Part shown: one piece after another, positions 1 to 64,000 of the stretch
Numbering within the stretch: position 1 is the stretch's first letter
Layout of the letters: every line of letters starts with the position of its first letter
The notes under the pieces: model-generated
The model's database searches: none
Told to the model about the DNA's origin: nothing
What the model saw: only the letters and a program-made list of their open reading frames with translations
Made by a program: the position numbers and the translations under genes
DNA from: Amblyomma americanum
Lineage: Eukaryota; Arthropoda; Arachnida; Ixodida; Ixodidae
Reading direction: 5' to 3'
Assembly: GCF_052857255.1 (NCBI RefSeq)
Contig: NC_135498.1
Coordinates: 160,565,124-160,629,123, forward strand
DNA: 64,000 nucleotides

Positions 1-1364
1 ACATTTCAGTCACAGCCAAATAGATTTTTATGTAAGTTTAAGTAGCGATGAGCCATCGGGAACAGTTCTACCCAAAGAAAGTGCGAGGATTCAAACATTT
101 AGCACAGGACGATGAGTGCAGCTACCCGAATCCACACTCCTTACGAGAAAACGCCACTCTTGTCCATCTGCTCACGTTTTATGTTCGTTATCGTATATAG
201 TAGCTCCTCTAGTTGCAGTTGTCCGGCCTTGACAAAATTCTTGGCCATTAGAGATAAGAAATCACGCAACAATGAAGAGCAATTAGAATAATGCCGTCGT
301 TAACACGCCGATAAAGCACGCCGATGCTATGCTGCGCAGAGTGCTGGCAGAGCAGAATATCGCCTAAAACATATAAGTGTAGCATGAAGATTGCTTTGCC
401 AAAACCTTTGCCTTCGCCTGTAGCGTTCAGCATTCTCTTGAAAACAGCTGCATTGCTCCTTTCCTTTACATCAACATTATAAAGGCTTCGTTCCAGTTCT
501 CCACGCCCTTTCTCTCTGAACATGAATTTTTCACACTTCCAGGCTTGAAAATCAAGTTTGCGAATATCAAAATTTCATTGCAGGTATTCTGTTTCCCGTA
601 GCCATGCACGAGATGAGATTTTCTTTGTTTCACGTTCCTGCTTTATCACAGTGCACATTCTTCGTCATGGCCACAAAGCTCACTTCTCAATTTTCAAAAA
701 ATGAGATACATTTTTGCAGCACTTCGCACTGTTGGTTGTTCCTAGTTCGCAATTTCTTTATTCCAGACCACGGCCATGTCACATCTGTCACACCAAACCC
801 ACAGAGACAATCATCATGATTGCAAAGAGACCAGGAGTCCTCGGCACACTCCTGGCTTTAACACGAACCTCTAAGCGACTGAGAAACAACAATCTATGGT
901 GTCAAACCCTCAGCGTGGATCTGTTCCTTTAAATGCCTTTAATCCCGCTACGCAGCGCTTGCATGGTAGGGCTTCCAGTCACACGCTGTGAATGTGTGCC
1001 GGAAGTTTAAAAGGGCAAGATGCTTTTTTCTGCGCATGAAACCAAAATACTATTACAGCAGAAAAGCTGCGTGATAATCTTTCTTGTTCTTTTTCCTATT
1101 TATCTGGCTTAAAGGTTAATTTGCAGGGTATGCGATAGACACGAAAAGTCTCTGAAAGCGACAGGACCGCATCAAGTAAATAATATTAGGTTAAAGGTTC
1201 GCCCTCTCACTTTTTCAGGCACAATTCCACCCTATAAAAACGTATCGAATACAGATTTATTGCACTCCATTTAAACTATCTTTTCATGACACTGGTTCGA
1301 GCATGTAAAAACGTTAATTCAGTTCTATGCACGAAATGAATGCGTCATTAGAGTGGCTTAGAAA
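1..1364. other. Non-coding stretch, nothing recognised
   Basis: I read this on both strands and see no transposon protein motif, signal-peptide exon or repeat. The short open frames (for example 248-523 minus and 604-819 plus) have no recognisable motif and overlap on both strands, as expected by chance. Confidence 0.5.
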
Positions 1365-1594
1365 GCCGCCGCGGTAGCTCAGGGGTTTTCGCTCTTGGCT
1401 GCTGACTCGAAGCACATGGTATCGATCCCGGCCTCGGCTGTCGAATTTTGATCAAGGCAAAATGCCAGTGGCCCGTGTGCTTTGCGATGTCAGTGCAAGT
1501 TAAGGAACCCCAGGTGGTCGAAGTCTCTGGGTGTCTCCGCTAAGGCATCCTTCATAGCCTGGGTCGCTTGGGATGTTAAACCCCGTAAACTAGA
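1365..1594 (+). repeat. Ruka-like tRNA-derived SINE, copy 1
   Basis: The element opens with a tRNA-like head (GCCGCGGTAGCTCAGGGG is an A-box-like stretch, followed by a B-box-like TATCGATCCCG). The family body follows: a GAATTTTGAT segment, GTGCTTTGCGATGTCAGTGC, then AACCCCAGGTGGTCGAA, ending near GGGATGTTAAACCCC. The body matches the copies at 1658-1896, 31897-32134 and 36777-37003. The family resembles the Ruka SINE of ixodid ticks (established knowledge). It would be transcribed by RNA polymerase III and mobilised by a partner LINE. No target-site duplication is visible here. Confidence 0.85.
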
Positions 1595-1657
1595 TTGGCG
1601 TAGTGTTTTTATTACAGAGGGAATTTTTTTTATTTCTTGTATCCATGGAATCATAAT

Positions 1658-1896
1658 TATGTTTATGTTTTATGGTTGTTTAACGTCCCAAAGCGACTCA
1701 GGCTTTGAGAGACGCCGTAGAAAAGGGCTCCGAAAATTTCAACCACCTGGGGTTCTTAAACGTGCATTGACATCGCACAGTCCACGGGCCTCTAGAATTT
1801 CGCGTCCATCGAAATTCGACCGCCGCGGTCGTGATCGAACCCGCGTCTTTCGGGCCAGCAGCCGAGCGCCATAACCGCTCAGCCACTGCGGCGACC
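1658..1896 (-). repeat. Ruka-like SINE, copy 2, with imperfect target-site duplication
   Basis: Read on the minus strand this is a nearly complete copy. The head has TGGCTGAGCGG as A box and GGTTCGATCAC as B box, and the body ends at GGGACGTTAAACAACC. It is flanked by TGGAATCATAAT (1646-1657) and TGGAATCGTAAT (1897-1908), a 12-bp target-site duplication with one mismatch, as expected of LINE-mediated insertion. It lies tail to tail with copy 1, about 60 bp away. Confidence 0.88.
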
Positions 1897-2094
1897 TGGA
1901 ATCGTAATGACTGCTTGCCTACTATGACTTCGAATTAGTAACAAATATACGCTGGACCAAATATCAAAATTGTGAGAAAACGCTGTACATGAACTCTCAG
2001 TGCTTAATTATACAGGCAAATAGTCATGAACTCGCGTATTTAAAAGGGATGGTTTTATTTTTCACAATTTATGAGCATGCGCCAAACCTGCTCC

Positions 2095-2350
2095 TCCATA
2101 TAGAGAGAGAGAGCGTCTTGGGAGTCCATAGTCCAGGACTCCTGCGGCGGCTGCGGCGGCTGCGGCAGCTTAGGCCCGTTCGACGGGTGAACGCTGATCT
2201 TCCGGTTCCCAGCCGGACAGCGCTAACTACCACGGCTCCGCCGTGGCATTGTATTTGACTGGAACTGCAGGGTTGGGTTAGCATCAACGTGCGGTGTGGT
2301 GTGGTGTGGTGGAGTGTGGCTGTCTCTCCGCACCAAGGGCTGGCGGGCCT
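2095..2350. repeat. GC-rich low-complexity patch: short AG run, CGG-type triplets, GTGTG run
   Basis: A short (AG)n run (about 2101-2113) is followed by GGCGGCTGCGGCGGCTGCGGC triplets and, at about 2291-2322, a repeated GTGTGGT motif. The phrase CAGCCGGACAGCG recurs at 9301-9313 next to a poly-C run, so this may be part of a dispersed repeat. No protein or RNA gene is supported. Confidence 0.45.
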
Positions 2351-2552
2351 GTATATTGTAGCGTGTATGTTATTTAGAATAAATAACCATTGATATATGT
2401 TTGCTTGAAGCTGTCTGCAAATTATCCTGCTCAGACCCGGGAACGAACGCCTTAGAGAAAAAGTTTAACATGTGATGTTTTCTATTTTGAACTTCAGAAC
2501 GTATAAAAACTTTACTTTCAGTTATCACAATCTCAACTTGGCTGAAAATGCA

Positions 2553-2570
2553 TGTCCCTCTACAGGGACA
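2553..2570. repeat. Palindrome downstream of the piggyBac transposase
   Basis: TGTCCCT and AGGGACA form a perfect 7-bp inverted repeat around a 4-nt centre. A related 18-bp palindrome (14 of 18 positions identical) lies at 4584-4601, on the other side of the transposase remnant. piggyBac elements carry internal subterminal repeats near both ends, so I read the pair as those repeats. The terminal inverted repeats and TTAA targets were not located with confidence. Confidence 0.55.
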
Positions 2571-2773
2571 CTTGGGTTCCTATTTCTGCATTCCTTATGT
2601 AGTCACGGATATTCCCGCACTATTGTGGACATCTTTAACCGCTGTAAAAATGTCATGCCACTAGGAACTTGAAAGAACCAAATGTTTATTAATCATTTTT
2701 AACAAATGAGCTGCACTGATGTGCAGGAAAAAAAACATTATATGTATTGGCTGCATTCGTGCAACACAGAAAC

Positions 2774-4699
2774 TCAGGCATGGAAGTCATAAAAACAATT
2801 CCTTCCCACTTCAATGCAAAGATAGACGTTGCACTGTGCGCATCGATGACGGGTTTTCATGCTGCACCCAGGATTTTGGCATCTTGTGCCGCTTGCGAGG
2901 TCATCCTTCAGCGGTAGATGAAGGGCTCCTTTCTCCTGAATGTGTGTGAGGGAAGAGCATTCGTTCGTTTCCTTGGTGACATACCGAGGTCTTCCCCATC
3001 TGAAAGATGTTGGTTCACGTTCTCACATATGAGCGCCTCCGAGACGCACATCTTGAAATCAATGTAGTCCATGACGTTCTTTCTCGGCATCCCCACCGCG
3101 ATTTTATCCGCTCTGTACTGAAGCCACCCATTTACACAAGCCAGGTCTGACATATGCAGGATCGTACGCAGTGACCATCGGTTTGTTCGGCTTCTTTGTG
3201 CATGCAGCGCCATCATTCGGTCTGCTAAAGTCTACTCCGCCCATTTTGTCATTGTACTTTTTTATGATTGCTGGGCGTGGAACATCCAAGTACTTCTTTT
3301 CTTTTGTTGCACCACCTCTTGCAAGTAAGCAAGCTCCGGGTCGACTCCAAAGGCAGTAGAAAACATGAGAATAGGCTTTTTGTCAAGCCAGTCCGTGCAA
3401 GCAACTTTCTTATCCCATCTTAATAATTCTTCCGACGTGCCACGTGATTGCTTCCCAAAATCTTTGTCATTAGTCAGGCGAGCATCTTTTGGAAGTTTGT
3501 TTTTCATAAGCGTACCAGTAGCAAAGACATTTTTCTTTAGCGGTTCATCCATCAAAGAGCTGGATGAAAACCAGCGGTCTATGTACAGTGTCGAATACAA
3601 TGGAATAGTTTCCACAAAAGTCAGAACTGCTTTCCCAGCCACACCAAGGACGAAGTTTGGAAAGGTGTCCTTTCCTTTGTAGATTTTTAAGTCTTAAATA
3701 ACTCCATCCTTTCTTGCTAGAACAAAGTTCTTGAGTCCCACTGGGTGCGATTTGTTTGGAACGTACTGCTTCACAGGACAACGACCAGAAAATGGGTATA
3801 TTTGCTCGTCGACGCAAAAGCAATTTGGTTTTTCCAGGGAAAAGCAGCCCTTCCGCACCATCTCGACAAAGGGTGCAATCTTCCACAGCCTTTCAGACTT
3901 TTTATCACTTTCAGTAACGTCACTCTCACTTTGGCAGCACAGGTTGGATCGAATTAGAAAAAAGCGATTTCTTGTCATGGTGTCCGCTATTGCACTAACA
4001 GCCATTCCTTTCTTCCAGAAAAAGCGATTTCTAGGATATCCTACAACTCCCCTGAGCATAAAACAGCCCAAAAATTGTTTCACTTCCTGGCCACTTATAT
4101 TTGCTACAATTCCCCGCTCTTTTTGTATCCGATGGTTTGTTTTCTGAGCCATTTGTCAAGCGTATCTTCTTTCACGTACTGCTGGTAGTATTCTAGTGGT
4201 GAGAAGTCACACCTTTCTTCAGAAAAAAAACACAACCAGTTTCTGGATCCGGGACCTCATTCTCTGGAGCTGAATTTGCTCTTCTCCACAAAACACGCCG
4301 CTCTGAGTTTTGCGGGTTTGGCTCGTCACTGTCAGTGCCTGAAGAGGCATAAGAGTACTCCTCAGTATCGCAATGGTTGGCATCAATTTCCTCCTCTTCA
4401 CTTTTATAGTCGGATATGTCTGAGTTCTCATGGTCACAAATTGACTTCAATATCTCTTCAGCTTTGCTAATAGGCAGCGCTGAAACAAACAACGAAAGTG
4501 TTTTAATTTTTAGGCTGCGTAAGTTTACCAAAAAAAGTTTCATCTCACGGTACCTATCAAGAACTGGCAGGAATGAGAACCGATGTCCTCGTGCAGGGAC
4601 ATTTCCTTTATTGCACCGCAGGTGATAGAAAACTATGTTTTTTTCACAATAAACCATACTAAAATGTTGTTTAAAATATAGCAATTCTAAATTTATCAA
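2774..4699 (-). pseudogene. Decayed piggyBac-family transposase
   Basis: The coding sequence is broken into at least five frames: 4193-4699, 3694-4152, 3262-3642, 3104-3289 with 2908-3216, and a tail at 2774-2850. The N-terminal part is acidic (about 4250-4460). The family's catalytic landmarks appear in order: CVDEQIYPFSGRCPVKQYVP near 3800, LYIDRWFSSSSLMDEPL near 3580, and DKMGGVDFSRP near 3240. These give the three aspartates of the DDE-type fold. The tail ends with a Cys-x2-Cys ... Cys ... FH zinc-finger remnant (HRCAQCNVYLC ... CFYDFHA) and a stop at 2776-2774. The frame breaks mean it cannot make an active enzyme. A functional relative would excise and insert at TTAA. The true start is uncertain and may lie near 4500. 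Confidence 0.88.
4584..4601. repeat. Palindrome at the 5' side of the piggyBac transposase
   Basis: TGTCC ... GGGACA is an imperfect palindrome related to the perfect one at 2553-2570. It lies where a 5' untranslated or subterminal region of the element would be, and suggests that the open frame upstream of about 4500 is not translated. Confidence 0.5.
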
Positions 4700-4734
4700 A
4701 TACAGTTTTCAAAAAACACCTTTTCAGTGGTAAA

Positions 4735-5927
4735 ATGCGTCTAACCTCTCCGTCGCGTGTAAAGCGTGCTCGAACTGATGGCCGCCATGTTTTGTTCTTC
4801 ACGGAGCGAGATATCTCTCTGCACTCCTCAGAGATGGCGCCTCAATGCTTGTCCTCCGATTGGAACACCAGGTCTGTTGGTTATAGTCGGCCCTTTAGTG
4901 AGCTGTCAATGGGGTGGGGAATAGATCCTCGTTGGTCCCCTAAGGTGCCCCAGTATGTCGCCGTACGTCTGGGTAACTGGCTGCAGTCCCAACGCATCGG
5001 TCGACGCTCGGTTAGTATGTCATTGAGTGATGGCGTCTGCTGCGTGGTTCCCGGCCAGGCCCACGTGTCCCGGTGCCCACATGATAGAAGGTTTTTCTTC
5101 GCTTGAGCTACCTTGGCTTAGAACGCGGAGAGCATTCTTGCTAATTTTGCCTCCCAGGAGATTCCAGCAGGCTGTCTGCAAGCCCGAGATGATTACCAGG
5201 GATTCGCCTCTTCTGTTGCTTTCGGCAACTGCGAGGGCAATCGCAGTCTCCTCTGCGTCAGCAGAGGTGCAACCCAGCACTTATGGTGACGGCGGCAAGA
5301 ACCTTGTGAGCGTAGCCGGTTGGCGCTGCCACCGTTGCTCTATGTTTTGGGTAGCTGGCCGCGTCTAGAAAGACAGATACTTTTTTTTGCCAGCGATGCG
5401 CTGTTCTATCGCCTCAGCCCTTGCTCCCCACCTGCCTCGGAGCAGTTGTGGGTGCATGTGCTTAGGGATGGGTTGGATTGTGCAGGTCGATCTGGTGTCA
5501 TTTTGTACGTGCTCCGTCTCTTGAATCTTCTTATGGCTGTCAGGATAGCCTAGTCGTCTTAGTAAGGCCCTTCCCGTGTCGTATATAGAAGTCGTTCTTT
5601 ATGAGCAATGAGAAGTGCCTCCTGATGTTCTATGTATGTGTTCGAGGTTCCGAGGCCCATAAATGTAGGTGTAGATGTTCTCACAGGTAGACCCAGCGCC
5701 GTCTTATATGCCTTTCGAAGCATAGGCTCTACCTGCTCGACCTCTTTGGATGTAAGGACTTGGTACGGCAGGCTGTACGTGGCTCTACTGACAACTAGTG
5801 CTCGTATCAGTCTGACCCTGTCGTCCTCTTTGAAACCTCGTCTTCTATTGGCTACTCGGGTGGTTATCCAAGCCACTTGGACTCGATGAGCGCCGCGCCC
5901 TAAAACACTTCTCACACAGGTTGCCAA
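4735..5927 (-). mobile_element. 5'-truncated LINE 3' end with RNase H (I-like)
   Basis: The segment 5559-5927 (minus) has the C-terminal thumb region of a non-LTR reverse transcriptase: ALVVSRATYSLPYQVL, then MLRKAYKTALGLPV. The segment 5020-5280 has an RNase H domain: SADAEETAIALAVAE, then a QTACWNLLGGKIS block and WAPGHVGLAGNHAAD. The order thumb then RNase H, with an A-E-E-T-A core, is typical of I-like LINEs. The upstream endonuclease and RT palm are absent, as in 5' truncation. Frame changes occur near 5290-5560. The 3' end is not sharply defined. Confidence 0.8.
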
Positions 5928-6820
5928 CTACGTCATTTGAAGCGTGCTGTCGCATATATCTGCAACGTGAAACCTGATTCCGCTCGCCGAAAAATTCGCT
6001 GCGCGAGCAAAGAGCCGAACTCTGGCTATCATGTATCTTTGCGCTATCCGGAATAAAGAAAAATAGGGGCAAATGACCACGACCCTTTAGCGAAAAAGAA
6101 CAAGTGAGAGCAGTGGATGTTACTGGTCACGCATGTCGGTGCCAGCAACATCTTGCGCTTTTCTCGCGCGTAAGAAAACATCAATGATGCTAGCATTTGG
6201 GGCATAGGGCACAACATGCTACACTATGCACACGGTTCCAAGTGCGTAATTGAGACACAAAGGCAGCTGTTACTGCTGTAAAAAAGCGTGACTGAATCAT
6301 TCGTCGCTTTGTCTACTAGCGTTTACTAGCGTTTATCGTCTCACACCGCACGTAACAGTGGACCGGGCATTAATGTACAGGGATCGAATCGCGGCCAAAG
6401 AGAAATCGCAGCAGTAAATCGGCATTTATTTCGAAATATACGCGTTGCACTTGCCCAAGGGTCCTGAATCTCGTTGGCACTGCCTTGTCTGCGTTGTCTT
6501 TCAAGCGCCATGCCAAACATTCTGAAAACAACTGGGCTACATACATGCAGACCCAGGCGTAAAAATGAACCTCTTTAAAAAGTCTCCAGTCCATATAATC
6601 CAGTTAACCTGTGACTGTTGTGCATCACGTTTTCAGTTCCTTTGCATCTCCTTAGCTCTCGGAAACTTAGGCGAAGATGTCTATGAAGCAGCAATTTTTT
6701 TTTTATGCGCGATACTCGGCGTAGCAATTCGTCGTCATTTTGTTTCGCCGAACTGAACGCTTCATTACGGAGATGGACGATAGGATAGCGCAGAGTTCGA
6801 CGGGGCGTGTACACTGAAAA
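5928..6820. other. Non-coding stretch, nothing recognised
   Basis: No repeat family, transposon motif or splice-bounded exon was recognised here. Short open frames on both strands lack motifs. Confidence 0.45.
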
Positions 6821-7224
6821 CTATAACCCGTCGACCACGCGCGTATAGGGATTTGAATTAGGCTGAAGCAGAGGTGGCGTTATGACGTCACATCTGTAGC
6901 TTCCATATGAGACCGTGAATTGCGGAAGCAGAAAAAAATCGCAGAAAAAATTGTCATGGCAAATTTGTGTGGAGCGCCGCATACCGCGCATGTCTTTTGC
7001 ACCTTCGCATCCTCCAAACACTTGTCGGAATCATCATCACTATAGTATTTGAAATTGTGATGCAAAGGAAAAACTCCTGCAGCAAAATTTTGGTCCGGTA
7101 TCTCTTTAGAGAAAGCATTAAACAAGAAGCATAAATGTCGATCCCTTTCGTGGCGCATCAGCAATAAATTGCTGCCTTGCGACATAACCAAATTTATTGC
7201 TTGCTTTTTATTAAACGCGCTCAT
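6821..7224 (-). other. Unrecognised open frame, possible decayed host exon
   Basis: A 114-codon open frame (7224-6880) contains a run of natural-looking protein (VMSQGSNLLLMRHERDRHLC, then NFKYYSDDDSDKCLEDAK). The last part continues better in a second frame (FTVSYGSYRCDVITPPLLQ, to about 6821), which suggests a frameshift near 6950. I do not recognise the family. The composition is vaguely like tick salivary lipocalins, but no diagnostic motif is visible and no signal peptide is attached. It could equally be chance. Confidence 0.22.
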
Positions 7225-7856
7225 TGTACTACAGAAACCATAGCTTGCATTAAATGTCAGTCTTCCGAAAGATGCACAAGAACGCGAGCCGTTTACATAG
7301 CTGGTCTACAATGAAAAGAAATTCGGCTAGATTTGCTCCTTCGAACCTTTAATCACCTCATACGTACAGCCGTCCAAATCAATAAATCTATAGCTAGAGT
7401 ACTCAAAGGCTGCGTTTTTTGTGCTCCTGCACGTTGGAACGAAACAAAGTTGCTGAAAGTTCGAGATTAAGCACAAGCTCGGTGATTATGAGCCGAGATT
7501 TGATTTTATCGCAAGTGTGCGCCGTCGCAAGGCGTAGCAGATCAAAAAAGCGGTTGTCAAGCACGCTAGCGAGAGACTCGATCGGCTATACATCAAGTGG
7601 ATTTGATCATGAAACACACAAGGAAGAACGACAATTCCAACGCGAGCCGGCTACACGAATAATTGCTCGGTGAATCCGCACAATTACTTCCTCACACTTT
7701 ACCAAATTTTTTTATTCAACGCCCCGAATACCCAACGTGCCCTCACTACTCTAGCTACTCCAACTATGATCACTCGTACTGGTCTGACCCTGCCCTACCC
7801 TGAAGATGTTCGGGTGGCGATATGGGTGAACGCCTATATAGGCGGAATAAGTTATT
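7225..7856. other. Non-coding stretch, nothing recognised
   Basis: No repeat, transposon motif or exon was recognised between the open frame at 6821-7224 and the SINE-B copy that starts at about 7857. Confidence 0.45.
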
Positions 7857-8044
7857 CTCTACTTTACATTCATTGATAGATAGGAATTCTCGTACCACTC
7901 CTGGCGCCATGTTGCAGCGGTTAAGCGATGCGCCACTGCCCTCTGATGGCAGGTCCTGCCATCGATGTGGCTTGCGCGACCCACGCTGCTCTTTCAGAGC
8001 AACCTCTCGCGACCAGTCATTAATTGAACAGACATCTGCCACAG
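7857..8044 (+). repeat. SINE-B (second tRNA-like SINE family), copy 1
   Basis: It starts with TCTCTACTTTACATTC and has an A-box-like head (TTGCAGCGGTTAAGCGATG). It then reads CGCCACTGCCC, TGCCATCGATGTGGCTTGCG, and an end with ATTAATTGAACAGACATCTG. The same order of blocks occurs at 34569-34850 (plus), 25020-25255 (minus) and 61330-61715 (minus). No clear B box was found. The family differs in sequence from the Ruka-like SINE. Confidence 0.7.
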
Positions 8045-8266
8045 AGCCTCCTTCTGCACAGGCGGGACACCTCTGACGCCTCCAGCTCCCAGCTTAATAT
8101 TGTAGTACGGCAATTTCTCAGAAACGCCCCTTGCATCTGTTCTTTTTCCTTCCTTCCTATGTAAGTAAGTGATAAGTACCATGGCAAGTTTCAGAAGCAA
8201 AAAAAAACCAAACAACTGGATTTGTGCAAAAAAGAGCCCAATGTTGGACAGGCACTCCAAGCTGCT

Positions 8267-8272
8267 TTTATT
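8267..8272 (-). promoter_or_regulatory. Poly(A) signal of gene A
   Basis: AATAAA on the minus strand, 86 nt downstream of the gene A stop codon (8360-8358). This is the expected position for a short 3' UTR. Confidence 0.65.
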
Positions 8273-8357
8273 TTATCACAGGGTTAGGTAGGCAATGACA
8301 GGCGTCCATCAACCCTTGCAGGTACCTTGCGAGAAGACTCGGGCATGGCTCCAGTGC

Positions 8358-8683
8358 CTAGCCACAGATTGTCTTCAGGCAGTTAGTACTGATGCGAGCC
8401 TCTGCCTCATCGGCCTTCCCCTCGGTGCGGTCGCCACTGAAGTCGGACCTTTCCTGGGCTTCCTGGACCTCTCCTGGGCCGCTCAAAGCCGACCTTTCCT
8501 GGGCTTCTTGGACCTCTCCAGGGCCGCTCAAATCAGACCTTTCCTGGGCTTCTTGGACCTCTCCTGGCCCGCTCAAAGGAGATCTTTCCTGGGTTTCCTG
8601 GACCTCTCCGGGACCGCAGTAAGCACATCTTTCCCCGGCTTCTGGCTGAGCCACATTTCCGGAAAGCGGTGCTGCCGAGATGT
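8358..8683 (-). CDS. Gene A, coding exon 2: acidic repeat peptide with C-terminal Cys-x4-Cys-Gly
   Basis: The exon follows a strong acceptor (pyrimidine tract then CCCACAG, AG at 8685-8684). It starts with two nucleotides that complete a phase-1 codon from the exon at 13437-13383. It encodes a short head (SAAPLSGNVAQPEAGERC), four 15-residue repeats GPGEVQE[AT]QERS.[LF]S, then GDRTEGKADEAEARIS and the ending NCLKTICG, with the stop at 8360-8358. With exon 1 the product is 126 aa, secreted and strongly acidic. The last 25 residues match gene B at 17 positions. Arginines preceded by Glu (QER, EAR) are possible processing sites. Function unknown. The opposite strand also has long open frames over the repeats; I reject them because the minus strand has acceptor, phase, paralogue and poly(A) support. 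Confidence 0.8.
8446..8625. repeat. Four tandem 45-bp units inside gene A exon 2
   Basis: The units are 8446-8490, 8491-8535, 8536-8580 and 8581-8625. The middle two are most alike and the last (8581) the most diverged. The length is a multiple of three, so each adds 15 in-frame residues on the minus strand. Gene B lacks the repeat, so it arose by in-frame expansion in gene A or was lost in B. Confidence 0.92.
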
Positions 8684-11600
8684 CTGTGGGCATGAGAAAG
8701 GGACAGGTGTAGAAATTTGCGAAGCGCGAAATGCCTGAAAAACTGTGGCAATTGATTATTGTAGAAGAGTTACCATGATGTTTAGGAAAACCTTACTAGA
8801 CTTATTCGCAGTATACTTATCGCATACTTTTTCTATTTTGTCCAAGAACACCGTACTTCGAACTAGGAGAAAAATTCTGATTCCTTTAGTTTCCTCTTGT
8901 TTAGCCCTTCCCTAGCTCTAAATAGCAACCTTTCTTTTTGCTTAGGGGTGAGTAATCAGTTAAAAATTCTCTTCACAGTTTTCTATGCTGTTCACCACCG
9001 GGCATCCCTCTCATGTTACACCCTGATGTACATTTCGCTGATGTGTACTACTCTTTTGCCCCATTTTTGCAGAAGCCCTCACTAGTGGCATCAGTATTTT
9101 CTACTAATAATTGAAACATGAAAATTCAGCGGACATTTACCCCTTCAGAAAGCTGTACTTCAGTAACAGCTCCGGTGGTTTGGAGCGAGTGAGAATCGTT
9201 TAATGCATAGAATGTTTGGGTGGGCCCTCATTTCAGGAGCCCGTTGGCTTTTGTCGCCGTTCTTTCTTGGTTCACCAACGAAAGGTGGTCGTAAGAATGT
9301 CAGCCGGACAGCGCCGCCCCCCCCCCCCCCCAGTCCTCAGTTGTTGGGTTATTGATTCTTGATATAGCTGTGTTTTTCTGGTATGCTCATACCATATGGT
9401 ATAAGTCAGCCACTTCATCGCAGATCGCCCAGTGCGGATCGTACGAATTTGGAAAGATATTGCTGAATTTTACAGGATTTATGAAAGTTGCAATTTCCTT
9501 AAAATGGCCCCTTTATCCCTGTTTAGATTTTTGTGCGGTTCGGCGCATACTTTACTCGTTAATCTCAAATGCTGGAGTAAATCTCTGTACCTTAATAGTG
9601 GTTCAGAATAATTATGTTCCTGCGAATTTTGGGGGCCCCAAACCAATAGTGTGCGGGCAGCGGCGTGCGCGCCTTCGTTTCCAACATCCTCGGAGTGTCC
9701 TGGAGTCCAGATGACTGTGGATTTAAAGTCTGCATCTTCTTTAGTACTGGGAATTTTTTTGCGTGCTTACCAATCCTTCCTCTTGTATAGTTACGACATG
9801 CAATCTGGGAGTCCATAATTACACACGAGACCTTCCTGGAAACCATCACAGAAGCTATCGCCGCTCCCTGAGCCTGTGCGATTCTCTGGCATCGAATTGA
9901 TGCCCTATTAACTAATTTCCCTTGCGCATCCGTGCATGCTGCCATCGATATCCCGTTGACCGTTACTGCCGCGTCCACGGAAATTGCCTCTTCCATCGCA
10001 CCCCATGTTCTCCTGATGGCGTCCGCCCTAGCCTTCCTGCTCTTCTTATGATATTCGGAGTGTATATTTCTCAGAATGGGCTGGGCCTCGTTCTTGCTTC
10101 TAAGCTGATGTCCCAAGTCCTCTTTGTCCTCCGTAAACCAAATTCATGGGAGCCCTAGTATATCGAGTACACCCTTTCCTGTCCTGCTTCCTGACAGCCG
10201 CATCCTCTGCGATATCGGATGGCCTTCAGTAATTTCATCTACACTATTGTGAATGCCCATCTGCAGTAATCTTTTTGTTCCTGCCTTGACCTTGATACCA
10301 AGTGCTCTTTTATATACTTTGCATAATATGACGTCAAGCTTATCCTTCTCACTTTTCTTCCAATGCAGATAATGTGCTGTGTTAGCTATCAAGTTCGCAA
10401 TAAAAGCCTGTATTAACTTTATGGTTTCTTTTTCTTCCAGTCCATGCCTGTAGTTTAATACCCTACTAATCATTCTTGCCACTTGCTCATTTGTTGCCTG
10501 CAATCGCCTAATCACTTTCGCATTGTTGCCCTTGGCGTCTATTAACAGACCTACGGTTGTCGCGAGTGGCACCTCTTGAATTTGCATTCCCCCACAAATA
10601 CTACAAAGGGGTGAGAGTCTCCTTTCTTGGTAAATGTCAGTAACACTGATTTGTTCGGTGCGCATTGGAGCCCACAGCTATTAGCGTATTCTTGTACGGT
10701 ATCCGCGCACATTTTAGTCTTTCCTGCAAGCTACAAATTGGCCCTCCGGATGTCAAATCGTAATGTCGTCAGCATACAGCGCGTATCTGACACCCTGTAT
10801 GCTGTCGAACCTACTCGGTAGTCTTAACAGGGCAATGTTGAAGAGCAAAGGGCACAGCATTGCACCCTGCAGTGTGCCCCTACTTCCCAGCAGCGTGAAC
10901 TCTGATTTTACTTCTTCGACATTGAGCCTAACTGTTCGGTTCGAGAGAAATTATTTGATAAAATTATACGTCCTTACACCCAAAATGTAGTCCTGTAAAG
11001 TTTTGAGTAAGATATGATGTTTGACACTGTCAAATGCACCTTTGAGGTCTAATGTTAGAAACGCCCTGGTCGGATAGCCTCTAGGTTTGTCGATTATTTC
11101 TTCTTTTTATCTCTAAATTACATCTTCAGTCGAAAGGTTTGGTCTGAACCCAAACATGTGTTTTGGAAGAGGCCACTTTTATCTTAGTGTCTGTAAATTC
11201 TTTTTTTTTATCAACTTGCCGGTGCATGACGTTAGCGATATTTACCTCAAATTATCGATGCCGATCTCTTCACCGGGTTTCGGAATAAACAGAACTTCTG
11301 CGGGCTTCCATTCCTCAGGAAGTTTTCTTTCCGACCCACATTTGTAACAGAATTCTGTGATAGCCTCCAGCGACTTGTCGTCCAAGTTAGCTGGCATGTT
11401 GGTCGTAACCTGATCTCCGCCAGGGCACGTATTCCTCCTCATGTCCACGAGTGCGGCACGCACCCCCCATGTTGTGACCTCCTGCATTTCCTCATTTTGT
11501 GTGCCCGTGTATTCTTTAACCTCCATACCAGAAATCCTCCGATTGTATGTATCTCCTTTTAAGTTCTGCAATCAGCTCCATTTTGCTCCCCTTCAAGCTG

Positions 11601-13382
11601 TGTATGGTCTTCAACATATTTACTTTGTTCTCTCTTTTGCTCTTTCTTGGGGCCATCAGGCATCTCAATGTGGACCAGGTTATCTTGAGGTTAAGTCTGT
11701 CATTTAAAGAGTCGCAGAGGTCGTGCCAGTTAGTCTTGGCCAAATTACGCATGCTTACGCGCGCTGCGTGAGCTGTGCTGTTGCTATTGTTTTGTTTAGT
11801 TTTCTGTTTAGCTCCTGCCTCTTCCACCTCTTTATAAGAGCTCTCCTCGCTTCTCGTAGATGCAATTAATGCGGGTTCATGGCCGGAAAGTCCTCCGATG
11901 TCTAGATCTTTTTGGTGTGATTTTGCAGATCCTCCAAAAGCGTTTTCACCCATGCCTCATAATTGCCAAAGCTGTGCTCCTAATTTTCGCTCCTGCTCCT
12001 CCTTCTAGCTGCTACACACCCTGACTTTATTCCAATTTGGAATTCTAGCTTCCCCCCCTCTTTCCGCGGCTCTTGTTGCACTCAACTGTAGTCTCCAAGA
12101 TAAAGGGATCGCTTTCCAAGTTCTCCTTAAGTTCTCCCAGGCTTCATGTCTTAGATTTTTACCTAGAGTTGAATAATAACTAGTGTCCTTACAGACACTA
12201 TTACCCACTCTAGTAGGCCCGCTTGGGTTCGTTAGGATTCTTAGCGTTTCATTGGTCATTGCATCTGCTAAGTGCTTTCCCTTCGCAATCTCATACGAGC
12301 AGCCCCATAGGTAGCTTGCGGCGTTGAGGTCCCCTACAATTAGCAGTGGACCTCCACTAGCCGCAATTTTGGTCGATCTAATAATTTTCGCGGATCTGCC
12401 CCTTCTGTCATTCGGCCTGCAATAGATATTTACGATCCAAGTACTCTTGTTTTTCCTACAAAGGGGTAACATTTCTATGCAAGTATATTCTACCTCCTTC
12501 ACTTCCAGATCACCGATTTGTGCCGCGTATTCTTTGCGTACTAATATGCATGTGCTTGAGTGAAAATGAAACGTTTTGTATTCAATTAGCTTCGCTCCCG
12601 CAGTGGTCTCCAGCAGTGCTATTACCGTGATTTTGAGATCAACGCTATTTACTTATTGCTGTAATGTAGCCCGTTGTTTCCTAAATCCTCTGCAGTTCTT
12701 TTGCCAAATTATTGATTTTGTTTACTATGACTGTCCATCTTATCCGGTACACGCATCGTTATCATCGTCTAAAACTCTATTGCGAGTCAAACTCTTGATA
12801 GAGGTCCTTTTGACCAGCGTAGTTATTTCCTTATTGTTCCTGTCCATCTTAATCTTAAGAGAAGCTATTTCATTTTGCTGTACGCCTGCCGCCCGTCGGA
12901 GCTGATGTTGGTTAAGCTGTAACTGCTGGATGGGGGACAGCTTTGGGGGACAGGCCCTGGATTATAGATTTTCATGATTCTTTTTAAATTATTCATTCCC
13001 GGTGGTTTGTAATGCAGATGTGAGTCAGAATGTTTAGTACCTTTTTGTATGACTGCGTTCGCGCCGCTACTCTTGCATTCGCGCCGTCGATAAACTCAAG
13101 AAAACGTCTTGGACAAAGAGAGCAGGAGTAGCCGTGGGCAGTAATCAGTTAACAGAGGCGTAAGTGAGGCATGGAGACTGCGTGAGGCGCACCCTCCGTT
13201 TCGCCATTGGCTCTCGCTGCGCGCACCTTGACACTAACGACGACTTTTAAAATTGAAATCTTTTAAAATTGGTAGTAGCGCCACACCACTGAGGCTTCTT
13301 CTACCGATGGACCTAAAACCTCAACGCAGGTGGCGTCGCTTTTACTAAATGAAACGCCTTGCAACAACGGATGTTTACTTAC
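8684..13382 (-). other. Gene A intron, invaded by a LINE
   Basis: The donor GTAAGT (13382 downward) and the acceptor CCCACAG (ending 8684) bound a 4.7-kb phase-1 intron. About 3.4 kb of it is the LINE at 9592-12960, on the same strand as the gene. The remainder holds a poly-C run at about 9316-9331 and unrecognised sequence at 8690-9590 and 12960-13380. Confidence 0.65.
9592..12960 (-). mobile_element. LINE with endonuclease, RT and RNase H (I-like), decayed
   Basis: Read on the minus strand, the ORF2-type domains occur in order. The endonuclease start is at about 12710 (WQKNCRGFRKQRATLQQ), followed by VNIYCRPN and LLIVGDLNAASYLWGCSYEI (12005-12502). An RT entry region follows (LPEEWKPAEVLFIPKPG, about 11290), then the RT core YALYADDI at about 10765 and the thumb (YRHGLEEKETIKLIQAF, about 10400). 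RNase H is at 9592-10116 (SVDAAVTVNGISMAACTDAQ, then IMDSQIACRNYTRGRIGKHA). Several frameshifts and stops show it is inactive. It is near full length for ORF2, but no ORF1 was recognised. It lies in the gene A intron in the gene's own orientation and is probably related to the copy at 4735-5927. Confidence 0.87.
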
Positions 13383-13446
13383 GTTGAAGAATAATCGCGC
13401 AGACAGCGAAAATAAGAACCGTGGCTTTTCCGTTCATATTTTCCGC
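13383..13446 (-). CDS. Gene A, coding exon 1: signal peptide
   Basis: The ATG is at 13437-13435. The 55-nt coding part encodes the hydrophobic leader MNGKATVLIFAVCAIILQ and stops one nucleotide into the next codon at the donor GTAAGT (13382 downward). An acceptor-like TTTTCAG ends at 13447, leaving 9 nt of 5' UTR in this exon; a second acceptor candidate lies further upstream. The same length, phase and leader pattern occur in genes B and C. The leader would direct the peptide into the secretory pathway. The upstream non-coding exon and promoter were not identified. Confidence 0.78.
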
Positions 13447-13449
13447 CTG

Positions 13450-14090
13450 AAAAGTCAACGTTCGAAGAATCTGCGAGGGGAGAAAAGGGAATCTGGTCAT
13501 TCACTGTGCATTCACGATGGTCATCTTACATGGCCTCTGAACGCAATCGGATTTAAGCGCCATTTGCGTAATCTTTAAGACGAAAATACATGCGCATGTT
13601 AAGGACCAAGCTGGGCTAGTTGGCATTGGCTTACCACGGACAGAACGTTAGAACGCTAAAAAGAGAAAGGCAGCCACTAAAAGAGAGGACGTGGGAAGGA
13701 CATGTCCTGTCTATAAGTGGTTGCTTTCGTCTTTTTATCGCGGTAACGTTATTTCCGTCATTTGTTAGTGTTTCCATTCTATGTTGTTAGTGGACCCTTA
13801 GACCTACGCTCACCACCAGGCATAAGAGGGCGTTCGATAGGACGCGAAGCAAAAACCTCGAGCACTGTATTCTCGTCCCGCCATTCTGTTGGAATTTCTC
13901 ACACCAAGTATGGCCGGGAAGACACGTTGCCTTCCGGCTTTTCAAGTAATTACTTCATGTCTGACCTAGTGGTTTCAGCAGCTCCCTCGTATTCGAGACG
14001 TGCGGGGTTCGATCGCCTGCACCACCGAGTAGCCGCCGATGATACAATTGGCCCCTGCTTAACCCTGGCCTGATGCTGGCAAGAAGACAC
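13450..14090. other. Spacer, nothing recognised
   Basis: This stretch holds the presumed upstream intron or promoter side of gene A and short motif-free open frames. A phrase near 13600-13740 looks like repeat-derived sequence but could not be assigned. Confidence 0.4.
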
Positions 14091-14094
14091 GGTC

Positions 14095-14955
14095 TTGCCA
14101 ATCCTGTTCACCGTCTGTTTGTAGGAGGTATTCCGAGGCCTGAATTGGGAACAGTTGCGGATAAGACCTAATGGAGAACACTTCAGTAATCTGCGATGCC
14201 TGCTAATTCAGGCAGATGGTGAACTGCAAATCATTATCAATGAGTTAAACAGGCAGAGCAGAACGGTGGGTCTAAAAGTGATCATGCAGAAAACCAAAGT
14301 ACTGTTCAACTGTCTAGCAAGGAAAAAGCAGTTCACAGTTGGCAGCGAAGTGCTGGAAGTGGTAATGAAATACTTCTAGTAAGGGCAGGTAATGACAGCT
14401 GATGCGATCATGAGAGAGAAATAACTACAAGGATAAGAATGGGGTGGAGCGCATATGGCAGGTTCCCTCAGATCATGAGTGGCAGTTTACCAATATCACT
14501 CAATAGAAAATTGCACAGCAGCTCTCTATCTTGCTTGTACTCACCTACGGGGCAGAAACGTTGAAGCTAACGAAAAGGGTTCCGCTTAAGTTAAGGACAA
14601 CGCAGAGAGCCATGGAAAGAAAAATGGTAGGTGTAACTTTAAGAGACCGGAAGCGGGCAGAGTGGGTGTGGGAACAAACGCGGCTTAATGACAACCTAGT
14701 CGAAATCAAGAGGAAGAAATTGGCTTGGGCAGGGCATGTAAAGCGAAGGCAAGATAACCACTCGTCCTTAAGGGTAACGGATTGGATTCCAAGAGAAGGC
14801 AAGAGTAGCAGGGGGCGGCACAAGGTTAGGCGGGCGGATGAGATTAAGAAGTTTGCAGCATAGGGTGGACGCAGCTGGCAAAGGACTGGGTTAACTACAG
14901 ATACAGGGGAGAGGCCTTTAACCTGCAGTGGGTCAAGTCAGGCTGATGATGATGA
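14095..14955 (+). mobile_element. RTE-like LINE, 3' half of ORF2
   Basis: The plus strand encodes the RT palm to C-terminus of a non-LTR element: ELNRQSRTVGLKVIMQKTKV (about 14240), then LTYGAETLKLTKR, LRTTQRAMERKMVGVTLRDR, KRAEWVWEQTRLNDNL, KKLAWAGHVKRR and a final SRGRHKVRRADEIKKFAA. It ends in a short GAT repeat (about 14944-14956), the typical 3' tail of this group. Frameshifts separate 14155-14379 from 14531-14863. The same family supplies the fragments at 22906-23278 and 62249-62870. The clade name is from memory of motifs, so RTE-like is the safe label. Confidence 0.85.
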
Positions 14956-14959
14956 TGCT

Positions 14960-17630
14960 CGGATCATCTGGGGTGAATTGCTAGGGAAATTGTGTCTGGT
15001 CTGGTGTGAATTTCCAGAAAAAATGGGTCTTCGGCTCCAGCTTCATTGGTGCGAAATACCATCTGCCATGGCGCTCTTTGGCCAAGCGCCTTTTGTGCCG
15101 TAAAACTTCATCCTCATCATCATCATAATCATCAACATTTAAACCTTGTGTGGTTTCTTGCTTCGCGCCGCGCAAGCATTGGCTAAAAGCCAGCGAACGT
15201 GGTACGCCTTCCTTTGTTGTGGTATCCCATCGTTGCATACTTTTCTTTCATCACCGCTGCCGTGGAAGAGTTAAACATAATTTATGTAAATTCCCTCAAG
15301 ATCCCTGCATCAATGCGTGAATTTCAGCCGTTTCTTGGAACAACATTCGTCCTGGAGAAAATTATGCACGTTTACCCACAGCTTCTACCCTACTATTGAC
15401 AGTGGTAATGTGCAACTGTTTGACACTAACAGGAAAGACAGCACAGAAGATAATTGGCTTCTCACATTCATTATTACTTTTCGTCAAAAGAATCGTCTAT
15501 GGTTCTCGTTATGCGCGGGCTTAGCCGCTGCTAGCAACTTGAAGGTTTCTTCTGCAAAGGCCCACTCGGATTGTCGGGCACAAAAGAGCCAACATTTAAA
15601 TTGAAGGAGGGCTTTCCAAAATGTTTTGCATAAGAATTAGCCGATACGTGTATCAGATATAAGGAAGCTCACCGGAGAATACAATCGGTGTGCGTAGTTC
15701 GCCATGGTCACTCATAGGCCATCGAACCTATGCTCGTTGCTTTCGATAGATTAATACCGCAGCGTTTCCCAGGTACTTTTCGAGGTTTATGTGGAGCTCC
15801 CATCCCCACAGAAAGTACTGAACCCAGAATTGGCCAGCAAATAATCAGCCAGCAACAAATGTACGAATGCAGTGCATATACATATTTCTCAGGCGCCAAG
15901 GATTGCGATATTCGTTCTCACGTGCATATCCACTCAGATTTCATTGATAATAAATTCGTCTTCCTTTGGGTCTTTCGAGGGAATCTCTTCCGTAAAATAT
16001 CGGTGACAGAACGGATATTACGAACAATTGTGCAGCTGTCTTTTTTCTGAAAGAAGCATTTCAAACCACTTGCAGAGGAATGTTTCCACCTGAAGACCTC
16101 GAAATTTTTTTCCTCTACTACAAGAGTGTAACGCTGACTACGCTTATCAGCTACTAGACTTTCCGCTAAATACACCGACATAACTGCTAAAAAATACGAA
16201 TTCTCATACATGGCCCTCGAAATTAAAGATATTATACTAACGCTGAAGTGCTAGTGGGAAAGCAATGCAGCGCTTACCTCTATGTTTGGGCGCCGGCTGC
16301 AGCGAATACCAGAACTCTAGAATGAGCCCACTTTTATGCAGATTTGTCTGCTACAGACGAATGAAGAAAGAACTTGATCATAGAAAACACATCCGCTGGT
16401 GTTAACACCATAAAAGCCATCTGTCAAAGATTGATAGCAGGAAATTGGGGTAAATCGCTCTCATCGCTAGCTTGTGCCAGAGAAACATTCGCCGCTTTAA
16501 AATCAGCCACAAGGTGGCTCCGGATTCTTTTTTTCCTTCTTTCAGAGTAGTCTTCTGTCCTGTGTCGTGAAAACACCGAAAATAGGTATAAATGTGCAAT
16601 TATACGAAATTATCTTACTTCCGATGGTCGAAGCTAGAACAACCTTTTTGTCACAGAAACACTGCAGGACTATTCCGCAAAAAAATCTTCATGCTAGCCA
16701 TCACTCTCACTTATTCTAGACACGTGTACCGTGCTCGTAACTTTCTACATGTTCTATGTACTCGCACACCGTCACTTTATGATACAGGAATAGACACAAG
16801 CCGAAAAGCGTGGAGAATGTGAATGGGAAACGCCACCTGTTGAAAGTCCCGCCAGGCCACGTGGCGCACAAAGGGTTTACTGGACGAGATAATTTCTTGT
16901 TCACTTTTATTGACGGCTCAATTTGTGAGCATAATTTACAGGAGAGAAGGGGGTGCACTTGGCAACTGGCGTGTAATGTGTGTGGGCCACTCTTACAATG
17001 AAAATACCTAGGATTCCTTCTCTCACACACTATTGCTGATGCTTGGTAGAACCTCCCGAGAACGTCTCAAGAATTTTCCACCCCATGTTAGCAATGGCCT
17101 AAGCTACCTGCTTTTTTCCTCTAATTGTTTTCAATTTATGTGAAACATTACATTTAAAAGAAACGATGTTTATGTGAATAAACACATTGCAACAGTTTAT
17201 GTGAAGAAGTAACAAGTGCTCGTGGAGCATGCGAAGCGTGAGGACGACAGTTCCTCTCATATTCGACAGATGTGGATGACTCATGATTCAAGCCTAGCCA
17301 CACCGCTTGTCCCGTGTGCAATCTTAGCAAAGCCTGGACTGCCGGCGGGCAGATAAAAAGATAAAATTCACGGAAGAAATAGCAAAATGTGTTAGAATAC
17401 ATATTTGTAGGGACGCTTTATCGTTTCAAAATGCCAGAGGCAACTTTTAAATTGAACTACAGATCCATCATTGCAAGATTATTAGTACTCCGAGAATTCA
17501 ACACATTTTCCGCTTTATAGAGCAGTGCAAATACTGAAGCATTAAAATTTGGCTTTCATGAATGCGGAGCGGTGTGAGTTCCGTGACACAGTGTATACCG
17601 TGAAAGCATAGCTCGCATCTAGTCTGCCTT
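14960..17630. other. Long non-coding stretch with a short TCA/ATC-rich patch
   Basis: A TCATCATCATCATAATCATC patch lies at about 15111-15133. Nothing else recognisable was found on either strand in 2.6 kb. Short open frames have no motif and no splice-bounded context. Confidence 0.45.
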
Positions 17631-17633
17631 GCC

Positions 17634-17952
17634 CCGCCGCGGTGGCTCAGTGGTTAGGGCGCTCGACTACTGATCCGGAGTTGCCGGGTTCGAACCCGAC
17701 CGCAGCGGCTGCGTTTTTATGGAGGAAAAACGCTAAGGCGCCCGTGTGCAGTGCGTTGTCAGTGCACGTTAAAGATACCCAGGTGGTCGAAATTATTCCG
17801 GAGCCCTCCACTACGGCACCTATTCTTCCTTTCTTCTTTCATTCCCTCCTTTATCCTTTCCCTTACGGCGCGGTTCAGGTGTCCAAAGATATATGAGACA
17901 GATACTGCGCCACTTCATTTCCCTAAAAAACAATTATTATTATTATTATTAG
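17634..17952 (+). repeat. Ruka-like SINE, long subfamily, with ATT tail
   Basis: The head is well preserved (GGTGGCTCAGTGGTTAGGGC as A box region, GGGTTCGAACCCGACC as B box). The body has GTGTGCAGTGCGTTGTCAGT and ACCCAGGTGGTCGAAATTAT. A pyrimidine-rich segment and a 3' end ATGAGACAGATACTGCGCCA follow, then CAATTATTATTATTATT. The 3' segment is shared with the copy at 57722-58033 but not with the shorter copies, so two subfamilies are present. Confidence 0.88.
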
Positions 17953-18596
17953 TCTCCCGCCGATGTGCGCTGCGTGAGCCGTCGCCGTGTGATCGTGCTC
18001 CCATGCTGGTAGATTATTAACAAATATCTGCATAAATTCGGTTGTTTTCAACTCATCATTGTGCATCTGCACTTGGGACGGGACTAGCCTCTAAATATGG
18101 GCCCGAAACGTGTTCGGAAATTTGCTTTTTATAATTTTATAAGTATGAAATAAATTCGGTTCAACTGATATAAATTCGATCTAATTGATTTCAAACGCGC
18201 AACAAGATATTCCTCGCGGCTGAATGTACATCCCCCGTCAAAACTCTTCAGGCCACAGCGGTCACTTTTGGTGGCTTGAATGTTCCTTTAATTACCTCTG
18301 TAGAGGACCATTCAAAGAACACGCATGGCAGCAAGCGTCTCTACCACGGAAAGAAACCTCCTTGCTTATCAAAGCCCTGTGGTCTTTATTGAGGCCGTGA
18401 TAACTCCATAATGCGGGTCGAACCGAAAACCTTTGGCTTGGTGACTTGTGGCCAAGACTGTACATATACCAACCGAAATATGTCCGCCTTGCGAACATGC
18501 CCCCGTTTCTTCCGGTGCCCTGATGCCCTTCAGCGCTTACGAAGCGGGTCTCGAAAAAATAATTTCGCCGTTGATAAGAGGTGTGGTGTATAGGGT

Positions 18597-18788
18597 AAGA
18601 CTGAGGCTATTTGGGACGCTGCAGTGGAGGGCTCGGGATAATTTTGATCAGCTGGGCTTCTTTAACGAGCACTGACATTTCACAGTACACGGGCCTGTAG
18701 AATTTCGCCTGCATCGAAATGCGCCCACCCCGGCTGCGATCGAGCCCGCCTTTTCCCAATCAGCAGCCGAGCACCGTAACTACTGAGG
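18597..18788 (-). repeat. Ruka-like SINE, degraded copy
   Basis: On the minus strand the family landmarks are recognisable but eroded: a GGTGCTCGGCTGCTG head, a CGAAATTCTACAGGCCCGTG body, and CACTGCAGCGTCCC near the tail. The first part of the head is missing. Confidence 0.75.
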
Positions 18789-18789
18789 A

Positions 18790-19960
18790 AAAGACCTATC
18801 TAGAAAATTAGCGTTTCTAGGACCTGAAGGCGCTGCCCGTAGTGGCCCCGTAAAAGAGGGCGACTTCGTACCGAGTACCTGCTTGCTTCGCTGCTTCACA
18901 CAGCAGACGTGCACTGGGCACACGACAGTTCACCGTATCACACAGTTTTCTTATGGCAAATGCGTGCGCCTGACGGAATACTTTAACGATTACCGTTTTC
19001 TCTTCACCGGAAATTATTGTGCATTTCGTTTCAGCCGTTTCGCTCAGTGATATCACCGGACGTCTATATCACTGGACGTCTATACCCTTGAGCGCACCAA
19101 ACATTTTTAATGGTGATACTACGCTGTGACAACGGAAAGTGAGAAAACTCTCCCAGCAGGGAACAAGAGCAGACGCTCTCTCCGACGGTTCCGGTGAACC
19201 TCGACCCGTCGCCCCTCAGGGTTCCGCGAAAAGATTCTGAACAGCGAGCATCACGCAGCTGCGGCTGCCGACGCGGGTGCTCTCCGCACGCACCTACATC
19301 CGGCGTGCCCCGACGCCGAACGACAGGCTGGCGGCGCTCTCTTCCGACTACGTTTTATTTGTCATGAGTCTCAAACAGGACATTGCATCCTGTGACAACG
19401 GGCCTCGCTCTGCGCTGCCGAGCAAGGCCACGCCGCCCGCTTGGGGTATGGCTCCCACGCAGTCGAAGACACCCGCGCGGGCGCCCGCAATGTTGATACC
19501 TCGTCCTACCAAAAGAATTTTCATGCAGCACAGCGACCATTCTCAAGTGAACCACTTGCAGTGACCACTGGGCAGCATGTCACTGTTCACGCTCTATCAA
19601 AAATTTACACCTCGACCGTGGAGAAGATATTAGTGCTCACAAAGCTGGTGCCCACCCTCATCGCAGAAGCTCTATGGCCTCACCGGGCCTCACAGTGTAT
19701 AACTCACCATCTGTTGTGGTACAGTGCCGCTGGCGAGGCTTCCCTAATAATGCCTATTAAATGAATATTCGCCTCCGGGACGAGAAACTCAACACATGGG
19801 CGTTCTTCCTATTACAACATAATTCTCTTCTTCCTCTGTGGTTTCTATGCATAACACTATCCTTCAATTCCTGACCACCGATGCACCTTTTACGGCCTAC
19901 AGCCAGGTAAATCTGCCATTTATGTACACATATCAGTACCTCGTTACCTCGTACGCTGCT
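18790..19960. other. Non-coding stretch with a small direct repeat
   Basis: TATCACCGGACGTCTATA and TATCACTGGACGTCTATA lie in tandem at about 19051-19084. No gene or transposon protein was recognised. The open frames at 19277-19764 overlap on both strands and have no motif. Confidence 0.4.
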
Positions 19961-21320
19961 CGACCTTGAACCATGGTGCAATAATCGTCAAGAGGTTGTT
20001 GCCCCACTGGCTAAACCTACACGCACTCCTCTTATTTTAAATTCCTTCTATGGCCGACCTTCGTCCGCGTCTCCAAACATTGGACGGATTCGTTTTCGTC
20101 GCGCAACAAATCCATGTATTCCTATCCTAGAGAATGGCGAACTCAGCGGTATGCATACTGCATCGGGTTACGCACTGTCTTCTTCTAGGGGTGTGCACAT
20201 TCAGCATACATTTTTAGATCTTGGTCAGAATTGGTGGTTAGGCCCTGGCAACCCTCGTTGGCATACCGAACCTGACACCTGGCGCAGTTACCACAGCCCG
20301 ATCCTAATCTCCCTTACACCATCGCGTGTACGCGCACTTTGCCGCAGCATACACATAACATCAGGGGATTCTGTCGTTGCAGGCGACCGGTTGCCTACGC
20401 TCAACCGCTTTTTTGCTCTCTCTACTCTTCGGCGGCCAAGGCGACTCACACCGCCTCCACAACAGTAAATGAAGATCAGCCAAACCGAGACGTGCACCTA
20501 ATAAACCAGTGGGCGCTCTGTCGAGAGGCAGATAGCTACGCTTCTAAGGGCCGAATAACCCCTCGGCGCTACCTGATCTTCACCGTGCTCCTAACAACAG
20601 CCCGCCCTACAGCGCGCACTCGATGTATAACATCTCGCTTCCCTCCTCTTGGTCTGACCCTCTCAACTGCTAAGCCATGTTTCAGTCATGTTGAAAATAT
20701 AGCCGGCCCACGAAAAACCACACTTTGCATCGTCGCAATAGATAATTCTCCAATTCCCAACGTTAAAACAGCTTGAATTCCTGGCCATGTTGTTATAACA
20801 GGGACCGGCACCCCATGCTTGAGAGCCATCCGTAAATCAGCGCACGCTACGCTCGGCTTCATCCGCTGTACAGCCATGCGTTCTGGCGGTGCCCGTGCAC
20901 ACCACGCCGCGGATAATGCACCGAGCGCAATTCCGTCGTCTCACCCGCTAAAAATGGGATTCCCTTCATGCTATCACGGGGCTGTACGCGCCGTCACCTG
21001 ATCCCTTTCTTACAGAATATGCTCAACTTAATTACGCCATTCATTGAACAGCGTGAGGCAAACTGAGCACGCAAAACAGTCTCTTCAGCTTCACTGTGTA
21101 ACGACACTCCCTCTATGATCGTATTGTCAGCTTACTAACGACGGCTCTACCGCTACACCACCGGTGTCAACCTCGCGCCTTCCTCAAGGGTGCATACTTT
21201 ATAATGGTGCATCATCTACTGAACAGCAAGGAATTATCTTTTTCTACAGCCCTTCCCATCCTGACTTTAATTGTCGCGTGACATATACCGTGGACACCTC
21301 CAGCCCTCTGGCTCTGGCGC
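19960..21320 (+). mobile_element. Possible highly degraded LINE (endonuclease and RNase H echoes)
   Basis: On the plus strand, WRSYHSPILISLTPSRVR (about 20279-20330) resembles the GSDHxPIxIxL end of a LINE endonuclease. A phrase near 20775-20800 (IPGHVVITG) resembles the WIPGHVGIxGN motif of LINE RNase H. The RT between them is absent and no frame stays open. This may be an internally deleted LINE, but similarity this weak could be coincidence. Confidence 0.25.
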
Positions 21321-21328
21321 TGCAAGCG

Positions 21329-21329
<1 letters not shown>

Positions 21330-21374
<45 letters not shown>

Positions 21375-21387
21375 TAATAATAATAAT
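21330..21387. repeat. (AAT)n microsatellite, probable LINE tail
   Basis: About 58 bp of AAT triplets with two interruptions. It lies directly downstream of the minus-strand LINE at 21390-23870. Read on the minus strand it is (ATT)n, the usual 3' tail of CR1-like elements. Confidence 0.85.
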
Positions 21388-21389
21388 GA

Positions 21390-23870
21390 CGATCATTTGC
21401 AAAAAGTACAGTTTACCGGGTGCTTGAGGCCTGCAGAAAAAGCTGTCATGTAGACCGCTCCGCAGGCCCCCTATACACTAGTCATTTTGCAGCGTCACAA
21501 AAGCAGAAGCCATAAAAAAATCTAGAAACGTGAATCCAGGGTAATACACAGTTTGTCAGTGATATTCTACAAAAGAGATGGAGTATACTGCATAGAACAG
21601 ATCAAAGCCACAGATCTGATAAAAGAATGAAATGGGCGAGTAAAAAAGGAAAACACAAGGTACTATACCATCACTTGTGCACAAAGCAAGCAGCCAGACA
21701 GAGAAGACCAAGAAACTAATCGTCAAGTCATGAAGTATGCTTTCAAAGCTTTTATAGAGATATTCTGAAAGGATATTTGAATGTCCATTAATTGATTTAG
21801 AATCCTAGGCAATTGATTATATAGTGTCTGCATTCGATACTTTGTTCTATACGTTTTTACTTTCCAGTCTTCGTTATGGCGCGTGTTATGTGTCTTAACA
21901 TTTTTTTCCTGGTTTGAAAGGTGTTGCAAAAAAAGAAGCCTTCTTTTTTAATTCTTGTTTGAAGTTCCTACACAACCTGTAGTCACAATTCCTTGTCAAT
22001 GGCATAATGTTGTGCTTATTAAACAGTTCTCGAGTGTGGCGACGATTATGCACATTTTCCACAGCTCGGAGAAAATTTTTCTGCAATACATGCAGCTTTT
22101 GTAGATTTTTTTTGGAAGTACATCCCCGTACGAAGTGGCAATAGTTAAGTCGGGAGAGGAAAAACATATTGTATATTAATACAATGACCTTACGTGGTGG
22201 TACATTGCGATGCCGGTATATTAAACCTAGTACATAGGACAGATTTGTTGCTAAGTAATTAATATGGGCGTCCCAAGAAATATTTTCTTGGAACATGACA
22301 CCCAGCGTTTTAAATGACGGTACTATTTCTATAGCTATAGAATGTAAGGATATAGTTTTGTGTGTTTTCATTATTTTGCCTTTGCCTTGGAGCAGGATGC
22401 ACTTAGTTTTAGGCACGTTGATACTTAAAAGTTCATTTTTGTTCAGTCTTCCAGCGCAGCCATTATTAGATTCACGCTGTCAAATAATTCTTTAGAATTG
22501 TTTCCTGTTAAAAAATACAGGTCTCGTCTGCGTAAATTGTGAATTCTGCACAGGGAGCAATATTAGTGATGTCATTGATGTACATATTGAACAAAAAGGG
22601 TCCCACAATCCTACTTTCAGGAGCGCCTCTGGAAATCTGTAGTGAATCCGGTTGGTTCGGTGGGTTTCCACCAATTCCAACTACCTGGCTGCGATGTTGG
22701 AGATAAGATTTTATCAAATTTGCCGCCTTGCCATGAAAGCCATACCGTTCAATTTTATGTAGTAATAAGTGACTCAAATGATCGAAAGCCTTTGTAAGAT
22801 GAAGAAATATTCTGAGTACCAGTTTATGCCATTTTAGTGACATCAGAATGTGTTCTTTTTATGGAACGAGAGCGAACTCCGTGCTAAGGCTTTTTCTGAA
22901 ACCGTCATCATCATCATCACCAGCCTGACTAATCCCACTGCAGGGCAAAGGCCTCTCTCATGTCTCTCCAATTAACCCTCTCCTTTGCCAGCTGCGCCCA
23001 CCCTACTCCTGCAAACTTCCTAATCTCATCCGCCCGCCTCAACTTCTGCCGCCCCCTGCTACGTTAGCCTCCTCTTAGAATCCACTCCGTTACCCTTAAG
23101 GACCAGCGGTTATCTTGCATTCGCAGTAGATGCTTTGCCCAAACCCATTTCTTACTCTTGATTTCGACTAGGATGTCATTAACACGCTTTTGTTCCATCA
23201 CCCACTCTGCCCGCTTCCGGTCTCTTAACGTTACACTTGTCTTTTTTTTTCCATGGCTCGCTGTGTTGTCCTTAACTCCTGAAACCGTATTGGGAGTCAA
23301 TCAATAAGGTATGCTTTTTCTAAAATTTAATCAACCGACTCAACAGGGCTTTCTCAAATGCTTTCGAGGAGATGGGTAGCATCGATATTGGTCTGTAATT
23401 CCCGATGTCGTTTTTATCACGTTATATACCACAGTGACACTCGGAATTCGCACTTTGTAAGGAAAAATAGCTAGCCTTATGCACGAGTTAAAAATACATG
23501 TTTTAATTGGGGTGAGAAGATGAATAGCGTACTTGCAAGGTTTCACCTGAAAGGCATCGATGTCTCTAGCACTACTATTCTTTAATCCAAATATTACTGC
23601 GTTTACTTCGTTTTCGCTAACAGAATAAATATTTTGGAAGAATTCAAACTAAAATTTAAGTGTACGGTCCATTGCTCGTATGTGCTATCAAAGCCTCGAA
23701 TCACTAAAAAAAATCAGGATATGGTTTTAAACTACAATTTATCGCGTACGTTTTCGGCAAAAAAGAATAAATTCTATAGAAGGCTGGCACTCAATTTGTT
23801 TTCTATTTTTATTTCTCTTAGCCCGACGCACAGTAACCGACGAAAGGTAATCTTGCGGTGAATGGCGAAT
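21390..23870 (-). mobile_element. CR1/Jockey-like LINE ORF2, interrupted by a nested insertion
   Basis: On the minus strand the RT signature runs from about 23640 to 21723. Landmarks in order are LLTPIKTCIFNSCIRLAIFP, a QYGFRKSLSTEFAL block that is intact only if the insert at 22906-23278 is removed, then LTKAFDHLSHLLLHKIERYG, GAPESRIVGPFLFNMYINDI and TIYADETCIF. The catalytic YADD is degenerate (YADE). The 3' domain follows (SFKTLGVMFQENISWDAHI, LNYCHFVRGC), with a stop at 21723. An (ATT)n tail follows at 21330-21387. The endonuclease is not recognisable, so the element is 5' truncated. Confidence 0.87.
22906..23278 (-). mobile_element. RTE-like LINE 3' fragment nested in the CR1-like LINE, with 10-bp TSD
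   Basis: The minus strand shows the family C-terminus (VTLRDRKRAEWVMEQKRVND, KKWVWAKHLLRMQDNRWSL) and ends in a GAT-type tail (read as CATCATCATCATCA on the plus strand at 22905-22918). CTGAAACCGT occurs at 22896-22905 and again at 23279-23288, a perfect target-site duplication. Removing the insert and one duplicate restores the host element's QYGFRK motif. It is a 373-bp 5'-truncated copy. Confidence 0.9.
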
Positions 23871-23879
23871 TAATCAGTT

Positions 23880-25015
23880 CTTGAACACACTGGCGGCGTC
23901 ATGTCCTCCTGCTTGAAAAAGTCAGCCCGGAGAGAACAAGCGGCCGCACTTGTTTACAAGTACTTCTCGGCGATCCGAGTCGCCATGGAAAAGTTTGCGC
24001 TATTATTAACAACATCGTAGTTAGCAGTAATTTTTGGCCTTGAATTTTTCTGGATTACGCTTGCAGGAAACAGGTTCTTTTTAAAACACAAATTAACCTG
24101 TCTTTAAAATAGTTCTGCATCGCGAATACGCAAAATTATAACCGAACAACACCCTAGTTTCACACAAGAGTCAGGCGTAAGATCAATAAAAACAGTGTTC
24201 CTGTGTCCTGCCATGGGGCGCGGTACTGCTGAATCCTGGCACATATACACAACTGCTCATATCTAGTTTAAAGAAGAGATCGCGCGTAGAATCGATGAGT
24301 TGTCTTATTTTAGGCTTTCTTTTCTCTTTCACGATATTTTGGAAAACTAGAAATCTGCTGCTGATAAGAAAAGGATTGATTGCTGCACTATGACGTTGTT
24401 CATGTTCGTGCATAGAGCGAAAAATGTCCTTAAATAATAACTTCTTTACATCAGTCTAGTTTCTCATTACGAACATATCGCTCGCCCTATACCAAAATAT
24501 CTAATTTCTCTTACATGTATATTTTAATTTTCGATTTTGTCGGTAGTAGTCGCTCGATTAACAACTAGACACATTGATGCATCTGAATTATTCTCCATGG
24601 AAAACAACTCATTGCCCTCAAAAAGGGGAGAAACAAATTTCTCTCAGAAGCATTCTAACGCTGTCCTCATTTATGTCCAAGGGATGCAACTTGCTTTCTT
24701 CCGCAAATTTGTCTTTTTATTGAATGCATTCGCCGTTAACATTCCAAGACCTGCAATTTAGTACGGCTTTATTTTAAAAATGTAACACTTTCAATCTGGG
24801 TTCCAACCTTTAATGGAAGAACATTAGGCAGCTTGCGCTGCCAACCATGGCAGGTGGTAGGTGGTGTTTAGGAGGATTTTCCTGCTTCTACATCACACCT
24901 GCCAGGTGGAAAGTGGAAAATAATGGCACCTGACCCTATCCTTTGCCAACCCCCTCTCTATTTGTAGCGGAAAGGAGGGAGACGCCGGATGGCTGAGCAA
25001 AAATAACAATGACTT
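23880..25015. other. Non-coding stretch, nothing recognised
   Basis: AT-rich sequence with motif-free open frames. A GGTAGGTGGT ... CACACCTGCC phrase at about 24850-24905 may be a remnant of SINE-B-associated sequence, but I cannot assign it. Confidence 0.4.
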
Positions 25016-25019
25016 AGAA

Positions 25020-25255
25020 GAAAATGGGCTCCGACCACAAGAGCTCTGCGTTCAAGACACACAGCCTCCCGACGAACACAACATGAGGTTGTCGGGAGCT
25101 ATTGCTTCTCCACATTGTTCGGCAATTGTAACCTGGTTCGCACAAGCCCCACCGGTGGCTGTGTCTGAAAGAACCGCCTGCCGCGGCAGTGGCGCATCGC
25201 ATAACCGCTGCTCCACAGCGCTGGGGGTGGTATGAGGACTCGGCGCTATCAATCA
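25020..25255 (-). repeat. SINE-B, copy 2
   Basis: On the minus strand it contains GAGCAGCGGTTATGCGATGC (A-box region), CGCCACTGCCGCGGCAGG and CCACCGGTGGGGCTTGTGCG, matching the copy at 61330-61715. The downstream portion (AATTGCCGAACAATGTGG onward) is unlike the other copies and may belong to another insertion or a variant tail. Confidence 0.65.
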
Positions 25256-25457
25256 GTCTTACACATTTCGAGTAGCTACCGCAGCCGCAGTTAATGAACA
25301 ACCGAAGATGACACAGTTGGCATGGAATCATAATTGAAATAAATCGATGAGCGAATAACGCTGTCGAATTTGCTGTACATCAATTCAATTTATCGGCCCT
25401 TAATTTTCTCATCTGAAATGGGCTCCTCTCTTCTTATCACCGTCGCTGCGCGTCAAG

Positions 25458-25833
25458 TTAACCCTTTCATGCCCAGACGTTTATTTTGCAATCTATGGGG
25501 CTAGAAACGCAACATAGTTTTTATCGCACACAAAAAAACATGACAGTTTTAACGCCGTTTAACCGAGTATGGCGTGCGAAAGCACTTGGTTTCGAATGAC
25601 TTGATTATTGCTTAAACATTGCCTAAAGTTGTCCTTCAAATTCGCTGAAAGCTTCCCTAGACATTGCCTTAAAATGTCCTCCAAGACAAATTCTCTTAAA
25701 CTCTCATTTTCGTACCACGTGACCATCCCCTAACCACCCTCTATCCAAGTCATTTCATGCCAAAGGTCAAGGGTTGAGGCTTCAGAGACCCATCGGCTTT
25801 TTCAGGATTGTTAGCGAAGTAGTGCTTTCGCAC
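25458..25833. repeat. Possible miniature transposon: TTAA-CCCTTT end and a 13-bp inverted repeat
   Basis: TTAACCCTTTCATGCCCAGA at 25458-25477 looks like the TTAA target plus terminal repeat of a piggyBac-like element; no matching opposite end was found. Separately, GTGCGAAAGCACT (25574-25586) and its exact reverse complement (25821-25833) bracket 234 bp. The two signals may be unrelated. Confidence 0.35.
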
Positions 25834-26585
25834 AAAAAAAATTGGCTGGGGTTCAAACCCGGCTGAGCCTAGTTTACACATCAGACGGTCGATTAAGCAT
25901 CGCCACACAGAGTTTGCGTGGTTTAACTTTATTGCATATCAGTGACGTGATTTGGCTGTTGCTTGATTAAAGAGAGGACTATCTTGTGGTCTGTGAAGTA
26001 GTTTGCTGCTGTTAGACTCTAGTTAACTTCTAGGTTACATCCCGGGGGAAGCTTGTGAAAGATTCGCGTTTTTTTATCTCATTAGATCAAGGGGAGTCAC
26101 GTAGTTCAGCGAAACTGCGAGTTGAGCGTTTAGTCATGTTGTTCAACGCAGTTGGGAAGGCGAGCGAACGCCGCCTGCTCCGTCATTAGGTTGACGAGCC
26201 TACTCGCTTCGAACGCCGTCCTGCTGCGCACGGACATACACATAAAACTATACATGCACACACTCAAAATTCGTCTCCCGGGTGTTTTTATTGCCTTAGA
26301 ACCATGGAAAAATACCCAACGTAACATGCAAGAAGGTGAGTGGTATCTCCTGAACATATTAGTCTATGACTTCCTGCAACCATATGAACAGTCCGGGAGT
26401 GCAGTATTAAATATCGATCGTGATCAGTGTGAAGAATATTTTGTGTGGCCTTTTTCTTTCATGTGCTGCATGTTTTTCTTGTTTATGCGAGAAAATGTTC
26501 CTCAATTCCAGAGGATGCGCGTGAAGTGCACACCTAATCGCTTAGGCAGCATGGCTAATGAGCACCGATACACTTTTTAGCGCAA
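25834..26585. other. Non-coding stretch, nothing recognised
   Basis: A motif-free plus-strand open frame at 26152-26580 is the only long one. It has no signal peptide or known motif and overlaps a minus-strand frame of similar size. Confidence 0.4.
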
Positions 26586-26589
26586 GAGA

Positions 26590-29500
26590 GAGGGGGTTTA
26601 TTGACGAGAAAGGAAGAGAGGTTGGCCGGAAAACTAAATATCTGGCCTGCTACTCTGCACTGGGCAACGGGAAGAGGAGAAAAAAGAGGGTCACGATGGG
26701 AGATGATCCAATCCCCCCCACGTAGGTATGTGCCATATTACTTGAGGAGAAGAAGAAGAAGATGATGATGATGGGAGGCGGCAGATGAAAAATACATAAA
26801 AAACACAAGGCACACTTTCTAACATCAAAAACGCGAGGCAAGGTCCGTGTCGCTTAAAAAGCGTGAGAGCGCTCGCGTTGCCTGTAAAGTTTTCAAACTG
26901 TCTGGCCAAACCCCGAGGATCAAATCCTCTGAGTGAGCCCTTGTGGCAAGACTTGAAAGCAGATGCTAGCATAAGTCTTTATCGTGCTTATGCTGGGCAT
27001 GCCACTAAAACATGTTCTACAGTCTCTAGCACGCCACATGTGGTAGAGTCCGGGGAGTCCGCTGGTCCAATTAAGCGCAAGTACATGCTCGTGAATGCGA
27101 CGTTTAAACGTAATATATAGATTATGCATGCAATAGGGCGTGGTGTTTCGCGTGGAACAGAAAAGGCCATCGCCGGATCTAGCCGTTCAAGGCGGATGTG
27201 TCGAGTGTCTGGCAGGGCCCAGTACCCAGCCGTCGCACTCCTCATTGATTCCGAAAGGAGACAACTGGTGTCCGGTCTAGAGAACGGCACAGCTGTACGC
27301 AGGCCACTGCTGAAGGCGCTCCTTGCTTCAGCGTCGGCGGTCTCATTTCCATCGAGTCCGCAGTGTCCAGGGATCCACTGAAACACAATACGGTAGCCTT
27401 TTTCCTGAGCAAATGACAGGAGACTAATGATATCAAGAGTCAGAGCATGGTAGGCGGTGTGGCGTATGAAGCATCAAAAAAATTTGTAGCGCAGGTTTAC
27501 AGTCAGTGAGAATGCATCACTCCTGAGGCGGTTTTCGGCAGATATGACGAATCGCTTCCCGAAAGCCCGCAAGCTCTGCAGTGGTTGATGTAGACTTGTG
27601 TCCTAAAATGAATCCGCGGGTCGTCTGCTGAGCGGGGATTACGAAAGCTGCTGTTGATGCTTTTGGTGACGCAGATTCATCCGTGTAGACGTGCACACAG
27701 TTTTGGTATTCTGACCAGATGTAGGCAAGATCATGTTGCTTCAGTCCGCTAACCAGCATGACAGATTTCTTTAGAATGCCAGGGACATGCAGGCATACTG
27801 AAGGCTGAGCCATCACAAATGTTGGCTGCAAGGGATGATGCGGCAGGGCATAGTTTGATGGCAGTTCGGGTTGATCGAAGCGCAGCGCACATGCAAAACT
27901 GATGTCCGGTCGCTCATCAAAAATCTTCTTCAGCGGGTGGCAGCGGTGCCGTGTAAGCGCGCGTAAATATACACGAAGTGGTTCGTGTGACAGGTAGATC
28001 GATATTGGGCACGCACGAGATTCCTCAATCGTGCCTTTGTTCGAGGCACAACGTGGTAATCCCAGGCATATCTTGAGCGCCGGTGCTTGGACACTCTCTA
28101 ATGTCCGCAAACAGGAAATGCTCATGGTAGAAAGTACAGGAAGGCTGTAACGAACGTAACCTATAAAGAAAGTGTAGTAAAGTCTTAACAAGGAGCGCTG
28201 CATTGGGCCCCATTTAATGCCTGCTACGAAGCGAAGGTCACGGCAAAAAAGAGCGAGACGTTTTTCTTCAGAATATCTATATGCCTCTACCATAACATAT
28301 CAAGGTCAATGATAATGCCCAAAAAACCGGTGGTGGGAGACGTATGGTATTGCAACCCCTTGAAGCGTTACCAGGCAGCGGCAGACCGATTTGCGTGTGA
28401 ACGCGACCACAGCACATTTTTCAGCTGCTAAGTGCAACCCCTGACGTCGTAGGTACCTTGAAGTAGATGACACGGCACGTTGTAATCTCGCGCGCGTTTG
28501 CGGACATGTCGAACCCGAAGCCAAGATGCAGATATCATCAGCATAGGCACTGAGGTGAATGTCAGTGGGAAGTTCAGTCACCAGTCCAGTCAACGCCAAA
28601 TTAAATAGGGTTAGGCTGAGAACTCCTTCCTGAGGACCTCCACGGTAAACCTGATGACGTGTAGTCTCTTCATCAGGTGTAGACATGTAAACGAACCGGC
28701 CGTTGAGGTCGCTTACAATCCACGAGTACAACCAGCCGCGAACTCCTATGTTGTCAAGGGCATCAAGGATGGAGTCATGAAGTACGTTATCGTAGTTCCC
28801 TTTGATGTCTAAGAAGACAGCAGAGACGAGTCGGCGACTGCGTTTTTCATGTTCCACGGTCGATATGAGGTCGATTACGCTGTCAGCCTGAGAGCGTCCC
28901 CACCGCAACCCGGTCATCATGTCCGGATAAAGAGCATTCTGCTCTAAAAACAATTCGAGGCGTGGCAGCACCATTCGCTCCATGACCTTACCAACGCAGC
29001 TTGCTAGTGCAACTGGCCGGTATGAGGTAAGCTCATAAGGAGGCTTTCCAGGCTTCAAAAGAGCAGCCAGGCGGCTCATCTTCCAGTGTTCTGGAACGAT
29101 TCCGGAAGCATATGTATCATTGTAGTAACTGTGCAGCACAGTTCGGCCTTCCGTGCCAAGGTGAGAGACGCATACGAAATCCCGTCAGGACCAGGTATAG
29201 ATGCACGCCTACACAAGGAAAGAGCAGCTTCCAGTTCAGGCACCGTGAATAGCATGTCGTAGTGGTCGTTTGGTGAAGGTGGCACAAAAACATCCAAACT
29301 GTTTGATGCTACCGCAGTTGTGCCCACAACCATTTCGCAGAATTCTTCTGCTACCTCTACATCATTACGGCGTTGGTAAATGGACAGGGCATGGAAATGA
29401 TACCGTTCTTGTGGGGTGAGCGCAAGCTCCTGGCTACATGCCTAATACGTGACCGCGAATTGCGAGGGTCCAGCGATGAACAGAACTGCCTCCAACCTTG

Positions 29501-30505
29501 TCTCCCTAATCTCGTGAAGTGGCGCTTTTTTGTCGTTGAGCTCGGCGACAAAGGGCGACATCGTACGTGGATTTAGTTCTGTATTTCCTTTCGGCGAGCC
29601 GACGGACTGCGCGTTGTCTTTCGAATTCCACGTCAATAATAGATCCTGGCGTAGTCGCACATTTATACCGCGTGGTCTCACCGGGAAGGGACGTAATCAG
29701 GTCTTCTATTTTAGAGAGTGACGTGCGGTCCACACAGGAAGCCTCCACGGACGTCCTAAAGGCAGGCCAGTCTGTATACCGCATCCGAGACGAAGTAGTA
29801 GGAGCGCACCACTTGACGCAAACATACGTTGGAATGTGGTCACTCCCATGTGTTTCCACGTCACTGCACCAGCTGACGTAAGTCTGGAGACTTGCTGAAA
29901 CAAACGCCAGATCCAAGCACCTGCTATACGACGTGCCACACAGAAACGTAGGCGAACCATCGTTGATATTGACGAAATTCTTGGAGTGCTTAAAGTCAAA
30001 CAGGTCTTGCCTCGGTTATTCATAACAGGACCACCCACTGAGGGTGATGAGCATTAAAATCGCCCACTATTATATGAGGAGCTGTGCAACTCTGGATAGC
30101 TGAATATAGGTACGAAGTATCAATGGCATCTCTAGGTGGAATGTAGGCAACGATTATCGAAGATACCCGTCCTTCTAGCTTGACTGTCAAACAGATGTAA
30201 CGGTTTGTGTTGTGTGGCTGTAGGGCTTGACGGACGTGCGCATTGTCTTGGCGTATGCAAACTAACACTTTGATTGTTTCATCTTCGCGAGACCACAGCA
30301 GCACGTACCCAGAAAGGCGGAAAGGAGACGGCATGTTGGGCCCATATATAACAAGCGCAGGGAAGCGGTCCTTGTGGACGCGTTGCCGGAAGTCACTCAG
30401 ACGACCGCGTAAGACTGGGGTATTCTACTGCACAACTACACTAGGGCGCACATGCATTGCCACAGAGGAGGTGGGTTTGTCGCGCATACGCACAGTACTA
30501 CTCAT
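26590..30505 (-). mobile_element. Near-complete LINE ORF2 with endonuclease, RT, RNase H and C-terminal zinc knuckle
   Basis: Read on the minus strand from a plausible ATG at 30505. The endonuclease has LVCIRQDNAHVRQAL, then IIVAYIPPRDAI and HIIVGDFNAHHPQWV (30020-30334), and HGSDHIPTYVCV near 29850. The RT is at 28306-29139: HWKMSRLAALLKPGKPPYEL, SYRPVALASCVGKVMERMVL, LSAYADDICIL. The RNase H is at 27517-27700 (VYTDESASPKASTAAFVI, then STTAELAGFREAI) and 27386 downward (FQWIPGHCGLDGNETAD). A knuckle near 27000 reads CGVLETVEHVLVACP. Frameshifts lie near 30030, 29700, 29350 and 28300, and the GGPQEGVLS and DIKGNYDNV motifs are altered from the usual GxPQGS and D-x-KAFD. AATAAA on the minus strand near 26598 marks the 3' end. 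Confidence 0.9.
26743..26774. repeat. GAA/GAT-rich simple repeat in the LINE 3' UTR
   Basis: GAGGAGAAGAAGAAGAAG followed by GATGATGATGATG. It is in the 3' untranslated part of the minus-strand LINE. Confidence 0.8.
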
Positions 30506-31083
30506 TTAAACAATCCTTTTCTTTTGCTTCCTCAAAGGCCATGCAGTATATTGCCGGAGTCTATCTGACTCCTTTACCTTTGTCTCGCTTTTTTTCAGTC
30601 ACAGCGTCGACGAGTTGTCAACATGTAACTAAAAGGTTCATGCGGCCAATTCTTAAGCAGCACCGCGCGAACGTCCGCCGGCAGGCATGTCAGAGCCTAA
30701 ATGATGGAGTTGAGTGGCGAAACCAGAGAGAATACGCGGATGCGCATTTATTCCCACCGCCAGTATTCTATAAAAGGTTTTTCATATTATAGCCTCATGT
30801 AGCCCTGGCCGCTCTGTCAAATCGTCGTCCAATGAGGACATTGTCATGGGGGCGCGAAATAGCACCCGAGAAGTTCATGTGGTACTGTTCGATTTGGCCT
30901 CACGCATGCTGCAAGCTCTTCAGAAACTGTGAAATGCATTCCAAATGGCCCAAACACGACAGTGCCTCTGTTGTTGTGTGAACGTAGCATGCTCCTCTGT
31001 GGCGTCACGGTAACTGGAGAGGTTGGTGTTAGAAGCACAAATTTAATAGGATATCCTTAGACGAATACACAAATAAACATGAC
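30506..31083. other. Non-coding stretch next to the LINE 5' end
   Basis: It may contain LINE 5' UTR or ORF1 remnants upstream of the start at 30505, but none was recognised. A plus-strand open frame at 30457-30792 is a shadow without motif. Confidence 0.4.
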
Positions 31084-31236
31084 TTTCGATGGAGGCGAAA
31101 TTCTAGAGGCCCGTGTGCTGTGCGATGTCAGTGCACGTAAAAGAACCCCAGGTGGTGGAAATTTCCGTAGCCCTTCACTACGGCGTCCCTCATAGCCGGA
31201 GTCGCTTTGGGACGTTAAATCCCCCATAAACCATAA
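31084..31236 (+). repeat. Ruka-like SINE, headless copy
   Basis: It begins within the body (TTCGATGGAGGCGAAATTCT) and runs to GGGACGTTAAATCCCCCATA. The tRNA-like head is absent, as expected of a 5'-truncated reverse transcript. This copy would not have its own polymerase III promoter. Confidence 0.85.
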
Positions 31237-31896
31237 AAAACAAATAAACATGGCAAAAACGCTTAATTTCTTTCCTTCTTTGTTTTTCTCAGACAAATAT
31301 CGGTAAAATCCCAAACGCAAGCTGATAATACCAAAAAAATCGTGAAACTCGAGCAATTGCTTTTTATAAATATAGCAACCGTTTTTTCTTTATTTCCAAT
31401 ATGCACTTTTTTTCGTGCATGGTCTATGTGGTTTAAAATAAAAACTAAAATGATTTTACACGTGTTTCTGCTATTTCATTTCAACCAACAGCCTTGCCAT
31501 CAAAGTAACCGTGGCACGGTTTGTATAGTGCTTGTGAAATAGAGCCTGTCAGACAACACTCGCGATGGAAAAAACCTGGTGTGAAGGGGCTTATCCTCGT
31601 TGAGGTCACCGCTCCACGGCGTGATAATGCGCTAACGTGCCGGTGGATGGTAGCACAGTAATGTTAAAAAACTGGCTGGGATTACTACCTCTGCAGCGTG
31701 CTTAACAATACTGACTATGTTGGCTTCGACAATCATTTGCTGTATGCAACAGGGGCAGGTCTTCTGAGGTTCCTTTCAGAGAAATTTACTTTGCTCCTGT
31801 CCTAGTGAAAAACAAGTCAGCTGATATATTGCTTATACATTAGTTTTACAGCTCAAGCAGTTTGAAAAGATATTACGCTGAAAACTGAACATTCTA

Positions 31897-32134
31897 CGAG
31901 CCACCGCTGTAGCTGAGTGGTTAGGTGCTCGGCTGCTAACCCGAAAGACGCGGGCTCGATCCTTGACGTGGTGGTCGCATTTCGATGAAGACGAAATGCT
32001 AGAGGCACGTATACTGTGCGATGTCAGTGTGCGTTTAAAGAACTCCAAGTGGTTGAAATTTTCCAGAGCCATCCACTAGGGCGTTACTGAAAGCAGCTGA
32101 GTAGCTGTGGGACGTTAAACCCCATGAAACTAGT
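31897..32134 (+). repeat. Ruka-like SINE with perfect 9-bp target-site duplication
   Basis: A full short-subfamily copy: TAGCTGAGTGGTTAGG A box region, GGGCTCGATCC B box, and the body ending in GGGACGTTAAACCCCATG. AACATTCTA occurs at 31888-31896 and 32135-32143, a perfect duplication that defines both ends. Confidence 0.92.
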
Positions 32135-32537
32135 AACATTCTAGTCCTCAAGCTTATCAACCTGCGTAATAAAGTGTGTTCCCGTGCGAACAACGCCTTT
32201 ATGAACAGAGATGTCACTGAACGGCACATGTGTGGTCTTTTATGAATCTAGTCGCACTGAGCTGTGTTACAGGCCGGCTTTCTGTCACAATTATTTTCTC
32301 TGTAGACACTGTAGCTGACGACAACGTGCAAACCTTGAGCCATGTTACTCTTACCAACCATGACGTTTCTTCTAGATGTTTGAGCGCAAAGGATGATACC
32401 CGGTGTCACCCTCATACAAGAAGTGGTAAACCGAACTGAGCGCTGTTTAGCGGTTTACACAGTCAGAAGTTATTCTTTTTTATTAGATAAAATAAAGGAC
32501 AAGCATTACTAAAAGCCGTCTTTGAAATGATTGACCA

Positions 32538-32543
32538 TTTATT
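32538..32543 (-). promoter_or_regulatory. Poly(A) signal of gene B
   Basis: AATAAA on the minus strand, 127 nt downstream of the gene B stop (32672-32670). Confidence 0.65.
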
Positions 32544-32669
32544 GCACTTAAAATATGCTCTGTGCAAAAACTAAACATATATCAGTAACATATAATCCAT
32601 GTTAGATTTGCCGCTGCTCTTCACCTACTGGACAAATCACCTATAAGGCCTGGTGCCTGACCTAAGCGT

Positions 32670-32812
32670 CTAGCCACACAGTGACTTGATGCAGTTGCTA
32701 CTGATGCGAGCCTCCGTTTCTTCAGCACTTCCCTCAGAGCGGTCACCCTGTGCAGGATATGCTCGGGCTTCGGGCTCTTCCGCACGATCGGCAGATTGAT
32801 ATGTCGAAGCCT
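32670..32812 (-). CDS. Gene B, coding exon 2: acidic peptide with C-terminal Cys-x4-Cys-Gly
   Basis: The acceptor is a T-rich tract ending TATAG (AG at 32814-32813). The exon starts in phase 1, so the junction codon is G plus AG. It encodes ASTYQSADRAEEPEARAYP, then AQGDRSEGSAEETEARISS and the end NCIKSLCG, with the stop at 32672-32670. With exon 1 the product is a 65-aa secreted precursor, about 46 aa after the leader and junction residue. The final 25 residues match gene A at 17 positions. Two cysteines four residues apart can form only a small ring, and the terminal Gly after Cys could serve as an amide donor. TEAR immediately before the last ten residues fits an Arg-directed cleavage site. 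Function unknown. Confidence 0.82.
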
Positions 32813-33052
32813 CTATAGACAAAAAACCAGAAAAGACAACGTTGCAAACTATCAGTTGTGAAGCACGTTATAAATAGTATGCTTTGAAGTTTACTCAGTT
32901 CAGCTTTACAGCCTTAGAAACGCAACCTTAATAGAGTTACCAAATAGAGTCTGGAAGAATGTAAGCATTGACACAGATGCAGTGCCTTTGTATTAAGTAA
33001 CCTTGATTTAGTGATTGCACCGCGAAAGGCTTTTGGAGGAGCGGTAACACTG

Positions 33053-33160
33053 CAGATTCCATGCATCCTGGGCTGCGGCGACGACCTGCGTCCCGTGAAC
33101 CTTCAGCATCGCCATCCTACTCTGGATGCTAAAAAGTCCTCTGAAGGCATGACAAGCGGT
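33053..33160 (+). other. Possible unrelated exon on the opposite strand of the gene B intron
   Basis: An open frame (32972-33367) contains CTGCAG before 33053 and a donor-like GCG|GTAAGG after 33160. The segment reads IPCILGCGDDLRPVNLQHRH in frame, which looks protein-like with two close cysteines. There is no pyrimidine tract, partner exon or recognised family, so this may be chance. Confidence 0.15.
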
Positions 33161-34568
33161 AAGGACGCCCTGGTTGCTCTTGGCCTTTCATACGCCTTTC
33201 GTACAAATAGAAAGAAGCAGTGCGCCTCTTCCTGCCATTCTTATTACGAGCAAAATAAACGCATCGCCACTCGTGAAAGGTCATGGTCCTTTGGCACCAT
33301 TTGCCTGTGGAGAAAGTCATTAGCTTTTTCAGGTACTGTGTTGCTTACCGACTTCATGCATTTATGAAGTGGACGACTATTGTCATTGTAATTATTAACT
33401 AGGTGTTATTTTTGTAAGAATAAATGATTCTAACGCATTTAGGCCACTTCTCCTTGGATCAGTGTAGCGTATATACAAGATTTACGACGATATCATCTTA
33501 GGTGCACGCAATGCAAATATTGTTAGTTCTTTTACGATTTTAGCGGCTATGAGCGTCCGCATAAAAAATTCACACTGCGATTACGAAACTGAGTAATGCG
33601 TTATTATAACGAACCTCATGTAGGTGATTTTTGCTGTTAAGCGAAGATGTTTTGTTACTTTTTTTAGGCTAAATAACGTATTGTGACATATCATTCAGAA
33701 ATATCACCATCTTCCTCGTCTATTTTCTTCTTGTGCATATTCTCAAGATTTCAAGTATGTCTTCATTGGCAAGAACGCCCTGATGAGTGACGAAGGCCGC
33801 TTTTTGCTCTGAAATGAGCACTTATGCATTCTAGCTGTCGAACAACCTTCGATCCAATCTCTCCAAACTTGTGCCACATTCACAATGCGCGGCCTTCGGT
33901 GTGATTATATACATCTCCGGTATGCCACCGTACGATTAACTAAACCATAAACTGCCTCCACATTCAGCGTAAGCTTGTAAACAAGTTTAGCTCCCTCCGC
34001 GCGACTTCTGCTTTGAGCCGTAGAGAAAACGAAATGGCCACTGGTAGTTGAGGAGCGCTCGGGCTAGCCACGTGCCCTTCCTCAACCGCTCAAACGGTAC
34101 ATAGGCCACAGACATGCGTTGCAAAAGCTTAACACGCTGCCTTAGAATGACAAACCTCCTCCAGATGTGCATCCGGCTGATTGCTATGCAGCGATACTGG
34201 CGCATTTTATTTGGCGTTATGATGCGGCAGGGGAAGGGACTGACGGCGTGCTGTGATCTTTACAGTATAGTAAGGTGTCGCTAACACACACCCAGATACT
34301 CCATTGCGTGGGTGTCTGTCTCAACTAGCAACCGGGAAAGAGATGCGCCTAGGATATGTGCAATACATCTTACAATAAAGCAATAGCGTATAAAATGCAC
34401 TCAGAAAAAAATGATTTTGAGGGGATGCCATACTGGGTCACGCTAAGTATTTGTAAATGATTTCTGTCAGATGCACAGGGGACCAAATCGGAAGAGACAC
34501 TTATGCTCCGCGCTAAGTTTATGACGCGATAGAGCAATTAGTTAATTCCCCTATATGCAGAAGGTCCT

Positions 34569-34850
34569 TCTCTACTTTACATTCATAGATGCCTTTGAGT
34601 CCTCATACCCCTCCTGGCGCAGTGGTGCAGCGGTTACGTGATGCCCCAGTGCCCTGCAATGGTATGTGCACCTAGCGGTAGACGTTGTATGGCCCAGGTG
34701 GCACTTCCCATTCGACCAAACATAAATTTAACTGCTACCTCCTATGGTGGGCAGGTTGTGATGCCGCCGCAAGGTCACGTATTCTGGGTGGCCCATCTGC
34801 CTCCTAGGTTGATCTATGGGGACCACCTGCCAGAGCCATGCCTGTAGTTT
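34569..34850 (+). repeat. SINE-B, copy 3
   Basis: It starts TCTCTACTTTACATTC like the copy at 7857. The A-box region is GTGCAGCGGTTACGTGATGC, and the later part (GCAGGTTGTGATGCCGCCGC, GGTCACGT) matches the 3' part of the copy at 61330-61715. Confidence 0.7.
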
Positions 34851-34967
34851 TTCGTTCACGACGCTGGCGCCCACAATTCTGACACGACATTCTCGGTGAA
34901 TGGCACCTTTAACGAATTCGCGTTAGAAACTCTTCCTGGGCTTTGCATGACCACACACGTACAGTAC

Positions 34968-35046
34968 CTAAAACAAGCAGAGCGCTGATAGCGATGAGGA
35001 GGACAGTGGCTTTTCCTTTCATGTTCTCGGTACCAGACGCCCTGCG
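34968..35046 (-). CDS. Gene B, coding exon 1: signal peptide
   Basis: The ATG is at 35022-35020. The 55-nt coding part encodes MKGKATVLLIAISALLVL plus one nucleotide, then the donor GTACTG (34967 downward). The acceptor TTTCCAG lies just before 35046, leaving 24 nt of 5' UTR that resembles the corresponding UTR in gene C (both start CAG|CG and carry GCGTCTGGT or ACGCCTGGT). Leader, exon length and phase match genes A and C. Routes the product to the secretory pathway. Confidence 0.82.
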
Positions 35047-35049
35047 CTG

Positions 35050-36776
35050 GAAATACACTGGAAAGACATCAGAAGATTTCATCAAAGGGAGAATAGTCTC
35101 GAAGGCACGCGTTATGTGTGACGTCTCAGTGCTACATGTGTGATCTCTTAAAGACGTCGTTATCGTCTTCAAGATATGTGAGCACTTCTTGACAGCAGAT
35201 GCACTCTCATCGGATGGTAATGCATAGAAAATGACGCCGAAGCTACTTGGTCTAAGCCAATGTTCTCTGAATGAAGAACTTACATGGCTTGTCTATAAAA
35301 TCATCGGTCGTTGGTTGAGGTAAACTTCATGACTTATAGTGTAAAACAAGCCGCAGCAACAATTTTCCCGACGAAGACTTACTTTGAATTCCACTTCCTT
35401 CACAGTTGAGTGAAGAGCTTTTAGTGAGCTCCTGCGGTGAAACTAGAGCCAGTTTTAAAAGTTGAATAAAAAACGCCATTATTTTGTTGGCTAACAATTG
35501 TACAAAAACTCTAATTTTACTGAAACTGATAAAGTTTACCTTTTTCGTAACTTCATATTCGCAACCTGCATTGTTTTACGATCAAGCATTAGGTCTGCCT
35601 GATAATCGGACATGTGACGACGTCGATGCATGTGAGAAACAACAAGTTACATCCTTATACATACACCCATGAAATTTTGAAAACGGCTCTTTTAGTGAGT
35701 GTGACTTGAGGTGCTCGTTGGATAATAATGCATGCATAAATGCACTCCCTTGTGGGCTATCAACTTTCTCAAGTAAACTATCAAGCACTCTGAATAATAT
35801 AAAATACATTGTCAAACTATTTTGAAGTTCCAAGGAAACGTGGGACATACCTGCAACGCAAAGACAGGAACAGCGGATACTGCTAGAGTGCCAGGGCGAT
35901 GCTGTTTTTATTTGAATTCAGGATACCCGTAAGAATTCTGAGAAAGCAAAAAGAACGCGGCAAAATTGCTCAAATTTGTCAGTGCCATGCAGGAAAAGCG
36001 GTTCGTGAAATAGAGGTACCAGCAATGTTTAACAAAAGTAAAATGTGGAAAAAGAAACGAGGAGGAAAAAGTGCACTGGGTTGAAAGAAGACATGTCAGT
36101 GTTTCTTTTGCACTAGGAAATAAATGGTTTTATCTTCAGCCACGCTTAGAAATATTTCTGTGGCGTGTCCGTACAATTTTGTGGATGCACCGTAGAGACC
36201 TGTCCAGCAGACAGTGTACAAAGTGTCTATAAACTTATGTTCTATCGGCTGCTGTGGAATGTTGCGCACAGACAGTTTATATGCACGGCTGCCGGAGATC
36301 AGTAGGCTAAGTACGGATTTATTGTCGTACGCATTTAGTAGATTTTCCTCTGAACACACTGAAAACCTTGGTTTACCAGATCGTTAGTAAACGTTGCTCT
36401 AGATTGGCAGAGCTGTCACAGATGGCAATAAATAAGGTAGGAGCTCTATTTTAAGCTATTTGTTTCGAGGTTACACAGACCAGGCACTTGAAATCGAATG
36501 CAAAGAAATGCAAGGAAAAATGCTGAGATTAATGTAAAAGATACCTTTGAAGTGATATATTTTATTCGCTTATGAATGCGCAAAATTGTCGCGTGTTGAC
36601 CGTACGGAGAATCCTTGAAAACGTTGCATCTTGTACGGTTATCAAAGGATCAGAGTTCTTTTCTTTGTGATGCTTTCTGATGCGTTCAAACACGCGTTCG
36701 TACCCTCCCTCGCAAGTGCTGTTGTCAAGGCTTGCACGTGCTTGTATTGTCCGCATTCCTCTGTTAGATAGTTAAT
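35050..36776. other. Non-coding stretch upstream of gene B
   Basis: It should contain the upstream non-coding exon and promoter of gene B, but I could not identify them. No transposon motif was recognised. Confidence 0.4.
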
Positions 36777-37003
36777 TTTATGGGGGTTTAACGTCCCAAA
36801 GCGACTCGGGCTATGAGGGACGTCGTAGTGAAGGGCTCCGGAAAGTTCGACCATCTCGGGTTCTTTAACATGCACTGACATCGCACAGTACACGGGCCTC
36901 TAGAATTTCGCCTGCATCGAAATTCGACCACCGTGGCCGGGTTCTAACTCGCGTCTTCGGGCCAGCAGCCGAGCGCCATAGCCACTGAGCCACGGCGGCG
37001 GCC
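36777..37003 (-). repeat. Ruka-like SINE, near-complete copy
   Basis: On the minus strand: a GTGGCTCAGTGGCTATGGCG A box region, a B-box-like GAGTTAGAACCCGGCC, a body with CGAAATTCTAGAGGCCCGTG, and an end at GGGACGTTAAACCCCCATAA. The B box is somewhat mutated. Confidence 0.88.
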
Positions 37004-39500
37004 CTTCTCTCTTGGACTATGATACATCTGGTGTCTCGTTCGCTCGTCGCGTGCATGATGTATATATAAATATGTAGAGCATTGAAAAGCACGCATGCAT
37101 TCCTACAGGATAGTAATGTTGACGCAGCTCGGATTAGACCACTGATTTCTTTAACTTCCTGCCCGAGCTGCGCGGGTAAAGGGAACTTCTAGCATGCAGA
37201 TACTTGTACCAAGTTCTACTAAGAAGGTAAACTAATGTAATGAATTATTTAAAATTACGACCAATTTCAAGGTTCGGTCCGTCGCCACTGACTCGTAATT
37301 GCCGGTGATGCAGTGCAAATTGGCAACGACCTGCGGAGCTGAAATTACTCGATGCAAGTTGAGCAGCATTTATCTGCGCCATTCAGGGCCAAGAAGACTC
37401 TTTGGCACTTCGGCAGCACAGGCATCTGAGATCAGATATGCACACTTTGCCTCTCGCACCACTTCTGTTGAAGAAAGTTTGTGCACGCATGAGCGATGGC
37501 TTCAAAGGAGCCTCGCGAAACGGATTGTAAGCCCACTCTTCATCTTACCAACCATTACTCAGGTTTCAGCCAACGTCGGCGTGCAGCGCGTCCTATGATA
37601 AACATCGCCGAGCCCATAGGAGTGCGGAGCGGCTAAAGGGCTGTGCAGTTGTCACTCAAAGGTTCTCGGTGGTGGTTACAGCGTGCTTTCTGGACGTTCG
37701 GCCGGCACCGGATTCTATACAACAACCATATTAACAGAGTCCCCCGATTCTTCATGAATGCCACTTCCACAGACGACCCGCGCTCAATTTTAACTTAACA
37801 AAACACCTGTGGTCAAAGATTGCGACCCACGACCCACGCCAAGCGCGCGCGCCAGGCCGACGGGATTATTGTTCACATTACAGTAGTTGTGGAAACGGCG
37901 CTTCATTGTCAACACAGGAGATAACGCGAAGACTACACATCAAGAGAGTCCATCTCAGAAAGCGACTGTGTGTTTCCCCAGGGGCTGAAATGTACTAACC
38001 CGGTACTAATTAGAGCACAGCTTCCCTTCGGCCGACATTCTTGGGCTCAGGATTTCTCTAAATGGGCCGCAACTTTGTATGAAGTAAAAGGCAAACAAAG
38101 AACTCCTGAGGGGCACCTTTCTGCCTCGGCTCTTCGTTAATTAGATTTGCTGCGTGTAAAGAACAGAGAATATAAGACGCAAAAGGCGTATTGATCCATA
38201 AAGCAATGCCTTCAGCTATTATCAACGCTGCTTAGAGATGAGGGCAAAAGGGCTGTCAGAACACACACAACCACAGCACTGGAAAAAGTAGTCCAGAAGT
38301 CCAGGTCAACAAACCAGCATTGAGTAGTCTTACCGTGAATGACTGATTACAGTTGATTTATTTTGCAGCATAAGCCACAATTTGTAACCTCCTACAACCA
38401 TTCACCTACGCGCCGTGTGGAGGTGGGCACATAGTTCCTGCCGTCCACTCATAGTATTCTGCTGTTTTATCGTAAATTACTATACAGAAACCTATTTTAA
38501 CAGTGTGTCTTCACTATTTCCACATTCGCCGTCTGCAGCCTGTGCTGTAGGCAAGAACACAGGCAAAATTTTATTGATGTGCATGAATAAGGGAATATAG
38601 CTAAAATGAAAAAAAAACTGATACTTCATGTTATTACTCACATGGTCCCCTTCTTTTACATTTTTGCACATTTTTGCCGTGTTTGCTGTTTGCAAATCGT
38701 CATCGGCAGCTTGAGCGGCTCGTTGGCTTCAGTGCTTCAGGCAAATGGGGAGAAACGAGAAAAAAGCGACGTCATTGAAACACCAACCCTGGTTTATGCG
38801 TGACTGCAAAACGGGCGTATAAACTTTAGCTGTAAATAGCGTACCGAAGTCTTTTTTTCAGGCCTAATTAGTGGCGTCTGGAGGAGATGGACCAGCGGCT
38901 AAAGCGCCAGACCAGCTTTATTCCTTTTTCTTCAGCAGAGGATGAACACATTGAATCAGGATTTTTGGTCTGAGCTGGACGGTTCATTGCTGTCAGGATG
39001 AATGTCAACAGGCGGATCAAAAAGTTTCCTGAGTTCAGCGCATATGGCAATACCCATTGGGTTACAACATGGTATCGCCTCGAGTCATTGCTTTTAAAGC
39101 ATGCCTTTTTTTTACTTTTAGCATAGTTTACTAGTTGTGAATATTAAAAAGACCCAAAGAAGTGATTTCCGTAATCTAAAGCAATCGACTTCCCTGTATT
39201 GATACTGGACAGTCTATCGACTATGAAAAGAAAATTACCCAATGCTCCTAATCAATTTGTGTCGATATACAGTGTACAAACTTGGGAATGGTTAAGGTTC
39301 ATTTGTAACAGTTTGTAAGTAGTATGTTGATGAATTGTTTACAGACAAAAGTAAATGTCGATAGGAAAAATAGAATTGATATTTTAAAGACTTGTTTATA
39401 GACAGTGTACAGATTTGCTGTACACAGGACATAAATTTAAATTTTCATTTACCTTCTTATATAGGCTGTCTACTAATATAATCAAAAAAGCGTTTCCATA
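37004..39500. other. Long non-coding stretch, nothing recognised
   Basis: Read on both strands, no transposon protein, SINE or signal-peptide exon was found. Only short motif-free open frames occur. AT content rises after about 39000. Confidence 0.45.
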
Positions 39501-39508
39501 TGCTTTGA

Positions 39509-39824
39509 TTTAAAGACAATATATACACAAGAGAAAGTATATATAGGGGGAAAATAGTCTATAAATGTACTGTAGCCATTCTGTAGATAATTTTTAAAGG
39601 CCAAGTAAAAGTGTGATGAAATAGACAAAAGCCATAGTCATGCCAGCTTCGAAATGCACATTTAGGTTTAAAGAAAATATATAGACAAACGAAAGCATGT
39701 GTAGGAGAAAAATAGAGTTTATAAATACACTGGACATTATATACACCATTTTTAAAAGGCCAAGTATAAGTGTCATGAAATAGGAAACGGTATATTCAAG
39801 TGGAGTTTCGAAGGCACATCTGTT
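39509..39824. repeat. Imperfect tandem duplication, about 158-bp unit
   Basis: Unit 1 (39509-39666) starts TTTAAAGACAATATATACAC and unit 2 (39667 to about 39824) starts TTTAAAGAAAATATATAGAC. Both contain GGCCAAGTA[AT]AAGTGT and end near a TTCGAA[AG]TGCACAT-like phrase. A further diverged unit may precede 39509. Confidence 0.75.
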
Positions 39825-40289
39825 GTCGAGTTGTTTTGGAATACTTCCTGCGGCACTTTTGAGCCACTATCACCTTCACCGCACTTGCCTATCATTACAA
39901 CGTTTTTCCGTGACTAGGGCCTATGATTCATGCAGATAATTACTGGCGTTTTCTGAAAAATGCAGGCGAAACAGACTATAATATGCGCCTGTCGAAAAGC
40001 TCACAAGTAGACAATGTCGCGCGAAAAAAGATGCCCCAATCAAAATAAATGGTTCATATACATCATCCCCTTTACTATTCTTTGTTTGCAGACAGCACTT
40101 AAGTGCAATCATTTTCATAGTGCTCTGACAACTTTATGATATCCTCGAATTATTTTTTGACTGTGCTTTGCTTGCTTTTTTAGTTTTTGAAGCGAACAGC
40201 TTCACTACGCTAGGTAAAGCAGTCTTCGGGTACGCACCACAATAATCTTGAACGAGCTTCAGCCCAACCAAGGATAGACATGTATGACC

Positions 40290-40570
40290 ATATGTGGTAC
40301 AGTTATGATGTCGAATCTTTGACCCCATGACCTTTGCTTGACTTTTGACATTGGGTGACTTTTTGGTTGACCTATGACTATAAGAACATCCGATGGGGTG
40401 ATGTGAAGCCACATGATGACATCCGATGGGGGTGTCGTAAGAGCATGTGACACCACGTCAAAGCCACGTGGTCGTGTGGGTATATATAGAACGGGTGTCA
40501 CGAGCGTGTAACCGAGCTGCCATGGACAAGCCTCAGAAGCTTAGCAAACGCGCATGCTTTTCGCTGAATT
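40290..40570 (+). promoter_or_regulatory. Promoter-like segment: clustered TGAC half-sites, TATA box, ATG in good context
   Basis: Six or more TTGAC/ATGACC-type half-sites lie within about 75 bp (40320-40380). A GGTATATATAGAAC TATA-like box follows at about 40479-40492, then GCCATGGAC at about 40519. The ATG opens MDKPQKLSKRACFSLNSR up to a donor-like GGTTAGT. No downstream exon could be attached. The segment may be the 5' end of a repeated element rather than a host promoter. Confidence 0.35.
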
Positions 40571-40924
40571 CCAGGGTTAGTCAAGTTAAGCCATAGCCAA
40601 TTTTTAATGCTTTAAAACACTTGAAAAATATATTCAGCGTGTATGCGTTAAGTTTGTATTAAGCAGAAAAAAATCTCCCAGAGATTGCAAACAACTGAAC
40701 TCCTGAAATAGTTGTGTGCAGTTGGGGGACAGCTCTCCGTATATCTAAAATAAACCACTAATGTACATACAAAAAATCCGCAAACATCGACCATATCACT
40801 CGCAGGTTTACTGACAACCCATTCATACTTTATTCAGCCTATATTATTAACACTTTACAATTCGTTCATACATTCGCTCATATATTTCATATTGTACCGT
40901 GTTCTAGGATAACACTAACAGTAT

Positions 40925-41590
40925 TCATGTGACATCCTTACAAGTAGTTAAAAAATCAAGCATTCTGAATAACTACGTTCAGCTCTTTCTATTCAAAGCA
41001 CGCTTTTTACCCCATTCACTGAAAATTATATCCGCACTTCACCTTGTTCAACATAACCTTCGTATCCTCATCTGCAACCTCATTAATAGGCACATCTTAT
41101 TTCCCTCCGTTCCACAACTAGAGCTTGCAAACACTAACGCTACGAAATTTGCGAATAGCCGGAGCGTAATTCCGCCTAAAGTACGCACCAATTATGGGAA
41201 GCAAAGTTAGTTTTTCATCACTTTCTTCCTGGAAAAGCTTATCAGTGGAATTTAAAAACACAGATCCACTATATAAATACGGAAATGACATGAAAAGCCT
41301 AATTTTTCGTAAAAATATTTAAGCTGGTTTCCAAATCATGCAATAAAATTATTAAATTTTCCGCACAGGATGCAAATAGCATATTTGTGAACTTAGCATT
41401 ATATGTTCCAAGTTCAACTTTACTGATTGTTTCAGGTTGTTTCATTTACTGTTGTTTCACGTTTTGTATTTTATAACTTCTCCAACTATGTACTACTGGT
41501 ACAAGCAGATGTTTGTTTGCACACACATTTTCTCTATTAACTGTACTAGTGCCAATGGAATAAACATGTTTCTTACGTTGAAAAAACTCT
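40925..41590 (+). mobile_element. CR1-like LINE, 3' end of ORF2 and 3' UTR
   Basis: The open segment 40929-41210 ends with NTNATKFANSRSVIPPKVRT-NYGKQS, the conserved C-terminus of this LINE type. A long 3' UTR follows with CTATTAACTGTACTAGTGCC and a poly(A) signal AATAAA near 41559. Upstream RT is absent or unrecognisable. Confidence 0.65.
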
Positions 41591-41639
41591 GTGCAAGAAC
41601 TAGGTTACCTGAGAAGGATCATGCAGAAGTCTACTGAGG

Positions 41640-42640
41640 AGATAAACTCTTAGCTTGAAAATAATTGATAGGAGTTCTCGAATATGCTTCGGCCGTGTGG
41701 GATCCATGTACTGAAATTAATGTTATCAAACTCGAAAAAATGCAAAAAGGCTTCGGCCGTGTGGAATCCGTATACTGAGCCTAATGTTGTCAAAATAAAA
41801 AAAAATCCAAAAAGACCATCCCGATTCATCTATAGCTCATGCAGTTGTCTGCCTCAGCGACTGCTCTCGTGGCAAAAGCTGACTTATAACCTTTACACTT
41901 GCAACCGTATTACGAAAGAATGAAATGTTCGCATTTAATCTACAAGGGTACACTCAGTTTAAACAAGATTTATGTCGAACCTGTTACACACGAACTACAC
42001 GTGCAAACGGTTCAAAAATTTCAGAGAATACAAGTGCAGAACACTAGCCTTCAAAAATTCTTTTTTTCCAAGGCCTGCCCACCGGTGGAACACTCTGTCT
42101 TCTGATACTACAGACCCTTCGACTGTCGAATCATTCTTATGAAAACTGAAGCGCGTGTATTAGTTGAACCAAAGTGATTTTGTTTGCGTGAGGTCTCAGG
42201 GGCCATCTTTATTTCTTATCAATCTATTTAGTGTAGTAGTTCGCATCTTGTCTCCTGATGTAGCAGTGCACGCTCATTCTAACCACTTTTGTGTTTTCAA
42301 TTTTTATCTGTCCTAGTGGGCGGGTCATTAACGTGTTCTCCTTTTTTTATGCGTCGTGTAATGGTTCTTTTCTGCTTTGGTTTATTTACTATGTATGACA
42401 ATTTCTGCCTAAAGCCTTCTGCAAAGGCTGGCAGTTGTTGGGAAATAAATAAATATATAGCGATATCTGCACAACTGTTCATTGAGTTTTTATCGCACTT
42501 ACTGTGTTTCATTACTCAATATTGTTTTCCTCAATGATATAGGAGGTTCCAGTACAGCCACTGACTACGGGACTTCCTTGTCTACACATATGTCCATGTT
42601 GTAATTCCTTTTCTGTGCCAATAAACTGATACTGATTCTG
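41640..42640 (+). mobile_element. CR1/Jockey-like LINE, 3' end, with internal 64-bp tandem duplication
   Basis: Landmarks are a SAVWNPYTEPNVVKIKK block (twice, from the duplication at 41686-41749 and 41750-41813), RPSRFIYSSCSCLPQRLLSW, then a frameshifted FKNSFFPRPAHRWNTLSSDT near 42050. The 3' UTR ends with AATAAACTGATACTGATTCT-GATAT near 42620-42645, a short TGAT-rich tail. The duplication puts two copies of the motif in one frame and would disrupt the protein. Confidence 0.82.
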
Positions 42641-42644
42641 ATAT

Positions 42645-43330
42645 TTCCGTTAGAGCAATTAATAATTGGAACCCCTGAATGCTGCCGTATGGCTACAACA
42701 AAATGCATGCAGGTTTTTCAGAAACTGAGAGTTTGATGGAAAATAAGTCCTGCTCGGGGAACAGAACCAGCGACCACTGCGTGCCCAGGGATAGATTGTT
42801 CAGAGATCCTGACAGTGCGAAAGGCTTCTCCAAAAACTACCTGTTACTATCCTTCACCGATGGTGCGAGTGAGTTTTTATTTTTCCTTAAGGAACGGTGT
42901 CTTCAAAAACTGTTTGTTCTGCTAAGTAAAATAAAACATCTGAGCCGGAGGACGGCAGAGTTTTTTAAACAGAATAATTACTTCTGCCCTATGACACGGT
43001 TCTTTGGAGCACACCGCATGTCAAAGATGTGGAGCCCGCTTAAGGATAGTGGCAAGAATCTCTGACATTTGTTTGGCGCTTTCTGCGAAACTTACACTGC
43101 TTTGGATATGCATAAATCAAAATATTCCACTTTCACCTCCCTGGTGCTACAATTGAACAGAACCTCAGATTACCTGAAGCTCGGTTCAAAACACCTAAAG
43201 GCAATCGCCTAAATACACCGTATTTTTTACGAAGTGCCTTGCATTTGCAGCCTAGAAAAATTTATTCCGAGCACTTAAAACTATTTAGCAGCTGTGAGTG
43301 CGAAAGCACGCAAATAGTGTCTTCGGCTGC
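42645..43330. other. Spacer; possible 5' UTR of the L1-like element
   Basis: A 128-codon plus-strand open frame (42679-43065) has no recognised motif. It may belong to the LINE that follows or be chance. Confidence 0.3.
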
Positions 43331-43499
43331 AGGGAGAGCGTATTACTCTAATGCAGTGGCCGGTGAAGCTGATTTTTTCGCCCTGCCTGAAAGGAAATTG
43401 ATGAAGATGGCAATACCCAAACCAAGTGCGAGAGACTGGCAGTTTATCCCGCGGGGCGTCGTGCTGCAGCTATGGCGCAGTGGGAAATACCAAGACGGC

Positions 43500-44480
43500 A
43501 TTCCAAATGGTCGTGTTTTTGATGTTCTCCACTTCAATGGATAAATCGGCCCTTGGCCGATGTACTCCTGCGGCGTCACCAGCCAGTAATATTTACCGTA
43601 CTGCTCGGCCCCGTCTGCCTGCCGGTAAGCCGGTTTTCAACTCCGTTTTTCTGCATGCGGATCTTGCTGGCCGTCCCTATCCTGCAGACGACTATAGAGA
43701 TGCCTTACGTGCTGTCGCCAACTGAAGTGAAATCAGTTCCATCGGGTAGTTCATGCATGGTGTCTTACTTCTGGATGGCAACTTGCAAGACAGCGTTATC
43801 CAAAGGTAAGCTCGTGAGCTCCGGAGAATTACTGCTCAAAAACCTTCGTTGTCTGCTCACTGACCCAGAACCAAAACTGTCAAGCTGAAGCTTCTTTGGC
43901 TCCCAGAACACCTAGAAAGTTTTAACATTCATCACGCCATTCAAGCTTGCGGAATGGTTACTTACATCACAGTGGAGCACTGGAGAGTTTCGGAAATGGA
44001 ACGGATGCTTACGTTGAATAGAGACATTGCCGTGACTCCTGCTTATAGCCTCACTTTCAACGACGTGCCTCATCTTGTGACATTTTGTAGTCTACAGTGC
44101 CAGGTTTTCGTTCCAGGGAGGCCACCATTGAGTCTCCGTTTCCACAATGTTGGGCATATACGCAGTCACTCCCTTACTCCCAGGTGTGATGAATGTCGAC
44201 GTTTCAGCCATAATACAGATGAATGCATAGTGTCGTGTGCTGATAAGTTCCGCAGAGGAACCCGTGTCACCCACTCTGCAGGAGCATTTAATGGACGCTA
44301 CAGAGGTTACGGATGCTGGTGGTGGTATAATAGCCGTTGCGCCTATTGAATCAACAACTACTGGCCCAATGTCTGGTGCCGTTCCTGCAGTGCAGCGTGA
44401 TCTTACCCCGCCTTCACAGACTGGTCGGCTGTCTGCAGATGTCGACTGTCAATGCTGCCAGTACACACGACGCTAATACA
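43500..44480 (+). mobile_element. L1-like LINE, ORF1 remnant
   Basis: In shifting plus-strand frames it encodes TEVKSVPSGSSCMVSYF near 43723, then KLKLLWLPEHLESFNIHHAI near 43885, EHWRVSEMERMLTLNRD and NDVPHLVTFCSLQCQVFVPG. A zinc-knuckle region follows (GRPPLSLRFHNVGHIRS, TPRCDECRRFSHNTDEC; the first Cys of the knuckle appears lost), then EHLMDATEVTDAGGG. This is the nucleic-acid-binding ORF1-type protein of an L1-like element. Several frame changes show decay. Confidence 0.75.
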
Positions 44481-44899
44481 CAGCGTCCGTGATGACACTC
44501 TTTGCACGCGTTTCTGCGCTGTGCGTGAGCGGTAAGAAGAAAAGGATTGTGATGCGGGTTTAGCGCCGAATACCTGCACTGCTGGCCTTCCTGGTGTAAC
44601 TGTTCGATGTGCCATACAGGCAGTCGATTGCCAGTCCTGCAGTTCACTCACTGACGGAAGCAGTGCTGCGGATGTGCCAAATACAAGTGTGAACTCAAAG
44701 CGTGGCGTGTCGCCACGTTCTGCTTCTTCTCAGGAGGACACCGTCCCTGCCAAGCATAAGTTCCGCCGCCGAAAGTGAAAGAGCAAGAAATCTCCTTGGC
44801 ACTCCACATTTGGAAGAAAGATTGCCAGCTCAAGAGAGGTCTCACCTTCCGGATTGACGCCAGACATCGCGGAGGGTTGAATTAAGTGCAAGTTGGTCA

Positions 44900-45292
44900 C
44901 CATGGCTAACGCGCAGAAGTTGATCGCCGGAACGCTCAACATCTGTGGGCTCCGGTCCCACAGAAACAGGTACAGTTGCAGCAATTATTTTCGGGCAGTC
45001 ATCTACAGCTAAACATCGTTCCTCGTCAAGAGGGTAAGATAGAAAGCGAACTGGATAGAGAGGAGACCCTGCAGCCCTTCTTAACCCCTTACAATATCTG
45101 TGGCCAGCACTCGGTAGGCCTTTCAGCGCGTTTCTTTCTGTTCTTTAAAAAAATGCTCTCCGTTTCACACTTTATGTATCAGGTTGAGACAGAAGGGTGC
45201 CTTATATGTTGTTACTTTCGGCTATATGGCGACGAGTGGCAGTTGAGCATCCTGTTACAAGCGATCAAAACCGCGCAACTCACCACCAAAGC
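44900..45292 (+). mobile_element. L1-like LINE, ORF2 endonuclease start
   Basis: It starts ATG at 44901 with ANAQKLIAGTLNICGLRSH, the usual start of an L1-like endonuclease. After a frameshift it continues with EGKIESELDREETLQPFL and NICGQHSVGLSARFFLFFKK, then ICCYFRLYGDEWQLSILLQA. It stops at about 45290, where Gypsy sequence begins, and the rest of the ORF resumes at about 49240. Confidence 0.75.
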
Positions 45293-45296
45293 CTAG

Positions 45297-47330
45297 AAAT
45301 GAAATTTTCGTTTTTTGGGAACTTCGCTTTCTTGGTCACGTTATCAGATAACAAGGTGTTCGCCCGGACCCTGGCAAGTCCGCTGCCGTCTAAGGTTTTC
45401 CTCGCCCAACTGACAAGGAGGCCGTTCGCCGGTTTTTGGGCTTGTGCTCCTATTATCGGCGCTTTGTTCAAGATTTCTCGTGAATATCTGCACCGTTAAA
45501 CTGACTGATTCGCGGCGACATGCAGTTCCTGTGGTGAAGCGACCAAGAGGCTCCATTTGTCGAGCTTCGTAGCCTCCTACAAAGTACTCCGACACTCGGC
45601 CACTTCGATGAACACGCTGCCACGGACATCCACACTAATGCCGGCAATGCTGGCTTTGGTGCGGTACTCATCCAGTGGCAAGGCGGTGCAGAACGCGTCA
45701 TCAGTTATGCCAGCCGAACACTTACCCGTTCCGGGGCCAATTATTCTACGACAGAGCAAGAGTGCCCTGCAGTGATATGAGCCATCAGCAAGTCTGACCG
45801 TACCTTTACGAGCAGCCCTTCCGTGTGGTAAGCGACCACCACTCCTTATGCTGGCTGGCGAGCCTCAAAGACCCCTCAGGACGCTTGGCTAGATGGAGCT
45901 TACGCTTGCAAGAATATGACTTAACAGTCGTCTACAATTCGGGCCGTAAGCATCAGGATGCAGACTGTCTGTCGCGCGCGCCTATCACAATAGATACTGA
46001 AGAAACCCCCGATAATTTTACTTTCCTGGGCGGTGTTAGCACCATTCAAATGACGCAGCTGCAGCGGGCGGACTCGGAGTTCGCGCCGCTCATCGATCAC
46101 CTCAAAGGCATCGAAGCTAGCATAACGCGTGTTTTTTTTTTTTCGTCGGCCCCACACCTTCACTTTACGATCTGGTGTTCTCTACAAGCGCAACTTTTCC
46201 AAAAACAAAGAAGCGTTCTTACTTGTCGTACCATGACAGTTGCGGCTAGAGATCTTGAGTGCCTTTCATGATGCATGATCCGCCGGCCATCTTGGAGTGA
46301 GCCGTGCACTCGCGCGGATTAGAGAAAGGTATTATTGACCCAGGCTACTCCAATCGGTGCGTGCTTACGTAAAAACATTCCGTGACTGCCAACGTCAGAA
46401 ATCTTTGAAACCAGCAGGATTTCTTGACCCCGTAGATCCAACGAAGACCCCCTTCCACCAAGAGGGCATAGACCTCCTTGGCCCTTTTCCGAAGTCTTCG
46501 TCTGGAAATCGTAAAATCAGCGTTGCGACCGTCTACCTAACACGGTACGCTGAGACCACGTCTCTTGTCAAAGGCACTTCTGCTGAAGTGACGCAGTTCT
46601 TCGTATACAGCAATCTCTTGCGTCCTGGAGCCCTCGCCGTTGTTGTTACTGACCGGGGGACTGCTTTCACGGCCCGCCTAACCCAGTCCGTGATGACTGT
46701 GACGAACACCAGCCATCGACGTACTACGGTGCATCACGCACAGACAAACGGGTTGTAAGAGCGACTAAACCGCACACCAGCCGACATGCTTTCTATGTAT
46801 GTTGACATCAACCATTCGAACTTGGGACACCGTTTTACCGTACGTAACGTTCGCGTATAACACCGCCCTGCAGGAGACAACCCGACCGACCCCATTGTTC
46901 TCGGTCGGCACGTGACCACTCCGTTGGATGCTTTGATGCCCGTTGACGTCTACTGCGACTCTGACGCAGACCTCGAGGCAGACACCTTCGTTCTGCGTGC
47001 AGAGGAAGCGCGGCAACTGGCACGCCTGTGAATTAACCGTAAACGAGAGACTGGCGCTGCTAGGTACAATCTCCTACGCTGCTTCGTCAGTTACGTGGCT
47101 TGCTCATTGCACCGGCTTGCTCATTGCACCGGTCGCACTGTACTGAAGCCGTGCACATAGTTTGCATGAAGCCTTACCACGACAGGTTACCTGATTTAAC
47201 GGCGGTTCACTGCAGCTGTGTCCTATCCTTTCGCTGACTTTTCCCTCCTAGGCGCATCGTGTCGATGCTGCAGAACAGCGGGGCAGTGATACATGCCACT
47301 GCAGAAGCAGAAGTAACGCATGCATTCGTA
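45297..47330 (+). mobile_element. Gypsy-type LTR retrotransposon pol remnant
   Basis: In several plus-strand frames: the RT C-terminal end (FWELRFLGHVI near 45315, then PRPTDKEAVRRFLGLC near 45400), RNase H (HTNAGNAGFGAVLIQWQGGA near 45630, where the usual first Asp is Asn, then [15 protein letters not shown] near 45940), and integrase. The integrase has FRDCQRQKSLKPAGFLDP, then GIDLLGPFPKSSSGN and VVTDRGTAFTARLTQS (46357-46758) and HHAQTNGL. A C-terminal part at 46760-47040 includes DALMPVDVYCDSDADLEAD. gag, protease and most of RT are missing, and no LTR of its own was found at the ends. Inactive. Confidence 0.88.
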
Positions 47331-47399
47331 CAGGAAGAAGTCTCTCGCTCGCGCGCTCGGACCACTTAGGGACCGCCGCAGTTTTTCGCCTCGGCTCTA

Positions 47400-48895
47400 G
47401 AGGTTCTCCTTCTCGTTGCACTTTACAACATTAACGACCTACATAGTCGCATATCCTCTAACATACACTTATTCGCTGATGTCAGCTTATATTTTTTACG
47501 AAATTAATGACACTAACGACGTGTGTGTTCTACAAAACTATCTCTCTTGTATTCCAGCACGGTGCAACTTATGGCTAACGCATGTCTCTAAATGCAAAGT
47601 TTTACGTCTCTCCAGGACATCTACTGCCGGTGCATATTATCTAAATAATGCCATACTTGACGCGTCGCGCCATATCGCTACCTCGGAGTTCATATTGTCA
47701 CGAAGTGGTGACTGCAGTCCCGAGAGCAGAAAGGCTGCGAAAATTTTGTCTAAACAAAACTTTTTATTTGGGCTGATTTGCGGCCACAATGGACTGAAGC
47801 ACTCGGAGGCGACGTAGCAACAAGAGTGCTCAGTGGTCGTCGAACAGAATGCCCGCCGCTGTCAGCCGTGCTCAGTTTAAAGCTGATAGCGATCTTTCAA
47901 GGTAAAGCGTGCAAAGTTACTTGAACACTCTAGAACAATGAAGAATCAGCTCTGCCTGGATGCGATCAATCGATATAAATCTGGTCGCGTCTTGCATCGC
48001 AAACAAAGCGATAAAGCGGCGTGCCGGCAGCTTTGAAGAATGAACAAACACTGCAAAGATTCACGGCAATATATCTTCCTCTTTAACTTCGTCGCTCCTT
48101 ATCAACACCATAATTAACAATGCTAACAGCATGCTAGGCTACCTACGCCGCAATTTCTCGAATTCACCTGCCTTCTTAAAACTCATGTTATATAAACCCT
48201 TTGTCTGTAGAAAACTACAATACGCATTTGCAATTTGGGGCCCCAGCTACACAAATTCAATCAATGAGCTGGAGCTCTTGCAAAGTAACGCCGTCTGTTT
48301 TATCCTCTTTAAGTTTAATCGTACTGCAAGAGTCACCTCCATTAGAAACGCGCTTAACCTTTCATGTCTTAGTTTTGCGTCGAAAGTTTTCATGGTTATG
48401 TTTATTTCATAAATGTTATTACATTTGTCCCAATCTACGCGTTGAAATCGTATCTCCTCCGTCTGTCATGTCTGCACGAATATCTCATGCTCACAAAGTC
48501 GGCATAACGACATACGAAAAAAAAGCTTATTCGCAGTCGCTCACTCTAGGTACATCAGCATATTGGAACCACTTTCCCGGATCAACCGCCAGCATTAAAG
48601 ACAAGCTGCACTTCCGTAGGAGTTTAGCTGGCATTGCATACTAAGGCTCACAAAAAATGTATTTTTATTCTCCATTACCTTTCTTAACTTTGTGTGCTCT
48701 TTTATCTTCCTCTTACAACTTATCCTCTGCTTCATTAACTGAATTGTACAGCTAGGAACAAGACGCTTGTATGCTGAATTTTTGTTTTTCTTCTCTTTAT
48801 AATCATTTATAACTGCTCCTCTCTGAAAGTTTCTTGGCCGTGACGTTATCAGTAATAAATATGAGTAATAAACAAATAAATAAATATTATAGGAT
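47400..48895 (+). mobile_element. CR1-like LINE ORF2 3' part, split by a solo LTR
   Basis: It starts in the RT near the YINDL motif (ALYNINDLHSRISSNIHLFA; the YADD is degraded). The frame continues with YLGVHI up to 47695 and resumes at 48073 after the LTR with SSSLT ... NNANSMLGYLRRNFSNSPAF. It then reads YAFAIWGPSYTNSINELELL, and after a frameshift GITTYEKKAYSQSLTLGTSA to a stop at 48644. The tail is AAATAAATAAATA at about 48877-48889. Confidence 0.87.
47696..48068 (+). mobile_element. 373-bp solo LTR in the CR1-like LINE, with 4-bp TSD
   Basis: The insert begins TGTCACGAAGTGGTGACTGC and ends TTCACGGCA, so it has TG...CA ends. ATAT flanks it on both sides (47692-47695 and 48069-48072). Removing the insert plus one ATAT restores the host LINE reading frame through YLGVHISSSLT. 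No internal retrotransposon sequence lies inside, so it is a solo LTR, probably of a Gypsy-like element given the 4-bp duplication. The strand is a guess. Confidence 0.85.
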
Positions 48896-48962
48896 CCTTA
48901 CATAAATATTTGTATCAAATTCACGTTTCCGCAGATCACCTTAAAAAGCGCATTTCGTACGA

Positions 48963-49235
48963 TGTCATGGTGGTGGTAGTGGTTTTATTAAAAATAATAG
49001 TAAAAAGGAAGGAAAAGATTTTTGCTAGCCCCGGCATCTGCCATCGATACTGAAGCACCTGAGCTGGGGCAGCGGAAATAAAGGACAGCAGGCAGAATGG
49101 AGAGATGAAATGAAAGAGGTGAGGGGACAGGAAAAGAGGATAGGGGGAGAAGTAATATGTACAAACTATTTACACAATAAGTAATGTGTCCAGGTTGTGC
49201 GCATGATTCATGCCTGTTTCTTTCTCCGGTCACGC
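48963..49235 (-). repeat. Purine-rich repeat resembling a minus-strand LINE 3' UTR
   Basis: GTGGTGGTAGTGGTTTTATT is followed by A/G-rich sequence. On the minus strand this reads as a T/C-rich 3' UTR ending in AATAAAACC. It resembles the 3' end at 26590-26780 in style but no protein part is attached. Confidence 0.4.
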
Positions 49236-49239
49236 CATG

Positions 49240-52200
49240 GTGACTGCGCCGGCTGCAAAATGCGCCCGTCTCAAGTTTCAGCCAGAGTGGGAACTGCGGA
49301 AACTCAATTCTTCGTTGCTAAACGAGGAAGACTAAGCAGCGAGTGAGGAGACCTTTGCAATCTTGCTTCACCATAAGAATCCAAATATTTGCATCATGGG
49401 AGGTGTTTATGTAAGTGCTCATGGCATAGCTATTGAAATTGGCTCCATGAGGTCTTACTTTCAGCATGGGAAGGAGAAACGGGCGTTTCGGAGCCTTTAT
49501 AATTTCCATGAAGTTGAAAGCGAGACTGCAGAACTGTTGACAGACGAAATTGCAATTGCGAAGTATCACCTTCAAAAGTTCGGTTCAAAACGCTTTCAGG
49601 CGGCCCGTGTACGATTCCGCAGCAATCGTCCTTTGCACTCTGAGGAGCCAAACAGACAGGCCTTGCTAGATGACCACCGCTACGCAAGTGCAAGCGGGTC
49701 TCTGAGCTCTGCTGTGGTGGGCCTTGGTCACAGGCGCCACCACAGCAGATGAGATAGTCACCGAGTCTGCGAAACACCACACGTCTCTTTTTGCTGCCTC
49801 TTCAAGCAATACTCATGTTGTCCATATATCGCACCGGATGTCTTTGATCACGCCGCTTTCTTAAATTGAGTGCGTGGTAAAAAGCGGTCATTTAACCTTC
49901 GGTCAGATGGTAGATGCAATTGATCAATTGCCACTCTCGAAAACTGCAGGTACTGTTGGTCTCGCAGAAGAATTTTCCAAGACATTAATATCTTTTCTAT
50001 CTCTTGTCCTACTCAAGATTTTGGAGACCAGTATTGGTGTTGGATTTTTGCCACAGTCATATAGTAAAAGTCATATTGTCTTAATATAGAAAACTCAGGA
50101 TAAGGAAAAACTACGATTTGTAGATGGCTACAGACCTACCTCACTTTCTAACGTTGATTTAATATTTCCTAAAAAATTGGCTACAGCTTGAAGTGCCCAC
50201 TTTGATTGGACCTTCTCAAACATGTGGCTTGAGGCGACGGTCAATATAGTCTGCTCTACAAGTAGCACGCACGGCGCTGCAGTATTGCAGTAACAGTCAT
50301 GAACAATTAGCCTGCTGCAAACTAACCTTGCAAAGGCGTGCGATTGAGTGTCCAATTCATTACTTTTTTTTCTTTTTTAAATCACATCAATCTCGCTTCA
50401 ATTCTTTCTACCGGGTGTGCCTTTGTTGCAAAAACTGTTCCACGCGCTTGGTTATAAATGGCTATCTCTCACAACTAGTGTGCATTCAATCCTCTGTGAA
50501 ACAAGGTTGCCCATTGTCCCCGCTCCTTCTCCCATTATAGTTGGACCGACTTTGCATAAGTGTCATAAACAATAGAGCCCTCAATGCTTTCCGTATTATA
50601 GGTCACGAACTGAAGGTATTAGCTTATGCAGATGACCTCATGTTTTTGTGCCATGAGGAGCCAAGCATCGGTGAAGTTTTTTGATGACGTGGCCTTAGTG
50701 TTGCAACAATTTTTCATTTATAATGCTCAAATGAAGCCATGACATTTTGAACTTCATTGCAATCCTGTAACGTCATAAAAATTATATGCCTAAGTAGTCG
50801 GCTTTAAATTTTCTTCCTCTTTTTCCTTGGCTGTCTTCCCTTATGCCTTTGTACTCGTGAAAGAACCAATTTGAGCTGTGCGTTTCTTATCTACATTTTT
50901 TTTTCATTTTTAGTTGTTTGTTGCTAATATTATGTCGTGATTTTAATGCTTATTACTGTTTACTGTAATCTTTCTGCAGTTTGGTTACTAATACAGTTTG
51001 TCCCTAAAACCTGCAATATACAACTTGCTCCTCTTCAACCAAGATTCGTCACAAATGTTCACTCCGCTCCCCTCTGCAATGCTTCGGCAAATGAGGGTAT
51101 TGTGAATAAATTCGCTCAACGTAGGGCATTGCCATCGTTTCTAGTGTTGAGGTCTCTGGTTTGGATTGCGGGGATCGGCACTTGCTGAATACGCTAGTAT
51201 GCAATGGACCACCCAAGTAACATGGCGTTCCTTGGAGTACCCATAAGCACAGTGCACATTACTGGAAAGACCGTGTGCCAACTTTTCAGTGCTGTGCCCA
51301 GACTTTTGTACCCCATGGTCTCTTGGGTCTTGCCAGGCCACGGCAGGTAATTTGTTTCTCGCCACTAAAATTTATTACGCACTGCAAGTTATTCGTTGCA
51401 CAAGGCTTTAGATTCAGCGTTTTCATAGGGTTTTCGCCATTTTCGTGTGGGATTCGTCTTTTGAATCTATGAGGCGTAATAACAATTTCCGGCCTGTATG
51501 TGCTGGCGGCCTTGTTTTAGTCCACCTGTATTTCCGGCAGATAGCTTCGCGTTTCATGTTTTTCTGTGACACTACACACCCAATAGTGCGTGTATTCTTG
51601 AAAACCAGTTTATTCCATATTTTACCGAAACTCATATTGTTTTCTAATGTTTGTAATTGGCCATGTTTGTTGGGCTTCATGCATAAGGTATACTTGGCTG
51701 TAAGTTTGCTGCTTCTTCGATACTCCCCTGAGTTCTTGTTTTCAGTTGCGAGGAAACGGTTTTACAAGGATTTAATTTGTATGCTCTTCTCTCCGCCTGT
51801 GTACCGCTCTGTGTATTTTGGTTTACCGGGACATGACGTACTCAATAGAGTACGTAAAAGGCCCTTCTCGCCATGTACAAAAACATTTTTATAAACTACA
51901 CACCGAGACATTGCTCGTGAAGACATGGTTAGAGAAGAAGCGTTTTTTATGTCTACGGTAAATTGTCGCCTTTATGTTGGTCTCTGAACGACTGAACATT
52001 GTTACATCAATATCAAAGATGTATTGTTCTGGGACATCAATCAACGCACGTTGAAAACAAACACTTAATCTGACACCGCAAGCAATACGATATCTCACTG
52101 TACGGCCACTTGTGGATGAACTCTTAGAAATGTTCTTTCTAATTGGATAACAGAGCGTCTGGTCATCTAAAAAAAGCGTATGCCCATATCGAGTTCGAAG

Positions 52201-52265
52201 AGGAGTGGCACTCATTCTTAGAGCTGTGCTCTTCATTGCCTTTATTCCAGTGCTTTGTTGCAAAG
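49240..52265 (+). mobile_element. L1-like LINE, ORF2 linker, RT and C-terminal region
   Basis: This continues the element of 43500-45292. The linker has AHGIAIEIGSMRSYFQHGK (about 49420). The RT follows: PLSKTAGTVGLAEEFSKTL (about 49930), VDGYRPTSLSNVDLIF (about 50120), VKQGCPLSPLLLPL (about 50500) and VLAYADDLMFLCHEEPS (about 50630), with the YADD box intact. The C-terminal part runs from GGLVLVHLYFRQIASRFMFF (about 51510) through DLICMLFSPPVYRSVYFGLP and KTWLEKKRFL to about 52265. Several stops and frameshifts are present. About 100-150 residues of endonuclease and linker are missing between 45292 and 49240, so the interruption also removed sequence. Confidence 0.87.
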
Positions 52266-52269
52266 GTAT

Positions 52270-54215
52270 GTCGTATTGTGAAATATTAGTTATGTGTTCT
52301 GAATTGCCTGCTTCCTCGTGATTGGTTGCTTAGGTGTGTTGTATTATGCATGGTGTGTATTTATTACTCTTTACGGAATGTTTGTACATAGCTCATGCCC
52401 ATAAAAGACTGCATGACTGTAAGAAATACCATGTGAAAACAAAAATGTTGATGCGGTGCTCTGATGAACTGGCGAGCGAAGCTAACCCGTCCGCACCAGC
52501 CTGCGTTGGAAACCCACTTCGGGAAAAGATTTATTTTAGAAATTTTATTTTTCTTCCTTTCCAGATAGTGTTGTCACTGCCGCTGACGTTGTGAGGTAAC
52601 GTAGGCTTTCGGACCGTCTGGCGTGGCGAACGACAACGCCGGATTTTCCGCGCCACGAGCCATATATGCTTTCGCGTTCATGAATTCGACGGGATGCAAG
52701 AGGAACATATCACTCTCAGCCAGCCTCATCTTATGTTGTCTTTTTTCAGTAAGGGCTCTGCCTCGTGCGACGCAGTTGACGCGTGGTAATCAGCGCCCGA
52801 ACAAGACATGATTTCCGGCGCTTTAACCGGCGCTTCGGGGAGATAGCAGGCACAGCGTTTTGAAAAAGACGCGCGTTATTCGGGCAGTGGACAAGAATGG
52901 GTTAAAGCTGCGTCGGTAAATATCGCTCAGTTGTCAAGGGGTATTCTGGCAATGCAAATATCGCAACGCTGTCATTCGTCGCAGCTCGCTCGATTTGCGG
53001 TCGTTGTGGAGTATATCGTTGCTGCCAAAACAGAACGCATGATTTAGGCCGGAAAAAAAGGCAAAAGTGTTGAAATTGGCTCTTTTAGCTAAGTGCGCCC
53101 TTTCCCGTGCTCAATCAGCCCCGACGGGCCGCACGCATTTAGCTGACATTTTTGCTGTCACTGATGGAGTGCCTCCTATGATATAGTGCACATGGACCTG
53201 TGGAAGTTTGCCCACTTATACACTTAAAAGCCGCATCCAAGCAGGAACCGCATAAATATATATTTCTCCTAGCCTTACAGAGCTCACTCTAGCACGCGCT
53301 TTTAGGTTACCGGTATGTGTTACAATCAGTTCTAATCTACTTTAAGGTATTGCTCTCTGTGCCTTGCACTACGAGATTAAATGTCTGATTGCTTAAGGTT
53401 CTTTGCTGACGTCGCGGCGTTTGAACGTAAATATCACCTGTCGGCTGGCTCTGTCAGTATTATCAGTGTAGCGCGCTGGTATTCAACCGTACTGAGCGCA
53501 TTTTTACTGCAGTCAGCACTGGGTCTTTCGCTATGCACAGAAGAAGTACTTAGTGGAATCCCTCTGAAGGAAGCAAAATATATAGCAATTTTCCTAATGC
53601 CTTTGCGAAGTGAAACTTTATTAATTAGTACGAAATCATTGGTGTTCAAACTGGGCTACTTTTGTGACTTGTGCAGGAAGCCAAAGTCTAATCACAACTA
53701 AGGCAGCTGAATGATATAAGCTAAATTAACGGCTCGCACTTTGCAGCTAAAGGACACTATTTTAATGCTTAAATTCGGTGCAACCCCAGAAAAATCCCGG
53801 TCGAGTACGACATGGTATCCCATAATTGAGCGCTCTTCGTTGTGACTTTAATCCCTATCGAATTTCTTCGCGCACACTAGGGCATTAAGTGCGTGTTCAT
53901 CGTTCTACGCTCTAACCACATATACTTGCACGTGGTCAACAGTTGCAATAGTTTCCCGCATAACCATAGTTTTCCCTTCGCTACTTAGGTGCGTGTTCAA
54001 TGCTTTTCCATCTCAGGGGTTCTGCACTGGAATGTTTTGTGCAAATATTTTGTTTTAAATTCGCATCAGCATCTTCGACTCTTTTTTTACTAAAGATGAA
54101 CCAATGTTTCAAAGACCAAGCTGAAAAATTAATCATGCGGCACTATAAGCCCATGTAAATGCTATGCTCATAATCATACTAAAAACTTATTCAAAATTTC
54201 TGGTCTCCTATTTTT
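52270..54215. other. Spacer upstream of gene C
   Basis: A 106-codon plus-strand open frame (53381-53701) has no motif and no signal peptide. The rest is unrecognised. The gene C promoter and any non-coding first exon should lie here but could not be pinned down. Confidence 0.4.
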
Positions 54216-54219
54216 TCAG

Positions 54220-54301
54220 CGACGCCTGGTGTAAGAAGGGGGCAACATGAAAGGAGGGACAACGATTTTCATCCTCGCTGTGTGCGCCCTTCTTGTTTTA
54301 G
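54220..54301 (+). CDS. Gene C, coding exon 1: signal peptide
   Basis: The exon follows a good acceptor (TCTCCTATTTTTTCAG, AG at 54218-54219), has 27 nt of 5' UTR, and starts translation at the ATG 54247-54249. The 55-nt coding part encodes MKGGTTIFILAVCALLVL plus one nucleotide, then the donor GTGAGG at 54302. The upstream acceptor implies at least one earlier non-coding exon. Leader, length and phase match genes A and B. Confidence 0.82.
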
Positions 54302-55934
54302 GTGAGGGAATAGCTGCGAAGTGTCCACAAAGTTTTTCTCCTTCTGTGTGCTTCATTAAACAAAGCTTTGCTGTATTGTTTGAGTAGCACAGGAAGCTAT
54401 TACGCATATTTACTTCTTACGTAGGATTGAATAACTTGTCACTCTTTTGTCGTGCTATTGGCTACTCCGAAAACACAGCCCGCTTGATAAGAAAAATATT
54501 ACCGGCCTACTATTTTTTTTCGTAAAATGTCCTTTTCGCTTCATTAAAGAATGGTGCCAGCACCACGTAGATTTTTGGGCGGAATTCACATCAGCCGATT
54601 GTGGTCAATGTCTTATAACTGGAAACTCAAATATACGCCTTTAAGGTCACTTTGTCAACCTGTGAGCAACTACATGGAAGCACAGTCGGGTTCAGTTGGA
54701 CTAAATTGAGTTGTCTTTATTTCCATAAACCTACAATCCATGAGAAATATATGTGGAAAGGTGAGCATAGCAACTTGACGAGCCTTGAACCCTGTCTGGG
54801 GGTAGCAGCGGCAGCCACAGCACGGATACAGGACCGACAACGCATGCAAAACCTGAAAAAACATACAGCTGGCTTAAACTTCGGCCAGCAAACAGAAATT
54901 CAATAGAAAAATATAAAGCACAAGACCTAGGATATACACAGTTTGCACATGGGGCGCAAAAACAGTAATCGAACCATTTACCAAATGAGCGCCGTGAGTA
55001 AGAATGGTGCATTATTATAGAAAGCGGCTAATATTTCAAGGAAAAGTAATTGAATAATAGCAGCCTGCCTCGAAAGCACTCGAAGTAACAAAAATGATAA
55101 CAAATAATGCGACAACTTACGTTATGATGAATTATGCCAAAAATACCGATACAAGCGCGAAACAGGGCAACAAGTCATGTCGTATTTATTGCGCATGAGA
55201 TTGTTAAACAGGAGAGCTAAGCGATGAAGTGACAGTTGAAAAGGGCACTTGGTGCGAGGCGATAGCACGCGCCAGTGTTCAAGCGATCGTGCATTGAATA
55301 CCGCTCTGTTTTTTATTAACTGCGCTTAAGATCTGTTCTATGACAGGTCTTATTTCTGCTGATTGCGGTGCGCTAACCACAGATTGATGTCGAACAGATG
55401 GTGCAGGGTGAGTAAACTTAGGTGTTGAAAAAGGGGGGTTGCGGTATGAGCATCTGATGGAGTTAATATTACCGAAAGTACAAGTTACCTTTTAGTGAAC
55501 AGGGATAATCGATTTACCTCGGTAGCAGAGGTCGTACTCCACACGAAACAAAATTAGTGTAAATGGCTCAGGAAGAGGGCATTCTATAAAAGAAGTTTCA
55601 CATTACATAGCAGCGATCTTATACTAGACTGCATTCCAGCTACTTAGTAAGCTTTCCTGAAAAAAAATCTGTGTGGTCAGACCATGAGCTATGGCTATCG
55701 AAAGACATACGAAATGTTTTCGCGGAACGGACCAGCTCAATTTTTGAAGAAGCTGTTGTACCGTCGCGCTCTAAGTTCACACATTTGTTTTTTGCATGAA
55801 ATACCAACTTCCGTTTGGCCGTTCTTAATTTTTAAGCCATTAACCAGTTGTGTTTTTTATCAAGAAAAAAATTTGTGGTTGAAACTAGGCGTGCATCATT
55901 GTTTGACGAAAAAAATAACGCTAGTAACATCAGC

Positions 55935-57720
55935 CTACATTATACATTTTGGTTAGCTATCCACAAGAACGAGATCGTTTACATGCATATTGATGAGAAG
56001 AGGGCCTATTAAGCTCCCTTGTGGAGCACCAACTTTTACTTGCTTAAGCTCGGAGGGGATGCCATTAACTACAAAAGGTTGATTTCGCTGCTTTAAATAT
56101 GATTTAAAATGTATGTAGTACCACGAATGCCATACTAAGCTAATGTTTCCAATAACATTCCATGATTGAAAGAGTCAAGCGCTTTAGTGAAATCGAATAG
56201 AATCCCGAGCATGAGCAGCCTTTCTGCAACATTTCTCTGCATCAGTTCTTTTTGTTCTGGTAAGGCAAGCTAGGTTCTCCTTTCTTTTCGGAAAGCGTAC
56301 TCACAGTCAGTTAAGAGGTTGTTTTGGTTTTCTAAAATATTCGCAAAATTTTATTTTCTCATGTTCTTTGGGAATACCGGAAGTACAGAAATAGGTCGGT
56401 GATTAGATATCTGTTTTATTACCGTTTTTAAAGAGTCCATCCATTTTAGTGGTCTGCATTCCAGCTGTTAATACTCTAGACACTCGACAAAATTCTAAAC
56501 CTTTGCTAAAATAAGTGCGATAATCTGCAGGACATATTTTACAGGTGAAATCTGTATGCCATCAATTTCACCTGACGTAGGATTACGTAACCCAGAAAGC
56601 AAGTGGATTAATTCAGTTTCAGTGGTAGGGTGTAAGAAAATACTCTCGGAGTATGTGACCTCAACACAGCGGTCGCAATTTCTACCTGCACATATGCCAG
56701 CAGCGTTTATATAATAATTATTAAAACGGTCGGGAAGCCCTTCATCCGGAATACTGTGACCTTTAATAATATACACGCTTGTCTGCGAGGGCGTTGCTCG
56801 ATTTTATATAATATTTAGTTGTTCCACGTTGGCGATTATCATTATGACAAGACAAAGTATTCATACTGTTACCAGATTTTAGCTTTCCGAACCTTATCTG
56901 CATTGCAAGAACTTTTAAATATATGCAGATCGGTAATATTGCACGACTAAAGAAATTAAAAATCACGCTCTAAACTTTATCTTCCGGAAGAGGTCATCGG
57001 TGATTCATGGCTTGCGAATTCGAGAACACTTGCGTTTCGCTCGCCAAGGTAAATTTTGGTGTTAACACTTGCTGAAAAACCCCCAAAATTCTTCGTACGC
57101 TGATACGGCATTATAGTGTGTTATAGACATCGCTCAAGTGAAATAACATTGTCTCATCACGAAACGTTTCCTGATGATTGAATCTAATCAGTTGGCTTGG
57201 TGATTGTCGCTGTCCATTGTTTGTTTTTACATTGTTTAAGACAGAAAAATACTCATGTGGTCGCTCAGATTGCACAAAAGAATGCAGGCCTCCATGATAG
57301 CCGTTGAAACATTACTGATTGACAAATCTAGGCAAGTAGACACAGCGCAAGTTACTTGCGTTGAGATAGAGATAACCCTAGCGCAGCCATGCGGCTGAAG
57401 CAAGCCATGAAATTCCTTAGTGAAGCGAGTGTCAGCTAAGACATCAACGTTAATGTCGCCGCTCCAGACGACGCCGTACTTCTACATAGAAATATAAGTA
57501 AAGAAGATTTCAGGAAAACGAAAGAGACCGGGATGTTACGTCCTGTCGGATGATAAAATACTGAATAGACATTGCTACCACTGCAAACGATAGAACCTCA
57601 TAATCATCCGTTACCCATGGAAATTCTTGAATGTAGTCAATATTAATACTGCCGCGTACCAGTACGCTCGTTTCCGTGAATTCGTCGCAGTTGTGGCTAA
57701 AGCAATGTGTTACGCACTAT
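55935..57720 (-). mobile_element. CR1/Jockey-like LINE, endonuclease end to RT, decayed
   Basis: On the minus strand: an eroded endonuclease end (about 57180-57680), the RT entry (PTTETELIHLLSGLRNPTSG and EIDGIQISPVKYV at 56495-56640), then CEYAFRKERR near 56300, LGILFDFTKALDSFNHGMLL near 56200, an altered GAPQGS motif near 56020 and a short end at 55935. Multiple stops are present, including within the RT. The 3' portion (YADD, thumb) is absent, so it is truncated at both ends. Confidence 0.8.
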
Positions 57721-57721
57721 A

Positions 57722-58033
57722 AGAAAATGAAAGTTGTTTTTGAGGAAAGAAACTGACGCCGTAACTGTCTCACATATCTCGGTGGACACTCGAACCGCGT
57801 CGTAAGGGAAGGAATAAAGGAGGGAGTGAAAGAAGAAAGGAAGAAAGAGGTCCCGTAGTGGAGGCCTGCGGAATAATTTAGACCACCTGGGGATCTTTAA
57901 CGTTCACTGACATCGCACAGCACACGAGCACCTTAGCGTTTCGCCTTCATCGAAACTCGGCAGCCGCTGTCGGTTCGAACCCGGGTGCTCCGGATCAGCA
58001 GCCGAGCGCCCTAACCAGTGAGCCACCGCGATA
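57722..58033 (-). repeat. Ruka-like SINE, long subfamily
   Basis: On the minus strand: a GGTGGCTCACTGGTTAGGGC head, a GGGTTCGAACCGACAGC B box region, the body with GTGCTGTGCGATGTCAGTGA, and the long 3' extension with GAGACAGTTACGGCGTCAGT and an A/T-rich end, as in the copy at 17634-17952. Confidence 0.88.
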
Positions 58034-58183
58034 AGTTTGCACTATGGCCCAAAAGTCGATTTTAAATTTAACAGTGCATTTCCACATATTTAATGCCAAA
58101 GCGGGAAAGAACTCAACAGAGAAGAATTTGCAAAGTGCTGAACGATTCATTGTTTTCTATCTTTTCCCAACCTCTTAACACAG

Positions 58184-58314
58184 AGGTTTCCGCCATTGCT
58201 GGACCTTCCGTGCATGTGGCTGGGGGCGAGGCCAGAGCAATTTCCGTGGAAGGCGACCGCTCAGATCCAATGGCTTCGGAAATAGAAGCCCGCATTTTAG
58301 AAGACGCATTTTAG
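58184..58314 (+). CDS. Gene C, coding exon 2: acidic peptide lacking the C-terminal cysteines
   Basis: The exon follows the acceptor ending at 58183 and starts in phase 1 (junction codon G plus AG, as in gene B). It encodes VSAIAGPSVHVAGGEARAIS, then VEGDRSDPMASEIEARI, and stops after LEDAF at 58312-58314. The product is 61 aa including the leader. The GDRS and EARI blocks align with genes A and B, but the Cys-x4-Cys-Gly end is replaced by a short acidic end. Gene C may be a diverged paralogue, or a copy whose end was lost by mutation. No frame in the next 60 nt restores the cysteines. Confidence 0.75.
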
Positions 58315-58483
58315 GAGGCTATACACTGGAGCCCGACCCGAGTACTGAGGGTGCGCTCTTCCAGAATGCGAAGAGGCATTTATAGATCAAGAGGAACTTC
58401 GCTCCGTGCATGCAACTCTTTGCGAGCCTGGAATTCTGTTTGGAGTCGTCAGTGATGGCCACTGTACTTTAAAACAATTGTTA

Positions 58484-58489
58484 AATAAA
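58484..58489 (+). promoter_or_regulatory. Poly(A) signal of gene C
   Basis: AATAAA 170 nt after the gene C stop codon, in A/T-rich sequence. Confidence 0.6.
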
Positions 58490-60790
58490 ATGAGTTAAAA
58501 ATGCGCCACAAATGGCTGTATCTTCTTCTACGTAATACAGCGCTCCGACTTCCGCCATTCGTTTGTGGCACGTCTGGTGATGTCGAAGAAACGGAGCCAC
58601 GATATTTTTACGGCTAGAAATACCTGACGGGGGCATTACCATCAAGGAGGGAAATACCATCAGGAGGCGTGCAGGTGCGGGGAAAAGTAAACGGAGCACG
58701 CAGTTGCCTTCGAATATTTTAAACGCGTCACCTAATTGAAAGTTTTAGCAATGGTACATGTATGTGCATGACAGCACCTGGCGTTGATGGGATTTCTTGT
58801 AGACACACAACGCTTTTTCGTCTCCAATTGCATATAAGGAGGCGTGATTGCATTGATAATAGAACAGCGTGCTTTGTTTACTTATGTCCACACTTGCACA
58901 GACCATTAGTAAATATTTTTTAAATTTTATTTTAGCTGAACATGACGGAGCTTTATTGTCTTCCTGAACCTCGGCGAACGGCGCAATCTTTACGCAGGAA
59001 ATGGGGATTAAAAACACACCTTTGCCGGCCTACGCACACGTCCCCGCTATTGCCTTCTAGCTGTAATGGTCACCCATGTGAACATTATGACGTGTTGCAT
59101 TCCTTGGCATATTTATATCTAGGGTGACACTGTTCATCTTGCAGTTGACGACCGGTTTTACTGACGTAATGAATTGGTGTTACCACTGAGACCAGTTTGC
59201 CAATCGAGGTTCAGATCATTAAATGGTTTTCATGAGCAAAAAAAAGTGCGATCAACCAGCCGTCTATGTCACTCACCGATAACGACCTAGGAATAAAGAC
59301 ACATGAGCGCTCTCGTATTTGTAATCTTATTTTGTTAAGATGTTTTAGGCCCACTTCGGCGTATCTTTCCCTGGCGTCATTGCGTCTGGCCCCATCTCTC
59401 TTTCCTCTTTCCTTTTTACGTCCTCGCTACTCACCCCGCCATGCAGGGCAGCTAATACCATGCTGCTTAACCTGCGTGCCTTCTCTCTTTCTCTCTCCCC
59501 CTTGCAGAGTATGCTGTGAAGATAATATAGCGGCTTTGACCGAGTCCACACTCACCGCTCTATCCTCTCCTGGGATTCTTAATGCGACATTTTCTCTTAA
59601 TTGTGTATTTTAGTTTATGGTAACGAGCTGGGAGGAAAAGTGGTTTTCTGCTATTTCAGTATTTCATTATTTCCAACAGAGCTTCGGAAACAAAGCTAGC
59701 GCCTTATTGTTTCCTTACGAACTCAACATGCACGACTTCCTTATTCGACAATGCGGAGACAGTTTAATTGCTGCTGCTGGTGTTTTCACAAGCTATGGAG
59801 GACTGCTCTTGCGCCGTGGCTGAGTTTGAAATACATACAAAATCGTTGCCGCAACACTGGTCTGTAGCAGAAAAACAAGAAAGCCCGCAGACCTAAATCC
59901 AACTTGAAATATGGCGCTTCTTCCAACACCAGAGCAGCTTCTTGCGGCTTACAGGTAATGTCGTTGGGGTTTTTTTTTCACCCTTGGACTTAATTCTTTG
60001 TTCTTCCTCCTACGCTCAAGCAACCATGTAAATGGCGCGCTTCATAAGAACATCCCAAGAACGTCCCAACAGCCACATGCAATTTTTGTCAGCAGAACAA
60101 CTACAGAGCTCATATAATCCATGCGCCACCATTAGCATTTGGCACCTGTTAGCTTCGTTGATTTGCTTACTGTAGTACACTCACAATAATGATTGATATC
60201 GATTTTGAGATTGCTACTAAACATTCAGGAAACGCTATACCCAAGCGTTTGAAGCTGCAATTTTAACGGTCCACTTTGTTACGATCTGCGAAGACAGTTG
60301 TCCCCAGTGTGTGTCTTCTTAAGGCTGTTTCTATTTTAATCGCAGGTTCTGCCTGTGGTCTCGTAGCGCCTGAGGCCTCTCTAAGCCATTACGCATCGCA
60401 GAAACGGTATTCCTAATCAAGATATAATGTTCGACAGCACATTTTTTTGCACGTGGACACCACCGACATGTATATGAACGCGCGATTGAGGTGTCCACTG
60501 ACCTGAATGTGGCAGCCAATGATGCGCGTCTTCAACTTTTTCAACGCCAATGACAATTTCCCATGGAATGTAGGCCGGTGTTTCCAGTGCTGCTTTTCTG
60601 CACCATTGTTGTCAACACCAACGTGTAGGCTCTAGTGCCGTGTTTCTGCCACAGCGTTGTCTACGCCGACGCATGCAGCGCACATCTCTCTGTCACAGCC
60701 GCCACACAGCTCAAACCGCGAATATTATATTGATAGTACCATTAATAGATAAAGAAGACGATGTGCAATGCACAGTGCGATAATGTGTTC
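58490..60790. other. Non-coding stretch, nothing firmly recognised
   Basis: Candidate acceptors at 58935 (TTTTATTTTAG) and 59510 (a strong pyrimidine tract ending CTTGCAG) are followed by frames that stop within a few codons in gene C's phase, so I do not call exons there. No transposon motif was seen. Confidence 0.4.
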
Positions 60791-60794
60791 GGGT

Positions 60795-60880
60795 GCGGTG
60801 GCAGCATAGGGCTCTCGTGCAGTGGCCAGCGACGCTGATCTGCTTGCTCGCGCCGCCGTGGGTTCGAATCTCAGTAGTGG
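60795..60880 (+). repeat. Possible tRNA-like SINE head
   Basis: GTGGCAGCATAGGG resembles an A box and GGGTTCGAATCTCAG is a good B-box match about 60 bp later, followed by A/T-rich sequence. No cloverleaf folds by eye and no other copy was seen. Confidence 0.3.
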
Positions 60881-61329
60881 CAATATTTATTATAATTAAT
60901 TATATATTTACAGTTCGACTAATGTAAATCTCAAGGTCAAGCTTCACACAATCCGGTGAGCCGGTTTGACCCCATGAAGTCGTGCTTTCGGACTAAACGC
61001 GCATGTTTTCCATTGTGCGAACTTACTCTTGCCAAAGAATAACCTCGAGACGTTCTTCTAGGCTGCCTTTTAATGTTTCTAAAATATGACTGTTGCCATC
61101 GTGACTGATTTAACTGGGGGTGATACCAAGCGGGTGTCGCCTGTATAGATATGTCTATTTAGGTCCCCGCAGTATATGGTACTCGAGCCAATTCGCGCAT
61201 ACCGAGGTATACATGCCTAAAAATGCGACAACCGCAGAATACCTGCACTACTGTTTCGTATACAAGGGAAGGGAAAAGAGGGTCTCGTTACGTCCTACAT
61301 GACTGCTGGCTTCCTTCATCTTCCCTTGT

Positions 61330-61715
61330 CTCGAGTTTTAACGCGGGAGCATTATTACCCTTATGTCGGAAAAAAATTATCCGGCGTCGATTTTGGCGAC
61401 TGTTTGAAGGCTCGCAACCGCTGCTTCCGGAGCAACCGGTTGCTCCGGCAACTAAGTTGGGGCACCTAGATCACGTGACGATGTGGCGTCATCACTACCT
61501 GCACACTGGATTGTGAGCAAACTGGCCACCGTGGCGGGTGGCAGTTCAATTAATGGTTCGTTGTGAGAAGTTGCTTGAGAGGAGCAACCTGGGTCTCACA
61601 AGCCCCACCGGTGGCAGCACCTGCAATCGCCGGGCAGTGACGCATCGCTTAACCACTGCACCACTGCACCAGGAGTGGTATGAGCACTCCCAGGGATCTA
61701 TGAATGTAAAGTCCC
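61330..61715 (-). repeat. SINE-B, longest copy
   Basis: On the minus strand it starts near CTTTACATTCATAGATCCCT with TGCAGTGGTTAAGCGATGCG as A-box region, then CCACCGGTGGGGCTTGTGAG and CATTAATTGAACTGCCACCC. A 3' part matches the copy at 34569-34850 (GTAGTGATGACGCCACATCG). A perfect 22-bp palindrome lies within its 3' portion (61427-61448). Confidence 0.7.
61427..61448. repeat. Perfect 22-bp palindrome
   Basis: CCGGAGCAACC followed directly by its reverse complement, with no spacer. It is inside the SINE-B copy, so it may be a structured part of that RNA or a local inversion-duplication. Confidence 0.85.
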
Positions 61716-62248
61716 CGAAGCCTCAGTTCGAGAGCCTGCTTGAAAATACTCAACATGGACGGCCAGCATTCCTGAAGCAGTGCACCATCTACGTACAATA
61801 AAAAAGAACACGCATTTAGGAATAGAATGCCATCAGTTGTAAGCGGCAGATAAAAAGTATTTTGCTAAAAAGGAAATCACTAATCAAATGGGAAGATGGA
61901 AAATTATGCGATCTTCCAATATTGTCATCGAGTTTATTTAAATACTTCCGGTGACATCTGTAATATCATTATTACGTCTCTTGTTTTCATCCCGCTTGCC
62001 TGCATATGCATCCTCTTTTGTTAGTTACTAGAGTCTGATTCATGAAGTCTCTGGTTCATGAAATATTTCCTGAAAATGGCGGAAGAAATGGGCTGGGAAT
62101 GGCACCTGACTAATATCTCACATGTAAACATCCCCAGCGCAGGCATGCAGGTTAAATAAACCAAGCTGCTCTTCCACACTCTAGTGCCTTTCTAAATATG
62201 CAGATAGTATTTTACGTGCCAATGTTTTCAGAACAAAATACAGATACC
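61716..62248. other. Non-coding stretch, nothing recognised
   Basis: AT-rich spacer between SINE-B and the RTE-like fragment. Confidence 0.4.
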
Positions 62249-62870
62249 AAGGGTAGCAGGGGGCGGTAGATAGTCAAGTGCGGGGATGGGATTACGAATC
62301 GTGTGGCTGCGAAGATAAGCTGACAGCACCTGGCACAGTTTCTTAATATAACCACAGGGAAAGCTGGAGGCGCTTTACATGATCCACCATGGATGCCGGG
62401 AAGACGAGGTTTCTTACTTGACTTGTCTATTGTTGGGCATAAAACGTGTACTCAGCCGTAAAAATACCACTTTTATAAAGGCAAACCACGTAGAAATGCT
62501 GTGAAAGTTTCCATACTAGCCTAACACCAAGCTTTCACCTGCGTTAAGCCTATTTAGAAACGAAAAACGCTTAATTGAAATAACTTCTGCGCCCAGAGGA
62601 GAGCATCGCGGCCTAACTACCAATTTAGAAGTAGGATCCACAATCTAGACCTAACACTGGACAAGCCAAACACGAAACATCGCCTTCCTGGCACCCATGC
62701 GGTGGATGAAATTTAAGGAATTCGCATAGACGTTGACGCCACATTTTTTTCTGGATAATCTTTCCAAACTCTAAGGCGCCTGGCACACGGCAGGGTTAAT
62801 TAGAGGGATATCGGAGGAGCCTTAGTACTGTAGTGGGTGCAGTTGTGATGCTGTTGGTGATGATGATGAT
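62249..62870 (+). mobile_element. RTE-like LINE 3' end, interrupted by a 441-bp insert
   Basis: The part before the insert (62249-62337) has the eroded C-terminus (GTAGCAGGGGGCGGTAGAT, matching the SRGR region of the family). The part after it (62779-62870) has GGCAGGGTTAATTAGAGGGA and a GGTGATGATGATGAT tail, matching the 3' end of the copy at 14095-14955 in layout. Joining them over one copy of the 9-bp duplicate gives a continuous family-like segment. Confidence 0.75.
62338..62778. mobile_element. Unclassified 441-bp insert with 9-bp target-site duplication
   Basis: CCTGGCACA occurs at 62329-62337 and 62779-62787. The sequence between has no obvious terminal inverted repeats, no SINE head and no coding motif. 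A 9-bp duplication fits several DNA transposon classes and LINE-mediated insertion, so the class is open. Confidence 0.55.
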
Positions 62871-63109
62871 TTCGGGAAGTGCGCAGTTTTATGGTTGCGT
62901 GATGCAATTACCAGATCGTGCTCTTGGTTTTCCTTTTGTTCTTTAATGCTTCGAAGGACTAGAGACACAAGACTACAGTTTGAATGACCATTAGTTGGGC
63001 ACGAATTACTCCTCGAATGAACTGACTGTAAAGCTTTATAACGTTGGCACAGAATACTCCCAAAGTGTACTCAAAATAAATTCGCTAAATTTGTCGTTAG
63101 CATTTAGGG

Positions 63110-63365
63110 GAAACCCCAGAGTCTACACAGAATGGAACCGCTAATTTAGTCGAATCGGAATACAGAAAACGCTCGAAGTGGAGTATATTTTCAATAGAGA
63201 CTAAGTACACATCAACGCCGCCTGAGTGCAGTCATTTAACTAAAAACCCACCGAGATTTATCAAAACCTTTGCAGTTGACAGCAGATTCACCCGGATTCG
63301 GGAATCGAAGCCCAGACCACTCGCTGTCTTGGAGAGTCGTTCTACCAACTAAGCTAAATAGAGGA
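63110..63365 (-). repeat. Candidate third tRNA-derived SINE (SINE-C), single copy
   Basis: On the minus strand TAGCTTAGTTGG is a perfect A-box match and GCTTCGATTCC is a one-mismatch B box about 40 bp later. The acceptor stem does not pair and the T-loop has an extra base, so this is a tRNA-derived SINE head rather than a tRNA gene. The body (about 200 bp) continues towards 63110. No second copy is in the window. Confidence 0.45.
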
Positions 63366-63566
63366 AGGCAAGCAAATTGAAGGGCGACGTTGAGCAGAGC
63401 GACAATTAAAGGCTTAAATGATATTCGAGCAATATATTTAGGGGAAGCCCCAGATGGAGGATATTTTAGTCACGGAGTAATCACTCACTGCCATCGACAT
63501 GAACATCGCAAAATGCTGCATGGGAAAGCTGACACGATTTTTTTTGTTTCTCTTCAAATGCGCAGC

Positions 63567-64000
63567 TTCAGCGATGCGGCAGCAGTGGCGGTGGCGCAGA
63601 TCCATGTTCTCTGCCTAAACCTATCATCGAATTCTTGCAGAAACTTTCGCACGGTGCCGTCTACAACCTGGTTCATCATATCAGTACACTGCTGATATCA
63701 ACTCTGGCCGTCACGTGGGGACCCAAGCGCCGGGACCTTCCTATAAAAGCGCCGACAAGCGACCCCCGTCTTCATTCAGCGATGCGGCAGCAGTGGCGGT
63801 GGCGCAGTTCCATGTTCTCTGCCTAAACCTGTCATCGAATTCTTGCAGGTTGGTAATAGACAATTTATTAAGCACTTTTCTTTTTTTCGCGACCGCCCCT
63901 GCTGCTGCTCTTGCTGTTTGGCAGTTTTCTGTTATTGCCTATTGGATGTTGGTTTCTGCTCTTGTTTACCATGAAGGACGCATGCTCCTCTTGCAACGCA
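63567..64000 (+). mobile_element. 5' end of a CR1-type LINE with duplicated 5' UTR unit
   Basis: A 74-bp block (TTCAGCGATGCGGCAGCAGT ... TTCTTGCAG) occurs at 63567-63640 and 63775-63848 with two mismatches. A TATA-like CTATAAAAGCG lies at about 63741, just before the second block. An ATG at 63971 opens MKDACSSCNA and runs off the window. Tick CR1 ORF1 proteins often begin with a Cys-rich PHD-like motif of this kind (memory-based). The 208-bp spacing suggests tandem promoter units. Confidence 0.55.

Follow-up and report, generated by a model that had tools for sequence, protein, structure and literature searches.

Spider-venom peptides are released from linear and complex precursors by a rule, set out in PMC8290080, in which an Arg at position -1 has one or more Glu among positions -2 to -4, or in which the mirror image of this arrangement stands at the start of a linker. 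Linkers are described there as opening with the mirrored motif and closing with the motif itself, and among 133 propeptide ends the same account gives EEAR at 38%, xxER at 31%, xEER at 27%, and the Asp-for-Glu form xxDR at 4% (PMC8290080). The enzyme that cuts at the quadruplet motif is reported as a venom-gland serine protease of Cupiennius salei (PMC6468893). Among ticks, the variegin-type inhibitors of Amblyomma are described as multicopy precursors that give Ser-initial peptides, and that description states that the site at which Amblyomma multicopy salivary precursors are cut has yet to be identified (PMC8617063). The hirudin/madanin/variegin superfamily is, by one account, confined to metastriate ticks (PMC3060141), and a conserved Pro-Arg-Leu motif is given for the madanin/hyalomin peptides (PMC4526366).

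We analyzed a window of 64,000 nucleotides from the tick Amblyomma americanum (contig NC_135498.1, positions 160,565,124 to 160,629,123), in which the original prediction had placed three dispersed genes, A, B, and C, as small secreted precursors. The observation was confirmed as real and well made. New relative to it are a repeat array in gene A, the segmentation of the precursors by Arg and acidic residues, a Cys-x4-Cys-Gly end conserved between A and B, and gene C without that end. Judged from the sequence, A, B, and C very probably form a real paralogous secreted family and likely represent diverged paralogous copies of a gene for a small secretory precursor.

Gene models

The coordinates of all three genes (Table 1) proved correct to the base when checked in the window sequence. 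Each signal exon measures 55 nt from ATG to donor, ends in phase 1, and is followed by an open exon 2 containing GDR[ST]..EARI; the split junction codon is G+AG in both B and C and C+AC in A. AATAAA occurs downstream of every stop codon, at 86 nt (A), 127 nt (B), and 170 nt (C), with a second copy 186 nt past the stop in gene B. All of this agrees with the original prediction. The gene B donor, TAG/GTACTG, matched 5 of 9 consensus positions, a value equaled or beaten by 39% of the GT dinucleotides that the window contains. Upstream acceptors had also been proposed at 54219 and 35047: an AG is present at both by sight, and their use by 5' UTR exons is weakly supported. Alignments of the upstream flanks gave p values of 0.04 (uncorrected) for B-C, 0.10 for A-B, and 0.33 for A-C.

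Table 1 Coordinates of gene models, the gene A tandem array, and SINE copies in the window.
Feature	Position	Strand	Description
Gene A exon 1	13383..13437	-	55 nt coding, signal peptide, phase-1 end; donor AAC/GTAAGT matches 8/9 consensus positions
Gene A exon 2 including stop	8358..8683	-	with exon 1, 126-residue precursor
15-residue (45-nt) tandem array, gene A	8446..8642	-	TRF 4.4 copies; direct repeat; four units with GPGEVQE[TA]QER
Gene B exon 1	34968..35022	-	55 nt, phase-1 end; weak donor
Gene B exon 2 including stop	32670..32812	-	with exon 1, 65-residue precursor
Gene C exon 1	54247..54301	+	55 nt, phase-1 end; donor matches 7/9 consensus positions
Gene C exon 2 including stop	58184..58314	+	with exon 1, 61-residue precursor without the Cys-x4-Cys-Gly end
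tRNA-Ser-type SINE in gene C intron, just before exon 2	57768..58030	-	85% over 264 positions to 17635-17898
SINE matches to 17635-17898	58030-57768, 37000-36824, 1893-1714, 31089-31184, 18787-18623, 1367-1522, 31904-32082		

Chance controls and kinship

A scan of both strands of the window for open 55-nt frames from ATG to GT gave 65, of which the three most hydrophobic are the first exons of A, B, and C. They were also the only 3 of the 65 to reach a 12-residue hydropathy of at least 2.3, a threshold of our choosing, with values from 3.14 to 3.46. The pattern GDR[ST], then 4 to 14 residues, then EARI occurred three times in the window, only in the second exons of these genes, and matched once in 200 mononucleotide shuffles. 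A chance origin of the three-gene pattern was rejected on the hydropathy scan, the motif shuffles, and the profile and cross-match controls.

With exon 2 of B as query, the scores were 45.4 bits for A and 29.3 bits for C, and the best of 20 shuffles reached 20.8. The corresponding query from A matched C at 24.6 bits, under the best shuffle value of 27.3, so that the case for gene C depends on B, exon 1, and splice geometry. After the signal, similarity scores compared with the best of 1000 shuffles were 103 vs 49 for A-B, 64 vs 42 for B-C, and 44 vs 48 for A-C (p 0.003). Profiles built from A, B, and C found no fourth copy of the family in the window. For exon 1 the next match stood at E 0.92, and the reversed window gave E 0.037 at best; for exon 2 the corresponding values were 0.89 and 0.053. 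The high scores of A, B, and C against these profiles arise by construction, and the single-query results are the fairer measure.

A 98-nt DNA match between A and B (72%) runs from the last part of exon 2 into the 3' UTR. Of 12 flank comparisons, three had an uncorrected p value under 0.05 (B-C upstream, 0.040; B-C at the intron 3' end, 0.004; A-C in the 3' UTR, 0.014) and nine did not, so that introns and UTRs lend little support. Intron ends aligned nowhere except weakly at the B-C 3' end, so the duplications look old. Over exon 1 and the exon-2 block, which was picked for its conservation, Nei-Gojobori dN and dS were 0.23 and 0.75 for A-B, 0.34 and 1.28 for A-C, and 0.29 and 0.90 for B-C, with dN below dS by one-sided Fisher test on rounded counts (p 0.005, 0.002, and 0.011, respectively) and an A-B ratio of about 0.3. 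Exon 1 alone gave the same direction without significance (p 0.13 for A-B, 0.07 for A-C, 0.18 for B-C). Gene models, chance controls, cross-matches, and post-signal similarity together support the proposal of three paralogous small secreted precursors.

Precursor anatomy

The predicted mature chains are acidic, with pI values of 4.26 (A), 4.48 (B), and 4.33 (C), and dibasic sites (KR, RR, RK, KK) were absent from all three precursors. Cutting on paper after every [ED]R or EAR from residue 23, the assumed point of signal cleavage, divided A into APLSGNVAQPEAGER, CAYCGPGEVQETQER, SPLSGPGEVQEAQER, SDLSGPGEVQEAQER, SALSGPGEVQEAQER, SDFSGDR, TEGKADEAEAR, and ISTNCLKTICG. The same procedure gave YQSADR, AEEPEAR, AYPAQGDR, SEGSAEETEAR, and ISSNCIKSLCG for B, and IAGPSVHVAGGEAR, AISVEGDR, SDPMASEIEAR, and ILEDAF for C. 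The piece between GDR and the end of EAR has 11 residues in every gene. After this block, A and B share ISxNCxKxxCG, so that a C-terminal Cys-x4-Cys-Gly end is conserved between them; gene C keeps the block through EARI and then reads LEDAF where A and B run on with SxNCxKxxCG. The A-C match in the 3' UTR begins 1 nt past the A stop and 9 nt past the C stop, a position that suggests that the end of C derives by change from this very region. The candidate Cys-x-Lys-[ST]-x-Cys ring of A and B may resemble a trypsin-inhibitory loop of the Bowman-Birk type.

Any two of copies 2 to 4 of the gene A repeat are separated by 2-3 silent changes and 1-2 replacements. Each of the four repeats has one Arg with an acidic residue before it, the unit boundaries being our choice of cut. 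The first unit (8583-8627, minus strand) reads CAYC where later units have SxLS, and a Cys pair occurs in that repeat only.

Arg and acidic residues

Fourteen Arg follow the assumed signal in A, B, and C, and all 14 have Asp or Glu within the three residues before. Glu occupies that span at 11 of them, the exceptions being A104, B28, and B43, each of which has Glu no more than three residues after; counting either side, Glu accompanies every Arg. Read against the spider rule, the forward quadruplet-type motif thus covers 11 of the 14 Arg and the mirrored motif the other three. Upstream enrichment exceeded shuffles and permutation at p 0.0004 for D/E and 0.004 for Glu, values that come from acid-rich precursors and from three genes that are not independent samples. 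With three of the A repeats removed, D/E preceded 11 of 11 Arg (p 0.0004) and Glu 8 of 11 (p 0.015). Acid after Arg taken alone was at chance, with Glu at 4 of 11 (p 0.62) and D/E at p 0.45. The site forms comprised five xEAR whose first residue is not E, five xxER, four xxDR, and no EEAR.

Comparison with spider-venom and tick precursors

As far as spider-venom linear and complex precursors are described in PMC8290080, the tick genes share with them a signal peptide, acidic segments, and Arg after Glu (xEAR, xxER) or Asp (xxDR). The block in A and B also follows the linker form given there, beginning with the mirrored motif and ending with the forward one (RTEG..AEAR, RSEG..TEAR), whereas C has Asp in place of Glu in the first half (RSDP..IEAR). 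The forms of the sites are alike but their mix differs, EEAR making up none of 14 here vs 38% in the spider set and xxDR 4 of 14 vs 4% (PMC8290080). Spider products are described mainly as cationic linear peptides or cysteine-rich toxins, while the candidate here is an 11-residue piece with two Cys (PMC8290080). The repeats of gene A differ from the spider precursors in being acidic, and the likeness we draw is one of sites only, not of kinship. In view of that likeness, we think that A, B, and C may be cut in a similar way. Among 5.39 million open papers, only three pair "tick" with "quadruplet motif", and judged by title all three deal with spider venom.

Set beside the multicopy variegin-type precursors as described in PMC8617063, gene A alone has repeat units able to start with Ser after Arg; the family differs from them in having no thrombin-binding motifs and no significant similarity, and B and C are not multicopy. 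With madanin and hyalomin, as presented in PMC4526366, the family shares small tick peptides with an acidic region and differs in that Pro-Arg-Leu is absent from all three precursors. Membership in the hirudin/madanin/variegin superfamily was rejected on comparisons that covered three natural peptides from the literature (variegin, avathrin, and repeat 1 of DAA34688.1): when each precursor was set against each peptide, none of nine pairs reached p <0.05, the lowest being 0.092 (B-variegin). The motifs PK and DFE.IP, read off the published peptides, and Pro-Arg-Leu were found in none of the three precursors.

Further searches were similarly negative within their scope. None of the three exon-2 proteins matched Pfam above a curated cut-off, the sole listed match being Tower for B (E 6.5; 7.4 bits vs 25). 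A protein collection that may hold no tick proteins returned no candidate for B, four for A, and 362 for a three-row alignment query, none at E <=10. PDB sequences gave no convincing match, and two at E 1.3 and 6.8 were judged chance. Prokaryote contigs yielded 164 pattern matches and viral contigs 115, with none confirmed in either, a weak test because the collections are prokaryotic and viral. Six peptide strings of the family did not occur in the paper text searched, and the titles and abstract openings among the literature matches listed held no description of the family, which is no proof of absence.

Proposed maturation

Once the signal has been removed, A, B, and C would be substrates for an Arg-specific protease similar in kind to that of spider venom, recognizing Arg with Glu among the three preceding residues or with the mirrored motif after it. 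Cutting would remove linkers of acidic character, chiefly the conserved block R[ST]..EAR, and from A and B it would free the C-terminal 11-residue ISxNCxKxxCG, in which, reading from the letters only, the Cys-x4-Cys ring may close and the Gly be converted to an amide, leaving a 10-residue peptide. A would also release a run of 15-residue acidic pieces, and C would be a precursor built alike but closing with another short piece; since C has no candidate ring peptide, the ring cannot be the product of the whole family. The family and its processing at Arg linkers, taken together, we put at an even balance between right and wrong. For the destination of the products, saliva (for the host) rather than the tick's own body is our guess.

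The broader proposal, that ticks share the acidic-linker, single-Arg code of spiders and that this family yields an amidated Cys-x4-Cys ring decapeptide, ISxNCxKxxC, together with short acidic peptides, is tentative and in our estimate doubtful. If the shared code were true, it would either be older than spider venom or have arisen twice, and it would give tick multicopy precursors a rule for where they are cut. Short peptides would then be predictable from seemingly plain acidic secreted proteins wherever the Arg rule held in ticks. If the rule fails, what is left is one more small lineage-specific secreted family.

Alternative explanations

The secreted family may be real but uncut, the whole acidic chain doing the work, for example as an anionic binder of basic host or tick surfaces, and the spacing of Arg reflecting an E/A/R-rich composition. 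The low predicted pI of all three mature chains suits this reading, as does the fact that composition partly explains the neighborhood of Arg and acid, with Glu after Arg at chance. D/E within three residues before every Arg nevertheless exceeds shuffles, and one such Arg falls in each of the four repeats of A, within limits that are a chosen cut; we regard an uncut chain as possible but rather improbable. Decaying or non-functional copies, whose exons persist and are no longer used, seem highly improbable given that open frames and poly(A) hexamers are kept in all three genes and that silent change per site is greater than replacement change, even though the donor of B is weak, the A/B end is absent from C, a SINE sits in the C intron, and other repeats and mobile-element remains lie in the introns of A and B.

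Two further readings concern the class of the product. Dibasic cutting sites are a usual feature of neuropeptide precursors. An endogenous peptide hormone or neuropeptide precursor, in which A and B would signal inside the tick through a ring amide at their C-termini, would be in keeping with the Gly that follows Cys there, but the absence of dibasic sites argues against it. So does the arrangement of the copies, which lie within 50 kb, have diverged, and in one case do not encode the peptide, a pattern closer to that of a secretory family undergoing fast change; we consider the hormone or neuropeptide reading unlikely. A diverged branch of the metastriate hirudin/madanin/variegin thrombin-inhibitor superfamily would share with gene A the plan of several repeats and units that can be cut to start with Ser after Arg. 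The lack of any comparison below p 0.05 and of the PK, DFE.IP, or P[RK]L motif in all three precursors makes such a branch very unlikely. Arg-linker processing of a paralogous family is the reading that we prefer over these alternatives.

SINEs and other repeats

The window contains eight members of a tRNA-Ser-headed SINE family, counting a 264-nt reference element at 17635-17898 whose head was identified as tRNA-Ser by ARAGORN and as tRNA by Rfam. The other seven copies share 70-85% identity with it over 99-264 aligned positions. For the tick SINE Ruka, described as tRNA-Ser-like, the coordinates of six copies correspond to lengths of 176-195 bp (PMC3160391), and the window family, likened to it by description, fits Ruka, which makes a tick origin of the DNA likely on sequence grounds.

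Ten of the 35 listed long frames were scanned, and seven matched mobile-element domains (transposase, endonuclease, reverse transcriptase, RNase H), with one RNase H match below its own curated cut-off; the remaining three matched nothing at E 0.001. Two neighboring frames at 3262-4155 on the minus strand matched DDE_Tnp_1_7 (E 8e-6 and 6e-22) and represent a broken element, which we take to be of the piggyBac type. A dispersed repeat of 69-182 nt with 71-78% identity occurs at 7855-8042, 34568-34710, 61531-61712, and 25185-25253, one copy lying in the gene B intron. An inverted repeat pair at 14617-14957 and 22909-23250 has arms of 242 and 97 nt that are 85-86% complementary, with about 8 kb between them. 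Near the end of the window, positions 63567-63848 hold a direct repeat of 74 nt with 97% identity, the two starts lying 208 nt apart.
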